A stretch of DNA of 64,000 bases from Malassezia japonica (taxonomy: Eukaryota > Basidiomycota > Malasseziomycetes > Malasseziales > Malasseziaceae): positions 1,054,001 through 1,118,000 of the forward strand of contig NC_083370.1 of NCBI RefSeq assembly GCF_029542785.1, given 5' to 3'. The position numbers and the translations under genes are program-made. Below the pieces are notes generated by a model. The model did no database searches, was not told where the DNA came from, and was given only the letters and a program-made list of their open reading frames with translations. Positions 1 to 64,000 of this stretch are shown in pieces. The stretch's first letter is position 1. Every line of letters begins with the position of its first letter.

Positions 1-1
1 C

Positions 2-910
2 TACGATATGGACTACGGCTACCCCACGGACGCCATCCCCTCGTTCCCCCCGCCCCCCCCTGCGAACGGCCTGTACGCCTCGGCGACGCCCAACTCGCGC
101 GGCTCGCCGCTTGAGGATCTCGGCGAAGGCAACCGCGCCTACTTTGAAGGTGTCGGCAGCACCAAGGCGCTGCAGGCTGCCGCGGCGCGCACCGGCAGCA
201 ACTTCCCCCGCATCGACCACCTCGATATGAACCGCACACCGGGCATGTTTGCCACCGACGAGTCGAGCGGCCGCAGCCTGTCGCCCTCGGCGCTGCGCCC
301 GCTGGGCCACACCTCGCCCCAGGCGATGCCGTCGCCCCGCCTCGGCGAAGGCAACTACCAGCCGATGTCGCCGACCGTCTCGGAGCCCCACGCTCCCCGC
401 ATCACGGCGGGCCCCGCTGCGGCCAAGGCGCCGAGCCCTCCGACGAGCGCTGTGCCGAGCTTTTCGCCCCACGCCGCGACACAGGCGCCGCAGAGCTTTG
501 CGCCGCAGAGCTTTGCGCCGCAGGCCGCGCCGCAGAGCTTCGCGCCGCAGGCCGCGCCGGCCTACTCGCAGGCGCCTCCCCCCATTACTGCGCCGAACCC
601 CGCGCGGTATGCGGCCTCGCCGCCGGCCACGTCGCCGCTGCCGACCGCCGCGCCAGTGTTCTCTACGGCCTCGCTATACACGCCGCACGAGCCCACGCCG
701 AGCTACCAAGAGGCCGCGCCGCAGTACGAGGCGCCTGCCCGTGCGGCTGAGCCTGTGACGACGCACACGACCACCGCGCCTGCTGCGCCCGTGACGACGC
801 ATACGGGTGCGGCGCCCGCGGCGCCCGCGATGTCGCATACGGGTGCTGCGCCCGCTGTCCAGGTGGGTGCCTACCTTCCCTATGTCGCCGACTCTGCCCC
901 TACCGCGTAG
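2..910 (+). CDS. C-terminal part of a Pro/Ala-rich protein of unknown function (5' end outside window)
   Basis: The reading frame is open from the first bases of the window to a TAG at 908-910, so about 302 residues of a longer protein are visible. An ATG at position 8 is in frame, but nothing marks it as the true start. The sequence is low-complexity and rich in Pro, Ala, Ser and Gln. It carries short tandem units: several SFAPQ/AAPQ copies around 490-560 and repeats of the type HTGAAPAAP around 765-860. No catalytic domain, membrane segment or coiled coil is apparent. Such tails are common in cytoskeletal and signalling scaffold proteins, but I do not recognise the family and assign no function. 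It converges on MET8, the two stops being 34 bp apart. Confidence 0.6.
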   Translation, partial: YDMDYGYPTDAIPSFPPPPPANGLYASATPNSRGSPLEDLGEGNRAYFEGVGSTKALQAAAARTGSNFPRIDHLDMNRTPGMFATDESSGRSLSPSALRPLGHTSPQAMPSPRLGEGNYQPMSPTVSEPHAPRITAGPAAAKAPSPPTSAVPSFSPHAATQAPQSFAPQSFAPQAAPQSFAPQAAPAYSQAPPPITAPNPARYAASPPATSPLPTAAPVFSTASLYTPHEPTPSYQEAAPQYEAPARAAEPVTTHTTTAPAAPVTTHTGAAPAAPAMSHTGAAPAVQVGAYLPYVADSAPTA

Positions 911-944
911 GCTGCCGCTCCTCTAATGGGCAGTCATGATTCGA

Positions 945-1766
945 TTATATGTTAGTGCGCCGCGTGAACCACAGAGCTGCTATAGCTACCGAAGATGCGC
1001 CGAGCGCAAAGGAGAGCCAATCGCGCGCACTGGGCAGCGCCCAGCGCACCGACGCGCCGTACACCTCGCGGTACGTCGGCACTTGGTTGGTCGGCCAGCC
1101 GGCGAGGAGGCGGTCGATGGCGGCATCGTCGAGCCGTGCGAGCTCGTCCATGGACCATGCCTCGCACACGTCCGTCATCCACTGCATGCGCTTGCCACTG
1201 TCGCGCGCTTCGGGCGCGACACGGCGCAGCGCACTGCGCAGCGCGCCGACGCGCTCGATCGCGTCGCCGACATTTTCAGGCAGCGCGGCCTCGAGGCGCT
1301 GCCGGATCTGGCGCGCAAGGCGGGGACCTTTGCCGCCAGTGGATACCATGACCTGCAGTGCGCCGCGGCGAAGCACCGAGCCAAAGTAAAAGTCGCACTC
1401 GGGGGGGACGTCGGCGACGTTGACCGGAATGCGCCGGGCACGGCACCACTGGCAGATCGCGCGGCTCAGGTCGGCGTCGTCAATTGCCGTAAGCACCATA
1501 TCGTACGAGCCACTTTCGAGCTGGGACTCGCTGGAATAGACCTCGGGGATATACGTGTCGACGGCATGGTCGACGTCCATGCGGTGCTTCATCTCGGCAC
1601 ACAGGCCTTCGGGGGGACACAGCACCGTGACGTGCGCATCCGCATTCTTCAGGTGGAACAGGCGGCCGGCCGCGACGTCACCGCCGCCGACGAGCAGCAC
1701 GCGCCGCCCACGCAGCTGCCACGCCACGACCAGACTGCCGCCAGGCGTCAGCGCAGGATAGGTCAT
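945..1766 (-). CDS. MET8: Siroheme synthase Met8 (precorrin-2 dehydrogenase / sirohydrochlorin ferrochelatase)
   Basis: A single exon of 273 residues, almost the length of yeast Met8p. In that family the enzyme oxidises precorrin-2 with NAD+ and inserts Fe2+ to give siroheme, the cofactor of sulfite and nitrite reductases. Visible features are a Rossmann NAD-binding loop VGGGDVA near residues 26-32, the segment DVPPECDFYFG near 119-129 where the family's shared catalytic Asp lies, and the conserved STGGKGPRLA near 142-151. The last 20 or so residues include a hydrophobic stretch (about 250-267) followed by Arg residues, which could act as a tail anchor. The start codon is 21 bp from the divergent TEL2 start, so the two must share a minimal promoter. 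Confidence 0.93.
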   Translation of the reverse strand: MTYPALTPGGSLVVAWQLRGRRVLLVGGGDVAAGRLFHLKNADAHVTVLCPPEGLCAEMKHRMDVDHAVDTYIPEVYSSESQLESGSYDMVLTAIDDADLSRAICQWCRARRIPVNVADVPPECDFYFGSVLRRGALQVMVSTGGKGPRLARQIRQRLEAALPENVGDAIERVGALRSALRRVAPEARDSGKRMQWMTDVCEAWSMDELARLDDAAIDRLLAGWPTNQVPTYREVYGASVRWALPSARDWLSFALGASSVAIAALWFTRRTNI

Positions 1767-1787
1767 GTGGAGGTACGAACGACGACG

Positions 1788-4731
1788 ATGGACGCGACGC
1801 CGGCGGCGCTACGGGCGCGCCTCGTGGAGCGTCCGGTCGCAAGCCTCGACGAGCTCAAGTCTATCGTGCTGCCGCCGCTTGCGCTAGTCGGTGCACTGCC
1901 GGAAAAGTACGTAGCGTACCGCGCAGACGCACCGCCGCCCTCGGCACTCGGGGGGTGGTGGGCGACGATGCAGCATGCGCTTCTCACGCATACATTCGTG
2001 ACGTGGGGCGACGCACTCCAAAAGGCGCACTTGTACGATACGATTATCGACGGCTACTTTGTCCCGCAGGAGCCGCGGGTGTGGCTGCACACCCTCGCGA
2101 CGTGCTCCGAGCAGCTCCGCGCAGCGCGCCCGGGCCAGGACGCACGCCTGCACCCGCTTGGGCGTACGGCACTCGTGCACATCCTCGAGCGCTTTGGCCA
2201 AAAGCCGCTTGTGCAAAAAATCCTGCTGGCTGTCGACGCGGAGCGGAGCGCCCCGAAACGCGACCTGGCCTGGACCGACGCCGTGGGCCAGCTGGTCGCG
2301 CTGCCGACGCGCGCCGCCAACGCATTTGAGCACGAGACACCGGCATGTCTAGGAACAAGGTACGGTGTACGGCTTACCCAGCCTCTATCTCGGCCACCTC
2401 GCCCAGGATTGGGAGGCGGCGCTTGCGACGCACGGCAACCCCCAACGCCTGGCCGAGCTCCTGGCGAAGCTCGTGCGCAGCGGGTTTGTTGCGCCGAGTC
2501 CCCACGGCTCGTTTTGGGCATCGATTGGTCCGGCGCTCGTTGCGCGCTGGCAGGACGGTGCATCGGCCCAGATGGCGTTCACGGACGAATATACCCATGC
2601 ATGGCACGGCGTCAGTGCCGAGCTCGGCACGGCGCTGGACGCCGTTCTCTATGCGCTGGCCGCGTACCTCGACCAGCTGCTCACTCGCACACACTGCGCA
2701 TGGCCGCTGGACATGTCGGAGCAAAGCGCCGGGTCTGAAGGCAAGCATTTTCTCTCGGCGGAAGCGACATACGCACGCAGCGCGGCCTACTCTCTTCTCG
2801 AACTCGTCGGCGGCGGAGACGACGACGTGGCAGGCATGGATGCCGTACACATCGGCAGTGCATACCCCGGCACGCTCTGGAGCCCGTTGCTGAGCCTTGC
2901 GCTGGCAGCCTGGACTCCGCACGACGCCTTGCAGGACCTAGTCACGTACTGGGCCAGCGCCGAGCGGTGTGTACGCACGTCGGTCAAACAGGAACAGTCG
3001 CTCACCGCGATGCTCTTGGCGTACACCACGGATGCGTCGGCCAAAGGGGCATGGGAGGCACTGGCGCACAGCCCCCTCTTTCTCGAAGGCGTCTCGCGGC
3101 ACTTGGATCATACCGATGCGACGATCCGGCGTCTCGGCATGCTCGTTGCCGAGCGCGTGAGTCGCATTACCGTCGCTCCGCCGACCAAGCCGCTGTCATT
3201 TCCGAGCAGCGTATGGGACGGCCGTGGCGACGGCCGCGAAGTGTGCCGCGTCCTGCGCGCGCTCGCCGACTCGTTCCAGCTTGGCGAGATCGCGGACGCG
3301 AAGGTCGACGCAGCGGCGTGGACCGACGCGCTGCACTTGCACGAGGAGCCGAAATCGCTTGCGTTGCCGGAATCGGCACCCGCCCGCCCGGCGCCAAAGA
3401 CACGCCGCCTCCCGGAGCGTGTCCCGGCAAAGCCGCCGCCTCGTGCGCCTGCGCGCCCCAAGATTGAAGTGCTCGACGAGACGACAGACGAATTCCATAC
3501 GTATGCGCCGCCGCCGCAGCACGATATGAGCTCTGACGAAGGCGCAGACAGCGAGTCGGACGAGGGCGAGGACGACAAGACGACGCTCGACTCGGCCTTT
3601 ACCAAGCCGCGCCCGGTGCCAGTCTACGTCTACGAGCTCGCGCCGCTTGCGCGCGAGCGCGACGTGTACGCACAAAAGACGCTCCTGAAGCATGCGGAGC
3701 CGCTCCTGCGTCGCAAGACGGGGTGGGGCGCCGAGATTGCCGAGCATGCCGTTGATCTGTGCGTCGCCCTGTGCTCGATGCAGGACACCTACTCATTGCG
3801 TGCCTTTGAGGAGCGGCGCACCGCCGCGCTCGCCGCGCTGTGCATTGCGTGCCCCGACCCTGTGGCCGACTGCCTGTACGAGCAGCTGTTCCTCCCCCAC
3901 TATGCCGTGGCGCAGCGCATCGCGATGCTGCACGCCGTGGCGTACGCGGCACAAGAGCTTGCCGGTCAGCGCACGCCCGAGCACATCAACGTGGCGACGA
4001 CGCGTCTTGCGGACGATGCCGCAATGCATGCACGCGAGGCCGGCGAGCGCCAGACGGCCGCGGCGGACCCCGAGCGCCATGCGGTGCGTGTGCGCCGGCA
4101 CGCGGTGCGCTCTGCACTCGCGCCGGATACGCCGCTCCCCTTTGCGCCCGAAGGCAGTGTGCGCCCGACGGTCGCGTATACCACTGCGGCGCTCCCGGCG
4201 TTCCTCTTTCCCCTGCTGAATCGGTACTGGACGTACTGCCAAGCGCACCGTGGCCAGCGCGTGCTGCGTGCCGGCGGCGACGTGGCGCTCAGTGCGCCGG
4301 TGCTTGGCGCCATTCTCCAGACGCTCGCCGTGCTGTGCTACTATGCGCAAAACGCGCCGCACTTTTACCAGCGCCTCGTCCCCGATGTGCTCGAGTTGGT
4401 AGACGCGGTGCTTGCGACGCCCGACGTCGATGCCCTGGTCGCCGGTGCGGCGCTGTCGCTTGCGCTGATTGTGCTGCAGGCCACGCTGCAAGCCTCGCAA
4501 GGTCTCGACCTTGTGCGAGCGCACGCCCCCCTGCTTGCGCGTCTGCAGCAGGCCGCACAAGGGTGCTTTGCCGCAGAAGAGACACGCGCCGGCCTCGGTG
4601 CCCCCACGCCCGAGGTACTCGCCGCGCCGAGCGCGCGTGCGCGGCGCTGCGCTGCGGCGGTCGTGGTGCAGCTTGCCGAGCTCCAGGACGAGGCGCAAAG
4701 AGCCTTTTTCCATCCTGGTCGCGTTTGGTAG
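1788..4731 (+). CDS. TEL2: Telomere length regulation protein Tel2/TELO2 (TTT complex)
   Basis: Exons 1788-2359 and 2382-4731 give 973 residues. The 22-nt intron (2360-2381; branch CTTAC) joins two frames that are each closed without it. Tel2 is a HEAT-repeat scaffold that, with Tti1 and Tti2, stabilises PIKK kinases (ATM, ATR, TOR) through Hsp90. The conserved TELO2 C-terminal domain is visible from about residue 603 (VYVYELAPLARERDVYAQKT) to about 715. Just before it lies a Ser/Asp/Glu stretch (about 573-592, SSDEGADSESDEGEDD). It resembles the CK2-phosphorylated linker that docks the R2TP co-chaperone in other Tel2 proteins; that role here is inference. Its partner TTI1 is encoded at 42.1-46.0 kb. 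Confidence 0.9.
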
Positions 4732-4820
4732 TCGCAACCATATCGAGCTTCTATCCTACACATTGGCCCAGTGGCCTCTACGAGGGTGGGCAGTCATCCA
4801 TGATACTGCACAACAGCGCC

Positions 4821-6108
4821 TTACACGCGCACGTTGCTCGCGTGGTCCAGCGACGCGCCCGTGCGGTCCTTGGGCGCAAAAGGGTCGAGGGATGCATCGT
4901 GGTGCCCCTGGTCGAGGGACACGGCCAAGTCTTGTTCGCCGCTGGCCCCGTCCTCGGCGTGGTAGGACTGCGGGGCCTGGAAACGCTGGTCGCCGTAGGG
5001 GCCAGCCGTGTGCTTCTCTGCGCTGCCCGAGGCGTTCGCCTCGGCCATACCCAGCTGCGCGCGGAGGCGCTCGACCTCGCGGCGGCTCTCGTCGAGCGAG
5101 ATGCTGAGGTCGTTCATAGCCTGGTCCATGAGGAGCTTCTCGAGCGTCCACTTTTCAATGTTGCTCGCCTCGTTGTTCTTCAAGTCCTGGATGTATCGCA
5201 CGGCGGCCACGATAATCGAGCCCTTGTTGGTGTTCTTCACGTCGCAGCCCGGGACAATCTGCGAGAGCTGCACAATGCCGTCGTTGATCGCCGAGCGGCG
5301 GCGGCGCTCGACCTCCTTGTGGTTGTCCTTGCGCTGGCGGTCGAGCTCGGGCCCCTTGCGCTTGTAGCGTGCGCCACCCAGCGAATGGTCGCCGACAAAC
5401 TTGGCGTCGAGCCCGTCGCCCAGCGAGCCGTCGCGGCCCGCGTCGAGACCGTGCGCCTGGCCGTGCTGCTGCAGCTGGCGGCCGGCGAGCGTGCCCATCG
5501 CGGCGAGGGCCGCGGCGGTCGACGCCGGGTCGTGCGTGACCGAGTGCGCCTTGTGCTCGCCCTGGCCGTGGCCGACGTGGCGCGAGTGTGCGTGGTGTTG
5601 CTGCGACATGTCGTGCTCCATGCCCGGGGGCGGCGGCGCGTCGCCGAGGTGGCCGGTCGAGTCTGAGAGGCCGCTGCCGGCCATCTCCTCGTCCGGGCTG
5701 ATCACCGGCGCGTTCGAGCGCTTGAATGACGAGGCGAACGAGGTGAGGGTCGAGGCCGCCTGGCCGAGGCTGTGGGGCAGGTGCGCGAGCGCGTTGGACG
5801 AGTCAAAGTCTTCCGTGCCCGAGTACTGCGGGTCCTCGGAGCCCGACGCGCGCTGAGTGAGCCAAGTAAACACGTACCGCAGCAGCGACGATGCTGGCGA
5901 GCTGCTCCTGGTTCAGGCCCGCGAGTATCGTGCCGACATCCTTCTCAATACCCGCGTTCTGCGCGCTGTTCGCGCCCGTCGCGTCGCCCTCCTGGGCGCT
6001 GCCAGCGGCACCCGCGTCCGCGCCGGCATCGTAGGATGTTTGCTGGTCCACGTATGCATGTGGCGCGTCGCTCGGCGCCGTTTGTCCTGCTCCCGTAGCA
6101 GGCGCCAT
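4821..6108 (-). CDS. CBF1: bHLH transcription factor of the Cbf1 family
   Basis: Exons (minus strand) 6108-5878 and 5852-4821 give 420 residues. The 25-nt intron 5853-5877 carries a CTCAC branch motif. The bHLH domain is at about residues 250-305, with the basic part DNHKEVERRRR (E-box contacts E and R present) and a helix-loop-helix ending near VRYIQDLKNN. A helical extension follows, as in Cbf1. The N-terminal half is low-complexity and rich in Gln, His and Ala. Cbf1 proteins bind CACGTG; in yeast they act at centromeres and at methionine/sulfur genes. Here MET8 lies 3 kb away and CACGTG recurs in many promoters of the window. The ATG at 6108 was chosen as the one opening the Ala-rich N-terminus; an upstream start is possible. 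Confidence 0.88.
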
Positions 6109-6391
6109 TTTCAATGCCAAAGGTACGCGTACAATAGGGTGTTGCTCTGGACGCGGTGCGCGTAACGTGCAAGTCACGGGACGCCGGGTGGGAGTGCAAG
6201 TCACGTTTCAGGAGGAGCTCGACGAGGTGGCAAGCGGCGGTTTTTCCCCCGGCCGAGTTGCCGCAGCACCGGCGCGTTTGGGGCGGCCACGCGGGGGGGA
6301 GGGGGGCAAAACTGCAAGAGTCTCTTTTTCTTCTTCGCCCGAGAAAAGCAACGTGGGCCCCGGCTGACAATTCTTACTCCTGAATTTCGAC
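6109..6391. promoter_or_regulatory. Divergent CBF1/eIF5A intergenic region with a repeated GTGCAAGTCACG element
   Basis: This 283-bp region separates the CBF1 and eIF5A starts. It contains two identical 12-mers GTGCAAGTCACG at 6167-6178 and 6194-6205, start to start 27 bp apart. A G-run of seven G, one A and six G lies at 6293-6306, and a CT-rich tract at about 6321-6337. The GTCACG core overlaps the GTCACGTG consensus of Cbf1-type factors, so autoregulation of CBF1 is conceivable; that is inference. No tRNA-like fold or other gene was seen. Confidence 0.5.
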
Positions 6392-6942
6392 ATGGTGCGT
6401 AGAGGAAGACCGGGACGCTGACTGTCAGTCTGACGACGAGAGCCTTAACGTTAACTTCGAGACCGCCCACGCCGGTGCCTCGCTCACTTACCCCCAGCAG
6501 TGCTCGGCCCTGCGCAAGAACGGCCATGTGGTGATCAAGGGCCGCCCCTGCAAGGTAGGTCGAAGCCCGAAGCGCAACGCTAACCCAGATCATTGACATG
6601 TCCACCTCGAAGACCGGTAAGCACGGTCACGCCAAGGTGCACCTTGTCGCTACCGACATCTTCACCGAGCGCAAGTACGAGGACATCTCGCCGTCCACCC
6701 ACAACATGGACGTGCCCAACGTCACTCGCCGCGAGTACCAGCTGATCAACATCGACGATGGTTACCTCAACCTGATGTCGAACGACGGTACCTCGAAGGA
6801 CGACGTCAAGGTCCCCGAGGGCGACCTTGGTGAGCAGATCTCTGCTCAGTTCGACGACGGCAAGGACCTCATGGTCACCATTGTCGCCGCCATGAACGAG
6901 GAGCACTGCCTTGCCTTCAAGGAGGCTCCCCAGGGCAAGTAA
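6392..6942 (+). CDS. eIF5A: Translation factor eIF5A (hypusine-containing)
   Basis: Exons 6392-6394, 6429-6554 and 6589-6942 encode 160 residues, the usual length. The first coding exon is only the ATG: intron 1 (34 nt, 6395-6428) begins right after it. Intron 2 (6555-6588) is also 34 nt. The hypusine loop [12 protein letters not shown] is intact, the modified lysine being Lys54. eIF5A relieves ribosome stalling at polyproline and aids termination; the modification needs deoxyhypusine synthase and hydroxylase. Codon use is markedly biased (GCC/GCT, GGC/GGT, AAG, CTC/CTT), as in very highly expressed genes. A pyrimidine tract lies 50-70 bp upstream. Confidence 0.96.
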
Positions 6943-7115
6943 AAGGGGCCTGCAATGGCCTCCCTATGCTGTGAGAAGCACGCACCCGCAGCGCGCTTTC
7001 TCGTGCATGCGACTCGCCTTGGATGAGTCACAGTGTGCAGTATAGGCCCTATACGGTATCGATGGTAGTTAGTCTATGCAGAATGATCCATCGTCCACAT
7101 AAACAAGACGCGCAT

Positions 7116-9122
7116 TTAGCAAATCGTACAGTCGCGGTCTTGCTTGGGCTGCAGGCCCATCTCGGAGAACGTCGCGGGACCCTTCTTGGGCGGCCCCGCA
7201 GCCGGCGGCCCCGGCGGCGGTCCGCTGGGGTTGCGCTGGTACTGCACGGGATCGCCCGATCGCGGGGGACGCGGCGCGCGCTCGACACGCTGGCGGCTCA
7301 CGCTCGCGTCGACCATGCGCATAGTGTGTTTTCGCGCAAGCTCCGCGTTGCCAGTCGTCCGCGTGGGGTAGGTTTCCTGCGCCGGCGCGGGAGGGTGATC
7401 GGTCGATCGCGAACGAGCAAGCGTGTGCTCCGAGTAGAGACGGTTGTCGAGGTTTTCTTGGTGCTGCGCGCGCGAGAGCACCGCCTCTTGCGACGACTTG
7501 AGCGCAGCAAGGCGCGCCTCGGCATCGGCGTTGCCTTGCGCGGCCGCCTTGGCGTACCACTGCTGCGCACCGTCGAGGTTGACAGGCGTGCCGATGCCGA
7601 CCTCCATGTAGTAGCCAAGGGCAAACTCGGCGGTGGGCAGGCCGTGGCGCGACGCACGTTCGGCAAAGGTCCATGCGAGCGTCTCGTTCTTGTCAAAGCA
7701 TCCGTCCGCGCCACAGAGGAACCACTTGGAGAGCGCCATGTCCGCATCCGGCTCTCCGCCCTGGCTCGCGGCACTGTAGTACTGTACACTAAGCAGGGGA
7801 TCAAAAGGAAAGGAAATCTGCGCGTGCTCAAAGCACCAGCCGCACTTGTACTGCGCGAGGGAGAGGTTCAGGTAGGCGGCACGCTGCAGGTAGCTGCGCG
7901 CTTTGGGGTAGAGCATCGCCTGCGTCACGTTCTTTGCATGTACATTTCCGTCGACCAGGGCCGTCACAGGGACGCTCACATTGTTCAGCTCGCCGGCAAG
8001 CAGCATCGCGTAGATGTACGCGGGGTGCGGCACATCGACCGTCGACATATCGGCAGCCGTACGCAGCAGCTTGACACCCTCGGGAATGTTGGCTGGGAGC
8101 TCCAGCTGGCCAAGCAGCGTCGCCATGCCCATGCGGTACGTCGAGCTCACGTCGCTGAGCTGCACGCCACGGCCGTACGCACTACGCGCACGCGCAACAT
8201 CTCCGAGCGTCTCGTAGTCGCGGCCGATGCGGAACCAGCTCGGGGCGTACCCTTTGCGCGCCGAACGCTCAAAGTCGCTAAACGCAGAGCGAAGGTCTTT
8301 CGACACGTAGGTAGGGAACGCGCCGCTGGCCAGGAGGTCGCCACGCGCATAGAGTGCCTCGCCTTCGGGCTCGGGGTGCGATGCAGCCTGGACAATCTGC
8401 AGAATCGCCTCGTCCACCCACTGCGTGACCTGCTCGTCGACCTGCGTCTCGCTCGCTTGCATACGCTCGACGTACTTGACAACCTGCATTGCCCAGCGGA
8501 GCTGCTCGGATGTGTTGTTCGATGCCATGGCCCGCTCACGCTGCTCGCCAAGCGACTTGGAATCGGGCAGAGGGACGTGGATCGCTTGCGGCGCGGTCGG
8601 AGGAGCCGCGGCCGGCCTGGGCGGCGCGGCAGCAGGAGCGGGAGGAGGCGCGGCCGAAGGCACACGCGGTGCACTCACTGCACGCGGCGGCTCGGTAGGC
8701 AGCACGCGCTGCGGCGGCGCCGAATGCACCGGGCGACTCGGTGGTGCCGCCGCCTGCGGCGACATGGCGGCCTGCTGGTGCAGCGACGAGGACGAGGCAT
8801 ACGATCGCATCGGACCACCCGGCGGCGTGCCGGTGGCCGCCGGCCCCGGCGGTGGGGGGCTGAACGGCGGCCGCTGCATCTGCTGTAGCCCCTCGGCAGG
8901 CCCCCTCAGGGCGCGCGGAGGGCTGCGTGCCGGGCTCACGTCGCTGTACTCGGAGGTGTCCATGAATGCGGGGCGCGGCGAATTATCGCGCACCTGCCGG
9001 ACTGGGCGCGGAGGGGACACATTCTGAGGCGCACCTGCAAGTGGGTCCGACGTATGCGATGGCATAGGTGGATAGGCAGAATCGCGGCCAAAGCCGGACG
9101 GGAGGTCCGGCAGGAAGGACAT
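7116..9122 (-). CDS. SKT5: Chitin synthase activator of the Skt5/Chs4 family (Sel1 repeats, CaaX end)
   Basis: A single exon of 668 residues. The first 200 or so residues are Pro/Ser-rich and disordered. From about residue 225 a chain of Sel1/TPR-like repeats follows, with typical GYAPSWFRIG and GLPTAEFALGYYMEVGIG segments. A basic Ser/Pro tail ends in Cys-Thr-Ile-Cys, a CaaX-type prenylation signal as in yeast Chs4. Skt5/Chs4 proteins recruit and activate chitin synthase at the bud neck and septum. The ATG at 9122 (MSFLPDLP) is used because further upstream the frame offers no ATG. A CACGTG box lies 51 bp before it. Confidence 0.85.
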   Translation of the reverse strand: MSFLPDLPSGFGRDSAYPPMPSHTSDPLAGAPQNVSPPRPVRQVRDNSPRPAFMDTSEYSDVSPARSPPRALRGPAEGLQQMQRPPFSPPPPGPAATGTPPGGPMRSYASSSSLHQQAAMSPQAAAPPSRPVHSAPPQRVLPTEPPRAVSAPRVPSAAPPPAPAAAPPRPAAAPPTAPQAIHVPLPDSKSLGEQRERAMASNNTSEQLRWAMQVVKYVERMQASETQVDEQVTQWVDEAILQIVQAASHPEPEGEALYARGDLLASGAFPTYVSKDLRSAFSDFERSARKGYAPSWFRIGRDYETLGDVARARSAYGRGVQLSDVSSTYRMGMATLLGQLELPANIPEGVKLLRTAADMSTVDVPHPAYIYAMLLAGELNNVSVPVTALVDGNVHAKNVTQAMLYPKARSYLQRAAYLNLSLAQYKCGWCFEHAQISFPFDPLLSVQYYSAASQGGEPDADMALSKWFLCGADGCFDKNETLAWTFAERASRHGLPTAEFALGYYMEVGIGTPVNLDGAQQWYAKAAAQGNADAEARLAALKSSQEAVLSRAQHQENLDNRLYSEHTLARSRSTDHPPAPAQETYPTRTTGNAELARKHTMRMVDASVSRQRVERAPRPPRSGDPVQYQRNPSGPPPGPPAAGPPKKGPATFSEMGLQPKQDRDCTIC

Positions 9123-9172
9123 CGCGCTGCAATCGTGGCAAAACGAAGCGCAGTAGAAACCAACACAAGGGC

Positions 9173-9178
9173 CACGTG
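9173..9178. promoter_or_regulatory. CACGTG E-box upstream of the SKT5-like gene
   Basis: Palindromic CACGTG, 51 bp before the SKT5-like start codon and just past the stop of the PAS-domain gene. It is the core site of Cbf1-type bHLH factors. Confidence 0.5.
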
Positions 9179-9221
9179 GCAAAAATGCCAAGGAGGAAGG
9201 GTATCGAAATCTACAAGCAGG

Positions 9222-11618
9222 CTATCCAGAGGGGTCGTACATCTGGAACGGCCAGAGCGAGTAAGGATCCGCTTGGCTCGATGAATGCGGAGTTGCAGAC
9301 ATGGTCGTCGTCGGCGCGGACGAGGGCAGCGGCGACAGTGCGTGCATGGAGTCTTTGTCGGTCTGCATCGGCAGCGAGAAATTGGGGCCGCTCAACGCGC
9401 TCATAGACGTCGGCAGCGTCGTTCCGGGCTGGCTCGCTGCAATTGACGTCGGGGGATGCATGTGGGTGCCCGAGTGTGCGGGCGCGGCAGACGTCAGGCT
9501 GTTGTGGAACGGCGCGGAGGTGAACAGGTTGATATCAGGCATGCTCACCGTGCCGGCGGGCTGCGACGGGGCCGACACGGTCATCTCGGGCATCGACGAC
9601 AAGGGGCCGGAGCCCATCGAAATTGGCGCAGAGGAGAGGTGGGGGACCGAGACCGGCGTGCCCATCGGCGCCTTGGCCATCGCCGTCGAGCCCCACAGCG
9701 AGGACGGGGCAATGGTCGTTGGGAACGACGCGGAGTTCGTCGTGGACTGCGCCTGCAGGTGCCCACGGCTCTCCCACGCGCTGTCGTCGCTGCTCCACCA
9801 GAACGACTCGTTTCTGTTCATCTTGCCCTTCTGGCTGAGGCCAAGCGGCATCGGCGTGTCTTGCGTCGGCGCAGGCTGCGACACACTCGGCGCAACGGTG
9901 CTGCTCGGTGCGCTGCCCGCGCCGCCTTGCGTCAGCGCTTGGGGGATTACCAGCCAGCGTGGGTCGGGGTCAAACAGCCGGTTCGGCGGGCGGTCGAGCC
10001 CGTTGCGCTGAAAGTCGAGGCGCACAATCACACGCGCCCCGATGCGCGTCAGTGCGGCGCTCATCAAGTTCGGCGTAAGAGGGACCCACGTCGAGATGAC
10101 GGGCGTTTGCGAGATCCACGTCGCGACACTCACAGGACGCTGCTTGGCGTTCTGCATCACGCGGTGGATCTCATGCATGGCCTCCTGGTCGATAATGTTC
10201 GGCAGGACGTAGCCGATGCGCACAGGGATATCGTTCTGCTGTTCCTCGCGGCCGTGCTTGTCAGGAAGCACGAGGCACTGGAGAATGACTCCGGTAAAGG
10301 AGAGAGTGAGCCACGTTGGGCCACACGACGGTATAGGCGGGGGCGGCCGAGGGGAGGGCGGCGTCGGCTCGCTCTTCACCGCCGGTGGCTCAGGGCCGTC
10401 GGCGTAGTTCTTGCGGCGCCGGCCCGACACGGCGACCACTGTACGGGCCTTGCGGCCCGAGCCGCCAGGCTGCAGCACGAGACGCGCCGACGTCTCCATC
10501 CAGATGAGCTCGCCCGACTTGTGCCGCATACGCAGCAGGCCGTTGACCTCGGCAAGGACCGTGTGGCGCGACACGCTCTCGTCGAGACGGACCGGCTTCA
10601 CCGGAAACTGCGCGCGGCTTGGGCCGTTCTTGCTGGTCTTAGCGAGGAAGCTGAAGAGCGTCTCGTCCTGCCCGGATCCCTGTCGCACACGGCCTTTGCG
10701 CTGCGGCGTGCGTGTGCCGGTCGTCTTGATCTCTTTCAGCTCACGGAGCAGGGCAACAATGTCGTTGGGGTCACACAGCTCCTGCACGGGCCGGCCGATG
10801 ACTTCCTCGGGGCGGTAGCCCAGCAGGCGCTCGACCGACTGCGAGACGTACTGCAGCGTGTCACGCGACGAGACAAAGTGAAACGTATCCGCGTCGTCGT
10901 TCATTTGGATGTTGGCATGGTCCTCGCCGGTCGTGCTGCCATGCTTTGACTCTTTCACGAGCGTCTCGACTGCGCGGCCCAGGGGCGTCGTAAAGTTGGT
11001 ATGTAGCTCGTCTTCGACCCCGGGGGAAGCAAGGATAAAATCGGGTGCAACAACGGCTTGGAAGCCGACAATCCACTCGATCGACTCGTCGACCATGTCG
11101 TCGCTCTTGGGTTTGCACGGCAGCGGAATAAGCGTCATCAGCACAGAGCACGCTGTGCCGTCTTTCCGCTTCATCGATAGCACCGCCTGCTGCTCGGCAC
11201 CGCTTGCGGCCGCCGCATACAAATGAGCGGCTTCCGTACTCTCCGACTTGATGTCGCGCAGAACACTTGCCGGTGCCTGGCCCACGACGGCTTCACGTGC
11301 GTAGCCAAAGAGCCGTAAAAAATCGTCGCTTGCATCGCAGAAAACCACCCGCGGCTTCTCGGAAGGACTGTCGGTGTGGACGCGGGCAATGGTCATGGCG
11401 CATGCCATGTCCACCGGCCCGATGTCGACCTGCGGGGAAGGACGAGTCGCGACGCGTGTGAGAATATCGAGGATGTTAATCCCGGATTGGGAGTAGCTCG
11501 CTTGCGGTGTGATATTGTCCCCGTCCTGCGACGAGGACATGGCAACGGGCGGAGCGGGACGCGACTCATTAATGTCGTGCTGATGTTCCTCCCCTGGAAG
11601 CGTGTCAGGGGCAGGCAT
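9222..11618 (-). CDS. PAS-domain protein related to white-collar-type regulators, lacking LOV chemistry and zinc finger
   Basis: A single exon of 798 residues starting at a clear ATG. PAS-like segments are visible at about residues 78-195 (VVFCDASDDFLRLFGYAREAVVGQ), about 245-385 (FVSSRDTLQYVSQSVERLLG, then a motif RMRHKSGELIWMETSARL), and possibly a third at about 430-560. The C-terminal third is Ser/Thr/Pro-rich with KGKMNRNESFWW. The arrangement recalls fungal white-collar proteins. However, none of the PAS segments contains the photoactive NCRFLQ-type cysteine, and there is no GATA zinc finger. It is therefore probably a PAS adaptor or transcriptional co-regulator rather than a blue-light receptor. 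The exact orthology is uncertain. Confidence 0.7.
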   Translation of the reverse strand: MPAPDTLPGEEHQHDINESRPAPPVAMSSSQDGDNITPQASYSQSGINILDILTRVATRPSPQVDIGPVDMACAMTIARVHTDSPSEKPRVVFCDASDDFLRLFGYAREAVVGQAPASVLRDIKSESTEAAHLYAAAASGAEQQAVLSMKRKDGTACSVLMTLIPLPCKPKSDDMVDESIEWIVGFQAVVAPDFILASPGVEDELHTNFTTPLGRAVETLVKESKHGSTTGEDHANIQMNDDADTFHFVSSRDTLQYVSQSVERLLGYRPEEVIGRPVQELCDPNDIVALLRELKEIKTTGTRTPQRKGRVRQGSGQDETLFSFLAKTSKNGPSRAQFPVKPVRLDESVSRHTVLAEVNGLLRMRHKSGELIWMETSARLVLQPGGSGRKARTVVAVSGRRRKNYADGPEPPAVKSEPTPPSPRPPPPIPSCGPTWLTLSFTGVILQCLVLPDKHGREEQQNDIPVRIGYVLPNIIDQEAMHEIHRVMQNAKQRPVSVATWISQTPVISTWVPLTPNLMSAALTRIGARVIVRLDFQRNGLDRPPNRLFDPDPRWLVIPQALTQGGAGSAPSSTVAPSVSQPAPTQDTPMPLGLSQKGKMNRNESFWWSSDDSAWESRGHLQAQSTTNSASFPTTIAPSSLWGSTAMAKAPMGTPVSVPHLSSAPISMGSGPLSSMPEMTVSAPSQPAGTVSMPDINLFTSAPFHNSLTSAAPAHSGTHMHPPTSIAASQPGTTLPTSMSALSGPNFSLPMQTDKDSMHALSPLPSSAPTTTMSATPHSSSQADPYSLWPFQMYDPSG

Positions 11619-11789
11619 CCTTTAGGGCTTCGCCTGTATCAATTTTTTTCGACGTCCGCCTAAATGAAAATAGGGTTCACGTACTTGTCGCGCGTCCGTT
11701 GTTCGATGCGTCCTGACGCTTAGTGATCGCTGGTGAGGCAATGGCGCATTCAGCCGCGTGGCCGTCATTGGTGCAGCCTCTGCGGAGTT

Positions 11790-11795
11790 CACGTG
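11790..11795. promoter_or_regulatory. CACGTG E-box in the PAS-protein/MAP-kinase divergent region
   Basis: Sits in TTCACGTGACC, a palindromic TCACGTGA core, 71 bp before the MAP kinase ATG in the 247-bp divergent region 11619-11865. Nothing else clear is seen in that region. Confidence 0.5.
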
Positions 11796-11865
11796 ACCTA
11801 TACCCCAGCGAGCGGCGCCCAAGCCACGCTCGTCCGAGGCCCGTACCTGTCGCGGAAAACGAGCC

Positions 11866-12988
11866 ATGTCGGTCGACATGCAGCAGAATGGCGGCAGCGC
11901 ACAAGCTACCGCAGCCCATGAGGGAGCTGCTGCAAGTGCTGGTCCCCAGCTCGGAGATTCGTATCGTCTGCTGAAGGCTGTGGGCGAAGGTGCCTATGGC
12001 GTCGTCTAGTACGTTTTTCTTCTGACCCAGCTCGGCCATTCATCTGCCGACTTCCACCCGAGTCGCGGTGAAGCGAATCTCGCCGTTCGATCATCAGATG
12101 TTTTGTCTGCGTACGCTGCGCGAGATTCGGCTGCTGCGCCATTTTCACCATGAGAACATCATCTCGATTCTCGACATTCTCAAGCCCGAGTCACTGGAAA
12201 CCTTTACCGAGGTGCACCTGATCCAGGAGCTAATGGAGACGGATATGCACCGTGTGATTCGCACACAGGATCTGTCCAACGACCACTTCCAGTACTTTGT
12301 GTACCAGATCCTGCGTGGCCTCAAGGCACTCCATTCGGCTGGTGTCTTGCACCGTGACCTGAAGCCGAGTAACTTGCTGCTGAACGCCAACTGCGATCTC
12401 AAGATCTGCGACTTTGGCCTGGCGCGCAGTGCCGATCAGCCGGAACCGGATGGCAAGGCATTCCTGACGGAATACGTCGCGACACGCTGGTACCGGGCGC
12501 CGGAAATCATGCTCACCTTTAAGGAGTATACCAAGGCCATCGATCTCTGGTCCGTCGGCTGCATCTTTGCCGAAATGCTTTCTGGCCGTCCCCTATTCCC
12601 TGGTCGCGACTACCACCACCAGCTCTCGCTGATCCTCGAGGTGCTTGGCACACCGTCCCTCGACGATTTCTACGCGATCAGCTCGTTGCGGTCGCGCGAC
12701 TACATTCGCTCGTTGCCTTTTTGCAAGCGCAAAAACTTTGCCGCGCTCTTTCCGCAGGCCGAGCCACTGGCGCTGGATCTGCTCGAGCGTCTCTTGACTT
12801 TTTCGCCTCGTAAGCGCATCACTGTGGAAGAGGCACTGGCACACCCCTACCTCGAACCCTACCACGACCCCAGCGACGAGCCAGGTGCCGAGCCACTCGA
12901 CCCGAGTTTCTTTGATGCGGACTTTTCCAAGGAACCTCTGTCGCGCGCCGAACTGAAGAAACTCATTTACCAGGAGATTACTCGGTAA
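11866..12988 (+). CDS. MAP kinase of the Fus3/Kss1/Kpp2 (ERK) class
   Basis: Exons 11866-12008 and 12031-12988 give 366 residues. The 22-nt intron 12009-12030 splits codon 48 in the ATP-binding region. Landmarks: glycine loop GEGAYG (40-45), VAVK lysine (62), catalytic HRDLKPSN (from 155), DFG (175-177), activation-loop TEY (194-196) and the APE-type RAPEIM. The subfamily follows from the TEY motif and the strong match of [17 protein letters not shown] and [13 protein letters not shown] to pheromone/filamentation kinases. In smut relatives this kinase acts in mating and invasive growth. An alternative ATG at 11878 would remove four residues. Confidence 0.92.
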
Positions 12989-13039
12989 ACTTGTATAGAA
13001 TTAAGGGCTGTAGGTGTAAAATTTGCTAAGGATGTACAT

Positions 13040-16000
13040 CTACACGTCGCGCAGCGCGGCCTCGATCTGCGCATTGATGTAGGCTTTTTTCTCATCGATC
13101 GGACAGCCATACTTGTCCTGGAGCTGGTTGCGCAACTGACGCTTGGTGATCGTTGTCAGATCACTTTCCGCAATGATCGAGCGGATGTCGTGCCGGATCA
13201 CCTCGTCATGCGGCAGCCTGTTGGGGCGTGTATCAATGAGGGTACCTTGGGCAGGAGGCGTTCCAGGCTCGGACGGCGCAAAGGCGGCGGACGGCGCGCG
13301 GGGCGCAGCCGCCTCCCACGCATAACCGCTCGGCTGCATCGGCGCCTGGTAGGGGTCCACACCGTATTCGGGCGCGGGCTCCATCGGGAAACCGTGGCCA
13401 TACGATGAATAGCCATACGAAGCATGGCTCATCGGGCGCTTGCCGAGGTGGCCCATCTCGTATTCGCCGTGGCCCATCAACGACGAGGTCTCCTGGGCGA
13501 GCCAGGCGGCATCCATCGCATCGGGGCCATCGGTGTACGCCTTGCTGTGCCGCATAGCCTCCGGCTCCGAAAGCTCGGGAACCGGGTGCGTGGCATGACC
13601 GTATAGGCTCGGCGCGCGCGTCAACAGAGCACGCGTCGACTTGGACATGGGCACACGGGGGTGCTCGGCGAAGCTCGCATTATCCGATTGCCCAGAGCGC
13701 TTCTCCCACAGCTCGTTCTCGTACTCCTCCCAGGTCATATGGGGAATCTCGGCGGGATCAAAGGTGCCTTCGTTGTGCACGACGAGCTTTTCACCATGAT
13801 CGCCAGTGACAATACGCGTGTTGCCCCACGAGAAGTCGTCCATGTGCCAGAAGGAGTAGAGCGGCAAAATCAGCGACCACACCGGCAGCGCAAGGATATA
13901 CACAATCATCCATCCGATCATGTCAAAGCGGCGATGCAACAAGAAAATGATGGCCTGCAGACCATAGATCGCGGCAAGGAGAATGACCGAGGTAAGGGGA
14001 ATCGTACCTCCTTCCACCGTCACGACAATCACGAGATAGACCAGGTATCCAATCGTGACCGGCGCAATAATTGTCGACAGTAGATCAATCATCACAATGA
14101 AGCGCATTGAAAAGAGACAGAAACCACAGAGCTGCGGAGTACGCAGCAGTTCGACCAGGTTGTGCACCGTCGAATTGATCCAGCGGCGACGCTGCGAAAG
14201 CAGCACACGCCAGCTGTCCGGCGCTGTCGTCAAACAGCGCGCGTGACGCACAAAGGTCGTTTTGTAGTCGGGGAAGTGCTTCAAGACGAGTGTCGTGAGG
14301 TAGCGGTCCTCACCGAGGTACAGCAGGTTCTTGAGGTGTAGCGTGTCCACGCGGTTTTCCGCATAGTCGTCCAGCACGGTATTAGAAATGAAAAGAGGGC
14401 GTTGCGTGTCGGGCGTGCGGATGCGGAACATGGAGAAACAACCAGGCAAACAGGTGATCGAGCCAAAGAGGCTCTCGAAAGCCTTGACCATAAAGTGAGA
14501 AATGTAGTATTCGTACACCTGCAGCATCGTCGTGAGGCTCTGCTGCTCGTTCGCCAATGCCGTCTCACCACACAGCCCGATGATTTTCTTGTCGTGCACC
14601 ATCGACGCGACGAGGCGTGTAAGCGACGTGGGCTCGACTTCAGTATCGGCATCCACTTGCAAAATATACTCGTAAAAGCTGGGATTCACACCGATAATAT
14701 TTTTGATGTGATGGTACATCTCGAGCTCGAGGGGGCTCATGGGCAGACCAAAGTGCACCTTGTTCAGGAAACGCATCAGGACCAGCTGCGAGTCACGCTT
14801 ACCACGGTTACCGGGACGCGTCGTCTCACTCGGCTGGCCACACTTGGCGATGACAAGGTAGGGAACCATGTGCCCGGCGTGTTCGTACAAGCCACTGTAC
14901 ACGCGTGCCATGTTATGCTGCTTCGCACCTTCACCGAGGGACACGAAACTACGCGGCTCCACCTCGGTGCTAGTGTCAGCACCCAAGAGGTCGAGCACGA
15001 GCTGTGGCGTGGGCGCGTCGTTCCCTGCACCGACAATGTTACCATCGCAAATAAGGATGAGCAGTTTGCGACGGTCGTCGTACTTCAGCTTCGCAAGCGA
15101 GTCGACCGTCTTGCGGATCGAGTCGGTGTCTTCAGTGTAACACGGAACCTGGCAGATGACAAACTTGTCCTGCGCCTCGGGCGGCCGTGCACTGCCAAAC
15201 TGCAGTGCCGCGAAGAACTTGAAGCCGACGGTGGCGACCATGATGATCGACAGCGCAAGCAAAATGTACTTGGAGAATGTACAACGCGGCGAATCTCGAT
15301 GATCGACTTGGCCGATGTAAAAGAGATTGCGCAGACAGATGCGCTGACGCTCGAGCACGGCTGGATCCAGGTGCAGATTGTCGAAACGTTTGGTAATATC
15401 TGCGCCAGGATTCTGTGCAATGAGATTCACAATCTCGGGTGCGAGGATGGTGCGGTCGAGATTGGCAGGGGGGGCCATGCCTTCCGGGACCAAAACACCT
15501 CCACGATTGCCTTGTGCGACATAGTCCGAGATGTCGTAAATGTCTTTATTGTACACGGCGAGAGTCCGCCCGTCCTCTTGCGCATTGTCAATCTCCTTGG
15601 GGGTGTATCCAATCATTGCGACGCGATACTGGTTGCGCATGTACCACATCTGCTCGTAGTACCAGTCTGGACGCACGTCCACACCTTTGTAAGCACGGAA
15701 ATCGTGGTACTGTGCATTGGCATCAGTGTTGTTGTTATTGTCGAGCGTCACCCACGGCGAAATTGTGCCAGACACACCGTTGCACAGCGCGTTGACCTGC
15801 ACCGGGAAAATCTTGGTCGCATCCACACCCGCGTACTGTTGCAGCGTCTTGCGCGAGACAACCGGAATGGCGGCGGCGTGACCGTCAATGATACCATTCA
15901 AGTTAAACACTTCGCCGCGGATGGCGGTATATGCCTTTTTGCCTTTGTAGCCTGACAACTCATTGCTGCTGATAAGGTGCTCTTTTGGACACACGACATT

Positions 16001-18844
16001 GCCCAAAAAGACAATGACAAAAATCGAGCAGAGACACACGAACCAAATCATCATGTTGATGAGCAGCTTTTCGCGCCAGGCCATACGCACGTCGGAGCGC
16101 TTGAAACGCTTGAAGCGCTTCAACACAAACGACGGAATCCACCACGTAAAGAGCCATGTCAGCGCCACCCACTGCTTGCGCAGCGTCGAGACCTTGACCT
16201 TTTCTGTGACGCGCGGACCATCGGCTGTGCCAGTATCGCCTGGACCGGCGTCGAGCGCATCGCTCATCAAGGCATCATCCTCAGCGATGCCTTTCTCTTC
16301 GCTTGTGTCCATGTTGAGAAGCGTTTGCGTTTCTTCTGCGTCGTACTCGCCAGCGTACGTAAATGCAGGGTGCCACGCCTCGATCGGCTCGAACGGATTC
16401 GGCATGTCTTCCGATGGCGCAGCAACGTCGGCATATGGTGAGTACGGGTCCACCTGACCGTCCTCCATCAACTCGTCCTCTGCCGCAGCCTTGCGCAGGT
16501 TGTACTGCACCTCTTCGGGATCACGCAAGCGCAGTGCATCTTCAAGCTCACGGAAGACTTCGTGCGACAAAAAGACCTTGTGCATACCCATCGCGACGTG
16601 CGCATCCGACCAGTTCATAAGCGCACACGCATCACTCACGCGCATCTTGGCTTCAGACGACGGCGCGCCGAGCAGACCCAGCTGCTCGAGGCCATCGAGT
16701 GTGCCGTAGCGGTCGCAGAATTCGACATAAGTCAATGTCACGCTGTAATCGCGCGCATGCCCGTGCCGCAGCCGTGCGAGGCCGAGGGCATGTGCCTGGC
16801 GTCGAATCATGCGCGCCTCGCATTGGTTCGCGAGCTGGTTGCTGTTCGGGCGCAGGCACAAGACGAACCAAGCCTTGGTTTCGTCGATAACTTCCATCAG
16901 CGTTCCAAGCGCGTTCTGGAGCTCGCCGAGAACGCATGGCATCTCGTTCGTGGGCGGCGGCTTGGGAGCTTCGAGCATCTCAGCGCCGTACGTGTCTTCG
17001 TCCTCATCCGTGGCACGCTGGCGCCGCGACGTCGAGGCCCGCAGAGTGCCGCTGCGAGCAACGCGCTTTGTCGAAGGCGCACGCAAAGGACGCAGCCCTG
17101 CTTGTGTTCCGACGACTGGCGCACCGCTATGGTGCGGGAGCTGCGTCCAGACGGCTGCGCTCTGGAAGAGGCCACGCACAAATGCATTCGACGAGCCAAG
17201 ACCAGTCGTACCATCCGAGTGGCGGTCGGCGCCCCGGAGCAGTGAGACGTGCTCGAGGGCAAACGATTCGTCGTTGCGATCCAGCCATGCATGGGGATCG
17301 TACGACACGTTGCCATGGAAGTGCGTTACAACAAAGGCCTGGGGACCGAGGTGGTCCGGTGTATCGATTCGGAGTGCCTCGTGGTTCATCCAGCGCTTTT
17401 GCATCGCAGCAACCATTGTCTGGTCCGACTTGCGGGGACGGCGGCGGGTCTGGTCGTCCATGATGTGCACCAGGCCACCAGGCATGTGCGTCAAGAGACG
17501 CAGACGCTCCGTCTCGTCACTTGGTACCGGGAGAGGCGCCATGTGCGACAACCCCTCGCGGTCCATCTCGTCGATGCGGCGCTCAAGCAAGACGCGCGAC
17601 ATGTGACGGTGCACCGTGTCTTGTGCGAGGTTCACTGCAAACTGATCGAGTGTGTTGTACACGCGGTTGCCCCAGCCCGGCAAGTCGAGCAGGCCGATAT
17701 ATGTGTGGAATTGGTCGTTGGACAGGTGCTGGTTCATCTGCTCGTTCAGCCATGCAAAGACGAGCGAGTAGAGCATGCGCATGAGAGCGTCGCGGTTCGC
17801 TGCGGCGCCGTTTGCGTCGAGCATGACCGTGCACAGGTCGCCCTTCACCACCTTGGTCAGGTGTGTCAAAGCATTCGCAAGCGCACTGGCGCCGACGCCG
17901 AGCAGCGCGGCGGCAATGTACAACGGCTCTTCGGACGTGACACGCGCCGCAGTGTGTGGCCCGTCGTCCTGCACAAAGTCAAGGTTCGAAATGTGCAGAA
18001 TAGCAGCGAGCATATCAAAGAGCGACGCGCGCTGCACTGGCGGCATGCCGACGAGGTCTAGTGCGTTCACCAGACGCTCATAGCGTGCGATGAGCACACC
18101 CGCATCGCCTGCAGGGGGTCCTCGGCCACTAGTTGTGAGCAACCGGAAGCTTGGGGCATCATCAAAGCGCCAGCGGTTGCGGTCCTCGGGCGAGGCGCCT
18201 GCGATCAGCATGTAGAATACATGAAAGGTGCGTTCTGTCGTGCGCAGCGGCGATACCCGGCTGCGCTCGAGGTAGTAGTTGAGCATTTTCATGCCCAGCA
18301 ATCGGCCATTCTTGCTAAACTGCAGCTCCGAGTAGAGCGCCATGCCGGACGCATTCGCGTTTTCGTCCGATTCAGCGTTGCCGAAACATTCCATCGCGTA
18401 CAGCGCGGCCGGCAGCTGGATTGCGAGGCGTGCGCCGCGCTTGCCGGGAAGTGCTGTACTCAGGCTCAGCAATGCGCGGAGCGCAAGGCGGCGTGCCTCG
18501 CTCTTTCCACTAGCCGTCTCACCGAGGAAGAATAAACTTTGGTCCTGGCCGGTGCGCTGCATATAGTAGTATGCATTGCACGCCGTGCCAAAGATATGAG
18601 GAGGGACAGGATTACTGTTGGTCGTGTACCGCATGTCGCGGTACGCGCGCGTATACTCGCGCAGCACATCGTCCCCATTGACATCGACAGGTGTATGGAA
18701 CGGGTTGATGGCAACCAACACACTCTCCTGGATTTGGGAGTAGTACATCGACTGGTAGTACCGATGACAAAGCTGCGTCATCAGCTCGTCCTCCGCATCA
18801 CCCGCGGGCACGCTGGCGTGCTTAACGGCCTGCCCATCCGTCAT
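13040..18844 (-). CDS. Chitin synthase with N-terminal myosin motor-like domain (class V/VII type)
   Basis: A single exon giving 1934 residues from the ATG at 18844. The frame is open to 18931, but upstream codons include no ATG and a CACGTG box sits at 18908-18913, so the later start is preferred. Domain order: myosin head (Walker A GETASGKS at about 108-115); two membrane segments; a cytochrome-b5-like region (ELSGYKGKKAYTAIRGEVFN); a catalytic GT2 domain with VDADTEVEP, GEDRYL and the QRRRW signature (DNA about 14,180-14,196); several C-terminal membrane segments; and a DEK_C domain at the very end (about 13,040-13,200). These enzymes make cell-wall chitin at sites of polar growth and septation. 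The motor looks degenerate (see findings). Confidence 0.93.
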   Translation of the reverse strand: MTDGQAVKHASVPAGDAEDELMTQLCHRYYQSMYYSQIQESVLVAINPFHTPVDVNGDDVLREYTRAYRDMRYTTNSNPVPPHIFGTACNAYYYMQRTGQDQSLFFLGETASGKSEARRLALRALLSLSTALPGKRGARLAIQLPAALYAMECFGNAESDENANASGMALYSELQFSKNGRLLGMKMLNYYLERSRVSPLRTTERTFHVFYMLIAGASPEDRNRWRFDDAPSFRLLTTSGRGPPAGDAGVLIARYERLVNALDLVGMPPVQRASLFDMLAAILHISNLDFVQDDGPHTAARVTSEEPLYIAAALLGVGASALANALTHLTKVVKGDLCTVMLDANGAAANRDALMRMLYSLVFAWLNEQMNQHLSNDQFHTYIGLLDLPGWGNRVYNTLDQFAVNLAQDTVHRHMSRVLLERRIDEMDREGLSHMAPLPVPSDETERLRLLTHMPGGLVHIMDDQTRRRPRKSDQTMVAAMQKRWMNHEALRIDTPDHLGPQAFVVTHFHGNVSYDPHAWLDRNDESFALEHVSLLRGADRHSDGTTGLGSSNAFVRGLFQSAAVWTQLPHHSGAPVVGTQAGLRPLRAPSTKRVARSGTLRASTSRRQRATDEDEDTYGAEMLEAPKPPPTNEMPCVLGELQNALGTLMEVIDETKAWFVLCLRPNSNQLANQCEARMIRRQAHALGLARLRHGHARDYSVTLTYVEFCDRYGTLDGLEQLGLLGAPSSEAKMRVSDACALMNWSDAHVAMGMHKVFLSHEVFRELEDALRLRDPEEVQYNLRKAAAEDELMEDGQVDPYSPYADVAAPSEDMPNPFEPIEAWHPAFTYAGEYDAEETQTLLNMDTSEEKGIAEDDALMSDALDAGPGDTGTADGPRVTEKVKVSTLRKQWVALTWLFTWWIPSFVLKRFKRFKRSDVRMAWREKLLINMMIWFVCLCSIFVIVFLGNVVCPKEHLISSNELSGYKGKKAYTAIRGEVFNLNGIIDGHAAAIPVVSRKTLQQYAGVDATKIFPVQVNALCNGVSGTISPWVTLDNNNNTDANAQYHDFRAYKGVDVRPDWYYEQMWYMRNQYRVAMIGYTPKEIDNAQEDGRTLAVYNKDIYDISDYVAQGNRGGVLVPEGMAPPANLDRTILAPEIVNLIAQNPGADITKRFDNLHLDPAVLERQRICLRNLFYIGQVDHRDSPRCTFSKYILLALSIIMVATVGFKFFAALQFGSARPPEAQDKFVICQVPCYTEDTDSIRKTVDSLAKLKYDDRRKLLILICDGNIVGAGNDAPTPQLVLDLLGADTSTEVEPRSFVSLGEGAKQHNMARVYSGLYEHAGHMVPYLVIAKCGQPSETTRPGNRGKRDSQLVLMRFLNKVHFGLPMSPLELEMYHHIKNIIGVNPSFYEYILQVDADTEVEPTSLTRLVASMVHDKKIIGLCGETALANEQQSLTTMLQVYEYYISHFMVKAFESLFGSITCLPGCFSMFRIRTPDTQRPLFISNTVLDDYAENRVDTLHLKNLLYLGEDRYLTTLVLKHFPDYKTTFVRHARCLTTAPDSWRVLLSQRRRWINSTVHNLVELLRTPQLCGFCLFSMRFIVMIDLLSTIIAPVTIGYLVYLVIVVTVEGGTIPLTSVILLAAIYGLQAIIFLLHRRFDMIGWMIVYILALPVWSLILPLYSFWHMDDFSWGNTRIVTGDHGEKLVVHNEGTFDPAEIPHMTWEEYENELWEKRSGQSDNASFAEHPRVPMSKSTRALLTRAPSLYGHATHPVPELSEPEAMRHSKAYTDGPDAMDAAWLAQETSSLMGHGEYEMGHLGKRPMSHASYGYSSYGHGFPMEPAPEYGVDPYQAPMQPSGYAWEAAAPRAPSAAFAPSEPGTPPAQGTLIDTRPNRLPHDEVIRHDIRSIIAESDLTTITKRQLRNQLQDKYGCPIDEKKAYINAQIEAALRDV

Positions 18845-18907
18845 TCCCTCGTCCACCGGGAAAAGCCAGACGCGTCGATGCAGGCTGTGCGGGTGTGTCA
18901 CTTTCTT

Positions 18908-18913
18908 CACGTG
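18908..18913. promoter_or_regulatory. CACGTG E-box upstream of the myosin-chitin synthase
   Basis: CACGTG 64 bp before the chosen ATG (18844), in the 146-bp gap before the C2H2 gene. Its promoter-like position supports the 18844 start over any GTG reading through it. Confidence 0.45.
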
Positions 18914-18990
18914 CCGCGCGCTAGGGCCAAATCAGGTCGCGAGCCGCCGCGGCGTTGCGCGCACGCGCATATGTGGAGGTGTCGTGCAGA

Positions 18991-20402
18991 CTACGATGAA
19001 GGGCGTGGGGCCGAAGCACTAGCGTGGGGCGTGTATGAAAGCGCGTCGACAAACGACTGCAGCGGAGGGATGAATGAGTCTTGGGACTCCAGCTTAATTT
19101 GCGCTTCGTGTGCTGCCGCCTGAGCAAAAAATGGGTCGTGTACCTCGTACGGGACAGGTGCATGCGCCGATACGGGCGCCAGGAACGTGTCTTGGGTCTC
19201 GTACTTTGCCGAGGTGGATGGAGCCGAGAGTGGCGTCGGTAATGCGCTTTGCACCTCGTACTTGACGGGCGTTGCGCCGGCCAAGATCGAGGCAAGCAGC
19301 GGATTCTGGGCGTCGTACATGTTCGCTGCTTGAGCTGAGACGGGCGTGGCGAGGGGGCTCGAGTCCTCGTACTTGACGGATGATGCTTGAGCTAGCGCCG
19401 GCGTAGGGAATGGACTCTGTGCCTCGCACTTGGCCGATGTCGCTAGTGCTGACATAGGCGCGAGGAACGAGCTGTGTGCGTCACACTGTACCTGCGCCGC
19501 ATGCGCCGACACCGGCGTCGTGGGGTAGGCAGGCGTCGTAGGCGCGCTCCAGCACACGGGCGAAGGCGTCAAGGTCGTTGTAAGGAGGTTCTGCAGCGTC
19601 ATGGCATTCGCATGCTCCGTGACTGGCGTGGTGGGCGTACATGGCCTCTGGAGCTCCTGCACCAGGTTCGCAACGCACAGCGGGCTCGGCATGGGCACAG
19701 GGCGCCGCTGCGCGAGCGAAGGCGCCCAGGATGGTGCATTACTAGCGACCACATCCGGCGTTGTAGGCGGCGTCACGTTAGTGTCGTGGAGCAGGTTGGG
19801 TACCCGAGTACGAGGAGGAGCCTCGTCAAAGCGGCGGGGGGGGACGCGCGTGGCATAAATGACATTGCCCGACAGGTTGCACCGGACAAGCTCTGGCTCG
19901 TGGGCCCCACATTCGTGGCGGCTGCACCCTCGGTCGGCACTTCCCTGGCCGTTGTCCTCGAGGTGGTTGCGTACCTCGTGGATGCGCAGCGTGGCCTTGC
20001 GAGTGTAGTCCTTACCACACCAAGGCTCCTTGCACTTGTACGGCCGCATACCCGCGTGGGTGCGAGTGTGGCGCGACAAGGAGCTCGAGTCGCCAAAGGC
20101 ACGGCTGCACACTCTGCACACGTACGGGCGGAGGCCAGTGTGGCTGTTCATATGCACGCGTAGTGCGCTGCTCTGAATGAAGCGCCGGCGGCAGTTGGGG
20201 AAGCTACACGTATAAGGGCGATCATTGGTGTGACACTGAATGTGACTGTGTGAGTCAGTGTACGTACCGCTTTAGATCCGACCTGCGCGCAAAGCTCTTG
20301 CCGCACGATTCATACGTGCAAGTGTTGGGCTTGGCGATCAGGCGGCAATGCTCGTCAAAGATGTCTGCTATGAGTATAGAGCAACGTACTGAAATCGTCC
20401 AT
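18991..20402 (-). CDS. C2H2 zinc-finger transcription factor with a degenerate repeat tail
   Basis: Exons (minus) 20402-20390, 20364-20268 and 20245-18991 give 454 residues. The first coding exon is 13 nt. Intron 1 (20365-20389, 25 nt) ends AGCAG; using the upstream AG would add one residue. Intron 2 (20246-20267) is 22 nt and falls inside finger 1. Four consecutive C2H2 fingers occupy about residues 20-131: three with C-X4-C spacing (CTYESC, CSFPNC, CKEPWC) and one with C-X2-C (CRVC), joined by TGLRPY/AGMRPY-type linkers. The tail is Thr/Pro-rich, then an imperfect repeat of about 20-24 residues (SAKYExQ.PFLAPVSAxA) runs nearly to the end. It is probably a DNA-binding regulator; its targets are unknown. 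Confidence 0.85.
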
Positions 20403-20527
20403 AAGGAAGGAGCCGGGGTGCGCCCTCGCTTCCCGTAGCGCCCACATCACCCTCGCTTCCTGTGTAACATCGCAATCGCATCATGACATCGTCAGCAAGA
20501 TCCACGTGGGTATGTACAAGAGGGTAG

Positions 20528-21580
20528 CTATGACCACAGACCATACTTGGTACCGGGGTGGGCCTGCCATAGGCGGATCGTGCCGTCCTCGCTGCCACTG
20601 GCCGCCACCTCGCCGTCGGGCGAGTAGCTCACGCAGTGCACCGGACCGTGGTGGCCCTTGCTCAGCTCGAGAACCTCGGCGGTGTTGTAGTCGTATACGC
20701 GCACCCATTCGTCTGCCGTGCTGCCTGCCACGAAGCGGTCGGCTTGCGTGGGGTGCAGGTACACGGACGAGGGGGCGACGTCGAGTGTATGCTTCTTGAC
20801 CACTTCGTGACTTGCCAAATCCACAAACATGGCATCCTTCCCAGCGGTAATCGTGATGTATTCGCCAAATGTACCGGTGCAACGGTCCATCGAGACAAAC
20901 GGCTCGTCGAGCGTCATTTCGTGCACGGGCTCAAGCGTCCGCAGATCCCACCACTGGATCAGCTTGTCTTCTGCAGCCGTCACCACCACATTTTCCGCGC
21001 CATTCGTGCCGCGGCCAAGCACGACACTGCGAATCACACCGTCGTGTGTTGTGCCTTGGTCGTTCGTTTTGAACAGCTGTGCGTCGTCTGCGGAAGTGCC
21101 TGCCTTTTGCAGATCAAATAGACGCAATTTTTTTTCGTGGCCGCCCGTCAGCAGCTGCGTGCCTGCATGGTTCACGGCCACGCTGCGCACAATATGATTG
21201 TGTGAATAGGTCTGCACACACTCCCCAGTATAGGTGTCCCACACCTTTGCCGAGAAGTCAGCACTGCCCGTCACCGCACGCGCCGCGTCTCCACCCGAGA
21301 GCTTGGCACTCCAAACGGCACCCTTGTGGCCTGGGTTAGAAAGAAGACGTACCTAAAAATGTCCCAATCCAGTCACCGAGCCAGTCGCGAAGCCTGCGTT
21401 AGTGTTGGGGCGTACATGGGGTTGCTGTCTTTGCAGCTCGACAACATGAGGTAGGTCCCATCATCCTGCTTCTCCGAGTGCTCCAGATGCACAACAGGAC
21501 GCGTGTGGCCCGGACACGTCAACGGAGCAGTCTACATCAGCCAGAACACCTACCTTTGGACCCGGGGCGTTCGCAGCCAT
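20528..21580 (-). CDS. STRAP: STRAP-like WD40 protein (SMN-complex/unrip family)
   Basis: Exons (minus) 21580-21554, 21531-21416, 21393-21353 and 21330-20528 encode 328 residues, joined by three introns of exactly 22 nt. Phases are 0, 2 and 1, and each splice restores family residues (CPGHTRPV, GDWIGTFLGHKGAVW). WD40 blades run through the whole protein, ending in DGEVAASGSEDGTIRLWQ and a TKYGLW tail, as in animal STRAP/unrip. That protein works with the SMN complex in snRNP assembly and binds receptor kinases; only the WD40 scaffold role can be transferred with confidence. It is divergent from the RAD1 clamp gene, 69 bp away. Confidence 0.9.
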
Positions 21581-21617
21581 CGTCTTCGTAGCGAGCAGCG
21601 CCGAGGCTTGGCAGGCA

Positions 21618-21623
21618 CACGTG
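21618..21623. promoter_or_regulatory. CACGTG E-box in the STRAP/RAD1 divergent promoter
   Basis: CACGTG inside the 69-bp gap, 37 bp from the STRAP ATG and 26 bp from the RAD1 ATG. Confidence 0.5.
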
Positions 21624-21649
21624 ATCGATCGCGTCCCCTCGCATTGGCC

Positions 21650-22687
21650 ATGACGGCGGCGGGCGATGTGCTGCACGCGCGTCTTGCCGACGCGTCGATG
21701 CTCATGGCGCTGCTCAAGGCAGTCAATTTTGCATCGGTATGTCGATGTGCTGACGCAGTTTGCGACCGTGTCCATCTCGGCATCCGGCCTGGAAGTTGTC
21801 TCGGAAATGAACCAGACCGTGCAGGCGCACGCGTACCTCTACGCATCGATCTTTGACGAGTACACCTTTACTCCCCCGGAGAACTGGCACGAATTCGGGC
21901 GTACGCAGGAAGAGAGCGACGAGGAGGAGGACACGCAGCCGTACATCTGCTTCGAAGTGAATGCGTCGACCATTGTCCAGTGCCTTGGCCTGTTTGAGAG
22001 CAGGATGGGCAACGCGACCTCGCGCGAGGGCCTTGCGGACGTCGCGCGCCGGCGGGGGGAGTATGTAGAGATTGTCTACCGCGCAGTTGGTGAGCCGTTG
22101 TGCCTGCGCATGCACACGGGGCGCCTCGAGATGGGATTCCGGCTGCGCACCCTCGACTCGAGCCTCACGCCGAGCCTGCAGTTTTCGCCCGACGACACGG
22201 TGGCCCAGGTCATTATGAAGGTACGTCGCACGGCTCATCCAGTCCGAATGGCTCTCGCGCGCGTTTCAGGAGCTGGACGCAGGCGGCGAGACGCGCGTCC
22301 AGGTCCGTTTCACGCCCAGCAATCCTGCGCGTAGCGGCCAAGGCACGCTCTTGCTGAACACAGAAGGGAGCTATGGAAGCACCGAGATTTCATTTTCGCA
22401 CGAGAGCCAGGTGACGGAAAAGTTTGACTGTGTCGCAGCGGCCGACCACGGTTACCCATTGCAATGCGTCGGGTACATGCTGCAGGCGAGCAAGTCGTCG
22501 ATCAAAACGTCGCTGCGTGTCGATGAGCAGGGAATGCTGAGTGCCCAGTTCATGATCGCAAGCCACCGCGTGCCGGCTGCTGTGCCGCGCACCGCGCCAC
22601 CCCTGTCGGTCGCGTCGTCGGGTCATGCCTTTGTCGAGTTTTTGGTAGGTGTCTCTACTAACGCAGTGCTGTCCGCTGAGCGAATAA
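21650..22687 (+). CDS. rad1: Checkpoint clamp subunit Rad1 (9-1-1 complex)
   Basis: Exons 21650-21736, 21759-22220, 22243-22644 and 22667-22687 give 323 residues. All three introns are 22 nt. The last exon is 21 nt and supplies the conserved end FVEFL-CCPLSE. Sequence through FATVSISASGLEVVSEMNQTVQAHAYL and the PCNA-like second half matches the Rad1/Rec1 family (S. pombe rad1, U. maydis Rec1, S. cerevisiae Rad17), not the XPF-type S. cerevisiae Rad1. The 9-1-1 ring is loaded at resected DNA and activates the ATR checkpoint. Between the two PCNA-like halves is an acidic insert (EESDEEED). The stop lies 12 bp from the stop of the opposing SNARE gene. Confidence 0.88.
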
Positions 22688-22699
22688 TACCACGATACC

Positions 22700-23631
22700 C
22701 TACTTGAACAGTGCAATGAGTAGGACAAGCACGATAATTAGTACAAAGATGATCCACACCGAGCCTGCGTCAGCCGATCGACGTACCGTGCTCTTTCATG
22801 CTCGCGCGGAAGCGATCGAGGCGGTTGCTTGCCCCCCCCAGCCGCAGCTCGGTATCGTCCACGCCCCGGTCGAGGTCGGTCAGGAGGCCTGCGTGCAGCT
22901 CCAGCTCCTCGTTCATGCGCAGACTCAGATCGTGCTGGCGCGAGATGGAGGTGCTGAGATGGTCGAGATGGGTGTCTTGGTCGCGGAAGGCCGCATTTTG
23001 TAGCGCGAACTGTGCAGCGGCCTCGCGGTCGTCGGGTGCGTACCGTGCCGAGGAATCCTGTTCCGGGAGGTCGTCGACCTGTGTCATGAACTCGACGCGC
23101 GATAGGCGCTCGGCCGGCATCGCCTCCGCCTCCTCCGGCTCAGCCTCTGGCTCGGGCGCGGGCTTGTCGAGCGGCGTGTCGAGACCAAAGACGTGCGGAT
23201 GCCTGTGTGAGAAGACCAACGTACAATGATCGCAAGTCCTGCACGATCTCTGTCCCCCGCGGGTCGTTCAGCTCGTTGTTCGTCTGGCCCAGCAGGTGGA
23301 CCAAGCGGTGGACGGTGCCGGTCCAGTCGCCGAGCTGCTCCGGTGTCGGTACGTCGTCGTCCTGCATCAGGTCGCCCCGTGCATGCACCGCATTCCACGC
23401 ATCCAGCGCATCCATGAGCGTATGCAGGTTCTTGGCGATCGTCTTGTCGCGCGCAAAGTACGGAAAGGTACGGAGAAAGGCATGATCGCTCGCCTCGGCA
23501 GACGATGCAATCTCGTGCGCAAGACGAATACGCTCTTGCAACACTGCGAATGTAGACGCACACAGCGACTGGAATCGCGGCGCCGCATCTCGTGCGCCGT
23601 ACGCCGCGAGCCCGCGACGTTCCGCGTCCAT
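22700..23631 (-). CDS. SYN8: Qc-SNARE of the syntaxin-8 type, tail-anchored
   Basis: Exons (minus) 23631-23225, 23202-22787 and 22764-22700 encode 295 residues, with two 22-nt introns. The SNARE heptad region [29 protein letters not shown] and the following helix lie near residues 205-265. The final exon gives one membrane segment ([17 protein letters not shown]) ending in Lys, so it is a tail anchor. Only by removing the last intron does the SNARE helix connect to this anchor. The N-terminal 130 residues are helical, as in the family. Syntaxin-8/Syn8 acts in endosome-vacuole fusion; the subclass is assigned from the overall layout and is less certain than the SNARE call. The start is 34 bp downstream of the RAD51 stop. 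Confidence 0.8.
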
Positions 23632-23665
23632 CGTGGGGTGAATGTGGAGGCAACTACAGAATACA

Positions 23666-24761
23666 CTACTCGTCCTGGGGTTAGGCGCGCGACGTACGGG
23701 ATCGGCGATGCCCTCGGGCTTGATCGCAAACACCGCGTCTGCTTCGGGGAGCGACGGAGAGTCGACTACGCGGCAGATGCGCTGATTTCCGCGGCCCTTG
23801 CGCAGCGAGAGACTGGGTCAGGGGAAGGACGTACCGCGTCGTGGAGGCGTGGGCAACAATGTTGCCGCCAATCGGCTTCTTGGTCTCCATACCACCGCCA
23901 AAGCCGGCATTGTCGACCTGTGCGACGACCTGGTTGGTGATCACGACCGCGACGCCAAACTCGTCCGCGAGGCGCAGCAACGTGCGCAGGAACTTGGCCA
24001 GGTGCGTCTGGCGCGCCGACAGCTCGCCACGGCCCGAAAAGTCGGTGCGATAGAGCGAAGTTAGCGAGTCGACAATCAAGAGCGCGAAGCGCGACTCGGC
24101 CATCATGGCTGCCGCCTGGACAAGCAGCTCGAGCTGGTGGTCGGCGTTGTACGCACGCGCATACGCGACATTGTCGAGCACCTCTTCGCCGTCAAGGCCG
24201 AAGCGCTCGGCCACAGCCAGGAGACGCACCGGGCGAAAGGTGCCTTCAGTATCAATGTACAGGCACTTGCCCTCGCCGCCGCCCATGTCGATCGGGAGCT
24301 GACAGGTGACGGCGAGCGTGTGGCAGATCTGGCTCTTGCCGGTACGGAACTCGCCAAAGAGCTCGGTGATGCTGCCCGTCTCCATGCCGCCGCCAATGAC
24401 CAGGTCCAGCGCAGGGGAGCCTGTGGTGATGGTAATCAGGTCCGAGCGGCGCTGGTGGTACTCGGTCGCGGTGGTGAAGCCAAGCGGCACGAGCTTAGCG
24501 GCCTCGCTCAGAATCTTGTCGACCTTTTGCTCCGACATGCCCTTGATCGTGAGCAGCGTCTTCTTCGGCGTAAACGCGAGACTCTCGAGCGTGTGGAAGC
24601 CGGCCTCTTTGAGTTTCTTGCAGTCCGATGCCGAGATACCGAATTCCTGCGTAAGCCATGCAACATACCTCCATCTTGCTGATCGGCAAGGGCCCCATCA
24701 CCTCTTCAGGAAGCGCGTCCATCTCGTTCGGCACGCCCGCGTGCTCCATCGCGTCGGCCAT
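23666..24761 (-). CDS. RAD51: Recombinase Rad51
   Basis: Exons (minus) 24761-24669, 24646-23835, 23812-23698 and 23674-23666 give 342 residues. Introns are 22, 22 and 23 nt, and the last coding exon is 9 nt (Asp-Glu-stop), completing the usual acidic EGIADP-DE end. Walker A GEFRTGKS, Walker B LLIVDS, the [10 protein letters not shown] segment and the C-terminal [19 protein letters not shown] are all present. An N-terminal HhH region ([16 protein letters not shown]) distinguishes it from bacterial RecA. Rad51 rather than meiotic Dmc1 is supported by [15 protein letters not shown]. It forms the presynaptic filament in homologous recombination. It is divergent from a transporter gene, with a CACGTG box and a CCAAT motif between them. 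Confidence 0.95.
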
Positions 24762-24818
24762 CGTCGCACGCGCGTCGCTTTGCCACCGCGTGTTGGAGTG
24801 TTACTTGCGCGTAGCGCC

Positions 24819-24824
24819 CACGTG
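24819..24824. promoter_or_regulatory. CACGTG E-box in the RAD51/amino-acid-transporter promoter
   Basis: CACGTG in the 105-bp divergent gap, followed by CCAATCAG at about 24833-24840. It could serve both genes. Confidence 0.5.
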
Positions 24825-24866
24825 GCACAGGGCCAATCAGCAGCGGGCTGACTCCCGACGATCGCC

Positions 24867-26272
24867 ATGCCAGAGGCCAGTGCAGATCGACGCCGCGGCG
24901 CGGTGGCCTTGGGCGACGATGGCGAGGAAGATCAAGGCTCGGCTACGATGCTTTCGAGCATCAGTGGCCTGACCAATACGATTATCGGCGCGGGCATGCT
25001 CGCGCTGCCGCACGCATACGCCAAGATGGGCTGGCTCCAGGGCTCGCTCTTGGTCGTGCTTTGTGCGGTGGTGACCAACTTTGGTCTCTACCTAATCAAG
25101 CTATGCGCGGACCGTATGGACAAGCGCGTGAACAGCTTTTACGATATGACGAGCCAAGTGATGCCGTCGGCCGTGTGGTACTTTGACGCGACGATCTTTG
25201 TCAAGGTAAGTGGCATGGCTCACCCAGTGCTTTGGCGTCGGTGTCTCGTACTTAATGATTAGCGGGAACCTCATACCGCAGGTCATCCTGAGCCTTGCGC
25301 GCGCGCTGGGAGTTGGTACCAAGAGCGTCCCGAGCTGGCTCCTGAGCACGCCGCTGTGGATTCTTGTGTGTCTCACGCTGATGGGTACGTCGCTTGTCTG
25401 ACACAGCGCCGGCATGCTTCTACCGCAAGCTGGACTCGCTCCGGATTATCGGTTACCTGAACATGGGCGCGGTTGCCTACCTCTTGCTCATCCTGTTCTA
25501 CTACTTTGTGAACAGCTCGGCGGCGCACCTGCCGTCGCACGGCGAAATGGACGCGGTGCTCGTCTCGACCGATGTCCTGCGCACTTTCCCGATCATGGTG
25601 TTTGCATACACCTGTGCGCAGAACATCCTGCCGGTGTACAACGAGCTGCAACACAGCACCGTGGAGCGCTCGACGCTCGTTACAGTCATCTCAGTCGGCG
25701 CCAGTGCGCTCGTTTACCTTGTCGTGGCGCTCGTGGGCTACGCCACCTTCGGCTCAAACGTGAGCGACAACATCATCGCCATGTACCCCGACACGAATCT
25801 CTTTGTGTGCTTCGGCAAGCTGTCGGTCATTGCGCTGACGCTCACGAGCTATCCGATGCAGCTCTATCCTTGCCGCGCTAGCCTCCTCAACATGCTCGAG
25901 GTGAACGTCGACGTGCTCTCGGCCACCGAGGCCGAGCAGTCGATGCTCGGTGCCAGCAGCGGCGAGATGGACCCGGTGCTCCACCGCGAGATCGGCGAGC
26001 GGCGCTGGACTGTGCTGACGCTTGCGCTGATGAGCGCCGGCCTGTTTATCAGCATGCTGGTCAACGACCTGTCCGTGGTGCTCGGCATTGTCGGCTCGGT
26101 CGGCAGCACAACGATCAGCTTTATCCTGCCGGCACTGCTCTATCGCTCCATCTTCCGAGAGGATGCCAAGTCCCCGCTATACACGGCTGCGACGGCGCTG
26201 GGCGTGTGGGGTGCCATTGTGCTCGTCCTGGCGCTCACGGTGAACATCTCGAAAATCTTCCAAGGTTTGTAA
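24867..26272 (+). CDS. Vacuolar amino-acid transporter of the AVT/SLC38 (AAAP) family
   Basis: Exons 24867-25205, 25228-25384 and 25407-26272 encode 453 residues, with two 22-nt introns. About eleven hydrophobic segments are seen. The first carries the family signature SSISGLTNTIIGAGMLALPHAYAKMGW, and a later one FAYTCAQNILPVYNEL. The short acidic N-terminus is cytosolic in this family. Members such as yeast Avt5-Avt7 move amino acids out of the vacuole by proton coupling; the exact paralogue and substrate cannot be read from sequence. The stop is 11 bp from the stop of the opposing APA2. Confidence 0.87.
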
Positions 26273-26283
26273 TACGTATAGAT

Positions 26284-27449
26284 CTACGCTTGCGCCCCGG
26301 GCGCGTCTACGACCGGAAGAGGCGTGCCGGTCTGTTGCAGGACGTGCGCAATACGCGCATTGCCCTCGGCGCTGAGCGCCTCGAGCTCCGACTCGTGCCG
26401 CGTAAGGAACAGGCCCGCGTACCCTGCGTCAGCTAAGAAAACGCACCCAGCGCATTGACGCTCACAGTGCCGGTGCCTTCCGGCGCGTCGCCGCTCGCAA
26501 ACGGCGCCCAGTCGGTGGTGCGCAGGTCAAAGTCCTCGCGGCGGCGGGGAATGACATGCAGCGCCTGCTTCGTCACCAGGATGTTGAAGCTCGGCAGGCC
26601 GCGGCGGGGCGGCGCATCGGTGAGCTTCGCGAGATCGTCTTCCGCGCTAAACATCGCGTCGAGGACCTGCGTAAAGCGCTGGCCGATGTAGGTTTCGAGC
26701 TGCGCCTCGTCAGCTGGCGGCGTGAGCAGGACGACAAAGTGCTGCCACGGCACAGGGAGCATGTGCACAAAGTCTGTATAAGCCAGGGTACGCACCGTGC
26801 TCTTTTCCGTCGCGTTCAATCCGGTTCAAAAGGTTCTCGACCGGGACCGCAGCCGCGCTGCCCTCCGTCGGCGTGAGCTCGACGAGCTGAAAGTGGCAGT
26901 GGGGCTGCGACGCGCCACTGTCTTGCCCGCAGTTGAAAAACGTCAGCATCTCCGCACCCGGGCTCGACGGCTCGTGCGCCTGGATGATGCGGTAGGCCGT
27001 CGCGATCATCTCGGGCGAAGGAGGCATCTCCTGCTTGACAAAGTCTGCGTCAGCCGCGCTGCGTACCTCGCGTGACGAGCAGATAGTGACGGGGAAGCAC
27101 ACAGAATTTGTTCAGCTGCATTAGTAGAAGCACGCACCAGCACCGTGTAGTCGGGGAACTCGGCCACGAGCAGGTTCGGCACATACGGTGGCGCAAACAC
27201 GTCCTGCTTGTTTTGTTTCGGCGCATCCTTTTTTTCCTCTTTGTTTGCATTCGGCTTCTTCAAGAGCGCAGGCACGATGCGCACCTGCCACGGTACGCTC
27301 GCGATGGCCGGCATGCCTTCTTTCACATCGTCGCCGGTGACGTGCACGGCCGAGTCAAAGAAGAACGCATCACCCGCGTTCAGCGCCGTGTCAAACTTCT
27401 GCGCGACCAACGGGCCCAGCTCCTTCAGCTGCTGAGTCGAGGGGTTCAT
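26284..27449 (-). CDS. APA2: Diadenosine tetraphosphate phosphorylase (Apa1/Apa2, ATP adenylyltransferase)
   Basis: Exons (minus) 27449-27138, 27115-27067, 27044-26796, 26773-26447 and 26423-26284 encode 358 residues. Introns are 22, 22, 22 and 23 nt; two start GTGCGT. The enzyme splits Ap4A with phosphate to ADP and ATP and belongs to the HIT/GalT superfamily. Its active-site His triad appears as SQPHCHFQLV. Other family blocks are NKFCVLPRHYLLVTR and, across the last intron, VNALGYAGLFLTR. Exon 2 is only 49 nt. A Lys-rich insert (KKPNANKEEKKDAPKQNKQD) near residues 65-85 may be a lineage-specific loop. Confidence 0.9.
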
Positions 27450-27589
27450 GATCGTCCGATGCCAGATTATAGGTAGTCTTCCCAAGTACAATCGTGACTG
27501 CTGCAAGAACCGTGCACGACACCCCGGAAGCATAAGCCAGGGTCCGTTTGCTTAGTCAGAGCTGCGTCCGTGCATGCTCCGCAGCCACG

Positions 27590-30500
27590 ATGTGGTTCGC
27601 GCTGTTCCTCGCGCTGGTGCTCGTGCCGTGGATATGGAGCGCAACCAAAGCGCTAGGCGTAGCGGCGGTCGTTGGGCTCATCGCGCTATGGAACGCAGAG
27701 CTTGTGCAGCTGCCGGGTGGTACGCGTCCGTTACGTCCTCTGGTCCTCGACGCGTCGCCGGCGCCCAAAGCGCAATGGTGCGAGGGCGTGCCGCAGCGCG
27801 TGCTCGACTTTGCACGCCTAATTGTACGCGACTTTATTGCGACATGGTATACAGTTTTGGTGCATGAGAGAAAGGGTGAAGAGGACACCGTGTTTCCCGA
27901 CACAATCACGACACTCCTTGCGCATACACTCACGAGCGCACTCGACAGACTGCGCAGTATCGATGTAACAGCGCTCGTTATGCTACGCGTGGTTCCTGTA
28001 CTAAAGGAGCATTTGGAACTGTACGAGCGCGCCGAGTCGGTCATGTATGGCAACTCACAACTCGCGTCGGACGCGGGGTACGACGAGCTTTTTCTTGCCG
28101 CAAAGTACAACGATGGAAAATTGCATCCGGCCGTCGGAAATGTTGCTAGTATGGATACGCGTGAGTCGGAGCGTGCGCACCTGCGCCTCCTCGCCGCACA
28201 GATCTTGGACGCATGTCTCCCGCCTGGCCCTGAGCTGGGTGCGACAGGGCGTGTCTTTGTACGCGAAATTCTCGCGTGTGCGGTGCTACACCCTGTGATT
28301 GGTCTGCTTTCGGAGCCAGACTGGATCAACCAGCTAATTTCACGTAAAGCAACGGCGACCATGCAGGAGCAGGAACGTGTCGAGCGACTCCGAGAGGCGC
28401 TCGACGATCGGCGCTCGCTCGACCAGTTTCTGAGCCACTCGGAAGAGACACCAGCAGCGAAGCGGAGCCATGGCGTGCAGTCACAGCGCAAGCGCCGCGC
28501 AGGAGTATCAACAAGCCGGAACCAGAAGCGCGTGACCGGGGCGAAGTTCCATGCCGAAAAGTTTGAAGAGTTCCTTGCACAGATCGAGAGCACTACATCG
28601 ATTATGGAGGCGCGGCATATGCGAACAAGCATTGTCCTCCAAATCCAGCGCACCAACAAGCGCATGTGTATGTACCCTGACTAACGCAGCCCTCCATCCA
28701 GAGCGCACCGACGGCCACACCAAGGAGTATCTTCATATGCTACGCCAGGCACTAACGCTGGTCGACGAGCACATTGTCGCTCTAAGTAAGACGCGCACGG
28801 AAGCTGCGCCGCAAATCCAGCTGCGTACGCCAGACATGGATAAGGGCGGGCGGGCAGATGCGAGCCTGAAGGATATGCTGACCAACCCTTCGAGCTTGTC
28901 GTATTTTATGGAGTTTATGGAGAGACGCGGACGGGCGCTGTTTGTGCATTTTTGGGTGACGGTGAACTCGTTCAAGAACCCGCTCGAAGAGGCCGACCTG
29001 GACATGGCCGAGGTCGTGGGGCCCAGCGCTCTCGCTTCATCGGATAACGAGCATGAGGTCGACGAGCAGCGCTCTGCGGAAGCACGTTCGCTCAAGGAGA
29101 CCATGCAGATCTTGCTCCACCAATTCTACGACTCACCATTGTTGGAAGTGCGGGCGAAGTATATCGACGTGGCACGGCGCTTTGTCGATACACTGGATGC
29201 GGAACGCGCAACTCAGGATCAAATTCACATGGTCCGGCAGAGTGCATTGTTGGCACAGCACGACGCTCTGCAGTTAATGCTTGAGAATGACTGGGAGTCA
29301 TTCTTGTCGAGCAATTTGTACATCCAGGCCATGGATCAGCTGGCAAATGAATCGGCTTTCCAGGTGGTGGACGCTGCACACCCGGACCAAGACCCGGACG
29401 AGCAGATGGACGCGGACCTCCTCGGTGATTTGGAGACGCGCTCTCGCGACTCGTCTCCGGATGGAGTTCGCGCCGAGCGGCCGGCAATGCCCAAGGATGA
29501 CCGCATTCCGCTCCGCTACGGCTTCCTGATGGGCGGCGGAGACGGGTCAAAGAGCGACAGTTTGTTTGGGCAGCGCAAGCCGCTCTTTGACCATGACCCT
29601 TTGTTCAACGATGATGCACAAGGGTGGACATCGGACTATGGTACAGGCCCTGCGATGCAGTCACTTGCGGAAACCGAGGAGACAAGTCCTGATCTGTACC
29701 CTGTCGACATCGATCCCATATGGCCAGAGCCAGAGGAGCCACTGGCCAAGACCATGCCGGACAAAAAGGACCGCTACCGTATTGCAGGTGAACGTCTGCT
29801 GGAGCTGGAACAGATTGCGGAGCGGCTCCAGAAGCACGAAGAACTGTTGGTTATGCTGACGCACAAGGCAGAGCTGAGTGGCGCGAATTCTGGCGAGCTG
29901 CGTCTGCTTAGTGTCTCGAGCCGGTCGGTGCAGCGAGATTTACGCGCTGCGACTTGGGAAATCCAGTACTTGGAGCAGCTCCGCCGTGAATGCCGGCACT
30001 TTTTTGATGCACGCAATGCGATTGTGCATGCCACGATCCGCGAAACAGAAATCCACCTCGACGAAGACCAACGGCAGTACATTTTATACCATATCCTGGT
30101 GCGTGTCCACAAGGAGGATGCAGAGGAAGAAACGTGGGTTGTGCTGCGGCGCTACTCGGAATTCCGCACGTTGCACCAGTGCTTGAAGCGCAAGTTCCGT
30201 CAAGTGTGGCCCCTCGAGTCGATATTTCCGGGAAAGAAGCTGGTTGGCTCTATGAGCAGCGCATTTGTTGAACAGCGCCGCGCTGCACTCGAGCGGTACT
30301 TGCAAGCGGTGATGGAAATTCAAGATGTGCGTCTGAGCCACGAACTGCGTGCTTTCCTCTCCGATACCCCTGATCTCGGCGATGGCTTGAGCGATGCAAA
30401 CGCAACGACGCTTATTGAACGCGTACTAGAAGGCGTTACCGGCTTTGCAGACAACTTGGACGACTGGGTTGGTGGACTCCGACCGCCCATGTTTGATGCA

Positions 30501-31083
30501 GTGGTGCAACAGCTTTTGGCGTCCGACTCGCTCGCTAATACGCCAGGGAGTTCGCCTAGCCCGCCCAGCGTCCCAGAAGACTTGACACGGCCTTCGTACA
30601 TCACAGAACCTCTCTGTGACTTTGTCATTGAGCTTTTCCACCTCAAGGATAAGGCGGATTGGCTTCGGCGCCGCGCCATTATCATTGTGCTTCAAAAACT
30701 GTTGGGCAGCACGATCGAGACTTGGCTCCGTGATTTGACCGCAGGATACATGACCGAGGCAGTGATGCTGACCTACGTGGCGCAGCTCCAAGAAATGATG
30801 TGGCCGAATGGTGCTGCCTTCCAGGGCAGCGCTCGCCCTGAACGTTCACCTAGCGAGCGTCGCGCAACATTGAAATTAACCAACGAGACGATGTCTAAGC
30901 TTGTGCCTGCCCTGGCAGACAATGTCTTGGGCGGAAACCGAGCACGGACCGGGGCTCGAAAGATGGTCGCCGTGGTCCAAAACCAACGGCTAAACAAACA
31001 CTTGATATACAAAGTGCTCGATGAGGTACGCGCCGTCACTGACCCAGGTTGTACATGATATGTTGAGGGCAAAGACAGCGTAA
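27590..31083 (+). CDS. MDM1: Mdm1/SNX13-type sorting nexin (PXA-RGS-PX-nexin C)
   Basis: Exons 27590-28667, 28690-31025 and 31048-31083 encode 1149 residues, with two 22-nt introns. The last exon is 36 nt. Order: N-terminal hydrophobic segments (MWFALFLALVLVPWIW, then a second), a PXA domain (about 90-270), a basic/coiled linker, an RGS-like domain (from SLKDMLTNPSSLSYFMEFMERRG), a PX domain (YHILVRVHKEDAEEETWVVL; RRYSEFRTLHQCLKRKF contacts phosphoinositide) and a nexin C domain (PLCDFVIELFHLKDKADWLRR). Mdm1 and its animal relatives sit in the ER, tether it to vacuole/endosome membranes and act in lipid handling. The start is the ATG that opens the membrane segment. Confidence 0.88.
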
Positions 31084-31120
31084 GATGTGATTTATGGCTA
31101 TGTACAAAAGATGAAATTGA

Positions 31121-32082
31121 TTAGCGTGTCGGAACACGCAAGAAGTCGTCCGATTGTTGCTCTGAAACAGGTGTCTTGAAGACGACGAGACCGACGCTGG
31201 ATTAGTGTTTTCATAGTTTACGTACAGGATACCCCCTGCGAAGAACGCGATGCTGATTAGGAGCCAGATGAAGCCCCACACTTGCGGCGGACAGCAGCCC
31301 ACAAGCTTGGCAAATGCGGTCGCATCCGACTCATTTACTTTGCGGAAGATGAGGTCATCGCAAATGTCCCACACAGAGTAGAGACAGTTCATCACGCCCT
31401 AGAGGTCAGTTTCCAGCAGAATACATACGATGAACAGAACAAAGTAGCGCAAAGCTATCGAACTTTCGACGAGCTAGGGTTAGAGTAAGCACGTACCCAG
31501 AACAATACAAATAGTCCAATCATGATGATAATGAGAACCCATGTACTGCATTAGTCTTCAGCGTTCACGTACAGCAAGTTGCGCCTTGCCCACCAAAGCA
31601 TAAAGAGGAAAAAGATGCCCACCACAATGCTGGCCACTTTGCTCGCGCGCTCGTCAAACCCACAGGCAATCAAAATAGCGCCAATAAGCGAAGATCCAAG
31701 ATACCCTGCCGGGAGCGTCAAGAAGTGAATACCACCGCGCATGCGCGTCGCACCACCCTCGTCAGGGTCGAGCTCGACGGACTCGATTTTGGCACAGGTC
31801 AAAAGGCCGACGAACGCGTGCGAGAATTCATGGAATCCAACCGTCTGATATTAGATGTAAATACGTACCAAAAGCTTGAAGGGGTAGAGCACCACCTTGA
31901 GGATCGGAATATTCCACTGTAGGTGTTAGTACATGGCCCATGCGCACGGTTCAAGGACGTACCAGGAGGAGAATCGCGAGCGCATAGACACAGGCAACGA
32001 TGATCGTGTTCCTCTGGTCTGTAGTAGGATCGAGCTTTTGATAGTCCGGCGCGCGCCGCACAACGACGTACGCAGGCGGCAT
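31121..32082 (-). CDS. M50B-like integral membrane metallopeptidase family protein
   Basis: Seven exons (minus): 32082-31963, 31916-31869, 31844-31573, 31545-31497, 31473-31429, 31398-31226 and 31196-31121, encoding 260 residues. Introns are 46, 24, 27, 23, 30 and 29 nt, longer and more A+T-rich than elsewhere here; two acceptors are TAG. The motif HEFSH (H-E-x-x-H) follows the second membrane segment, and further hydrophobic segments follow, as in fungal proteins classed as peptidase M50B-like. The segment VELDPDEGGATRMRGG after the HEFSH segment is typical of that family. Membrane-embedded zinc protease activity is inferred; fungal members are largely uncharacterised. It is divergent from RPP1. 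Confidence 0.8.
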
Positions 32083-32140
32083 GATGGGTCGCTGGCAAGC
32101 ACTGCCTTCTCCACTGTCCAACACTTCTACGCCGCACAGC

Positions 32141-32146
32141 CACGTG
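32141..32146. promoter_or_regulatory. CACGTG E-box in the M50-like/RPP1 divergent promoter
   Basis: Found as CCACGTGACAAAAAT, roughly midway in the 134-bp gap 32083-32216. Confidence 0.5.
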
Positions 32147-32216
32147 ACAAAAATCTGTCGCAGGAAGTCCGAGGATGTGGAGCAACCATTCGCGTCTGCG
32201 TCGCTGTCGCAGGGCC

Positions 32217-33401
32217 ATGTTTTATGATCTGAACATACCGTGGCCGGGCCCTGCCAAAGCAGGTGACGCACCGTCAAAAAAATCTAAGAAAAGCAATGCT
32301 CAGACGACATCTACCTCGCCTACAGAGGAAGGCCCCGTCGACCCGCTGGCAAAACTCTCGTCCGACGAGCAGCTTCGCTTGTCGGAACTCACCTACGAGC
32401 TGAAGTCGCGTATGTATTCTCTAAGATCTGACATCTAGTTGGCTATGGGACGATTGCATACACACAAACAATGTATAGCAAGTTTGAGCCTACCGCGCAG
32501 AACCCTTTACGGCCATACAAACAGCGACCTAATCCCCCCTTTCCCAAGCTGGATCCGCGCACGCGTGGACCGTCGTGCGGAGATGCATCTGCCCCCCTTG
32601 TGCAGCTGAGCCGTCTTAACATTATTTTGGACAAGGACAGCGTCATCAAGTCTGGCACCGGCTTTGTGTCTGCGAACAGCCATGCGTTGCAGCAATACGA
32701 CCTTTTATCGGTGACTCCACTGACCGAAGCAGCATTTCAGCATGCGTGCATCACTCTGAGCGAGCTGAAACCCTTTAGCATCGATATTATCTCGCTGGAT
32801 TTGGCTGCAGCCCCTCGTTTGCCCTTCCATCTGAAGCGCAGCACAATCAGCGCAGCATTGGCCAATGGTGTGGTCTTTGAGATTACGTATGGCTCTGCAG
32901 TGGATCCTGGCAACGCGGTCAATGATGCAGGCGAGGCACGCGATGTATCCACGCTGCGTCGCAACCTTTTTAGTGGGGCACGCGATCTGCTGCGTGTGAC
33001 CAATGGGAAAGGGGTCATATTTTCGAGCAGTGCGCGAACTGCGCTTGGCCTCCGTGCACCCTATGATGTGATGAACCTGTATGTCTCCCTCCCTCGATAT
33101 CCAACTAACACGTGCAGCGCTACGCTAATTGGCATGACACCTGCGGCAGCCAAAGATACCCTCAGTGCGAGCTGCCGATCGCTCCTGATCCGTGCACGTA
33201 CGTATTCCGAAAAGCACTAATTGCGAAGAGACTCGCCAAACCTTCCGCGGAGCTGTTTCGCAAATCTCCGTGGCTACGCCCGCTGCATCGTCCGGCTCAG
33301 GCACCAATAAAGAACAACGTGGGCCGCGCACGGTGCAGCCTGGAGCGCGCGTACCTGACTCGTCCGGGCGAAAACGCAAGCTCACGGATAGCGCAAAATG
33401 A
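32217..33401 (+). CDS. RPP1: RNase P/MRP protein subunit Rpp1 (p30 family)
   Basis: Exons 32217-32409, 32439-33078, 33118-33197 and 33229-33401 encode 361 residues. Introns are 29, 39 and 31 nt. MFYDLNIPWP at the N-terminus, LGYGTIAYTQ, FDIISLDLA-type strand motifs, VVFEITYG and LLRVTNGKGVIFSSSA mark the TIM-barrel-like Rpp30 fold. Rpp1 is shared by nuclear RNase P (tRNA 5' maturation) and RNase MRP (rRNA processing). The last intron uses an AAG acceptor; a nearby AG two bases later would give a different, shorter tail. The chosen frame ends in a basic GRKRKLTDSAK, a plausible nuclear signal. The C-terminal exon is therefore less certain than the rest. Confidence 0.83.
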
Positions 33402-34004
33402 ATTTAAGCGACAAAAGCTGCGTCTTACTGCAGCTCGGGTATTATCCACTTGCATCCGTCTTTTGGGCGCATGCCAAGGCGGTGCTCTTCCGTAAACCCT
33501 AGTGAGATATGGCTCTCGCAGCTGCATGCAGCTGGCGAGTTTGCCCTGTTTTCCATGACTTTCCCTGGCAATCCGCCGCGGAGATCGCATTCGGTCAAAC
33601 CAAAACGAACATCTACCGCGTACATCGGGGCGCAGGACAAGGTCATTCAGCAGTGTCGGCATGATCGGGCACCAATTACGCTCGGGCGAACGGGCGTCGG
33701 GTGCAGTTAGGCGCATCGGGGCAATCAATAGACCGCCGCGATTAGCCTTGATGGGTACATTTGATTGGTCCAATTGACTTTTGTAGCCCCGATTTCCGCG
33801 GTAGGGCTGTAAACTCCACTGCTATTGGTCATGGTACGTCATACTCTCGTAACTGACGCAATTGGCTCGTTTTGCGCGCGAACAGTGCGGATCGCTCGGG
33901 CCCGCGCAGCCGCCGCCGCCGCAAACGTCCCGAAATGGGCGTCCGACATATATAAAAGGGGTAAACAGGATCATCCCGCTTTCCCTCCATCTGTATTACT
34001 TATC
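33402..34004. other. 603-bp intergenic region between RPP1 and the His-rich protein gene
   Basis: The largest gene-free stretch of the window. Several frames are open between 33425 and 33773 on both strands (for example 73 codons on the minus strand, 33646-33425), but none has a recognisable motif or an intron of the local type. A (CGC)n-like run lies at about 33909-33922 and a TATA box at 33949-33958. Most of the right half is probably the promoter of the downstream, strongly codon-biased gene. Confidence 0.5.
33949..33958 (+). promoter_or_regulatory. TATA box TATATAAAAG
   Basis: A canonical TATA element 47 bp before the ATG at 34005, followed by a CT-rich stretch (CCCGCTTTCCCTCCAT) next to the start. 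No other promoter in the window shows so clear a TATA box. Confidence 0.75.
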
Positions 34005-35114
34005 ATGAGCAACGTTATCAAGAAGGTCTTCAACACCGACAAGGCTGAGAACGAGGCTTCCAAGGTCGCCTCGGACGCTGGCAACACCACCAGCGAGGGC
34101 AAGTCTGGCCTCGGCGGTTTCGGCCAGAAGGGCCAGGATGCTCTCTCGGGCTTCACTGGTAAGGGCCAGGATGCCACTACCGGTGCTGCCGGCAAGGGCG
34201 AGTCGGTCCTCGGTGACGCCAAGGACAAGGTCACTGGCATCGTCCCCGGCCTCGGCAACCACCAGCAGGCTGCCCCCGAGGGTGCGCACACCACCTCGAC
34301 CGGCGCTACCTCGACCGGCGCTGCTGCCACCCACGCTCTTAACAACCAGAGCGCCTCGACTGGCCTGACTGGCTCGAACGCTCCCCAGTCGGCCACTGCC
34401 ACTACTGGTGTGCACCCCTCGGAGTCGGCCTACGCCAACCGCAGCTCGAACCTCACCCAGACCTCGAGCGTTAACTCGGGTGTCAACGTGGCTGCCGGCA
34501 ACGTCGACCAGGACGTCCAGCACCTCGCCCCCGTGACCAAGCACATTGCCCACCGTCACGAGATCGAGGAGCTCCACCGCGAGCGTGAGCACCACATTCA
34601 CCAGCACCACATCCAGCACCACGTGCAGCCCGTGCTGGACGCTGAGCACCTTGCTGAGCAGCTCCACTCGCGCGTTGTGCCCGCCACGACCATCCGTGAG
34701 GTGCACGCCAACACCGACAAGGACGCTGCCCTGCTCCGCTCGGTTGCTGGCAACCCCAAGGATTCGTTCACCCAGGCCGCTACCGACCGCTCGATCATCG
34801 ACAAGGGTGAGGCCGTCCGCGAGATTGTGCACCACCACATCCACAACATCGTGCAGCCCATCATCGAGAAGGAGACCCACGAGTACCACCGTATCCGCAC
34901 CACCATCCCGACCACGCACATCACCCACGAGGCCCCGATTGTGCACGAGTCGACTGCCCACCAGCCCATCCGCAAGGAGGACTTCGTGAAGGGCGGCGGT
35001 GTGCTCACCTCGAACACCCGCTCGATCGACGAGGCTGGCCTCCTCAACCTCGGCTCGCACCAGCGCTCGGTCGAGGGTGAGACCTACAGCGGCGGTGCCC
35101 CCTGGTCGTCTTAA
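34005..35114 (+). CDS. Abundant-looking His-rich stress/allergen-like protein of unknown function
   Basis: A single exon of 369 residues with no signal peptide or membrane segment. The N-terminal half has repeated Gly/Lys/Ala units (GFGQKGQDALSG, GFTGKGQDATTG, GAAGKGESVLG) and a Ser/Thr/Ala-rich stretch, resembling hydrophilic stress proteins. The C-terminal half has alternating His/hydrophobic strands: HEIEELHREREHHIHQHH, VHHHIHNIVQPIIEKETHEY and THITHEAPIVHEST. Proteins with this type of C-terminal half occur in many fungi, some labelled allergens; I recall no demonstrated function. A TATA box and extreme codon bias like that of eIF5A indicate very high expression. His pairs could bind metal, which is inference. 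Confidence 0.8.
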   Translation: MSNVIKKVFNTDKAENEASKVASDAGNTTSEGKSGLGGFGQKGQDALSGFTGKGQDATTGAAGKGESVLGDAKDKVTGIVPGLGNHQQAAPEGAHTTSTGATSTGAAATHALNNQSASTGLTGSNAPQSATATTGVHPSESAYANRSSNLTQTSSVNSGVNVAAGNVDQDVQHLAPVTKHIAHRHEIEELHREREHHIHQHHIQHHVQPVLDAEHLAEQLHSRVVPATTIREVHANTDKDAALLRSVAGNPKDSFTQAATDRSIIDKGEAVREIVHHHIHNIVQPIIEKETHEYHRIRTTIPTTHITHEAPIVHESTAHQPIRKEDFVKGGGVLTSNTRSIDEAGLLNLGSHQRSVEGETYSGGAPWSS

Positions 35115-35278
35115 ATGGACGACTGACTTTTAATGTCTCGTCTGAAACTTGCTCCATATCGCCTTTCTAATAAATTGACACTGTAATGCTGATTGAGTGA
35201 GTCTCATCTTTGCCCAGGCATCTATTGATTCGATGCCGACCCTATAGACATTGAATAGTAATTGGATTCGTCCTGCAT

Positions 35279-35839
35279 TCAAGCAGCACGAGGAGGTACG
35301 ATGGAGAGCGCAATCGTCGCCCATCGCGCCTCACTCCCACGACCCGGTTCCCAGCGGTCTTTGGCGCGAGCCGCCTCTCCGCCGTACTCTGCCAGGAGAT
35401 AAAGCGGTGTCAGGGAATCGGAAAGGCCGATCTTGGAGAGACACGCCCATTCGGTCCACATGGCAGGCCCAAGCGCCCGCGCGGTTGTGCCTCCTGCATC
35501 CCCCCCTCCCTTGCGCGACGGCTCGCCAAGCGTACGGACAAGTTCGATCGCTGTGGTGGTGGGTGTGATGGGCAGCACAAAGGTAGCGCCATCCGAGCCC
35601 CGAATCGTGATTTCGAGGGGATAGTGGGGAAAGGCGCCCCAGCGTGCCTGGCTATTGTACAGATCGATCGTAAGAATCTTTTGTGTCGCGGGATCCACCT
35701 GAAAGCTCACGCCATCCTGTCGTATATTATAGTAACAGATATCGGGATAGGAACGTTGTTCGACGGATTTCTCAGAAACATACGCTTGCCACGCAGGCGA
35801 GCTCACGGCCTGCCCCAACCATTCGAGCAAGGTGGGCAT
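35279..35839 (-). CDS. Conserved-looking protein of unknown function
   Basis: A single exon of 186 residues from the ATG at 35839 (MPTLLEWLGQAVSSPAWQ). The body reads like a compact alpha/beta protein: PDICYYNIRQDGVSFQVD, ILTIDLYN, FPHYPLEITIRGSDG, FVLPITPTTTAIELVRTLGEPSRKGG and WTEWACLSKIGLSD. No signal peptide or membrane helix is present, and I do not recognise the family. It is divergent from SPC19, with 65 bp between starts. The minus-strand frame is the only one that is long, codon-biased and begins at a sensible position. Confidence 0.65.
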   Translation of the reverse strand: MPTLLEWLGQAVSSPAWQAYVSEKSVEQRSYPDICYYNIRQDGVSFQVDPATQKILTIDLYNSQARWGAFPHYPLEITIRGSDGATFVLPITPTTTAIELVRTLGEPSRKGGGDAGGTTARALGPAMWTEWACLSKIGLSDSLTPLYLLAEYGGEAARAKDRWEPGRGSEARWATIALSIVPPRAA

Positions 35840-35904
35840 GGAGGGCAACCTTCGGCCGACAAAGTGTTGTGTTCCTCCACGCAGCGCGACGCGCCGGTAC
35901 GACG

Positions 35905-36487
35905 ATGGCGCATGTCCCTCGGCAGTCGGTGTATTTTAGTGCCAATGCCAGCGTGAATCAGCTCAATAGCATTCAGGCGTGCATTGGAAGCGTCCAGGAT
36001 GCATGCGGCACGGTACGCTTACCGGCTCACAGCAGATCGCCGCGACGAACCACGTCCTTCAGCACCATACAGGCGACTTTGACCGCCTGCGCACCGCGAT
36101 GGCGAGTCAAAGGGTACGTATCTTTGCTAATCGAAGCACTTTGATCTTGTCTCTGAGCACGATGTGCGTGAGGCGCGCGAGCACGTCGCTGGCGAAATTG
36201 CGCCGCTCCTCCGTGAGCTGATTGTGCGCGCGGAGAATGCGCTCACCGAAGACGAGCGGCACGCGCGTGCGCTGCGGAACAAGGCCACCGAAGAGCTTGC
36301 GCAGGTCGAGGCTCGCTCGTCGCATTCCGTGCTGGGCGACACGACCAAGTCGCCGTCGGTCGCCGCGCTAGTGAACCAAGCGGAGCTCGACGAGCACCGG
36401 CGGGCGCTCGAAAAGCTCAAGGCGGAGCGCAAGCGGCTGATGGAGCGTGTGTCTGCACTGGAGCAACGCCAGGGCACAAGTGCATAG
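35905..36487 (+). CDS. SPC19: DASH/Dam1 complex subunit Spc19
   Basis: Exons 35905-36012, 36036-36113 and 36137-36487 encode 178 residues (yeast Spc19 has 165). Both introns are 23 nt. Intron 1 ends CTCAC-AG-CAG, a tandem acceptor whose alternative would add one Gln in frame; intron 2 uses an AAG acceptor. The N-terminal part (ANASVNQLNSIQACIGSVQDAC) is a helical dimerisation segment. The middle HFDLVSEHDVREAREHVAGEIAPLLRELI matches the FxLVPE/SE block of the family, and the C-terminus is coiled coil. The DASH ring couples kinetochores to microtubule ends. The stop is 13 bp from the opposing FAHD1 stop. Confidence 0.8.
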
Positions 36488-36500
36488 CCATGTATTGTAT

Positions 36501-37294
36501 CTACTCGCGGAACGTAAAGCCACCGGCGCGGTCCTTGACCTGGAGCTGGAGCTCGGCAAGGATCTTGGACGAGCCAGGGAGCTGCAGACCAGCGTCGATC
36601 TTCTGACCGGCCTTGACCTGTCCGACGCCCTTGGGCGTGCCTGCGTAAGAAACTAGACGTACCTGTCAGGAGCAAGTCGCCCGCTTCGAGCGTCATGATC
36701 GACGAGACGTGCTCAAGTAGCTGGGGAATGTTGAAGATCATGTCGCTCGTGTTTCCATTCTGCTTCGTCTCGCCGTCGACCTTGAGCCAGAGGTCAACGT
36801 CGTTCGGGTCGGGGATCTGGTCCTTGCCGATAAACGCGCTAGGTGAGTCATACGACGTACCTCACAGGCGTAAAAGTGTCGAAGCCCTTGGCGGCCGACC
36901 ACGGCAGGCCTTGCTTCTTCACCTTGTCCTGCAAGTTGCGCGCTGTCATGTCGATCGCCAACGCTGCGTTAGGGGGTGCACGTACCGTAGCCGCCAATGT
37001 AGTCCTTCGCGTTGTTCGCAGCGATATCGCGGCCTTTTTGGCCGATAACCACGCCGAGCTCGACTGCATTAGGCGCACTGCGTACCTTCAAAGTGCGCCA
37101 CGATCCCCTTGGGGATCTCGATCGCATCGCCCGTGCCAATGTAGCTCGACGTCGGCTTCAAGAAGAAGAAGGGCTCGGTGGGCACGGCATTGTTGAGCTC
37201 CTTGGCATGGTCAGCAAAGTTACGGCCGATTCTACGTGAGCGGCACGACCTACGCAACAATCTTGCGGCCCGTCGTCCGGAAAGAAGAGAGCAT
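36501..37294 (-). CDS. FAHD1: FAHD1-like fumarylacetoacetate hydrolase family protein (acylpyruvase/oxaloacetate decarboxylase)
   Basis: Six exons (minus): 37294-37254, 37231-37086, 37063-36986, 36963-36861, 36838-36663 and 36640-36501, giving 227 residues, the family length. All five introns are exactly 22 nt with the same layout. Motifs are IGRNFADHAKEL, EPFFFLKPTSSYIGTGD, the metal-ligand segment HFEVELGVVIG, WSAAKGFDTFTPVSAFI and the active-site GDLLLTGTPKGVG. FAHD1 enzymes are mitochondrial, Mg2+-dependent acylpyruvate hydrolases and oxaloacetate decarboxylases. A basic N-terminus (MLSSFRTTGRKI) may direct it there. Oxaloacetate decarboxylation yields pyruvate, and the neighbouring gene is a pyruvate carrier; this link is only suggestive. 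Confidence 0.9.
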
Positions 37295-37338
37295 CGTAGG
37301 GAAGAAGCACGGTGCACCAAGCGCAACGCCGCTACCTC

Positions 37339-37344
37339 CACGTG
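37339..37344. promoter_or_regulatory. CACGTG E-box upstream of FAHD1
   Basis: CACGTG in CTCCACGTGATATGG, 44 bp before the FAHD1 ATG, within the 239-bp gap to the MPC2 stop. Nothing else clear is seen in that gap. Confidence 0.45.
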
Positions 37345-37533
37345 ATATGGTCGGGAGCCCCAGTGGGTGGTTTGCTGGGGTGCCTTGGTCCCCGCGCGTG
37401 TCGCGAAGGACACGTCATGCTGCTACGTGTATGAAGGTTACGTGGAATTCGCCGATGCGCTCGTGCCTCGCGATGCTGCTCGCCCTCCGTCCATATAAAA
37501 CTTGCGCCTCTACCAGCGCTATTGCGTACAGTC

Positions 37534-37958
37534 CTAGTTCTTTTTCGCGTCCGGCGATGCGTCGACAGCCTGTGCCTCGGGGTGCGTGAAACGGTAGCTG
37601 CATTAGACACCCATACGTACTGTGCAATACGTCCGAGCTGGACCAGGCCATTGACGCCGACAAAGAAGTTGACAGCCGCAAGGGGGTAGTTGACGGGAGT
37701 GATCACGAAACAGTAACTGCATTAGCGTATCAGACATACCGGACCCAGATCATGCCCGTCGCAGCGAGCGCCGCATTCTGGGGCACGGACAGCTTCTCCG
37801 CCGGGCGCGAAAGGTCGCCGATACCCGCAAGCACCATACCCCACTTCATCATCGGCGCCCAGAAAAAGACTGCATAAGTACAGATACATACCCGTCTTGG
37901 GCCCCGCAGGGTGGTTCCAAAACGCACTGAAACGGCTGCTCGCGCCTGCCGCTGCCAT
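37534..37958 (-). CDS. MPC2: Mitochondrial pyruvate carrier subunit (MPC2 type)
   Basis: Exons (minus) 37958-37892, 37869-37740, 37716-37621 and 37597-37534 encode 118 residues. Introns are 22, 23 and 23 nt. The chain FWNHPAGPKTVFFWAPMMKWG, the DLSRPAEKLS loop, GMIWVRYCFVITPVNYPLAAVNF and GVNGLVQLGRIAHYR follow the MPC2/Mpc2 consensus closely, with about three membrane segments. It pairs with MPC1 in the inner membrane to import pyruvate. The first ATG of the frame is used; earlier in-frame codons lack an ATG. It is divergent from FIP1 by 117 bp. Confidence 0.93.
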
Positions 37959-38075
37959 GGTGTCTTCAAGAGCTTTACCCGATCGCTGGGGCGACGCGCC
38001 CAAGTGTAGGAAATATGTACATATTTCCCAACCGCTTGCGCCGCGCTGCGAGCCACGAGCTTTGCTGCAAGCGCG

Positions 38076-39541
38076 ATGGACGACGACGAGGCGTTCCTGT
38101 ACGGGAACGACACGCCCGCTGCGCCTGTTGCGCCGGTGGCCGAGCCTAGCGCGCCGGAATCGGCGCCCACACCCCAGCCTGCGGCGCCGGCCGCGGCCGA
38201 TGAGGAGGAGGACGAGGGGATGGAAGACAGCGACGAATCGGTGCGTGTGCCGCTCTAACGCAGGATATTGAGTTCATTATCGATCCCAATGCACCCGCCG
38301 TACCCCCGCCGCGCTCTGCAACCTATGCACCGACGCAGCCGCAGTCGAGCCCTAGCAAGGCGGCCGACGCGCCGGCTGCGGCGCCGGTTGCACCAGCGCC
38401 TGCCGAGCCAGTGCCGGTGCCCAGTACGCCTGCCCCTGCCACGGAGCCGATCGCGCCAAAGCCCGTGCCTGTGGCCGCGCCTGTGCCTGTGCAGTCTACC
38501 GCAGACCTTCCGCCCGAAGGGCCTGCCGTGCCCGCCGCATCGACCGCGCCTGAACTCAACTTGGAGCCGAGCGCGTCTGCTTTGCAATACCCGCCCACCG
38601 AGCCGGTATACGACGCGGTACCCGGCCAGGACCAAAACCCTCTGACTATATACCAAGTCGACATTGACTCTCTGCCAGAAAAACCGTGGCGTCGGCCTGG
38701 CGCAAACATGAGCGACTGGTTCAACTACGGCTTTGACGAGACGACCTGGGCCATGTGGTGTGCGCAAAAGAACCGCATGGACCAGACGCGCACCGATTTC
38801 ACTACAATCCTCAAGGACGGTGCGCCAGATGCCAGCGCGGACGCGCCCTACGCGCCGCCTGACGTGCAAGACGATGCCCAGAACCCCATGGCGAACCTCA
38901 CCGCGATGTTTGCGCCGGGCATGATGGGCATGCCCGGCATGCAGTGGCCAATGATGCAAGGCATGATGCCCGGTGCACCTGATGCGCCCGACGCGATGGG
39001 CATGATGGGCATGCCTCCCCAAGGCGAAGGCGACGCGGCGAATATGCCGAGCGGGTGGACCGGCGGCCATCCCCTTCCCCCCGCGCCCCAATTTGCGCAG
39101 GAAGATGCGCGGGGGACCGATAGCGACAGCCGCGACGCACACGGCCGCTCGCGCCGCGACCGCGGGCCCCGCTCGGGGTCACGACGCGACCGTCGGCGCC
39201 ACGACGACCGCTCCGAGGAGGATGATGCGTACGCGCCTGAGCACCATCCGAGTGCCCCTCGCCGCGACCGGTATAGTGACCGGGATGCCGAGGCGCTTGA
39301 CTACGGCTCGCACGCCCCCCACGACGACGATCGCCGGCACCGTCGTTCGCCGGCACGTCACGACGACGACCGGCACCACGACGACGCGCCGCGCGGCTCG
39401 CGTGACCGCCCTAGCCGCCGCGAACGCGACCGCCATCGCTCCGACCGTCGCGCAGGCCGTGGCGGCCAGAAACGCGGCGCGCCAGAAGGCGACGACCACG
39501 GCGATTACGCCGCGAAGCGCTTCCACGGCGGCCGTCCATAG
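38076..39541 (+). CDS. FIP1: Polyadenylation factor Fip1
   Basis: Exons 38076-38240 and 38264-39541 encode 480 residues. The 23-nt intron starts GTGCGT and has a CTAAC branch. An acidic N-terminus (DEEEDEGMEDSDES) and a Pro/Ala-rich stretch precede the Fip1 motif KPWRRPGANMSDWFNYGFDE (about residues 205-225). A Met/Gly/Pro-rich stretch and a long Arg/Asp/His-rich tail with RS/RD/RE dipeptides follow, as in animal rather than yeast Fip1. Fip1 tethers poly(A) polymerase to the cleavage factor through CPSF30/Yth1 and Pap1. The stop codon is only 21 bp before the RAD16 start on the same strand. Confidence 0.93.
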
Positions 39542-39562
39542 TGGAGGTAGTCTCGTCTCTTC

Positions 39563-42064
39563 ATGCGCCGATCGGCTCGGGCCGTGCGCGCGCGTCCTGC
39601 GTATGCAGAGCAGGTAGACGGCAGCGAGAGCGAAGAGGAGTGGGCCGAGGTGCAGAAGGTACTTCAAGGCGACACCACCGACGAGGACGAGGCGTTTACA
39701 AAGACGCCGCCCGCGAAAAAGCCGCGTGTCTCGCGAGCGAAAAGCGAGGATACGAGCTTGTCCGAAAGCGTATCATCCGAAAACGAGTCGCTCTATGCAG
39801 ATCCGTCGCAGAGCGAGGCCGAGTCACAAATCACGACCGGGGCCACGAGCGATAGCGAGGTGAAGCGCGAAGATAGCGAGCCGCCACTCAAGCAGGAGGA
39901 CCTGGACGCCACACCCCGGCCCAAGCGCGAGGTGCTGGAGTCTGCGCTCAAGAGCGAGCCGGATGAGACGGACGACGACGAGCCGCTAGCACAGCAGCAG
40001 CTGCGTGACTCGAAAAAGAAGCCCAAACGCACCAAAAAGCCGGCGGCGCCAAAGCTCTCTGCCTATCACAAGCGGATCCTCGCGCTGGTGGCCTCGCACC
40101 CCGAGCTTGCCTCGGTATGGGACACGCTCCGCCGCGAGCCGCGGCAAGGGCTGCCGCCCAAGGCCGAGCAGCCCGAAGGCATTTCGATGCCGTTGCTGCC
40201 GTTTCAGCGCGAAGGACTCTACTGGCTCCAGCAGCAGGAGCGCAGCATCTGGCACGGCGGCCTGCTGGCCGACGAGATGGGCATGGGCAAGACGATCCAG
40301 ATGGTATCACTGCTGGTCTCCGATCGCAAGCGCCCGAACCTGGTCGTGGCGCCGACAGTGGCCATTCTGCAGTGGCGCAACGAGATGCAGCGGTACGCCA
40401 AGGACCTGAAGATTGTCGTGTGGCACGGCGCTCAGCGCACGCAGGACGCAGAAGAGCTTTCTAGTGCAGACGTTGTCATGACCTCGTACTCTGTGCTGGA
40501 GAACGCCTACCGAAAGATGCACTATGGCTTCCAGCGCCGCGGGCGGCGCGTCAAAGAGCCGAGTTTGATGCACACCATTGCATGGCGCCGCGTGATTCTC
40601 GACGAGGCGCATCATATCAAGGAGCGCTCCACAAACACGGCGCGCAGTGCCTTTGCGCTGCAGAGCGACTTTCGCTGGTGTCTGAGCGGTACGCCGCTGC
40701 AGAATCGTGTTGGTGAGCTCTACTCCATGATCCGCTTCCTGGGCGGTGATCCATTTTCGTACTACTTCTGCAAAGAGTGCCCGTGCAAGTCGCATCGCTG
40801 GGCGTTTACGGACCGCCGAACTTGCGACGACTGCCACCACAAGCCCATGTCGCACATCAACTTTTGGAACTTTTTCATCCTGCGGCCGATCCAGCGCGAC
40901 GGTACCGAGGATGGCGACGGAAAAGAGGCATTCACGCACCTGCGCCTTCTTCTGGATAATATCATGCTGCGGCGCACCAAGCTCGAGCGTGCGGATGATA
41001 TGGGCCTTCCGCCGCGCACCGTCGAAGTGCGCCGCGACTTTTTCAACGCAGAGGAAGAGGACTTGTACCAGAGCCTGTACTCGACGACGACACGCAAGTT
41101 CTCTACGTTCCTCGATCAGGGCACGGTGCTCAACAACTACTCGAACATTTTTACACTCTTGACGCGTATGCGCCAAATGTCCAACCACCCCGACTTGGTG
41201 CTACGCTCCAACACGGGCGCCAAGGCGGGTCTCTTGGGCGACCAAGACGAGGTGAATGTGTGCAAGCTGTGCACCGAGGAGGCCGAGGATGCTGTCATTT
41301 CCAAGTGTCACCACGTCTTTTGCCGTGCGTGTATTCAGCAGTACATTGAGAGTGTGGAAGGCGACCCCGACGAGACTGGCCGCAAGATCGACGTGACGCC
41401 CGACTGCCCGTACTGCCACGCGGTGCTCTCGATCGACTTGGAACAGCCCGCGCTCGAGCCCCCGCAACCCAAGGCTGTGCAAGGCGAGTCGCAGCGCCAG
41501 GGTATTCTCTCGCGCTTGGACCTCGCCAACTGGCGGTCGAGCACCAAGATCGAGGCGCTGGTCGAAGAGCTGACCAAACTGCGCGAGCTGCCGGACCGCT
41601 CGATCAAGTCCCTCGTCTTTTCGCAGTTTGTCAACTTTCTGGACCTGATCGCGTTCCGACTGCAGCGCGCTGGCTTCCGCATCTGCCGGCTCGAGGGCAA
41701 CATGACGCCGGAAGCGCGCGATCGCACCATCAAGCACTTTATGGAGAACCCTGGCGTGACCGTCTTTCTTGTTTCGCTCAAGGCGGGTGGTGTTGCGCTG
41801 AATTTGACCGAGGCGTCGCGCGTCTACCTCATGGACCCGTGGTGGAATCCCGCGGTCGAGGTCCAGGCCATGGACCGCATCCACCGTCTCGGACAGCACC
41901 GTCCCATCGTGGTAAAGCGTATGATTATTGAAAACAGCATCGAGAGCCGCATCATCGAGCTGCAGAATAAGAAGAGTGCGATGATCGAGGCGGCGATTGG
42001 AAACGACGACTCGGCCATGGGGCGTTTGTCGGTGGACGATTTGCGCTTTTTGTTTACGCTGTAA
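39563..42064 (+). CDS. RAD16: Nucleotide-excision repair ATPase Rad16 (SNF2 family with RING)
   Basis: A single exon of 833 residues. An acidic, Ser/Glu-rich N-terminus (first 150 or so residues) leads into the SNF2 core: Walker A DEMGMGKT, DEAH box (ILDEAHHIK), SGTPLQNR, then MRQMSNHPDLVL, GGVALNLTEA and DRIHRLGQ in the second lobe. Inserted between the lobes are a Cys-rich insert (CKECPCKSHRW, CDDCHH) and a C3HC4 RING (CKLCTEEAEDAVISKCHHVFCRACI), the hallmark of Rad16. With Rad7, Rad16 repairs lesions in silent DNA. The stop is 8 bp from the opposing TTI1 stop. Confidence 0.94.
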   Translation: MRRSARAVRARPAYAEQVDGSESEEEWAEVQKVLQGDTTDEDEAFTKTPPAKKPRVSRAKSEDTSLSESVSSENESLYADPSQSEAESQITTGATSDSEVKREDSEPPLKQEDLDATPRPKREVLESALKSEPDETDDDEPLAQQQLRDSKKKPKRTKKPAAPKLSAYHKRILALVASHPELASVWDTLRREPRQGLPPKAEQPEGISMPLLPFQREGLYWLQQQERSIWHGGLLADEMGMGKTIQMVSLLVSDRKRPNLVVAPTVAILQWRNEMQRYAKDLKIVVWHGAQRTQDAEELSSADVVMTSYSVLENAYRKMHYGFQRRGRRVKEPSLMHTIAWRRVILDEAHHIKERSTNTARSAFALQSDFRWCLSGTPLQNRVGELYSMIRFLGGDPFSYYFCKECPCKSHRWAFTDRRTCDDCHHKPMSHINFWNFFILRPIQRDGTEDGDGKEAFTHLRLLLDNIMLRRTKLERADDMGLPPRTVEVRRDFFNAEEEDLYQSLYSTTTRKFSTFLDQGTVLNNYSNIFTLLTRMRQMSNHPDLVLRSNTGAKAGLLGDQDEVNVCKLCTEEAEDAVISKCHHVFCRACIQQYIESVEGDPDETGRKIDVTPDCPYCHAVLSIDLEQPALEPPQPKAVQGESQRQGILSRLDLANWRSSTKIEALVEELTKLRELPDRSIKSLVFSQFVNFLDLIAFRLQRAGFRICRLEGNMTPEARDRTIKHFMENPGVTVFLVSLKAGGVALNLTEASRVYLMDPWWNPAVEVQAMDRIHRLGQHRPIVVKRMIIENSIESRIIELQNKKSAMIEAAIGNDDSAMGRLSVDDLRFLFTL

Positions 42065-42072
42065 TGTACATA

Positions 42073-45000
42073 CTATGTCCAGATAGGTGCCAGCGGCACA
42101 AGACGCATCGCATCCCGCCGCAGGTACGCAGGCGCCGCATCGCTCGCAACCGCACGCAGGACGACCCACACGAGGTTCGCATCGGTATGCGCCATCGCGC
42201 GGTACAATGCGAGGCCCGCCTGGCTTACCGCCGCAGGCTGGCGTGCGTCGAGCGTGTCGACAAGCACGGGTTGCGTCGCCATTGCCCACACCACGTCGCT
42301 CGGCACACGTTCGCCACGGCTCACGAGCAAGGCACGCAGCGAGGCAAGAATCGCCAAGAGGACCTGGCCTAGCGTGCCGTGTACGTCGTACACACGAAAC
42401 GTGTGCTGCGTTTTGGGGGCGAGCGCACCATCCCCTTGGGCGCCAGAGGGAAGTGCCCGCGCATGGGGGCGCACCGCCGTGAGCTGCTCTAGGACATAGA
42501 GCAGCCGTGCCCAACGCGGCCACGCCTGCTCGACAACCATCTTGCCAAAGACGTCCGAGGCGTACGTACTAATCGTGCCAATCAGCGACGTCGCTTGCAT
42601 CCATACGTTGGCGTCCTGCTCGCTCGGCAGTGCCTCACGCAGGCGCTGCTGCGTGTCGTGGCCACGGAGATGAGGGAGTGTGCGCCGCTGGGTGGTATTC
42701 ATGCCCAGGCGTGCCATGATCATGGGCCACGCGCGGTGCAGGACAGGGTATAAGTCGGCGGTACGCTGCGCCGAGGCAAGGATGCATACGCCGTCGGCAA
42801 GCATGGCGAGCGCACGCGCACGGAGGATCGGGCTGGCATGACTCAAAAACGGGACGCAGCGGGACACGATCTGCGCCACGACCGCCTCGCGGCGCGCCGC
42901 CGGAGGATTGGGGTCCTCGTTCAGGTCCTCGTCGATCGGGGCGTCGGTCGGCTCTTCAGGTGCAGCACGCTGCGCAAGCCACGACACCAAATCGGCCACC
43001 GGGTCGCGCTCGGTCTTGGCCGGCGGCGCTTGCGGCGCCGGAGGCTGCTCGGTGGCGAGGACATGCAAGACACGCGCAAGGACAGCAAGCAAGCCGTCGC
43101 ATACATCGTCGTATCCGTGGAAACGATCGAGTGCATCGAGTACTTCGTCCACGGCATCTTCGACGAGCGGCAGCACCTCGGAGCCAAGCATCTCGAGCAC
43201 TTGCACGAGCACCCAAGGCGCCGCGCGCGCGCCCAGCAAGCTGCTGTGCATCCGCGCGCCACGCATCGACTGCGCCAGCTGCATCTGCGTAAGGCCCGCA
43301 CGTAGCTCGGCATGAAGGCCGGCGACCAGCCGGTGGCTTGCGGCGCCCAGGACGTAGTCTGCGTGGTGCAGCACGCAGCTCGCGGCATTGGGGTATGCAC
43401 ACGCCTCGGCAATGCGGTCGAGCGCGTGCCGCGCGGTGGTCTGTACGACGCGGTCCTCACTGCCACACGCGCTGAGCACCGGATAAAGCGCATGGAGCAG
43501 CTGCGGCCGGAACTGGGCTCCGAGAAGCGCGGCTGCACCGGCAAGCATCGCAAGGAGAAGCGCATCACCCATCCCGCCGAGCGCGACGCGCTGCTCGACG
43601 CGGCGTTCAGGGGCCGCTGCCGGCATTTGGTCGAGACGCACACTATCGACAAATGCCACATCAAGAGCCTTACCAGCCTCGAGGCGCGGCGTATTGTCGC
43701 GTTCATTCGGCATGCCACGCACCATTTCCGGCACGGTGTCTTCGGTGGTCGCCACCGCTTTTTCGTCTTGCGCGAGGTCCGGCGCAAGCTCTTCGTCACG
43801 GTCGTCATTCCATGCCCCGAGGATCTGCTGCGTAAGGAAGCGTGCAAGGGCGTGTACCGGCTTGCGCAGACTACGTCCCTCGTTGCGTGCAATGTACGCC
43901 TCGAGCTCCGGCGTGGCGATTTCAGCGACCAGCCCACGCAGGTGCTCGTTTGCCGCGTATAGACTCGCGATAGCGCTGCGCTGCGCTGTGCCAGATGCCG
44001 TCCGTGCCTTGCATCCATCTTGCACAAACGCGAGCAGCGCTGCAAACGCGTGTTGGTACCGCACGGTCGCCCCTCCTCGTGCTGCGCCGACCAGCAAGGT
44101 CGCGACCGCGCTACCGCATGTGTACAGCATCCGACCGATTGCCTCGACCGAGCCGTGCTCGAGCGGCGGGCACTGCGGCCGGAGGCCGAGGCCGTCTGCC
44201 TCGTCTGCGTCAGCCGGTGCCATGCGGTCGTGGATGCTGAGCGCGTTCATGAGCGCCTCGCTCCAGCGGCGCACATCGCTTGCTGATCGGAACTCGGCGA
44301 GGAATGCGAGGTTTGCATGCTCCAGCTGTACTTTGGCGAGCACAGTGCCGGTCATTTCGGCAATGGTCCCCACGCGTTCGGCGTGGTGTACGACGTCGGT
44401 GTCGCGCACGCCGCGGACTGCGCCTGGCAGCGATTCGAGCGCCAGGACAAGTTCTTCGCCAAGGCGCCCAAGCCATAGCGCTGGCGCGCGCTCGACCAGG
44501 CCGCTGATTGCGGCGCGTGCGTGTTCCATCACGTTCCTGCGCCGCGCGGCACTGGCGAGGTCGAGCAGCATGCGCAAGAGACGGTGTAGAGGGTCGTGCG
44601 TACTTGGTTCGCCCACCGCATGGTGCCATGCCTGTGTGAGCGTGTCCGGCAGAAGCTGCAGCGCAGATGCGGCACAGTCAATGAGCGCGTGCTCGGCCTC
44701 GGCGTAGTCGCGCGTCTGGGACACGTCGAGCGTAAAAAGGGCGATGAGCACAGGCCGCATGGAGCGCTGCAGCCATTGTGCATCGCGTATTGGCGCTTCC
44801 GAGTCTGCGACGCTCGTTGCGGGGGTATCGACGTCGGACACCGAGGCCATGTCCGAGTCGGACTCGTCGTCCGAGTGTGCGAACGCCTCGAGGCGATGCA
44901 CCGTCGGCGGTGCGGGCGGTGGCGTGCGCAGCGGCGCCGTGACAACGTCCGCGAGGCACGCGACGAGCGTTGCGGTCAACAGCGTGAGTGCCCTAGCGAC

Positions 45001-45951
45001 CACCGGCCCTGGCGCCGCGTGGCCGGCCACGATTTTTAGCATGGAGCTCACAATGCCCGGCAGGATCGGCGTCGTGCGTACGGCGACCGCCTCCTTGTCC
45101 CAGCCCGGCGTGGCATAGTAGGCCGCTGTCTCTTGCATCGCATAGGCCGGCCCGTGGTGGAGAATATGGGTATCGCCGCCGAGCCAGGCGATGCCTGTGG
45201 CTGTTGCGACGTCGATCATCGCAGTACGGAGTGATGCGGGCCGTGCAGGCTCGCGTGCCGTGTCCATGGCGAGTTTGAGCAAGTGCGAGAGGGCACCGAC
45301 GCAAGTGCGGCTGCCGCGTGCTGCGTTGGTGTGCTGTGCGCACGGGTAGATTTGGATTGTGAGCGACTCGTTCCCGTCCTCGTCCATCGCGTCGAGCGAC
45401 GGCAAGTCCGACACGCCGTCCCACTCCCAGTCGCGTTCTTCCCTTGGAGCCTGCTGGCGTGGTTGCAGCAACTGCGTGAGAAAGCGCGCGATCGCGAGCA
45501 CGGTCGCGTCCGAGTTTTTTTCGGCGTTTGTTCCATTCGCCGAGAGCGCCATTACGCTCAAGAGAAGCAACTGTTCCCAGACTTGCCATGCCTGCACGCT
45601 GCCGATCGCTGGGTTTTCTGTGTTCTGGACCTTGTCCCAGGTCCACGCGCGCCACCAGTCGCGTGCGAGTGTGCCCAGCACATCAAAAGTCAGCTCTCGC
45701 ACGCGGTCCGGCAGCCCGTACAAGCCATTATCGCGCATGCGCAGCAGCTGGGACAAAGGGTAGAAGATGTAATGGATGAGCGCCGGCTGCAGCGGCGCGT
45801 CCGCCTGTGCCGCGCGCGTCGCGTTCGCCAGCTGTGCGAGCGTCGCATTCGCCTCCTTCGCCAGGCTCGGCGCGGCGGTGTGCCGCAAGAGCGTCACGCA
45901 CAGCGGGCGCACGGCCTGGAACGCACGCGCCTCGCCCTCGGACGGCGCCAT
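42073..45951 (-). CDS. TTI1: TELO2-interacting protein Tti1 (TTT complex, HEAT repeats)
   Basis: A single exon of 1292 residues starting at a clear ATG (MAPSEGEARAF). It is built of helical HEAT-like repeats throughout. The N-terminal block FQAVRPLCVTLLRHTAAPSLAKEAN... LIHYIFYPLSQLLRM and the C-terminal ILRARALAMLADGVCIL... VYPVLHRAWPMIMARL-type segments match the Tti1 family. Acidic linkers (SDDESDSDMASVSD) interrupt the repeats. Tti1 binds Tel2 and Tti2 to mature PIKK kinases such as TOR, ATM and ATR. TEL2 is encoded 37 kb upstream. It is divergent from a histone-chaperone gene by 62 bp, with two CACGTG boxes between. Confidence 0.88.
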   Translation of the reverse strand: MAPSEGEARAFQAVRPLCVTLLRHTAAPSLAKEANATLAQLANATRAAQADAPLQPALIHYIFYPLSQLLRMRDNGLYGLPDRVRELTFDVLGTLARDWWRAWTWDKVQNTENPAIGSVQAWQVWEQLLLLSVMALSANGTNAEKNSDATVLAIARFLTQLLQPRQQAPREERDWEWDGVSDLPSLDAMDEDGNESLTIQIYPCAQHTNAARGSRTCVGALSHLLKLAMDTAREPARPASLRTAMIDVATATGIAWLGGDTHILHHGPAYAMQETAAYYATPGWDKEAVAVRTTPILPGIVSSMLKIVAGHAAPGPVVARALTLLTATLVACLADVVTAPLRTPPPAPPTVHRLEAFAHSDDESDSDMASVSDVDTPATSVADSEAPIRDAQWLQRSMRPVLIALFTLDVSQTRDYAEAEHALIDCAASALQLLPDTLTQAWHHAVGEPSTHDPLHRLLRMLLDLASAARRRNVMEHARAAISGLVERAPALWLGRLGEELVLALESLPGAVRGVRDTDVVHHAERVGTIAEMTGTVLAKVQLEHANLAFLAEFRSASDVRRWSEALMNALSIHDRMAPADADEADGLGLRPQCPPLEHGSVEAIGRMLYTCGSAVATLLVGAARGGATVRYQHAFAALLAFVQDGCKARTASGTAQRSAIASLYAANEHLRGLVAEIATPELEAYIARNEGRSLRKPVHALARFLTQQILGAWNDDRDEELAPDLAQDEKAVATTEDTVPEMVRGMPNERDNTPRLEAGKALDVAFVDSVRLDQMPAAAPERRVEQRVALGGMGDALLLAMLAGAAALLGAQFRPQLLHALYPVLSACGSEDRVVQTTARHALDRIAEACAYPNAASCVLHHADYVLGAASHRLVAGLHAELRAGLTQMQLAQSMRGARMHSSLLGARAAPWVLVQVLEMLGSEVLPLVEDAVDEVLDALDRFHGYDDVCDGLLAVLARVLHVLATEQPPAPQAPPAKTERDPVADLVSWLAQRAAPEEPTDAPIDEDLNEDPNPPAARREAVVAQIVSRCVPFLSHASPILRARALAMLADGVCILASAQRTADLYPVLHRAWPMIMARLGMNTTQRRTLPHLRGHDTQQRLREALPSEQDANVWMQATSLIGTISTYASDVFGKMVVEQAWPRWARLLYVLEQLTAVRPHARALPSGAQGDGALAPKTQHTFRVYDVHGTLGQVLLAILASLRALLVSRGERVPSDVVWAMATQPVLVDTLDARQPAAVSQAGLALYRAMAHTDANLVWVVLRAVASDAAPAYLRRDAMRLVPLAPIWT

Positions 45952-45958
45952 GGTAGTG

Positions 45959-45974
45959 CACGTGGAGCCACGTG
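45959..45974. promoter_or_regulatory. Pair of CACGTG E-boxes in the TTI1/RbAp48 divergent promoter
   Basis: CACGTG at 45959-45964 and 45969-45974, one helical turn apart centre to centre (10 bp), immediately upstream of the TTI1 ATG. A pair in helical phase would suit cooperative bHLH binding. Confidence 0.5.
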
Positions 45975-46013
45975 GTCTCTGTGACGCGCTCCCGCCGCGT
46001 CGTTCGTGCCGCG

Positions 46014-47354
46014 ATGTCGAACGTGGAAATTGCCGAGGATGAGGCGTCGGCCAACATGGCCATGATATCGAATGAGGTACGTTGCGCGACTAACGCAGGA
46101 ATACAAAAGTAGGTCGCTTTCACTTACCCAGTATGGAAGAAGAACTCGCCCTTCCTGTACGACATGGTCGTTACGCACGCGCTCGAGTGGCCGACGTTGA
46201 CCATGCAGTGGTTCCCGGACAAGGAGGTGTTTGCGGGCAAAGGCTTTGCGCGGCACCGCATGCTGCTCGGCACGCACACGTCCGGGCAAGACAACAACTA
46301 CCTCCAGATCGCCACGGCGAATCTCCCCCTGACCGAGAGCGACGCGGGCGGCGCCGATGCCAAGGTCGAGATGAAGGACTACGACGAGGAAAAAGGCGAG
46401 ATTGGATCGTACTCCTCGACCTCGACTCGCATCCAGATTACGCAGCGCATCAACCACGAAGGCGAGGTGAACCGCGCGCGGTACTGCCCCCAGAACTGCG
46501 ACCTGATCGCGACGCGTGCCGTGAGCGGCCTGACCTATGTGTTTGACCGGACGAAGCACAGCAACCAGCCGGACAGCGACGGCAAGTGCCGTCCGGACAT
46601 TACGCTCCGTGGCCAGACCCAGGAGGGCTACGGTCTGGCGTGGAACCCCATTCGCCAAGGGCATATTCTGGCCGCTTCTGAGGACACGACCGTGTGTCAC
46701 TGGGACATTAATGCATACCAGAAAGAGACGGCGACACTCGAGCCGCTCAAGGTGTACCGGGGCCACTCGTCTATCGTCGAGGACGTCGCGTGGCACAACC
46801 ACCACGAGCACCTCTTTGCCTCGGTCGGCGACGACCGCCAGATGCTTCTGTGGGACACGCGCGAGTCGGGCGAGTCGCCCAAGCAGCGTGTCGAGGCGCA
46901 CACGAGCGAGGTGAATGCCGTGTCGTTCAGCCCCGCGAGCGAGTACATCCTCGCGACCGGCTCCAGCGACAAGACGGTCGCGCTGTGGGATCTGCGGAAC
47001 CTCGGCGTGCGTCTGCACTCGCTCGAGGCGCACACCGACGAGGTGCTGCAGCTTGCCTGGTCGCCGCATCACGAGACGGTCCTTGCGTCTGCCTCGGCGG
47101 ACCGCCGTGTGAACATCTGGGACCTGAGCCGCATCGGCGAGGAGCAGACCTCGGAGGACGCCGAGGACGGTCCGGCGGAGCTGCTGTTTGTGCACGGCGG
47201 CCACACGAGCCGGCCGACGGACATGGCCTGGTCGCCGCAGGACCCGTGGAAGGTGGCTACCGCGGCGGAGGACAATATCGTGATGGTCTGGCAGCCCGCC
47301 GCGTCCATCGTCGAGCCCGCCGAGGGCGACGTGGATGCTGCGGAACTCGAGTAG
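46014..47354 (+). CDS. RbAp46/48-type WD40 histone-binding protein (Hat2/Msi1 family)
   Basis: Exons 46014-46076, 46099-46108 and 46132-47354 encode 431 residues. Introns are 22 and 23 nt and enclose a 10-nt exon. Only with this exon does the highly conserved [25 protein letters not shown] segment form. Seven WD40 blades follow, with NHEGEVNRARYCPQN and the acidic loop EEQTSEDAEDGPAELLFVHGGHTSRPTDMAW characteristic of RBBP4/7. These proteins escort H3-H4 in chromatin assembly (CAF-1), acetylation (Hat1) and deacetylase complexes. Which of the Hat2 and Msi1 roles it has cannot be decided from sequence. Confidence 0.92.
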
Positions 47355-47385
47355 GTCGTAGATACGCACCTCCACTCTCGCCACC

Positions 47386-48394
47386 ATGGCGTTTATGGGC
47401 CTGACGGGCAACCGTCGCGAGCTGTGCGTAGCATACCTAACGCAGGCGACCGAATGCGCGGCATGCATTTACCGGACTTCTGGTTTTGTTTAGTATCCTC
47501 GTGCCCCCGCTCGCTGTTGCGATGCGCTTCGGAATTGGCATGGACTTTTTTGTGAACGTCATTTTGACCATCCTGGGGTACATTCCGGGGCACTTGCACA
47601 ACTTCTTTATCCAGCGCGTACGCGATAACTCGAACAAGCAGCGCACTCCGTCGTGGCTGCTCAAGTACGGGCTGGTAGTCAACCCCCGCAACACGCGCGG
47701 AAACACGACCAAGTGGGCGGACCGCTATCTGTACGTCCCGGAGCTCGTGCAGCACGACGAGGAGGGTCGTGCCTACTACCTGAACCCCGAGACGGACGAG
47801 TTTGATGCGCCGGCTGCGCCGCGCTTTGGGCCGCGCGTGCCGGAGGAGGAGGAAGAGGTCGTGCAAAACGGCAGCGAGCTCATCGAGCCCGATCGCTACT
47901 TTGCGTCGAAAAAGCCCTCGTCGTACTACAACCAGGACGTCCCGACGGCCGCAGGAAGCAGCGACGCATGGCATGCACCGCCCAAGTCGTTCAAAGCGCG
48001 CACGCTCAAGCTGTTCGGCGGGGGCGCGAGCAGCGCGCCGTCGATGGACCGCCATTCGCGCATCGATCACGCGATGGGCGACCCGGTGCACCAGCGCCGC
48101 AACAACATCGGGTACCATACGTACGACGACCAGGAGGAATCGGTCGACGAGCCCTACACGCGCCCCAACACTAAGCAATCTACCGCGCCGACGGACACAC
48201 TCGACGAGCTCGACCGCGAGCTGATGGGCCTCTCGACGCAGGAGCAGATGCCGCCGGTGCGTGCGAGCCGCCAGGCGGGCTCGGGCGCGTACAAACCCCG
48301 CGCGCGTGCGCCGCCCCCCGCCGAGGAGCGTAGCAGCGCGGCACGGACCGAGGCCCCGGTGCGCGACGTGATGGAGTTCGAGCACACCTTTTAG
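47386..48394 (+). CDS. PMP3/UPF0057-domain membrane protein with a long cytosolic tail
   Basis: Exons 47386-47423 and 47446-48394 encode 328 residues; the 22-nt intron has a CTAAC branch. The ATG context is CCACCATGG. The first 65 residues contain the Pmp3 module: LLVLFSILVPPLAVAMRFG, then FFVNVILTILGYIPGHLHNFFIQ. Pmp3-like proteins are usually about 55-140 residues; here some 260 hydrophilic residues follow. They include NTTKWADRYLYVPELVQHDEEGRAYYLNPETDEFD, an acidic run and a Ser/Pro/Arg-rich end. The Pmp3 family affects plasma-membrane potential and vacuolar sorting (Sna proteins). It starts 31 bp after the RbAp48-type gene stop on the same strand. Confidence 0.85.
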
Positions 48395-48556
48395 GCGATG
48401 TGTATAATAATATATAAGGGTTTTTTTTAGAGGGGTTGGCAAAGCCAAGGTGCCGCTCGTGTCTATCGAATACGGCTAGAGGAGGGGTCGTGCCGGCAAG
48501 CCGGCGGGGCAAGTCGTTAGCGCTGGTCATGTACAATCACCGCGCCAGGAGGTCGC

Positions 48557-50017
48557 TTACGCGGTCTGCTGCTGGTTACGGTTGCCGCCGTTCCGCGGCG
48601 GTCCACGACGGCCGCGGCGGTTCGGCACACTCTCGGTAAAGTTGGCATTTTGGTTGACCGGCACGGAGTGCATGGCAGCCTGCGTAGGGGGGATGGACGG
48701 CAGGCCCTGCTGCATGACACTCGGGCCTTGCACCGGGCGGCCGCTCGCCTTGGCCTCGCGCTCGCGCTGGTCGGCCTCCTCGATGAGGGCGGGCGAGACG
48801 TAGAGGCGCTTGTCGATCGTCGCGGGAATCGCCTGGATCTCGGTGCCGAGCTCGCGCTCGATGTTGTAGTAGTTGAAGCGGTCCTCGTAGGTAATCAGGT
48901 TGATCGCGAGACCCATGTGGCCGAAACGGCCACTGCGGCCGATACGGTGCAGGTAGGTCTCGGCATTCTTGGGGAAGTCAAAGTTGATCACCACGTTCAC
49001 GGCCTGAATATCGATACCACGCGTGAGCAGGTCAGAGCACACCAGGTTGCGGCACGCGCCGTTGCGGAAGTCGTGGAAAACACGGTTGCGGTGCGCCTGA
49101 AGCATTTTGGCATGCGAGTAGAAGCACGAGTAGCCGAGCTCCGTAATCTTCTTGGCCAGCAGCTCGACACGGTTGGTCGAGTTGCAGAAGATGATCGACT
49201 GGTTGATCTGCAGCTTGGAGAAGAGCGTGTTGAGGCAGTGCACTTTTTGGCGCTCCTCGACAAAAGCGTAGTACTGCGTCACACCGCGCAGGGTCAGCTC
49301 ATCCATCAAATTAATCTCGTAAGGCTTGACCATGTGCTTCTCCTTGAAGTTTTTCACGATCAGCGGGAAGGTCGCAGAGAAGAGCATGACCTGGCGCTCC
49401 TTCGGCAGGAAGGCGAGGAGCTGCTCAATAACGGGCGTAAACTCGGGGGAAAGCAGCTTGTCGGCCTCATCCATAACAAACGTCGTGCACTGGCTCAGGT
49501 CCGCAACGCCTTTGCCAGCCAGGTCGAGAATACGGCCGGGGGTACCGACCAGAATGTGCACGGTCTGGCCCAGACGCAGAATGTCGTCGCGGAGCGTCGT
49601 ACCACCGGTGCACACCATGATCTCGGCACCGAGGTGCTTGCCGAGGGTCTTGGCGACCTGGCTGGTCTGCAGCGCAAGCTCACGCGTAGGCACCAGCAGC
49701 ACCGCCTGGATCTTATTCTTCTTGGTATTGACCCGCTCCAGCGTCGGGATCACATACGCGGCCGTCTTACCGGTACCGTTCTTGGCACGCGCAAGAATGT
49801 CGCGGCCAGAAAGTGCAATGGGGATTGCCTCTTCCTGGATCGGCGAGGGGCGCTCGAAACCGGCCTCGAAGATGCCCATCAACAGCTCCCGCTTCAAAAA
49901 GTAGTCCTCAAAGTCATTTCCCTTCGTCGCCGTCACATCTTCCGTCTGCGGCCGCACATCTTTCGGTGGGCGCTGCACTTGGGCAGGCCCATTCGCACTC
50001 GGCGCGGACGTCGCCAT
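48557..50017 (-). CDS. DHH1: DEAD-box helicase Dhh1 (RCK/p54/DDX6)
   Basis: A single exon of 486 residues. All helicase motifs are present: [17 protein letters not shown] motif [11 protein letters not shown], Walker [27 protein letters not shown] in [14 protein letters not shown], and [12 protein letters not shown] in lobe 2. The Q/N/G-rich C-terminal extension (about 75 residues) is typical of Dhh1. The protein represses translation and activates mRNA decapping in P-bodies. The promoter shared with PAM17 holds two CACGTG boxes arranged as an inverted repeat. A short A+T-rich sequence with an eight-T run at about 48,421-48,428 lies between its stop and that of the PMP3-domain gene. Confidence 0.96.
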
Positions 50018-50094
50018 ATCTTTATTTCACACACGCAAGTAGAGCCTGTCCCACGTCGCTCACGCTCTGGGTCTGAAGAAAGGACCGGTCGGGT

Positions 50095-50112
50095 CACGTG
50101 CCCTTACACGTG
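50095..50112. promoter_or_regulatory. Inverted pair of CACGTG boxes between DHH1 and PAM17
   Basis: CACGTG at 50095-50100 and 50107-50112, together reading GTCACGTG-6 bp-CACGTGAC counting one overlapping spacer (50093-50114). The flanking GTC/GAC make each half the preferred Cbf1 site. It lies 78 bp from the DHH1 start and 24 bp from the PAM17 start. Confidence 0.55.
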
Positions 50113-50135
50113 ACAGGGCCCCTGCGTTCACCAGG

Positions 50136-50762
50136 ATGTCCATGCAGGTGGGATTGCGCGCCGCGGCGGCGCTCAAGCCGCGTGCTCTCGGCGTGCGCAC
50201 GCTCGCTACGTCGAATGGAAAAGAGTACCTTCCGTGGGAAACATGTACGTCCTTTTTTTTTGCTCATCAAGACCTGCGCCTGCGCAACCAGCGCCGCATC
50301 GCCGGCCTCGTTTCGACGGTGCCTGCCATGATTCTCGCAGGCGCCGCATCGGGATCCTACTTTTTGACGCAGGAGCTCGACCCGAGTCAGACGATCATGG
50401 GGGTACGTCGCCGCACTCACGCAGATCGACCCCCTGTTTGTGCACATCGGCGCGACGCTCGCCTGCACGGGCCTCGGCTGGCTCATCGGGCCGTCGGTCG
50501 GCACGGCGGTTTGGTCGCTGATGCACCGCAGCAAGGCCGCACAGATCGCGCAGCGTGACCATGAGTTCTACCAGCACATCCGCCGTATGCGCGTCGATCC
50601 GACGCGCCAGGTGGTGCACAACCCCGTGCCGGACTACTATGGCGAAAAGATCGGCTCGATCAAGCAATACCGCCAGTGGCTCCGTGATCAGGTATGTTGA
50701 AGTACTAATGGGTATAGGGAATATACCGGCGCAAGGCTTCGCACGGCCTCGAGGACCAGTAG
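50136..50762 (+). CDS. PAM17: Mitochondrial import motor subunit Pam17
   Basis: Exons 50136-50244, 50272-50402, 50425-50691 and 50718-50762 encode 183 residues. Introns are 27 nt (nine-T run, AAG acceptor), 22 nt and 26 nt. A basic mitochondrial presequence (MSMQVGLRAAAALKPRALG) precedes LPWETYLRLRNQRRIAGLV and two membrane segments with the family signature DPLFVHIGATLACTGLGWL / IGPSVGTAVW. Pam17 organises the presequence translocase-associated motor on the matrix side of TIM23. Its TAG ends at 50762 and the stop of the opposing CWC23 begins at 50763, so the two coding regions touch. Confidence 0.92.
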
Positions 50763-51758
50763 TTACGCAGCACCGGACACAGCAGCTCTCTGTAGTCGCT
50801 GGAGCGTCTGAGCCTCGTACTCGGCGTCCAGCAGGCCCGCCTTGGGCAGCGCTTCAGGCGCAGGCGCAGGCGCAGCATCGCTCGGCGCATCCCGTGGCGC
50901 GGTGGGGTGCGCCTGCCAGTACGCGACGCGCTCAGGGACAGAGGCACGCGCCTTGAAGTTGGCGTCGCCCCACCCGATCCACGTCTCCTCGAGCAGGGGG
51001 TGCGTGCACCGTAGCGCACTGCCCTGCTCGACCGCGCGCGACGCGGCTTGTATATCGGTAAAGGTCGCGAGCGCCGAGACTTCGCGGCGCTTCTTGGGCG
51101 GCTTGACGGCCAGCGTCGCCAGTGGGCCATAGGACGTGACGAGCGCCGCAGCGAGTGGTGTCGTCTGTGCATTTTCGAAAAGCGCCTCGCCCCCCATCTC
51201 ATCGAGCTGCTCGACAGGGAAGCGCAGCAGGGCCGTCGTGTCCATCGGTCCCAGCGGCGGCAGCTCGACGTCCGCCTTGCGTTTCTGGGGCAAGGAGTTC
51301 GTCGGCGCCTGGCGCGCCTGCCATTCCTTCAGGAGCTGTTCATGCTTGTCGACACGCATTGCATGCCCCTCCTCACGCAGCGCCGTGACGCGCTGGGCGT
51401 GCTCGCGCCGCGCCCGCTCGCGCTGCGCCTTGATCTGGCGCTCGTACGCCTCGCGCTCCTCGAGATCCGCGGCCATCTGCTTGCGCCGCGAGTCAAATGC
51501 ATCGTGCCGCGCGCGCCGCTCACGCTCTTGCTCCATCTTTTGCGCGAGGTCGGCGCGCGTGCCCGGGTTCATCAGCTGCTCGTACGCGAGCGAGAGCTTG
51601 TGGAATCGGTCGGCTGCCACGTCCTGCGGCAGGTCCCTGACCTTGTCGGGATGCCATTGCAGCGACCGCTTGCGGTAGGCAGTGCGGATCTGCGCCTCAG
51701 TCGCATCGGTCTCGATGCCGAGCAAGGCAAACGCATCCAGCAACGCCCCCGCGTCCAT
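50763..51758 (-). CDS. CWC23: J-domain spliceosomal protein Cwc23/DNAJC17 type
   Basis: A single exon of 331 residues. The J domain occupies residues 7-75 with the HPD motif in QWHPDKV. A long charged coiled coil (EQERERRARHDAFDSRR... ERARREHAQRV) follows, then a possible RRM-like fold (about 215-285: ALFENAQTTPLAAALVTSYGPLATL, SALATFTDIQAASRAV). This J-coil-RRM order is that of DNAJC17/Cwc23, which binds the spliceosome and helps its disassembly with Ntr1. In a genome with such unusual introns this factor is of interest. It is divergent from MTF1 with only 36 bp between start codons. Confidence 0.85.
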   Translation of the reverse strand: MDAGALLDAFALLGIETDATEAQIRTAYRKRSLQWHPDKVRDLPQDVAADRFHKLSLAYEQLMNPGTRADLAQKMEQERERRARHDAFDSRRKQMAADLEEREAYERQIKAQRERARREHAQRVTALREEGHAMRVDKHEQLLKEWQARQAPTNSLPQKRKADVELPPLGPMDTTALLRFPVEQLDEMGGEALFENAQTTPLAAALVTSYGPLATLAVKPPKKRREVSALATFTDIQAASRAVEQGSALRCTHPLLEETWIGWGDANFKARASVPERVAYWQAHPTAPRDAPSDAAPAPAPEALPKAGLLDAEYEAQTLQRLQRAAVSGAA

Positions 51759-51794
51759 CGTCGTAGCGATGACTAAACTGTGACTTTTTCCTCG

Positions 51795-53204
51795 ATGTGG
51801 GCCGTACGGGTGCCTGGCCTGGCGGCGCGTGTGCTGCGGCCCGTGCCGCGGATCGTTGCGCCGGTGCGTATGCTTGCAACTGCGCCCGAAGCGCCCAAGC
51901 GGCGCACACGCGCCAAGGCGGACGGCACGACGCCGCGGCCGCGCCGCAAAAAAGCCGCGACGCCTTTCTCAAGCGAGCCACTGTACGCGTGCGACGCGGT
52001 GATTCCCGAGGCGGACGAGCCCTTTTGCCACAAGCACCTGCCCCACCCCTCGCAGTGGAAGAGTGTGTTTAACTTTACGAAAGAGCAGTTTGCGCGGCAT
52101 CGCTACTTTGTTGCGCGCCAGGACACCGCGCAGGCGATCGTCGACAAGATCGGTCTCGACGATGCGGAGCGCAACGGGCACAAAGCGACGATAGTCGAGG
52201 CATATGCTGGACCCGGCACGCTCACGCGCCAGCTGATGCAGCATCCGAGCGTAGAGCGTGTCGTCGCACTGGAGAATGCACCGACCTTTTTGCCGTGGCT
52301 CGAGCGGCTCAAGGTCGACCCGACGCTGGAAGCGGTGCAGGACAAGCTGCACATCCTCCCCGAATCTGGCTTTTCGTGGGACACGTACGAGACGCTCGTG
52401 GATGGCGGCTACCTCGCGAATCTCGAAAACAAGATTCCGAACCTCGGGGCGGACGCGCCGCCGATGGACTGGGCGGCGCCGAGTCCGATCGTGTTTGTCG
52501 CGCAGATTCCCAACTCGGTGCACGGCGAGCAGCTCTTTGCGCAGCTCGTGCATGCGATCTGCTCGGGGTACTGGCTCTACAAGTACGGCCGCGTAAAGAT
52601 GGTCTTTGTCTGTGGCGAGACGGTCGCCACGCGCTCGCTCGCGACGCCGGCCGACCAGCGCGACCGCGCGAAGCTGGGCACGACGGTGCAGTGCCTCTCG
52701 AAGCCCGAGCTTCTCATTCCCACCGAGGAGCTGCAGCCGTACGCGGACTACTTCTTTCCCCCCACGCCGTCGATCGGCCCACGCGTGCCGATCACAAACA
52801 CATTTATCCCCAACGCGAACATCTCGTCCGGCCTCTCGAAGCGCAATCTCGCGGTTCTCGGCATCGACCCTTTGAAAGATTTGCTGGTCGACAGCCGCGA
52901 TCTCGACGCGTTCGAGTTCCTGACGCGCAACCTCTTTGTGTTGAAAACCAAGCCGATCGCCGAAGCGCTCAAGCACGTCGCGCCCGGCGCGGCGAATATA
53001 CTCAAGCTCCTTGCGCCGGATCACCCCTCCATGAAGGAGCGGCCGCAGGACGTGATCCTGCCTCATACCCCCGTCGTCGCCCTGACCAACGAGCAGTGGG
53101 CGGCGCTGGCGGTCGTCTTTGAAAAGTGGCCCTTCCGCCCCCAGAACCTCTTTGAAGAGGGACGCGTGCAGCGCGGCAAGAGCGCAGATAACCAGTTCTT
53201 CTAG
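51795..53204 (+). CDS. MTF1: Mitochondrial transcription factor B/Mtf1-like (rRNA adenine dimethylase fold)
   Basis: A single exon of 469 residues. The ATG at 51795 begins a basic, Arg/Ala-rich presequence (MWAVRVPGLAARVLRPVPR). The Rossmann motif VEAYAGPGTLTRQL (E-x-Y-x-G-x-G), VVALENAPTFLPWLERL and FVAQIPNSVHGEQL place it in the KsgA/TFB family. In fungi the Mtf1 branch has lost methylation and melts mitochondrial promoters for Rpo41. It is longer than yeast Mtf1 (341 residues), with an extended N-terminus. Retained dimethylase activity cannot be excluded. The stop is 9 bp from that of mL38. Confidence 0.85.
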   Translation: MWAVRVPGLAARVLRPVPRIVAPVRMLATAPEAPKRRTRAKADGTTPRPRRKKAATPFSSEPLYACDAVIPEADEPFCHKHLPHPSQWKSVFNFTKEQFARHRYFVARQDTAQAIVDKIGLDDAERNGHKATIVEAYAGPGTLTRQLMQHPSVERVVALENAPTFLPWLERLKVDPTLEAVQDKLHILPESGFSWDTYETLVDGGYLANLENKIPNLGADAPPMDWAAPSPIVFVAQIPNSVHGEQLFAQLVHAICSGYWLYKYGRVKMVFVCGETVATRSLATPADQRDRAKLGTTVQCLSKPELLIPTEELQPYADYFFPPTPSIGPRVPITNTFIPNANISSGLSKRNLAVLGIDPLKDLLVDSRDLDAFEFLTRNLFVLKTKPIAEALKHVAPGAANILKLLAPDHPSMKERPQDVILPHTPVVALTNEQWAALAVVFEKWPFRPQNLFEEGRVQRGKSADNQFF

Positions 53205-53213
53205 TCTACCTGT

Positions 53214-54233
53214 TTAATAGTACTTGCTATGACGCACACCGAGCGCGTCCTTCAGCTTGTCCTGGCGAGGGACGTAGCCATACCGCGGCTCGGGAATCTG
53301 GAGGATGTCGTTGTAGATCGCCGACACCTCCTTTTTGTTCGCCTCAGTCCAGCGCGCGCGCCAAAAGTGCAGGCCACGCAGCTGCAGCTGGTGCTGGACA
53401 GCAAAGGCAGCCACGTCCATCTGCTCGCGAGGGACTTCGCCAAGCGACACCGGCGCAGTCTGCTCAAAGAGAAGCATCGTGTAGCGGTGGTACGGCGTGC
53501 CCTGCTGGGGGTGGGGGGGGATGTAGGGCAGCACATCGTTCAGCGACGCAGGCAGCGACGACTGCGACGCAGACAGCGGCACGTCTTGCACCAGCCAGTG
53601 CACATAGGTCTGGAATGTCTCGGACACGTCGCTCGGCGAGTCGGGGTCCACCAACATCACGGTGTACTTGCGCTCGTCGTTGTGGAAGGCCGTCGCAATG
53701 ATCTGCGGTGCAGCACGCGTCTGCGCGGGCGACAGGAAAATGCCGGGAAGAATGTCGCCGCCGCTGCCGCCATGGTCGCCGATGCCGGCGCCGCTGCCAA
53801 AGAGCACTTGGAGGTCGACCGTCGGCGTAAATTCGGGCACGACGTCAGGCAGCACATTCATCAGCGTCGCACGCTCCACGAGCTGGTCGAGCGAGCCGCC
53901 GAGCCGCCATGCCTGCTCGCGCAGGTGCCGAAAGACGGGCCGGCGCAGGTCGTACGTCCCGCTCGTGAATTCCGAACGGATATGCGGGAGGTTAATCTCG
54001 GACGCGATCTCGAGCGCGTCGACCAGCTCCGCGTTCTCGTTGCTCTGCTTCACGGCTTGCAGACGGGCTTTTTGCGCGGCCGCGTCGGCCTCGACGTAGG
54101 CGAGCGCCTCGTCGTATACAGGAAGAGCACCCTTTTGCACAGCAGGTTTCCAGGTCGACTCCATACGGCGCCCGAGGACTCTCGCCGTGCGTCCAGACGC
54201 GCGCACCGCAGCGCTTCCCACACGCCAAACCAT
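53214..54233 (-). CDS. MRPL35: Mitochondrial ribosomal protein mL38 (MRPL35, PEBP-like)
   Basis: A single exon of 339 residues. A basic N-terminus (MVWRVGSAAVRASGRTARVLGRR) suits a mitochondrial presequence. The second half is a PEBP fold: YTVMLVDPDSPSDVSETFQTYVHWLVQDVPL, and YIPPHPQQGTPYHRYTMLLFEQ in place of the ligand loop. The N-terminal helical part (AELVDALEIASEINLPHIRSEF) and the C-terminal RARWTEANKKEVSAIYNDIL support mL38 of the mitochondrial large subunit rather than a free PEBP. It is divergent from ATG11 (86 bp). Confidence 0.88.
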   Translation of the reverse strand: MVWRVGSAAVRASGRTARVLGRRMESTWKPAVQKGALPVYDEALAYVEADAAAQKARLQAVKQSNENAELVDALEIASEINLPHIRSEFTSGTYDLRRPVFRHLREQAWRLGGSLDQLVERATLMNVLPDVVPEFTPTVDLQVLFGSGAGIGDHGGSGGDILPGIFLSPAQTRAAPQIIATAFHNDERKYTVMLVDPDSPSDVSETFQTYVHWLVQDVPLSASQSSLPASLNDVLPYIPPHPQQGTPYHRYTMLLFEQTAPVSLGEVPREQMDVAAFAVQHQLQLRGLHFWRARWTEANKKEVSAIYNDILQIPEPRYGYVPRQDKLKDALGVRHSKYY

Positions 54234-54319
54234 CGTGAGCAGGAAGACGGCCGTTTTCGTGTTTAGTCAGCGTGGATAAGCACGACGCGACACCGCACGG
54301 CCCTCGATGCGCGCGGAGG

Positions 54320-57175
54320 ATGCGGTTGATAGTGTCGTACTGCGGGCGTGAAATCGAGGTGAAACAGACGCTATGGCAGTTCCAAACGTACGTCGTGCAT
54401 CTCATTCAGTTTTGATCATTTTCTGGACTGCGTGTCGCTCGCGACCGGAATCCTCTACGACTCCATTATCTGCATCACCAAGCAGGGTGTCCAGGTCAAT
54501 GAGGATGTGATGGACGAGCTGCTCCAACAAAAGCTCCATACTGACTTTGTAGGTATTGTTGCTCACAGCAGGAGTTTTACGTGTACGACCGCGAGCTACT
54601 GTACGCGGATGTCGACGCGATCGTGCCCCAGCTGGAAATGGAGCTCGAGCCGCGGATCAGTGTGCCGCCGCCGGTGCTGCCGATGCCGCCTACGCCGCGC
54701 TCACTAGATGTACTGGTTGCGTGGGCGCGCGACGCGCAGCTCGCGAGCGAGGCACGGCATGCCTCGGCGGTCGAATTACATACATGCATCGAACGCATCC
54801 ACGCAAGTACCTGCGTCGGCCTCGCCAATCTCCAGTCGCACACGGATGGGATCAAGAACGCAGTGAACAAGCTCGAAGAGATTGCCTCGCGAGAGCTCGC
54901 ATCGATGGAGGACCTGCTCAAACGCCACGAGCTCGACCTCTACGTCTTGTCGCGCATCGTCATTCACCCGAAACTCCTTGGCAAGGCGCCCGAGGAAAGC
55001 GAGACGCGTCAGCGAACACTCGGCGACTATGTGAGCGCCACCAAGATGCGCATGGTCGCTGAAGTCTGCGGCAAGGAGCTCGAGCAGCTGCAGGAACGCT
55101 ACGCCGCGACGCTCCAGACCGAGTTTCACCTCTCGGTCGACTTGGCAGACCTCGTGTCCGAGGTCGAGCAGACGCACCTCGGGCCCTCGACCGAGACGCT
55201 AACGCAGATCCAGGGCACGTACCCTCGCCTGCTGGAGGCGGTACACAAGATCGAGGCACAGTGCCTGCCCGACGACAATGGATGGCCGGTCGCCGACAAA
55301 CTTTCGGCAGACGACGTGGCGCAGTTGAATACGATGGCCAAGGGCGTAAGCGACGATGAGGCAACAATTGTACAGAGCCTCGAGTGCCTCACCTCGGATC
55401 GCAACGAACTGGTGCACCGCCATTTGAACTTGGTCCAGGACATTAGCAGTCTGCAGAGCGACTATGCGGAGCTCGGCGCAGCGCTCGCCGAGATCGACGC
55501 TGCGTTCAGTTCACCGAAGCTCGATGGATTCAAGCACCTGACGCGCCTCAAAAAGATGCTGTGGGCGTACGGCGCGTCGCTCATTGAGGGCGTGCGCCGC
55601 AGCGAGTTTACACGCCTCTTTATGGACAAGGCCCAGCGCCTCGCCGAGCTCATGGCCCAGTTCTCCGAGGCGGAGCTCATGCGGAGGAAGGAGCATGCAG
55701 TGCACGTCATGGCACAGCTGCCGTGGGAAGTGGTCATCGACACGCATCCCCCGGCGCTCGACATTTCGACCAAGCGGCGCGAGACGCGGTCGACGCATAC
55801 GTTTGACCGCGAGGATATCACGAGCTTCTTCCAGCAGCTCGACGCACTGGACGCTGAGATCAGCGACGCAGACCCAAGCAGGTCTTGGAGTCCAGTGAGC
55901 GAGGTGCGCTACGAGCTCCAGCAGCTCGCAGACCGCCTCGACCACGCACAAGACACCTTTACAACCATTGCGCGTCGCGAGTTGCAGCTCGACGACGACG
56001 ACGTGACAGAGGACGGCTCGGAAAAGAGCGGTGCCCCCCCATCGCCCCATCGGTCGCAGCGCGATGACGAGGCGCTTCGCCGCCAGCTGGTCTTGGCACA
56101 CGAGCGCACCCAGCGCCTGGAGGCGGAGCTCGCGCGCCGCACTGCCGAATGGAGCGACGAGCGCCAGGCGCTGCAGCTCGCGGCCGATACGGCGCAGTCG
56201 CGCCTCGAGGCGAGCGTGCGCAGCGACCTTGCGCAGTCGATCAACGATCCCGTCGCGGCGCAGCTCGCGCGCCTGGGCGAGCGCATGCGGACCTTGCAGG
56301 TGAACGGCGATGCAAAAGACGTCGAGCGGCTGCGCACGGACCTTGCGAATGCACAGGCGCAGCTGGGCCAGGGATCGAGTCTATGGCAAGACGTGCGCCC
56401 GTTGGTCGCACGCACCAAAGCGCTCCATGCCTATGCGCGCGCGCCCGACGCGCTCAACCTCGCCGACCTCCCCCAGGAGGTGGACGATGCCGAGATGAGC
56501 GAGGCCGAGACGCTCGCGGCGCTACGCACGCTCGATGTGCCCCAGTTTTATACCGAAATGTACAGCCGTCTGGAATGGCTCGTCGCCCATGCGCGCCGCT
56601 GGCAAAAGTCGAGCCGGAGCACGCAGGAAAAGTACAATGTCCTCGCGGCCGCCGCACGCGAGAAGCTGTCTGTCGCCCACTTTGCCCCAGGGTGCCTTGC
56701 CCTGTTTCTTCCCACGCGCTTTTCCAATAACTACTGGGCTGCATTCAACGTGGGCGATCCCAACTACTACGTTCGCCCCACCGACAGCCTCGCACAGTAC
56801 ATGGCCAAACACGAGTGGCTCGTCGCGCGCATCACCTCGGTCGAGACGTGTGTTGCGCAGCCTGGCAACGAGTGCATGAGTGCAGGTACGACCTACTATC
56901 TGCTCGACATTGAAGGTTACGAAGACCCTGCGGTGCTCCTGCGCTCCCCCGGCCCGGTGCGCCGCGTCTCGGACCCTTTTCACGGCGCCGCACGGACGTC
57001 GCGCAGCAGCAGCCTGAGCGGCAGCGCTGCGCCATGGCAGCCACGCGCCGACGCGCCTCAGCTTGCGCTCACCGTCGATGGCAGCGCACAAAAACTCGCG
57101 ACGCCCCGGGTGCCGAGCACTGCGACCCAGGCCCTGACGCGTATCCAGCGTGCCAGCAGCAGCGCAACGCCCTGA
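54320..57175 (+). CDS. ATG11: Selective-autophagy scaffold Atg11
   Basis: Exons 54320-54387, 54410-54548 and 54572-57175 encode 936 residues. Introns are 22 and 23 nt; the second ends CTCAC-AG-CAG, so a one-residue variant is possible. The N-terminus (MRLIVSYCGREIEVKQTLWQFQTF) is a ubiquitin-like strand arrangement usual for Atg11/FIP200. Long coiled coils fill residues 70-640, and the C-terminal claw domain is seen in FLPTRFSNNYWAAFNVGDPNYYVRPTDSLAQYM and TSVETCVAQPGNECMSAGTTYYLLDIEGY. Atg11 links cargo receptors to Atg1 and Atg9 for pexophagy and mitophagy. A Ser/Arg-rich tail follows the claw. Confidence 0.9.
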
Positions 57176-57344
57176 CACTGCCCGGCCGCAAAAGGAAGCG
57201 TGCGCGTCATGTGGAGAAAATAGAAGTTACCCAACACTTTGTGCGAAATTTCGTTGGCGCAATTACGCGAGGTGCAGGAGGGTGCAGGTACCGGCATCAA
57301 CACAAGCAACACGCTTTCTCTGTTTGCAACAGAGTCAAGGTCGG

Positions 57345-59948
57345 ATGGCAGGACTGGGGATCGACTTTGGGTCGCTGGGTGATCCAGCAGTGCCTGATGC
57401 ACCACAGAGTGCGCCCAGGTCCACACGCCGCCATGCGCACCTATCGCGTGGTCGCACAACGAGCCGGACACACGGCGAGCGCGCCAAGGCGCGTCTTCCC
57501 TGTGCTCCGTTGCGAGAGAACAGGAGCGTGACCAACACACACTACGTCAAGCCGCTCGCGAGCGCGCCCGTCCAGCACCTGTTGCCGCCGAAGCCGACTG
57601 CGTGTATCGTTTCGCCAGCGCAGGAGGATGTGCAGCATGCGCATGTGATGCTTCGCGCGGACACACCGAGCGACGGCGCTTCGCCGCGCAGTGATATCTC
57701 GGTGCACGGCGTGCAGAAAGCCTTGACGCCGCTCACGATCACACATGCGGAAACCGCCGCGCCATTCCTGCCGGCTGCGCTCCAGTGGCAGGAGCCGCGC
57801 GTGGCGCCCGAGCTGCCTAGCAAGCCCCAGACGACGCCGATGCTGCCGCTGGAGCGCGACGGGCGCGTGGGCATCGAGATCTTTTTGGAAGAAAAGACGG
57901 CAGTCGAGGGGGGATGCTTGCAGGGCTGTATCCGCTTGCAACTGCCCAAGCACACGAGCCCTGATACAGCTATGCTCCTTGCGCAGCCGCGTGTGCGCCT
58001 GATCGGATTCGAGACGCTCCCTGGAGAGGACGTCCGCCATGTATTTTACCACCACGCCTCGGTCATTGACGGTGACCGGAGCGTCGACGGCCCATCGGAG
58101 CCGTACGTGCTGCACGGCTCGCCAGCCGTGTCGCAGCCAGAGGGTACGGTGCGGCCGCAGCTTCCCTGCTACGCATCGTTGCCAGATGCCGACGGATTCT
58201 ACCTCGGCAAGGAGGGCACGCACGTCCTCCCTTTCACGCTGCAGCTGCCGATGGCGCGCGGCGTAAAAGGCAGCTACCGGAGCGAAAACGCCGAGGTGGG
58301 TTACATTGCCATCGCCTCGGTGCGCGTGCGCTCGTTTGCAGAGCAGCAGGGCGGCATCGCGCATTGCTTCCAAAAGATGCAGCTTTATCCCTATTTGAAC
58401 CCCACCGAGGTGCTTGCGAGCGCGATGCGCCCGATCGTCGAGCAGGCGGTGCATACGACGCCGAACGGTGAGTCGGTGCGCCTCGCTGCGGCGCTGCACC
58501 GGGAGACGTGGGTCGCGGGCCAGCGCGTGTATTTTGACATGAGTGTGCTGAACCGCATGCGGGATACGATGCACCACCTGCACGTCTCGCTCCTCTGCAC
58601 CGAGACCCTGTATCGCGCACGCGGCGACGCGAGCGACGGCGACTACAGCGCAGCGTCGTCTACGCGTACGCTCCTTCAAGAGACGCTCGATGCGAGCGCC
58701 GACCGCCCGGCCGGGCACTGGTGGTCCGGCGTGCGCCCTGGCGCGCCGGTGCACTTTGGGCACTCGGTCGTGCTGCCGAGCGACGCGCTGACCATTGACA
58801 AGAGCCGGCATGTCGAGGTGTGCTACAAGCTCCGCCTCGGTGTGGGCAGCGGCGCCTCGCCGATCGTGCTGGTCGAGCTTCCGGTGCGCATCGTGCATTT
58901 TGTCTCGCTCGATCCTCCGCCGATGAAGCGCAGCTTTGCTGGCGCGGGTCTGCTGGACCACGCGCTGGGCATGGTGCCGGACCAAGGCCAGATGGTCGAG
59001 CGTGTGCGGTCGATGGAGGCGCTGCGCAGCCCGCGCGCCTTTATGTCGGCCTCGGGCCACCTGCTGCCGTCGCCCGCTGCGGCTGCGCCGCCGTCGACGC
59101 GTGCCGCGCAGCACCATCGCTCGCTGGACTTTATCAACAGTGCAATCCGCAGTGCGACTGCGCGCCGCAGTTCACCGTACGCACCAAGTGCGACCGAGAC
59201 GCCGCCTGCTGGCCTCGGCATCGAGCTGGGCTCGCAAATGGCGCCGAGTATCCGCCCCCGTGCGTCGTGGTACCACGACCGTCGGCGGAACGATTTGTCG
59301 CTTTCGGACGACAGCGAGGCGCTGCGCCCCCCTATGGAAGATACGTCGCTCGAGCTGGGCGACGAGACCAACGACGATGTCGTCCTCGTCTTTGACCACA
59401 CCAAAGCGCCTGCGAAGCCGCGGCCGGATACCACGGTGGACACGGAAGGAGGATCGACCATGTGCCACGACATTCTCGATGCGTATGGCGACTCGAGCCA
59501 TGACACGAGCACCACCATCTCGTTTGTGCTACCTGCACAGAGCAGCACGCCCCGCAAAGCTGCGACGCCGCCGCCGGACGTGGGCGCGGTGGACGCGCCC
59601 GATACACCGACGCGCCCCAAGCCCCCTACTTCGGCCCCCCGCGACGCATCGCGCACGCGCAATGCATTCACCTTTGCCACCAGCTCCTCGCCGCTCAAGG
59701 TCAAGACCGGGGCAAAATCCACACGCCCTGTGACGCCTCTCCAAGGCCCGACGCTGTCGCGTGCACGCAGTGCCACTTCTCTACACACCGCCATGGCCCG
59801 CGCTGGACGCGGCCCACTGGCAGAAGCACATCCTCCTGTGCCGCACACACCGGAGCGCGCCGCACGGATCTCCACCCCGCAGACGGACGCACTAGTACGA
59901 TCGGCTCCTCGTGCGCCCCGTGCACGCACCCATGTCTGGACCTCGTAG
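57345..59948 (+). CDS. Arrestin-like (alpha-arrestin) protein
   Basis: A single exon of 867 residues from the ATG at 57345 (MAGLGIDFGSLGDPAV); the frame is open further upstream, so the start is uncertain. Two arrestin-like beta-sandwiches are suggested between about residues 165 and 530: GRVGIEIFLEEKTAVEGGCLQGCIRLQL, then FETLPGEDVRHVFYHH, HVLPFTLQLPMARGVKGSYRSE and RHVEVCYKLRLGVGSGASPIVLVELPVRIVHF. The tail of some 330 residues is Ser/Thr/Pro-rich and disordered. Alpha-arrestins recruit Rsp5-type ubiquitin ligases to membrane cargo through PPxY motifs. I saw no clear PPxY here, so that role is unproven. Confidence 0.75.
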   Translation: MAGLGIDFGSLGDPAVPDAPQSAPRSTRRHAHLSRGRTTSRTHGERAKARLPCAPLRENRSVTNTHYVKPLASAPVQHLLPPKPTACIVSPAQEDVQHAHVMLRADTPSDGASPRSDISVHGVQKALTPLTITHAETAAPFLPAALQWQEPRVAPELPSKPQTTPMLPLERDGRVGIEIFLEEKTAVEGGCLQGCIRLQLPKHTSPDTAMLLAQPRVRLIGFETLPGEDVRHVFYHHASVIDGDRSVDGPSEPYVLHGSPAVSQPEGTVRPQLPCYASLPDADGFYLGKEGTHVLPFTLQLPMARGVKGSYRSENAEVGYIAIASVRVRSFAEQQGGIAHCFQKMQLYPYLNPTEVLASAMRPIVEQAVHTTPNGESVRLAAALHRETWVAGQRVYFDMSVLNRMRDTMHHLHVSLLCTETLYRARGDASDGDYSAASSTRTLLQETLDASADRPAGHWWSGVRPGAPVHFGHSVVLPSDALTIDKSRHVEVCYKLRLGVGSGASPIVLVELPVRIVHFVSLDPPPMKRSFAGAGLLDHALGMVPDQGQMVERVRSMEALRSPRAFMSASGHLLPSPAAAAPPSTRAAQHHRSLDFINSAIRSATARRSSPYAPSATETPPAGLGIELGSQMAPSIRPRASWYHDRRRNDLSLSDDSEALRPPMEDTSLELGDETNDDVVLVFDHTKAPAKPRPDTTVDTEGGSTMCHDILDAYGDSSHDTSTTISFVLPAQSSTPRKAATPPPDVGAVDAPDTPTRPKPPTSAPRDASRTRNAFTFATSSSPLKVKTGAKSTRPVTPLQGPTLSRARSATSLHTAMARAGRGPLAEAHPPVPHTPERAARISTPQTDALVRSAPRAPRARTHVWTS

Positions 59949-60365
59949 CGCCCGATGCCAAGTGATCGGCCTTCGGTTTCCTCGCGCGTGCCCTGGACCC
60001 AATCAAGCGATAAAACACGTGCATAGTTGCAGCCGAGCCAACGAGACGCAACCAGTATGGGCGCACGTGGAGATCCTTTTTATGGCCGGCCCTGGCCGGC
60101 CCTTTGCTGACGTAGGCGTGACTAAGGATTGCACGATAGGTTGCGGAGGATACAGAAAGTAGCAGCGTGGCGATTCGGACTACCACTGGGTTGGATCCAC
60201 AAGTTACTACTTGCGCTGTAACAGCACCATTCTCTAGATATCGTCGAGGCGAATCGTTCTTGTAAAGACGCGGCCAATACAGAGTATTGATCGGTCTGCA
60301 AGACGCACTGACGCACGTCAACGCTTCCCATCCGCTCCACACAGCGGACGCGGGTGAGGACGAAG
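59949..60365. promoter_or_regulatory. 417-bp promoter region of the polyQ regulator, with GGCCGGCCC direct repeat
   Basis: No gene is seen. It contains CACGTG at 60064-60069 and a tandem direct repeat of GGCCGGCCC, copies separated by one T, at about 60084-60102. A TGACGTA site (CRE-like) follows at about 60108-60114. The rest is less G+C-rich than the coding DNA and probably includes a long 5' leader. It is among the longest upstream regions in the window, which fits a regulatory gene. Confidence 0.5.
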
Positions 60366-61540
60366 ATGGCGTCCAACCATGTCTTTGATCTATCTGCCAT
60401 GCAAGGTGCAAAGGGTGTACCTTTAAACCTCAATTTTGCCCCTAACGAATGGCAACCTCCGACGCCCCATGCCGAGATGAGGCTCAGCGGTGTGGCGCCC
60501 GCGACACCGACCACGCCATACGATCCCACGCCAGCACTCCAGTCGCTCGACGGTGGGGTGAATCCCTCATTGCTAAACGGAGTGCATTCTTCCTTGCACA
60601 CAAACCCGCAGGTGGGCTCGATGAATACTGCGCCCAAGGGGGCCTCACAGCCCCAGGCAGGCGTGCCAGGCAGTCTGCCGATGCACTTGGCCATGTCGGG
60701 AGCGTCGACTCCGGTTGCAGGAGCGCAGCACAAGCCGGTATCGGATGCTCTGGGTTCCCATGCTTTGCACGGTGCGCAACTCGCGTTGGCTAATGCGGGC
60801 GAGGGCGTAAATAACGGTTCGTTTCCCAGCGCCGATATTACTTTGGCGGCCAACGCCATGCAAGTCCCCGAATCTTCTACAGCGGGGATCATGAACACAC
60901 CGGGCGGCCTGCGCCTCGCGTTCTCTACACCCATTGCAGAGAGCGCCGCGGCGCCGCCCAAGATGGCGCAGGTCGTGGTCCAGCCGGGGCCCGTGAGCGA
61001 CTCGGCGCAGTATCTACCCAAGATCGGCGGACTGCTGGACGATCTTGCGCAGCTGGCGGCAAGCGCGCGTGCTCTATTTCATGGAGGACAGTACGACAAG
61101 TGCAACGAGAACCTGACCGAGGTCAAGGCGCGCCTCAAGGCGATCGGCGATGTTGGCGTCGAGAGTTTGGCCACCGCCGTGGACTACCAACAAAAGGTGC
61201 AGTCACACGACGGAGCGCGTACCCCGCAACGCACAAACTCGTTCGAGGCGCAACAGAATACGGACCCGGCACTGTCCCCGGACAAGGAGCAGCGCCTATA
61301 CTCGGCCGCGCTCTTTTCCGCGATTCAGACGAGCCCGGGCCGCCGCAAGCGGCCGATCTCGACGGACGTGCTCGATTTGCCAGCCAAGGCACTGCGTGGT
61401 GACCTGACAGGAGCACAAAGCGTGCTGCAGCAGACGCCCGAGTACGCGCAGCACAGCCGCTCGCGCCAGAACTCGAACGATCCCACGCAGCAAATCTTCA
61501 CGCCTGTCCACCAGTCGCCCATCTTTGACTTCCACGGCTT

Positions 61541-61583
<43 letters not shown>

Positions 61584-63491
61584 ACGTCACAGCAAAATCC
61601 GATGAACCTGTCGTCGACCCCGGCCACCAACACGCACCCCCCTTTCTTTGCGGATGCGGCGGTGCTGATGGGCAACGGCGCAGAAGACACGTCGCGAGAT
61701 CACCCGGCCATCGTGACGGGCGAGCCGCAGCACACACTCATGCCGGCGCCGACCATGACACGCGGCCGTGGCGAATCGGTGACGGCGCCGCACGCGCCGT
61801 TTGCCAACGTGCCGGCCGAGGGCGGCACGCACGGACTCGCGATCCAAGCGGATCCTCTGCACTCTGCGCTGGAGCAGCATGGGTACAGTGCGAGCATGAG
61901 CGATGCACCGGCCGAGGCACACAGCTCGATGCTCCCTACGCCGCTCGAAGGTACGGCGGACGAGAATGCGCTGCAGGGCATGGTCGGGACAGACCCCAAC
62001 AATGTCGACGAGTCCTGGGAGAGCATTGGGCAGCTCGACAAGAGTGGAATCAACGAGTTGCCGCCCGAGCTGCGCAAGCGCCTCGACGAGGCCTTCCACG
62101 AGTTCCTCAACTCGCTCTGCTCCAACTTGGATGCGACGGATGACCGCGGCGAGCCGATCCACCAGACGCTCATGCCCAAGAAGATGGCGCGGCTCGACGA
62201 GTCGCCCGACTTCCGGCCGTTCAAGTTCCGTATTCAAGCTTTTACGAATGCGTTCCAGAGCGAGCTTGTGGCCCGCGGTATCCACGAGAATATCTGCTCG
62301 ATCAAAAAGATCAAGCAGTACCTCTGGACACAGCCCTACATCTCCCGCTTCAACGAGGACGGGAAAAAGGCCAAGTCGAAAGGCAACCACATCTGGAATA
62401 TTGAGGCGAAGAAGCTCCCCGAAGGCGGCTGGGTCTTTAGGACCTTTTCGCCAAAGATTACCGGTGCCTCGAGCAAGGTTGCTCATGTCAATGAGCGTTG
62501 GACATGGAACCTGAGGATTTGGGATCCCCAGGCGTCCTCGAGCAGCATCAAGGTGGTGTACTCGGCCAACAACCTACCGTCCTGGATTCATTGGGAGGAT
62601 AATGAAAAGGTGCTCACTGGTATTCCCCAGAGCACGACGCAGAGCGGCGAGGTGAGTGTCACTGCGCTCTACGTACACCTCGGCCAGCTGCATCGCCTGG
62701 AGCACTCGTTCTTTTTGCAGGTGCTTCCCCAGGAGGCATTTGCTTCTGGTCAGCCCGACGATCCGCGCGGTACGGATCAGGGCGTGCGCCGCCTGGAGCA
62801 GCAAGAGCGCACGGCCAACGCCGAGAACAACGATGCATCGATGCACATGATGCCGACGTCGTCGGCGCCCAACAATGGCATGCTCAACCTGCCCATGCCG
62901 GGCTCAGGCATGAGCCAGGCTGAAACGCCGTTCGAGCGCGAATCGATTAAGTATGAAGTGGTCGAGCCGTCGCGTGCTCCCGATGTCCTTTCCTCCATTC
63001 CATTCCCCTTTACGCCGCCAGTATATATGGACAAGCGGCTCCAACGCATGGGTCTTGACCAAGGCATTCTCGCCCACGCCCACACGCCCGATGCCATGTC
63101 GGCAAGCCAACCTACGTACGGGCTGCCGGGCAGTAATCTGTACCCTGGGCAAAACGGCCACTCGATGCCTCAGCCCTCGCCCATGCATCAGACAGCGGTG
63201 TTTGTGGGTGGAAATGCTTCGTTGGACAAGACCACGACGCCTGCTGCAGCGCAGACGTTGCCACAAAGTCTCATGGCTCAGGACCCTTTGCGTGCGAACC
63301 AGTTATGGAACATGATTGAACGGCGACAGCAGGATCAGGTCGCCTCACTCATGCTGTCGATCCCTGCCCGGCGCCCTTCGTTCAGCCTTAATGAGCACCC
63401 TGGACAGGGTACTCCTATGTCGAATATGCCCCATGATATCGGCGCTACATTGCCACAGATCAACCACAACCCCACGCAGTCCGGATCGTGA
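60366..63491 (+). CDS. Large low-complexity, polyQ-containing putative transcriptional regulator
   Basis: A single exon of 1041 residues. The first 560 or so residues are low-complexity (Ala, Ser, Pro, Gln, Asn), with a pure glutamine run of 14 near residue 393 encoded by 13 CAG and one CAA. A short helical segment (LPKIGGLLDDLAQLAASARALFHGGQYDKC) is embedded at about 217-255. A conserved-looking globular part follows at about 570-800: DEAFHEFLNSLCSNLDA, FRPFKFRIQAFTNAFQSEL, IHENICSIKKIKQYLWTQPYI, GGWVFRTFSPKI. It ends in an Ig-like strand pattern (LPSWIHWEDNEKVLTGIP) resembling the He_PIG repeat. I do not recall a named family; a nuclear regulatory role is inferred from the composition only. 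Confidence 0.7.
61542..61583 (+). repeat. CAG trinucleotide tract (13 CAG + CAA) encoding polyglutamine
   Basis: An uninterrupted (CAG)13-CAA run inside the polyQ regulator gene. Pure CAG tracts are prone to replication slippage, so length variation among isolates is expected. Further Gln codons follow closely (TSQQNP). Confidence 0.9.
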
Positions 63492-63574
63492 TGTGCGGGG
63501 TCGTCATCGCTAGTCTCTGTAATATATATGTTTGTAATTGTCTGGTACAATGCATCTTCCTTTTTATCCATGGT

Positions 63575-64000
63575 CTACATATTCTTCTTTGCGGCGACGT
63601 GGCTCGACGGCGCAATGGAGCGGCGCGCAAATAACTTGCACACCTCGTCCAGGATCACCACAGGGAAAGAGATGACAAGCACGGCCAACCACTCGTCCTT
63701 GTTCAGCGGCGTGATGGAGAAGAGCTCGCGGAAGTACGGCACGTAGAGGATCATCATGTGCAGCGCCATGGACAGCGCAATGGCACCGACCAGCCACCAG
63801 TTCTTAAACGGCGGGTGCGTGAGCAGACTGTCGACTTCCGAGAGCGAGTTCAGCGCATTGAACATTTCGATCGTCACCAGAATGCTGAGACTAATCGTCG
63901 ACGCACGGTGCGCCGAGACATCGTGGAACATCTCACAGCCAATCTCGGGGAAGCGCGCAGCGCACTGGTGGAAGTGCGTCAGCTGGTAGAAGGAGATCTG
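63575..64000 (-). CDS. C-terminal end of a SERCA-type Ca2+-transporting P-type ATPase (5' part outside window)
   Basis: The visible 141 residues run from the right window edge to a stop at 63575-63577. They include the late transmembrane region of SERCA pumps: [52 protein letters not shown] and [33 protein letters not shown]. The NALNSLSE and ITPLN segments with the DE pair are SERCA landmarks, rather than PMR1 or PMC1. The protein ends with the basic tail [14 protein letters not shown] pumps load Ca2+ into the ER. The stop is 83 bp from that of the polyQ regulator. Confidence 0.9.

What the first reader, a model, noticed from the sequence alone, without database searches (positions are those of the whole stretch)
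1788..54571. A genome run on 22-nucleotide introns with an almost fixed 13+5+4 layout
Seen: from frame continuity and family fit I placed 54 introns in 22 genes. Thirty are exactly 22 nt and ten are 23 nt. Nearly all 22-nt introns read GTACGT-like start (13 nt in all), CTNA(C/T), then NNAG (usually NCAG). The presumed branch A is position 17, only 5 nt before the intron end. The 23-nt ones add one base on either side (14+5+4 or 13+5+5). Known: fungal introns are generally above about 40 nt and branch-to-acceptor spacing is usually 10 nt or more; comparable sizes are known from ciliates and nucleomorphs. Inference: these may approach a physical lower limit for the spliceosome, with no room for a polypyrimidine tract or standard U2AF binding. 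I know of no description of such a fixed architecture in a fungus, but cannot search.
Basis: partly seen in the sequence, partly recalled or inferred. Interest (0 to 1): 0.9.

Follow-up and report, generated by a model that had tools for sequence, protein, structure and literature searches.

The report
Skin fungus with fixed 22-nucleotide introns
A skin yeast interrupts its genes with introns mostly trimmed to one minimal length and layout, and the protein that normally reads the end of an intron has lost much of its RNA-reading face, so the yeast is a natural test of how small an intron can become.

Summary
The window is from Malassezia japonica (two proteins match its GenBank entries at 100%). 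Genome-wide, GTACGT...CTNAY..AG occurs 2183 times at 22 nt, 247 at 23 nt (14+5+4) and 0 at 21 nt (12+5+4); reversed-pattern controls give 2-3. A coding-only model without splice motifs and with flat lengths put 30 of 106 introns at 22 nt, next 5 at 23. Spacing is one-sided: at least 13 nt before the branch motif, 4 after. Twelve of 12 assessable junctions in four genes splice to gapless homologous protein. It is no universal spliceosome limit: 15-17 nt introns are published elsewhere, and 'very short introns' are already noted for Malassezia. New here: U2AF65, SF1, Slu7 and Prp18 are present, but in the Malassezia clade the U2AF65 RRM1 aromatics that stack on RNA are degraded (full triad 0 of 18, against 78 of 83 elsewhere). 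I infer that U2AF65 is now mainly a scaffold and the intron is read as one composite element. No RNA data; three Malassezia papers could not be read.

The parts
2360..2381 (+). 22-nt intron, gene 1788-4731
   Evidence: gene model, pattern
12009..12030 (+). 22-nt intron-like element, not placed in a gene model
   Evidence: pattern only
20246..20267 (-). 22-nt intron, zinc-finger-like gene (by eye)
21331..21352 (-). 22-nt intron, WD40 gene
21394..21415 (-). 22-nt intron, WD40 gene
21532..21553 (-). 22-nt intron, WD40 gene
21737..21758 (+). 22-nt intron, gene 21650-22687
22221..22242 (+). 22-nt intron, gene 21650-22687
22645..22666 (+). 22-nt intron, gene 21650-22687
22765..22786 (-). 22-nt intron, gene with a membrane-anchor-like end (SNARE-like by eye)
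23203..23224 (-). 22-nt intron, same gene
23813..23834 (-). 22-nt intron, RAD51 gene
   Evidence: junction after residue 301.67 is gapless against a RAD51 chain
24647..24668 (-). 22-nt intron, RAD51 gene
   Evidence: junction after residue 31 gapless
25206..25227 (+). 22-nt intron, transporter-like gene (by eye)
25385..25406 (+). 22-nt intron, transporter-like gene (by eye)
26424..26446 (-). 23-nt intron (14+5+4)
26774..26795 (-). 22-nt intron
27045..27066 (-). 22-nt intron
27116..27137 (-). 22-nt intron
28668..28689 (+). 22-nt intron
31026..31047 (+). 22-nt intron-like element, not placed in a gene model
   Evidence: pattern only
36114..36136 (+). 23-nt intron (13+5+5)
36501..37294 (-). acylpyruvate hydrolase (FAHD1-like) gene with five 22-nt introns
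   Evidence: spliced product 100% identical to the GenBank M. japonica protein; aligned to FAHD1
36641..36662 (-). 22-nt intron
36839..36860 (-). 22-nt intron
36964..36985 (-). 22-nt intron
37064..37085 (-). 22-nt intron
37232..37253 (-). 22-nt intron
37598..37620 (-). 23-nt intron, MPC2 gene
37717..37739 (-). 23-nt intron, MPC2 gene
37870..37891 (-). 22-nt intron, MPC2 gene
38241..38263 (+). 23-nt intron
46077..46098 (+). 22-nt intron, RBBP4-like gene
46109..46131 (+). 23-nt intron, RBBP4-like gene, after a 10-nt exon
47424..47445 (+). 22-nt intron-like element; the model merged it into a 95-nt intron
   Evidence: pattern; model
50403..50424 (+). 22-nt intron
54388..54409 (+). 22-nt intron
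54549..54571 (+). 23-nt intron (13+5+5); the model ended it at 54568
   Evidence: sequence read, gene

Best explanation
These are ordinary U2-type GT-AG spliceosomal introns of Malassezia japonica, worn down to a lineage-specific minimum and held in fixed register. Shown from sequence: a 5' site GT(A)NGT, a wall of 13 nt before the branch motif, CTNAY with the presumed branch A at position 17, and a wall of 4 nt (NNAG) after it. Tails run only upward from both walls, as expected if deletion pressure pushes introns against a functional floor. Shown: U2 and U6 snRNA genes keep canonical recognition sequences, and U2AF65, SF1, Slu7 and Prp18 genes are present. Shown: in the Malassezia clade U2AF65 keeps RRM fold-core residues, the tryptophan recalled to bind U2AF35 and its UHM R-x-F motif, but the aromatics of RRM1 that stack on RNA have drifted. 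Inferred mechanism: SF1 KH, then U2 snRNA, reads CTNAY; U2AF35 (not searched for here) reads the AG two nucleotides later; U2AF65 bridges them through its UHM and tryptophan without reading a polypyrimidine tract, for which there is no room between branch point and AG. The intron is then recognised as one composite 22-nt element. The 13-nt 5' wall is set by the need to seat both the U6/5'-site helix and the U2/branch helix on one short strand.
For: Genome-wide counts at 21/22/23 nt; joint spacing table against the reversed pattern, 106/0 at 13+5+4, 1/1 one base shorter on the 5' side, 2/0 one shorter on the 3' side; motif-free coding model; learned model; 12 of 12 assessable junctions gapless in homologues, 9 of 22 nt and 3 of 23 nt (positions); identical GenBank protein; U2 and U6; U2AF65; SF1; Prp18 and Slu7; RRM1 aromatic loss beside conserved fold-core sites; the predicted model keeps the RRM1 strand-helix order, local pLDDT about 78-94, and the first 16 Foldseek matches are human U2AF65 RRM1-2 entries.
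Against: No RNA-seq, lariat or peptide data were available. The U2AF65 change is one lineage (18 sequences, one clade, 6 of them named Malassezia), so its link to intron size is a correlation of one, and I have not seen the introns of the other members. The drift is wider than the RNA face: of 79 sites conserved elsewhere in residues 150-339, 20 are kept in at most 4 of 18, 10 of 33 in RRM1 and 8 of 38 in RRM2. Two RRM2 contacts stay aromatic in 18 of 18, so some RNA binding is likely. The U2AF65 hit is under the family's own cut-off (224.4 against 310.3 bits); its identity rests. Foldseek TM-scores are low (0.40-0.51 by target, first 16 rows), probably since the two-domain arrangement differs. 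U1 was not found by Rfam or by a pattern. Slu7 and Prp18, which I recall as dispensable in yeast for very short branch-to-AG distances, are present.
Confidence: 0.8

Rival explanations
1. The 22-nt elements are a recently spread mobile element (an introner) of fixed size, not shrunken old introns.
For: Uniform size and shared ends across a whole genome are what a copying element would give.
Against: Among 100 listed introns none is identical to another, and matches over the 7 free bases follow the column frequencies (7 matches: 1 observed, 2.5 expected; 6: 39 against 34.7). The same architecture continues upward as 23, 24, 25 nt.
Confidence: 0.03
2. 22 nt is an optimum, not a wall: selection prefers exactly this length, for example because 3n+1 introns always shift the frame and retained ones are destroyed.
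For: 22 is 3n+1, and 139 of 204 model introns are 3n+1.
Against: 19 nt (0 of 204) and 25 nt (3 of 204) are 3n+1 too; 23 (20) and 24 (8) decline smoothly; the 12+5+4 form of 21 nt is absent genome-wide, and the one 21-nt model intron has no branch motif. An optimum should have two tails.
Confidence: 0.12
3. The RRM1 change is unrelated to intron length: a relaxed, fast-evolving protein in a fast-evolving lineage.
For: The stem branch of the clade is long (0.53), and 20 of 79 sites conserved elsewhere are kept in at most 4 of 18, not only RNA-facing ones.
Against: Fold-core sites beside the lost aromatics stay fixed (A206, F210, R211: 18 of 18), 40 of 79 conserved sites are kept in at least 16 of 18, and UHM R and F (18 of 18) and W (17 of 18) are kept.
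Confidence: 0.4

Closest known systems
Stentor coeruleus 15-16 nt introns (PMC9505925, passages)
   Same: Near-fixed length; five nucleotides follow the branch A (A10 of 15, here A17 of 22); all snRNAs reported, U2AF1 and U2AF2 listed.
   Different: Ciliate; branch A at position 10 rather than 17; no strong branch consensus, here CTNAY in 114 of 117.
Mikrocytid 16-17 nt introns (PMC10245619, abstract and passages)
   Same: 217 of 224 introns at one length; that paper proposes deletion pressure against a functional floor.
   Different: Rhizarian parasite with 17-19 spliceosomal proteins found; here 4 of 5 families searched are present and strict hits number over two thousand.
Yarrowia, Trichomonas and Giardia 3' intron structure (PMC2483917, passages)
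   Same: Branch motif anchored at a fixed distance from AG; 2 nt in Yarrowia, as here; no polypyrimidine tract.
   Different: Yarrowia introns are long (median 204 nt, 719 studied); only the 3' end is fixed.
Encephalitozoon cuniculi introns (PMC3629993, passage)
   Same: Shortest introns also 22 nt; strict motifs.
   Different: 37 introns spread over 22-76 nt, reduced spliceosome; here one length dominates.
Human short introns that use SPF45 instead of U2AF (PMC8363638, abstract)
   Same: Short introns with truncated polypyrimidine tract bypass U2AF reading.
   Different: Model intron of 56 nt; a second protein replaces U2AF65, while here U2AF65 itself appears changed. SPF45 was not searched for.

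Membership tests
U2-type GT-AG spliceosomal introns | GT...AG ends with a branch motif complementary to U2 | tested here: met
   GT-AG by construction of the model; CTNAY at 14-18 in 114 of 117 22-nt introns, and in 12 of 12 printed ones of the model that used no motif
U2-type GT-AG spliceosomal introns | U2 and U6 snRNAs with canonical recognition boxes in the genome | tested here: met
   GUAGUA and ACAGAGA present
U2-type GT-AG spliceosomal introns | U1 snRNA in the genome | tested here: inconclusive
   not found by Rfam model (no control rang) or by a pattern of my own
U2-type GT-AG spliceosomal introns | Removed from mRNA | not testable with these tools
   no RNA-seq; indirect: spliced product equals the GenBank protein and homologues are gapless at 12 of 12 assessable junctions in four of five genes tried
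Ultra-short fixed-length introns (Stentor, mikrocytids, nucleomorphs) | Most introns within 1-2 nt of one length under about 30 nt | tested here: met
   22-24 nt: 145 of 204 model introns, 22 nt alone 117
Ultra-short fixed-length introns (Stentor, mikrocytids, nucleomorphs) | Sharp lower bound | tested here: met
   0 at 21 nt (12+5+4) against 2183 at 22 nt genome-wide; 5 of 204 model introns under 22 nt, four without a branch motif and one a 23-nt intron cut short
Reduced spliceosome of microsporidia and mikrocytids | Loss of many splicing factors | tested here: not met
   only 5 protein families were searched: U2AF65 (under the family cut-off, confirmed), SF1, Prp18, Slu7 found; RED_N not found, inconclusive since no control rang
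Fixed branch-to-AG class (Yarrowia type) | Branch motif at one distance from AG | tested here: met
   in the k=7 row 106 at 2 nt, 9 at 3 nt, 2 at 1 nt, control 0 at each
Fixed branch-to-AG class (Yarrowia type) | Intron-poor genome | tested here: inconclusive
   84 of 134 modelled genes carry introns, merging errors included; but a fungal survey counts M. sympodialis among intron-poor species (PMC8476143, passages), and M. restricta is given 2,150 introns in 27% of genes (PMC9241646)
Introner elements | Near-identical copies at many sites | tested here: not met
   no identical pair in 100; spacer matches as expected by chance
Poly-U reading U2AF65 | RRM1 RNP aromatics present | tested here: not met
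   full triad 0 of 18 in the Malassezia clade, 78 of 83 elsewhere; 11 fragments without the region set aside

The most novel reading that the evidence does not exclude
Malassezia has evolved a form of 3' splice-site recognition in which U2AF65 no longer reads RNA through RRM1 but serves as a strut between branch-point reading and AG reading, so that a whole intron is recognised as one 22-nt element with two walls: a 3' wall (five nucleotides after the branch A) shared with Yarrowia and Stentor and perhaps set by the second catalytic step, and a 5' wall that is lineage-specific and set by assembly. At the wall even the spacer is constrained: +8 is G in 59 of 100 22-nt introns but 22 of 100 23-nt ones.
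Probability: 0.32. Interest if true: 0.85.

Novelty: new variant of a known kind. Interest (0 to 1): 0.7.

Why it matters
In human extract the 5' site and branch point must be about 50 nt apart for efficient assembly (PMC6692369, passages); here the presumed branch A is the 17th nucleotide in over two thousand strict matches, in a basidiomycete yeast that has the four splicing proteins found here. That makes the minimum distances of the spliceosome measurable one base at a time, in a genus for which a transformation system is reported (PMC5654937, start of the abstract in the listing). The RRM1 change may be a natural separation of U2AF65's scaffold role from its RNA-reading role. It also means that gene finders with common default minimum intron lengths may misread many Malassezia genes; the M. 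restricta annotators lowered theirs to 15 (PMC6473144, passage).

Tried and rejected
Rejected: chance, introner copies, loss of U2AF65, loss of Slu7 or Prp18 as the price of a 2-nt branch-to-AG gap (both present), and compensatory change in U6 or U2 for the unusual C at +4 (both canonical). Five of 204 model introns are under 22 nt (12, 16, 20, 20, 21): one of the 20-nt ones is a 23-nt intron cut short (54549-54571), the other four show no CTNAY. Of the 31 model introns above 60 nt I looked at a few in the window (20368-20541, 23569-23697, 47351-47445), which seem to lie between separate genes; the others were not examined.

Led nowhere: U1 by Rfam and by pattern. RED_N search found nothing, but no control rang either. 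The WD40 gene at about 20542-21580 gave only repeat-wise matches in what was shown, so its three junctions were left out of the homology count. Rfam and tRNA scans of the window were empty. The SF1 locus was first read in the wrong orientation and redone, where the model left SF1 in two unjoined pieces. A complementarity of the +7 to +9 spacer bases with U6 was considered by eye and does not fit.

Literature: ten searches showed no description of a 22-nt fixed architecture in Malassezia or of its U2AF65; several lists were capped (for example 30 of 412 papers, 15 of 711), I saw titles and starts of abstracts, and read passages, abstracts or an outline of 13 papers, none whole. Not held and so unread: Zhu 2017 on M. 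sympodialis proteogenomics, a DOI recalled for Gioti 2013, a DOI recalled for Coelho 2023, Lee 2010 on a microsporidian, and one preprint DOI tried from memory. Any of the first three may already report these introns.

Full report
What it is. The window lies at bases 1054001-1118000 of contig 1 in an 8.43-Mb, nine-contig genome. So the organism is M. japonica, a basidiomycete yeast (Malasseziomycetes), and its public annotation must already splice out five 22-nt introns in that gene.

Noticed in passing
window 36501-37958: The acylpyruvate hydrolase and MPC2 genes are neighbours on one strand; in M. cuniculi and Malassezia sp. CBS 17886 the annotated protein carries both domains (PF01557+PF03650, P0122 and P0127), either a real fusion or a gene-merging error.
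   Followed up: no
22-nt introns, positions +7 to +9: CGY is preferred in 22-nt introns (29 of 100) and less in 23-nt ones (9 of 100); +8 G 59 against 22 of 100.
   Followed up: partly
5' splice site position +4: C in 71% of 117 22-nt introns, which should mismatch the usual (recalled) U6 ACAGAGA and U1 pairing, yet U6 is canonical.
   Followed up: partly
window 46077-46131: A 10-nt exon lies between a 22-nt and a 23-nt intron in the RBBP4-like gene.
   Followed up: no
window 6392-6942: A gene that reads like eIF5A by eye has two introns of 34 nt, one directly after its start codon.
   Followed up: no
G000: U1 snRNA was not found with Rfam RF00003 or a pattern; it may be diverged.
   Followed up: partly
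window 28001-36000: G+C dips to 0.55-0.58 and the model leaves 30.8-34.0 kb without a gene.
   Followed up: no
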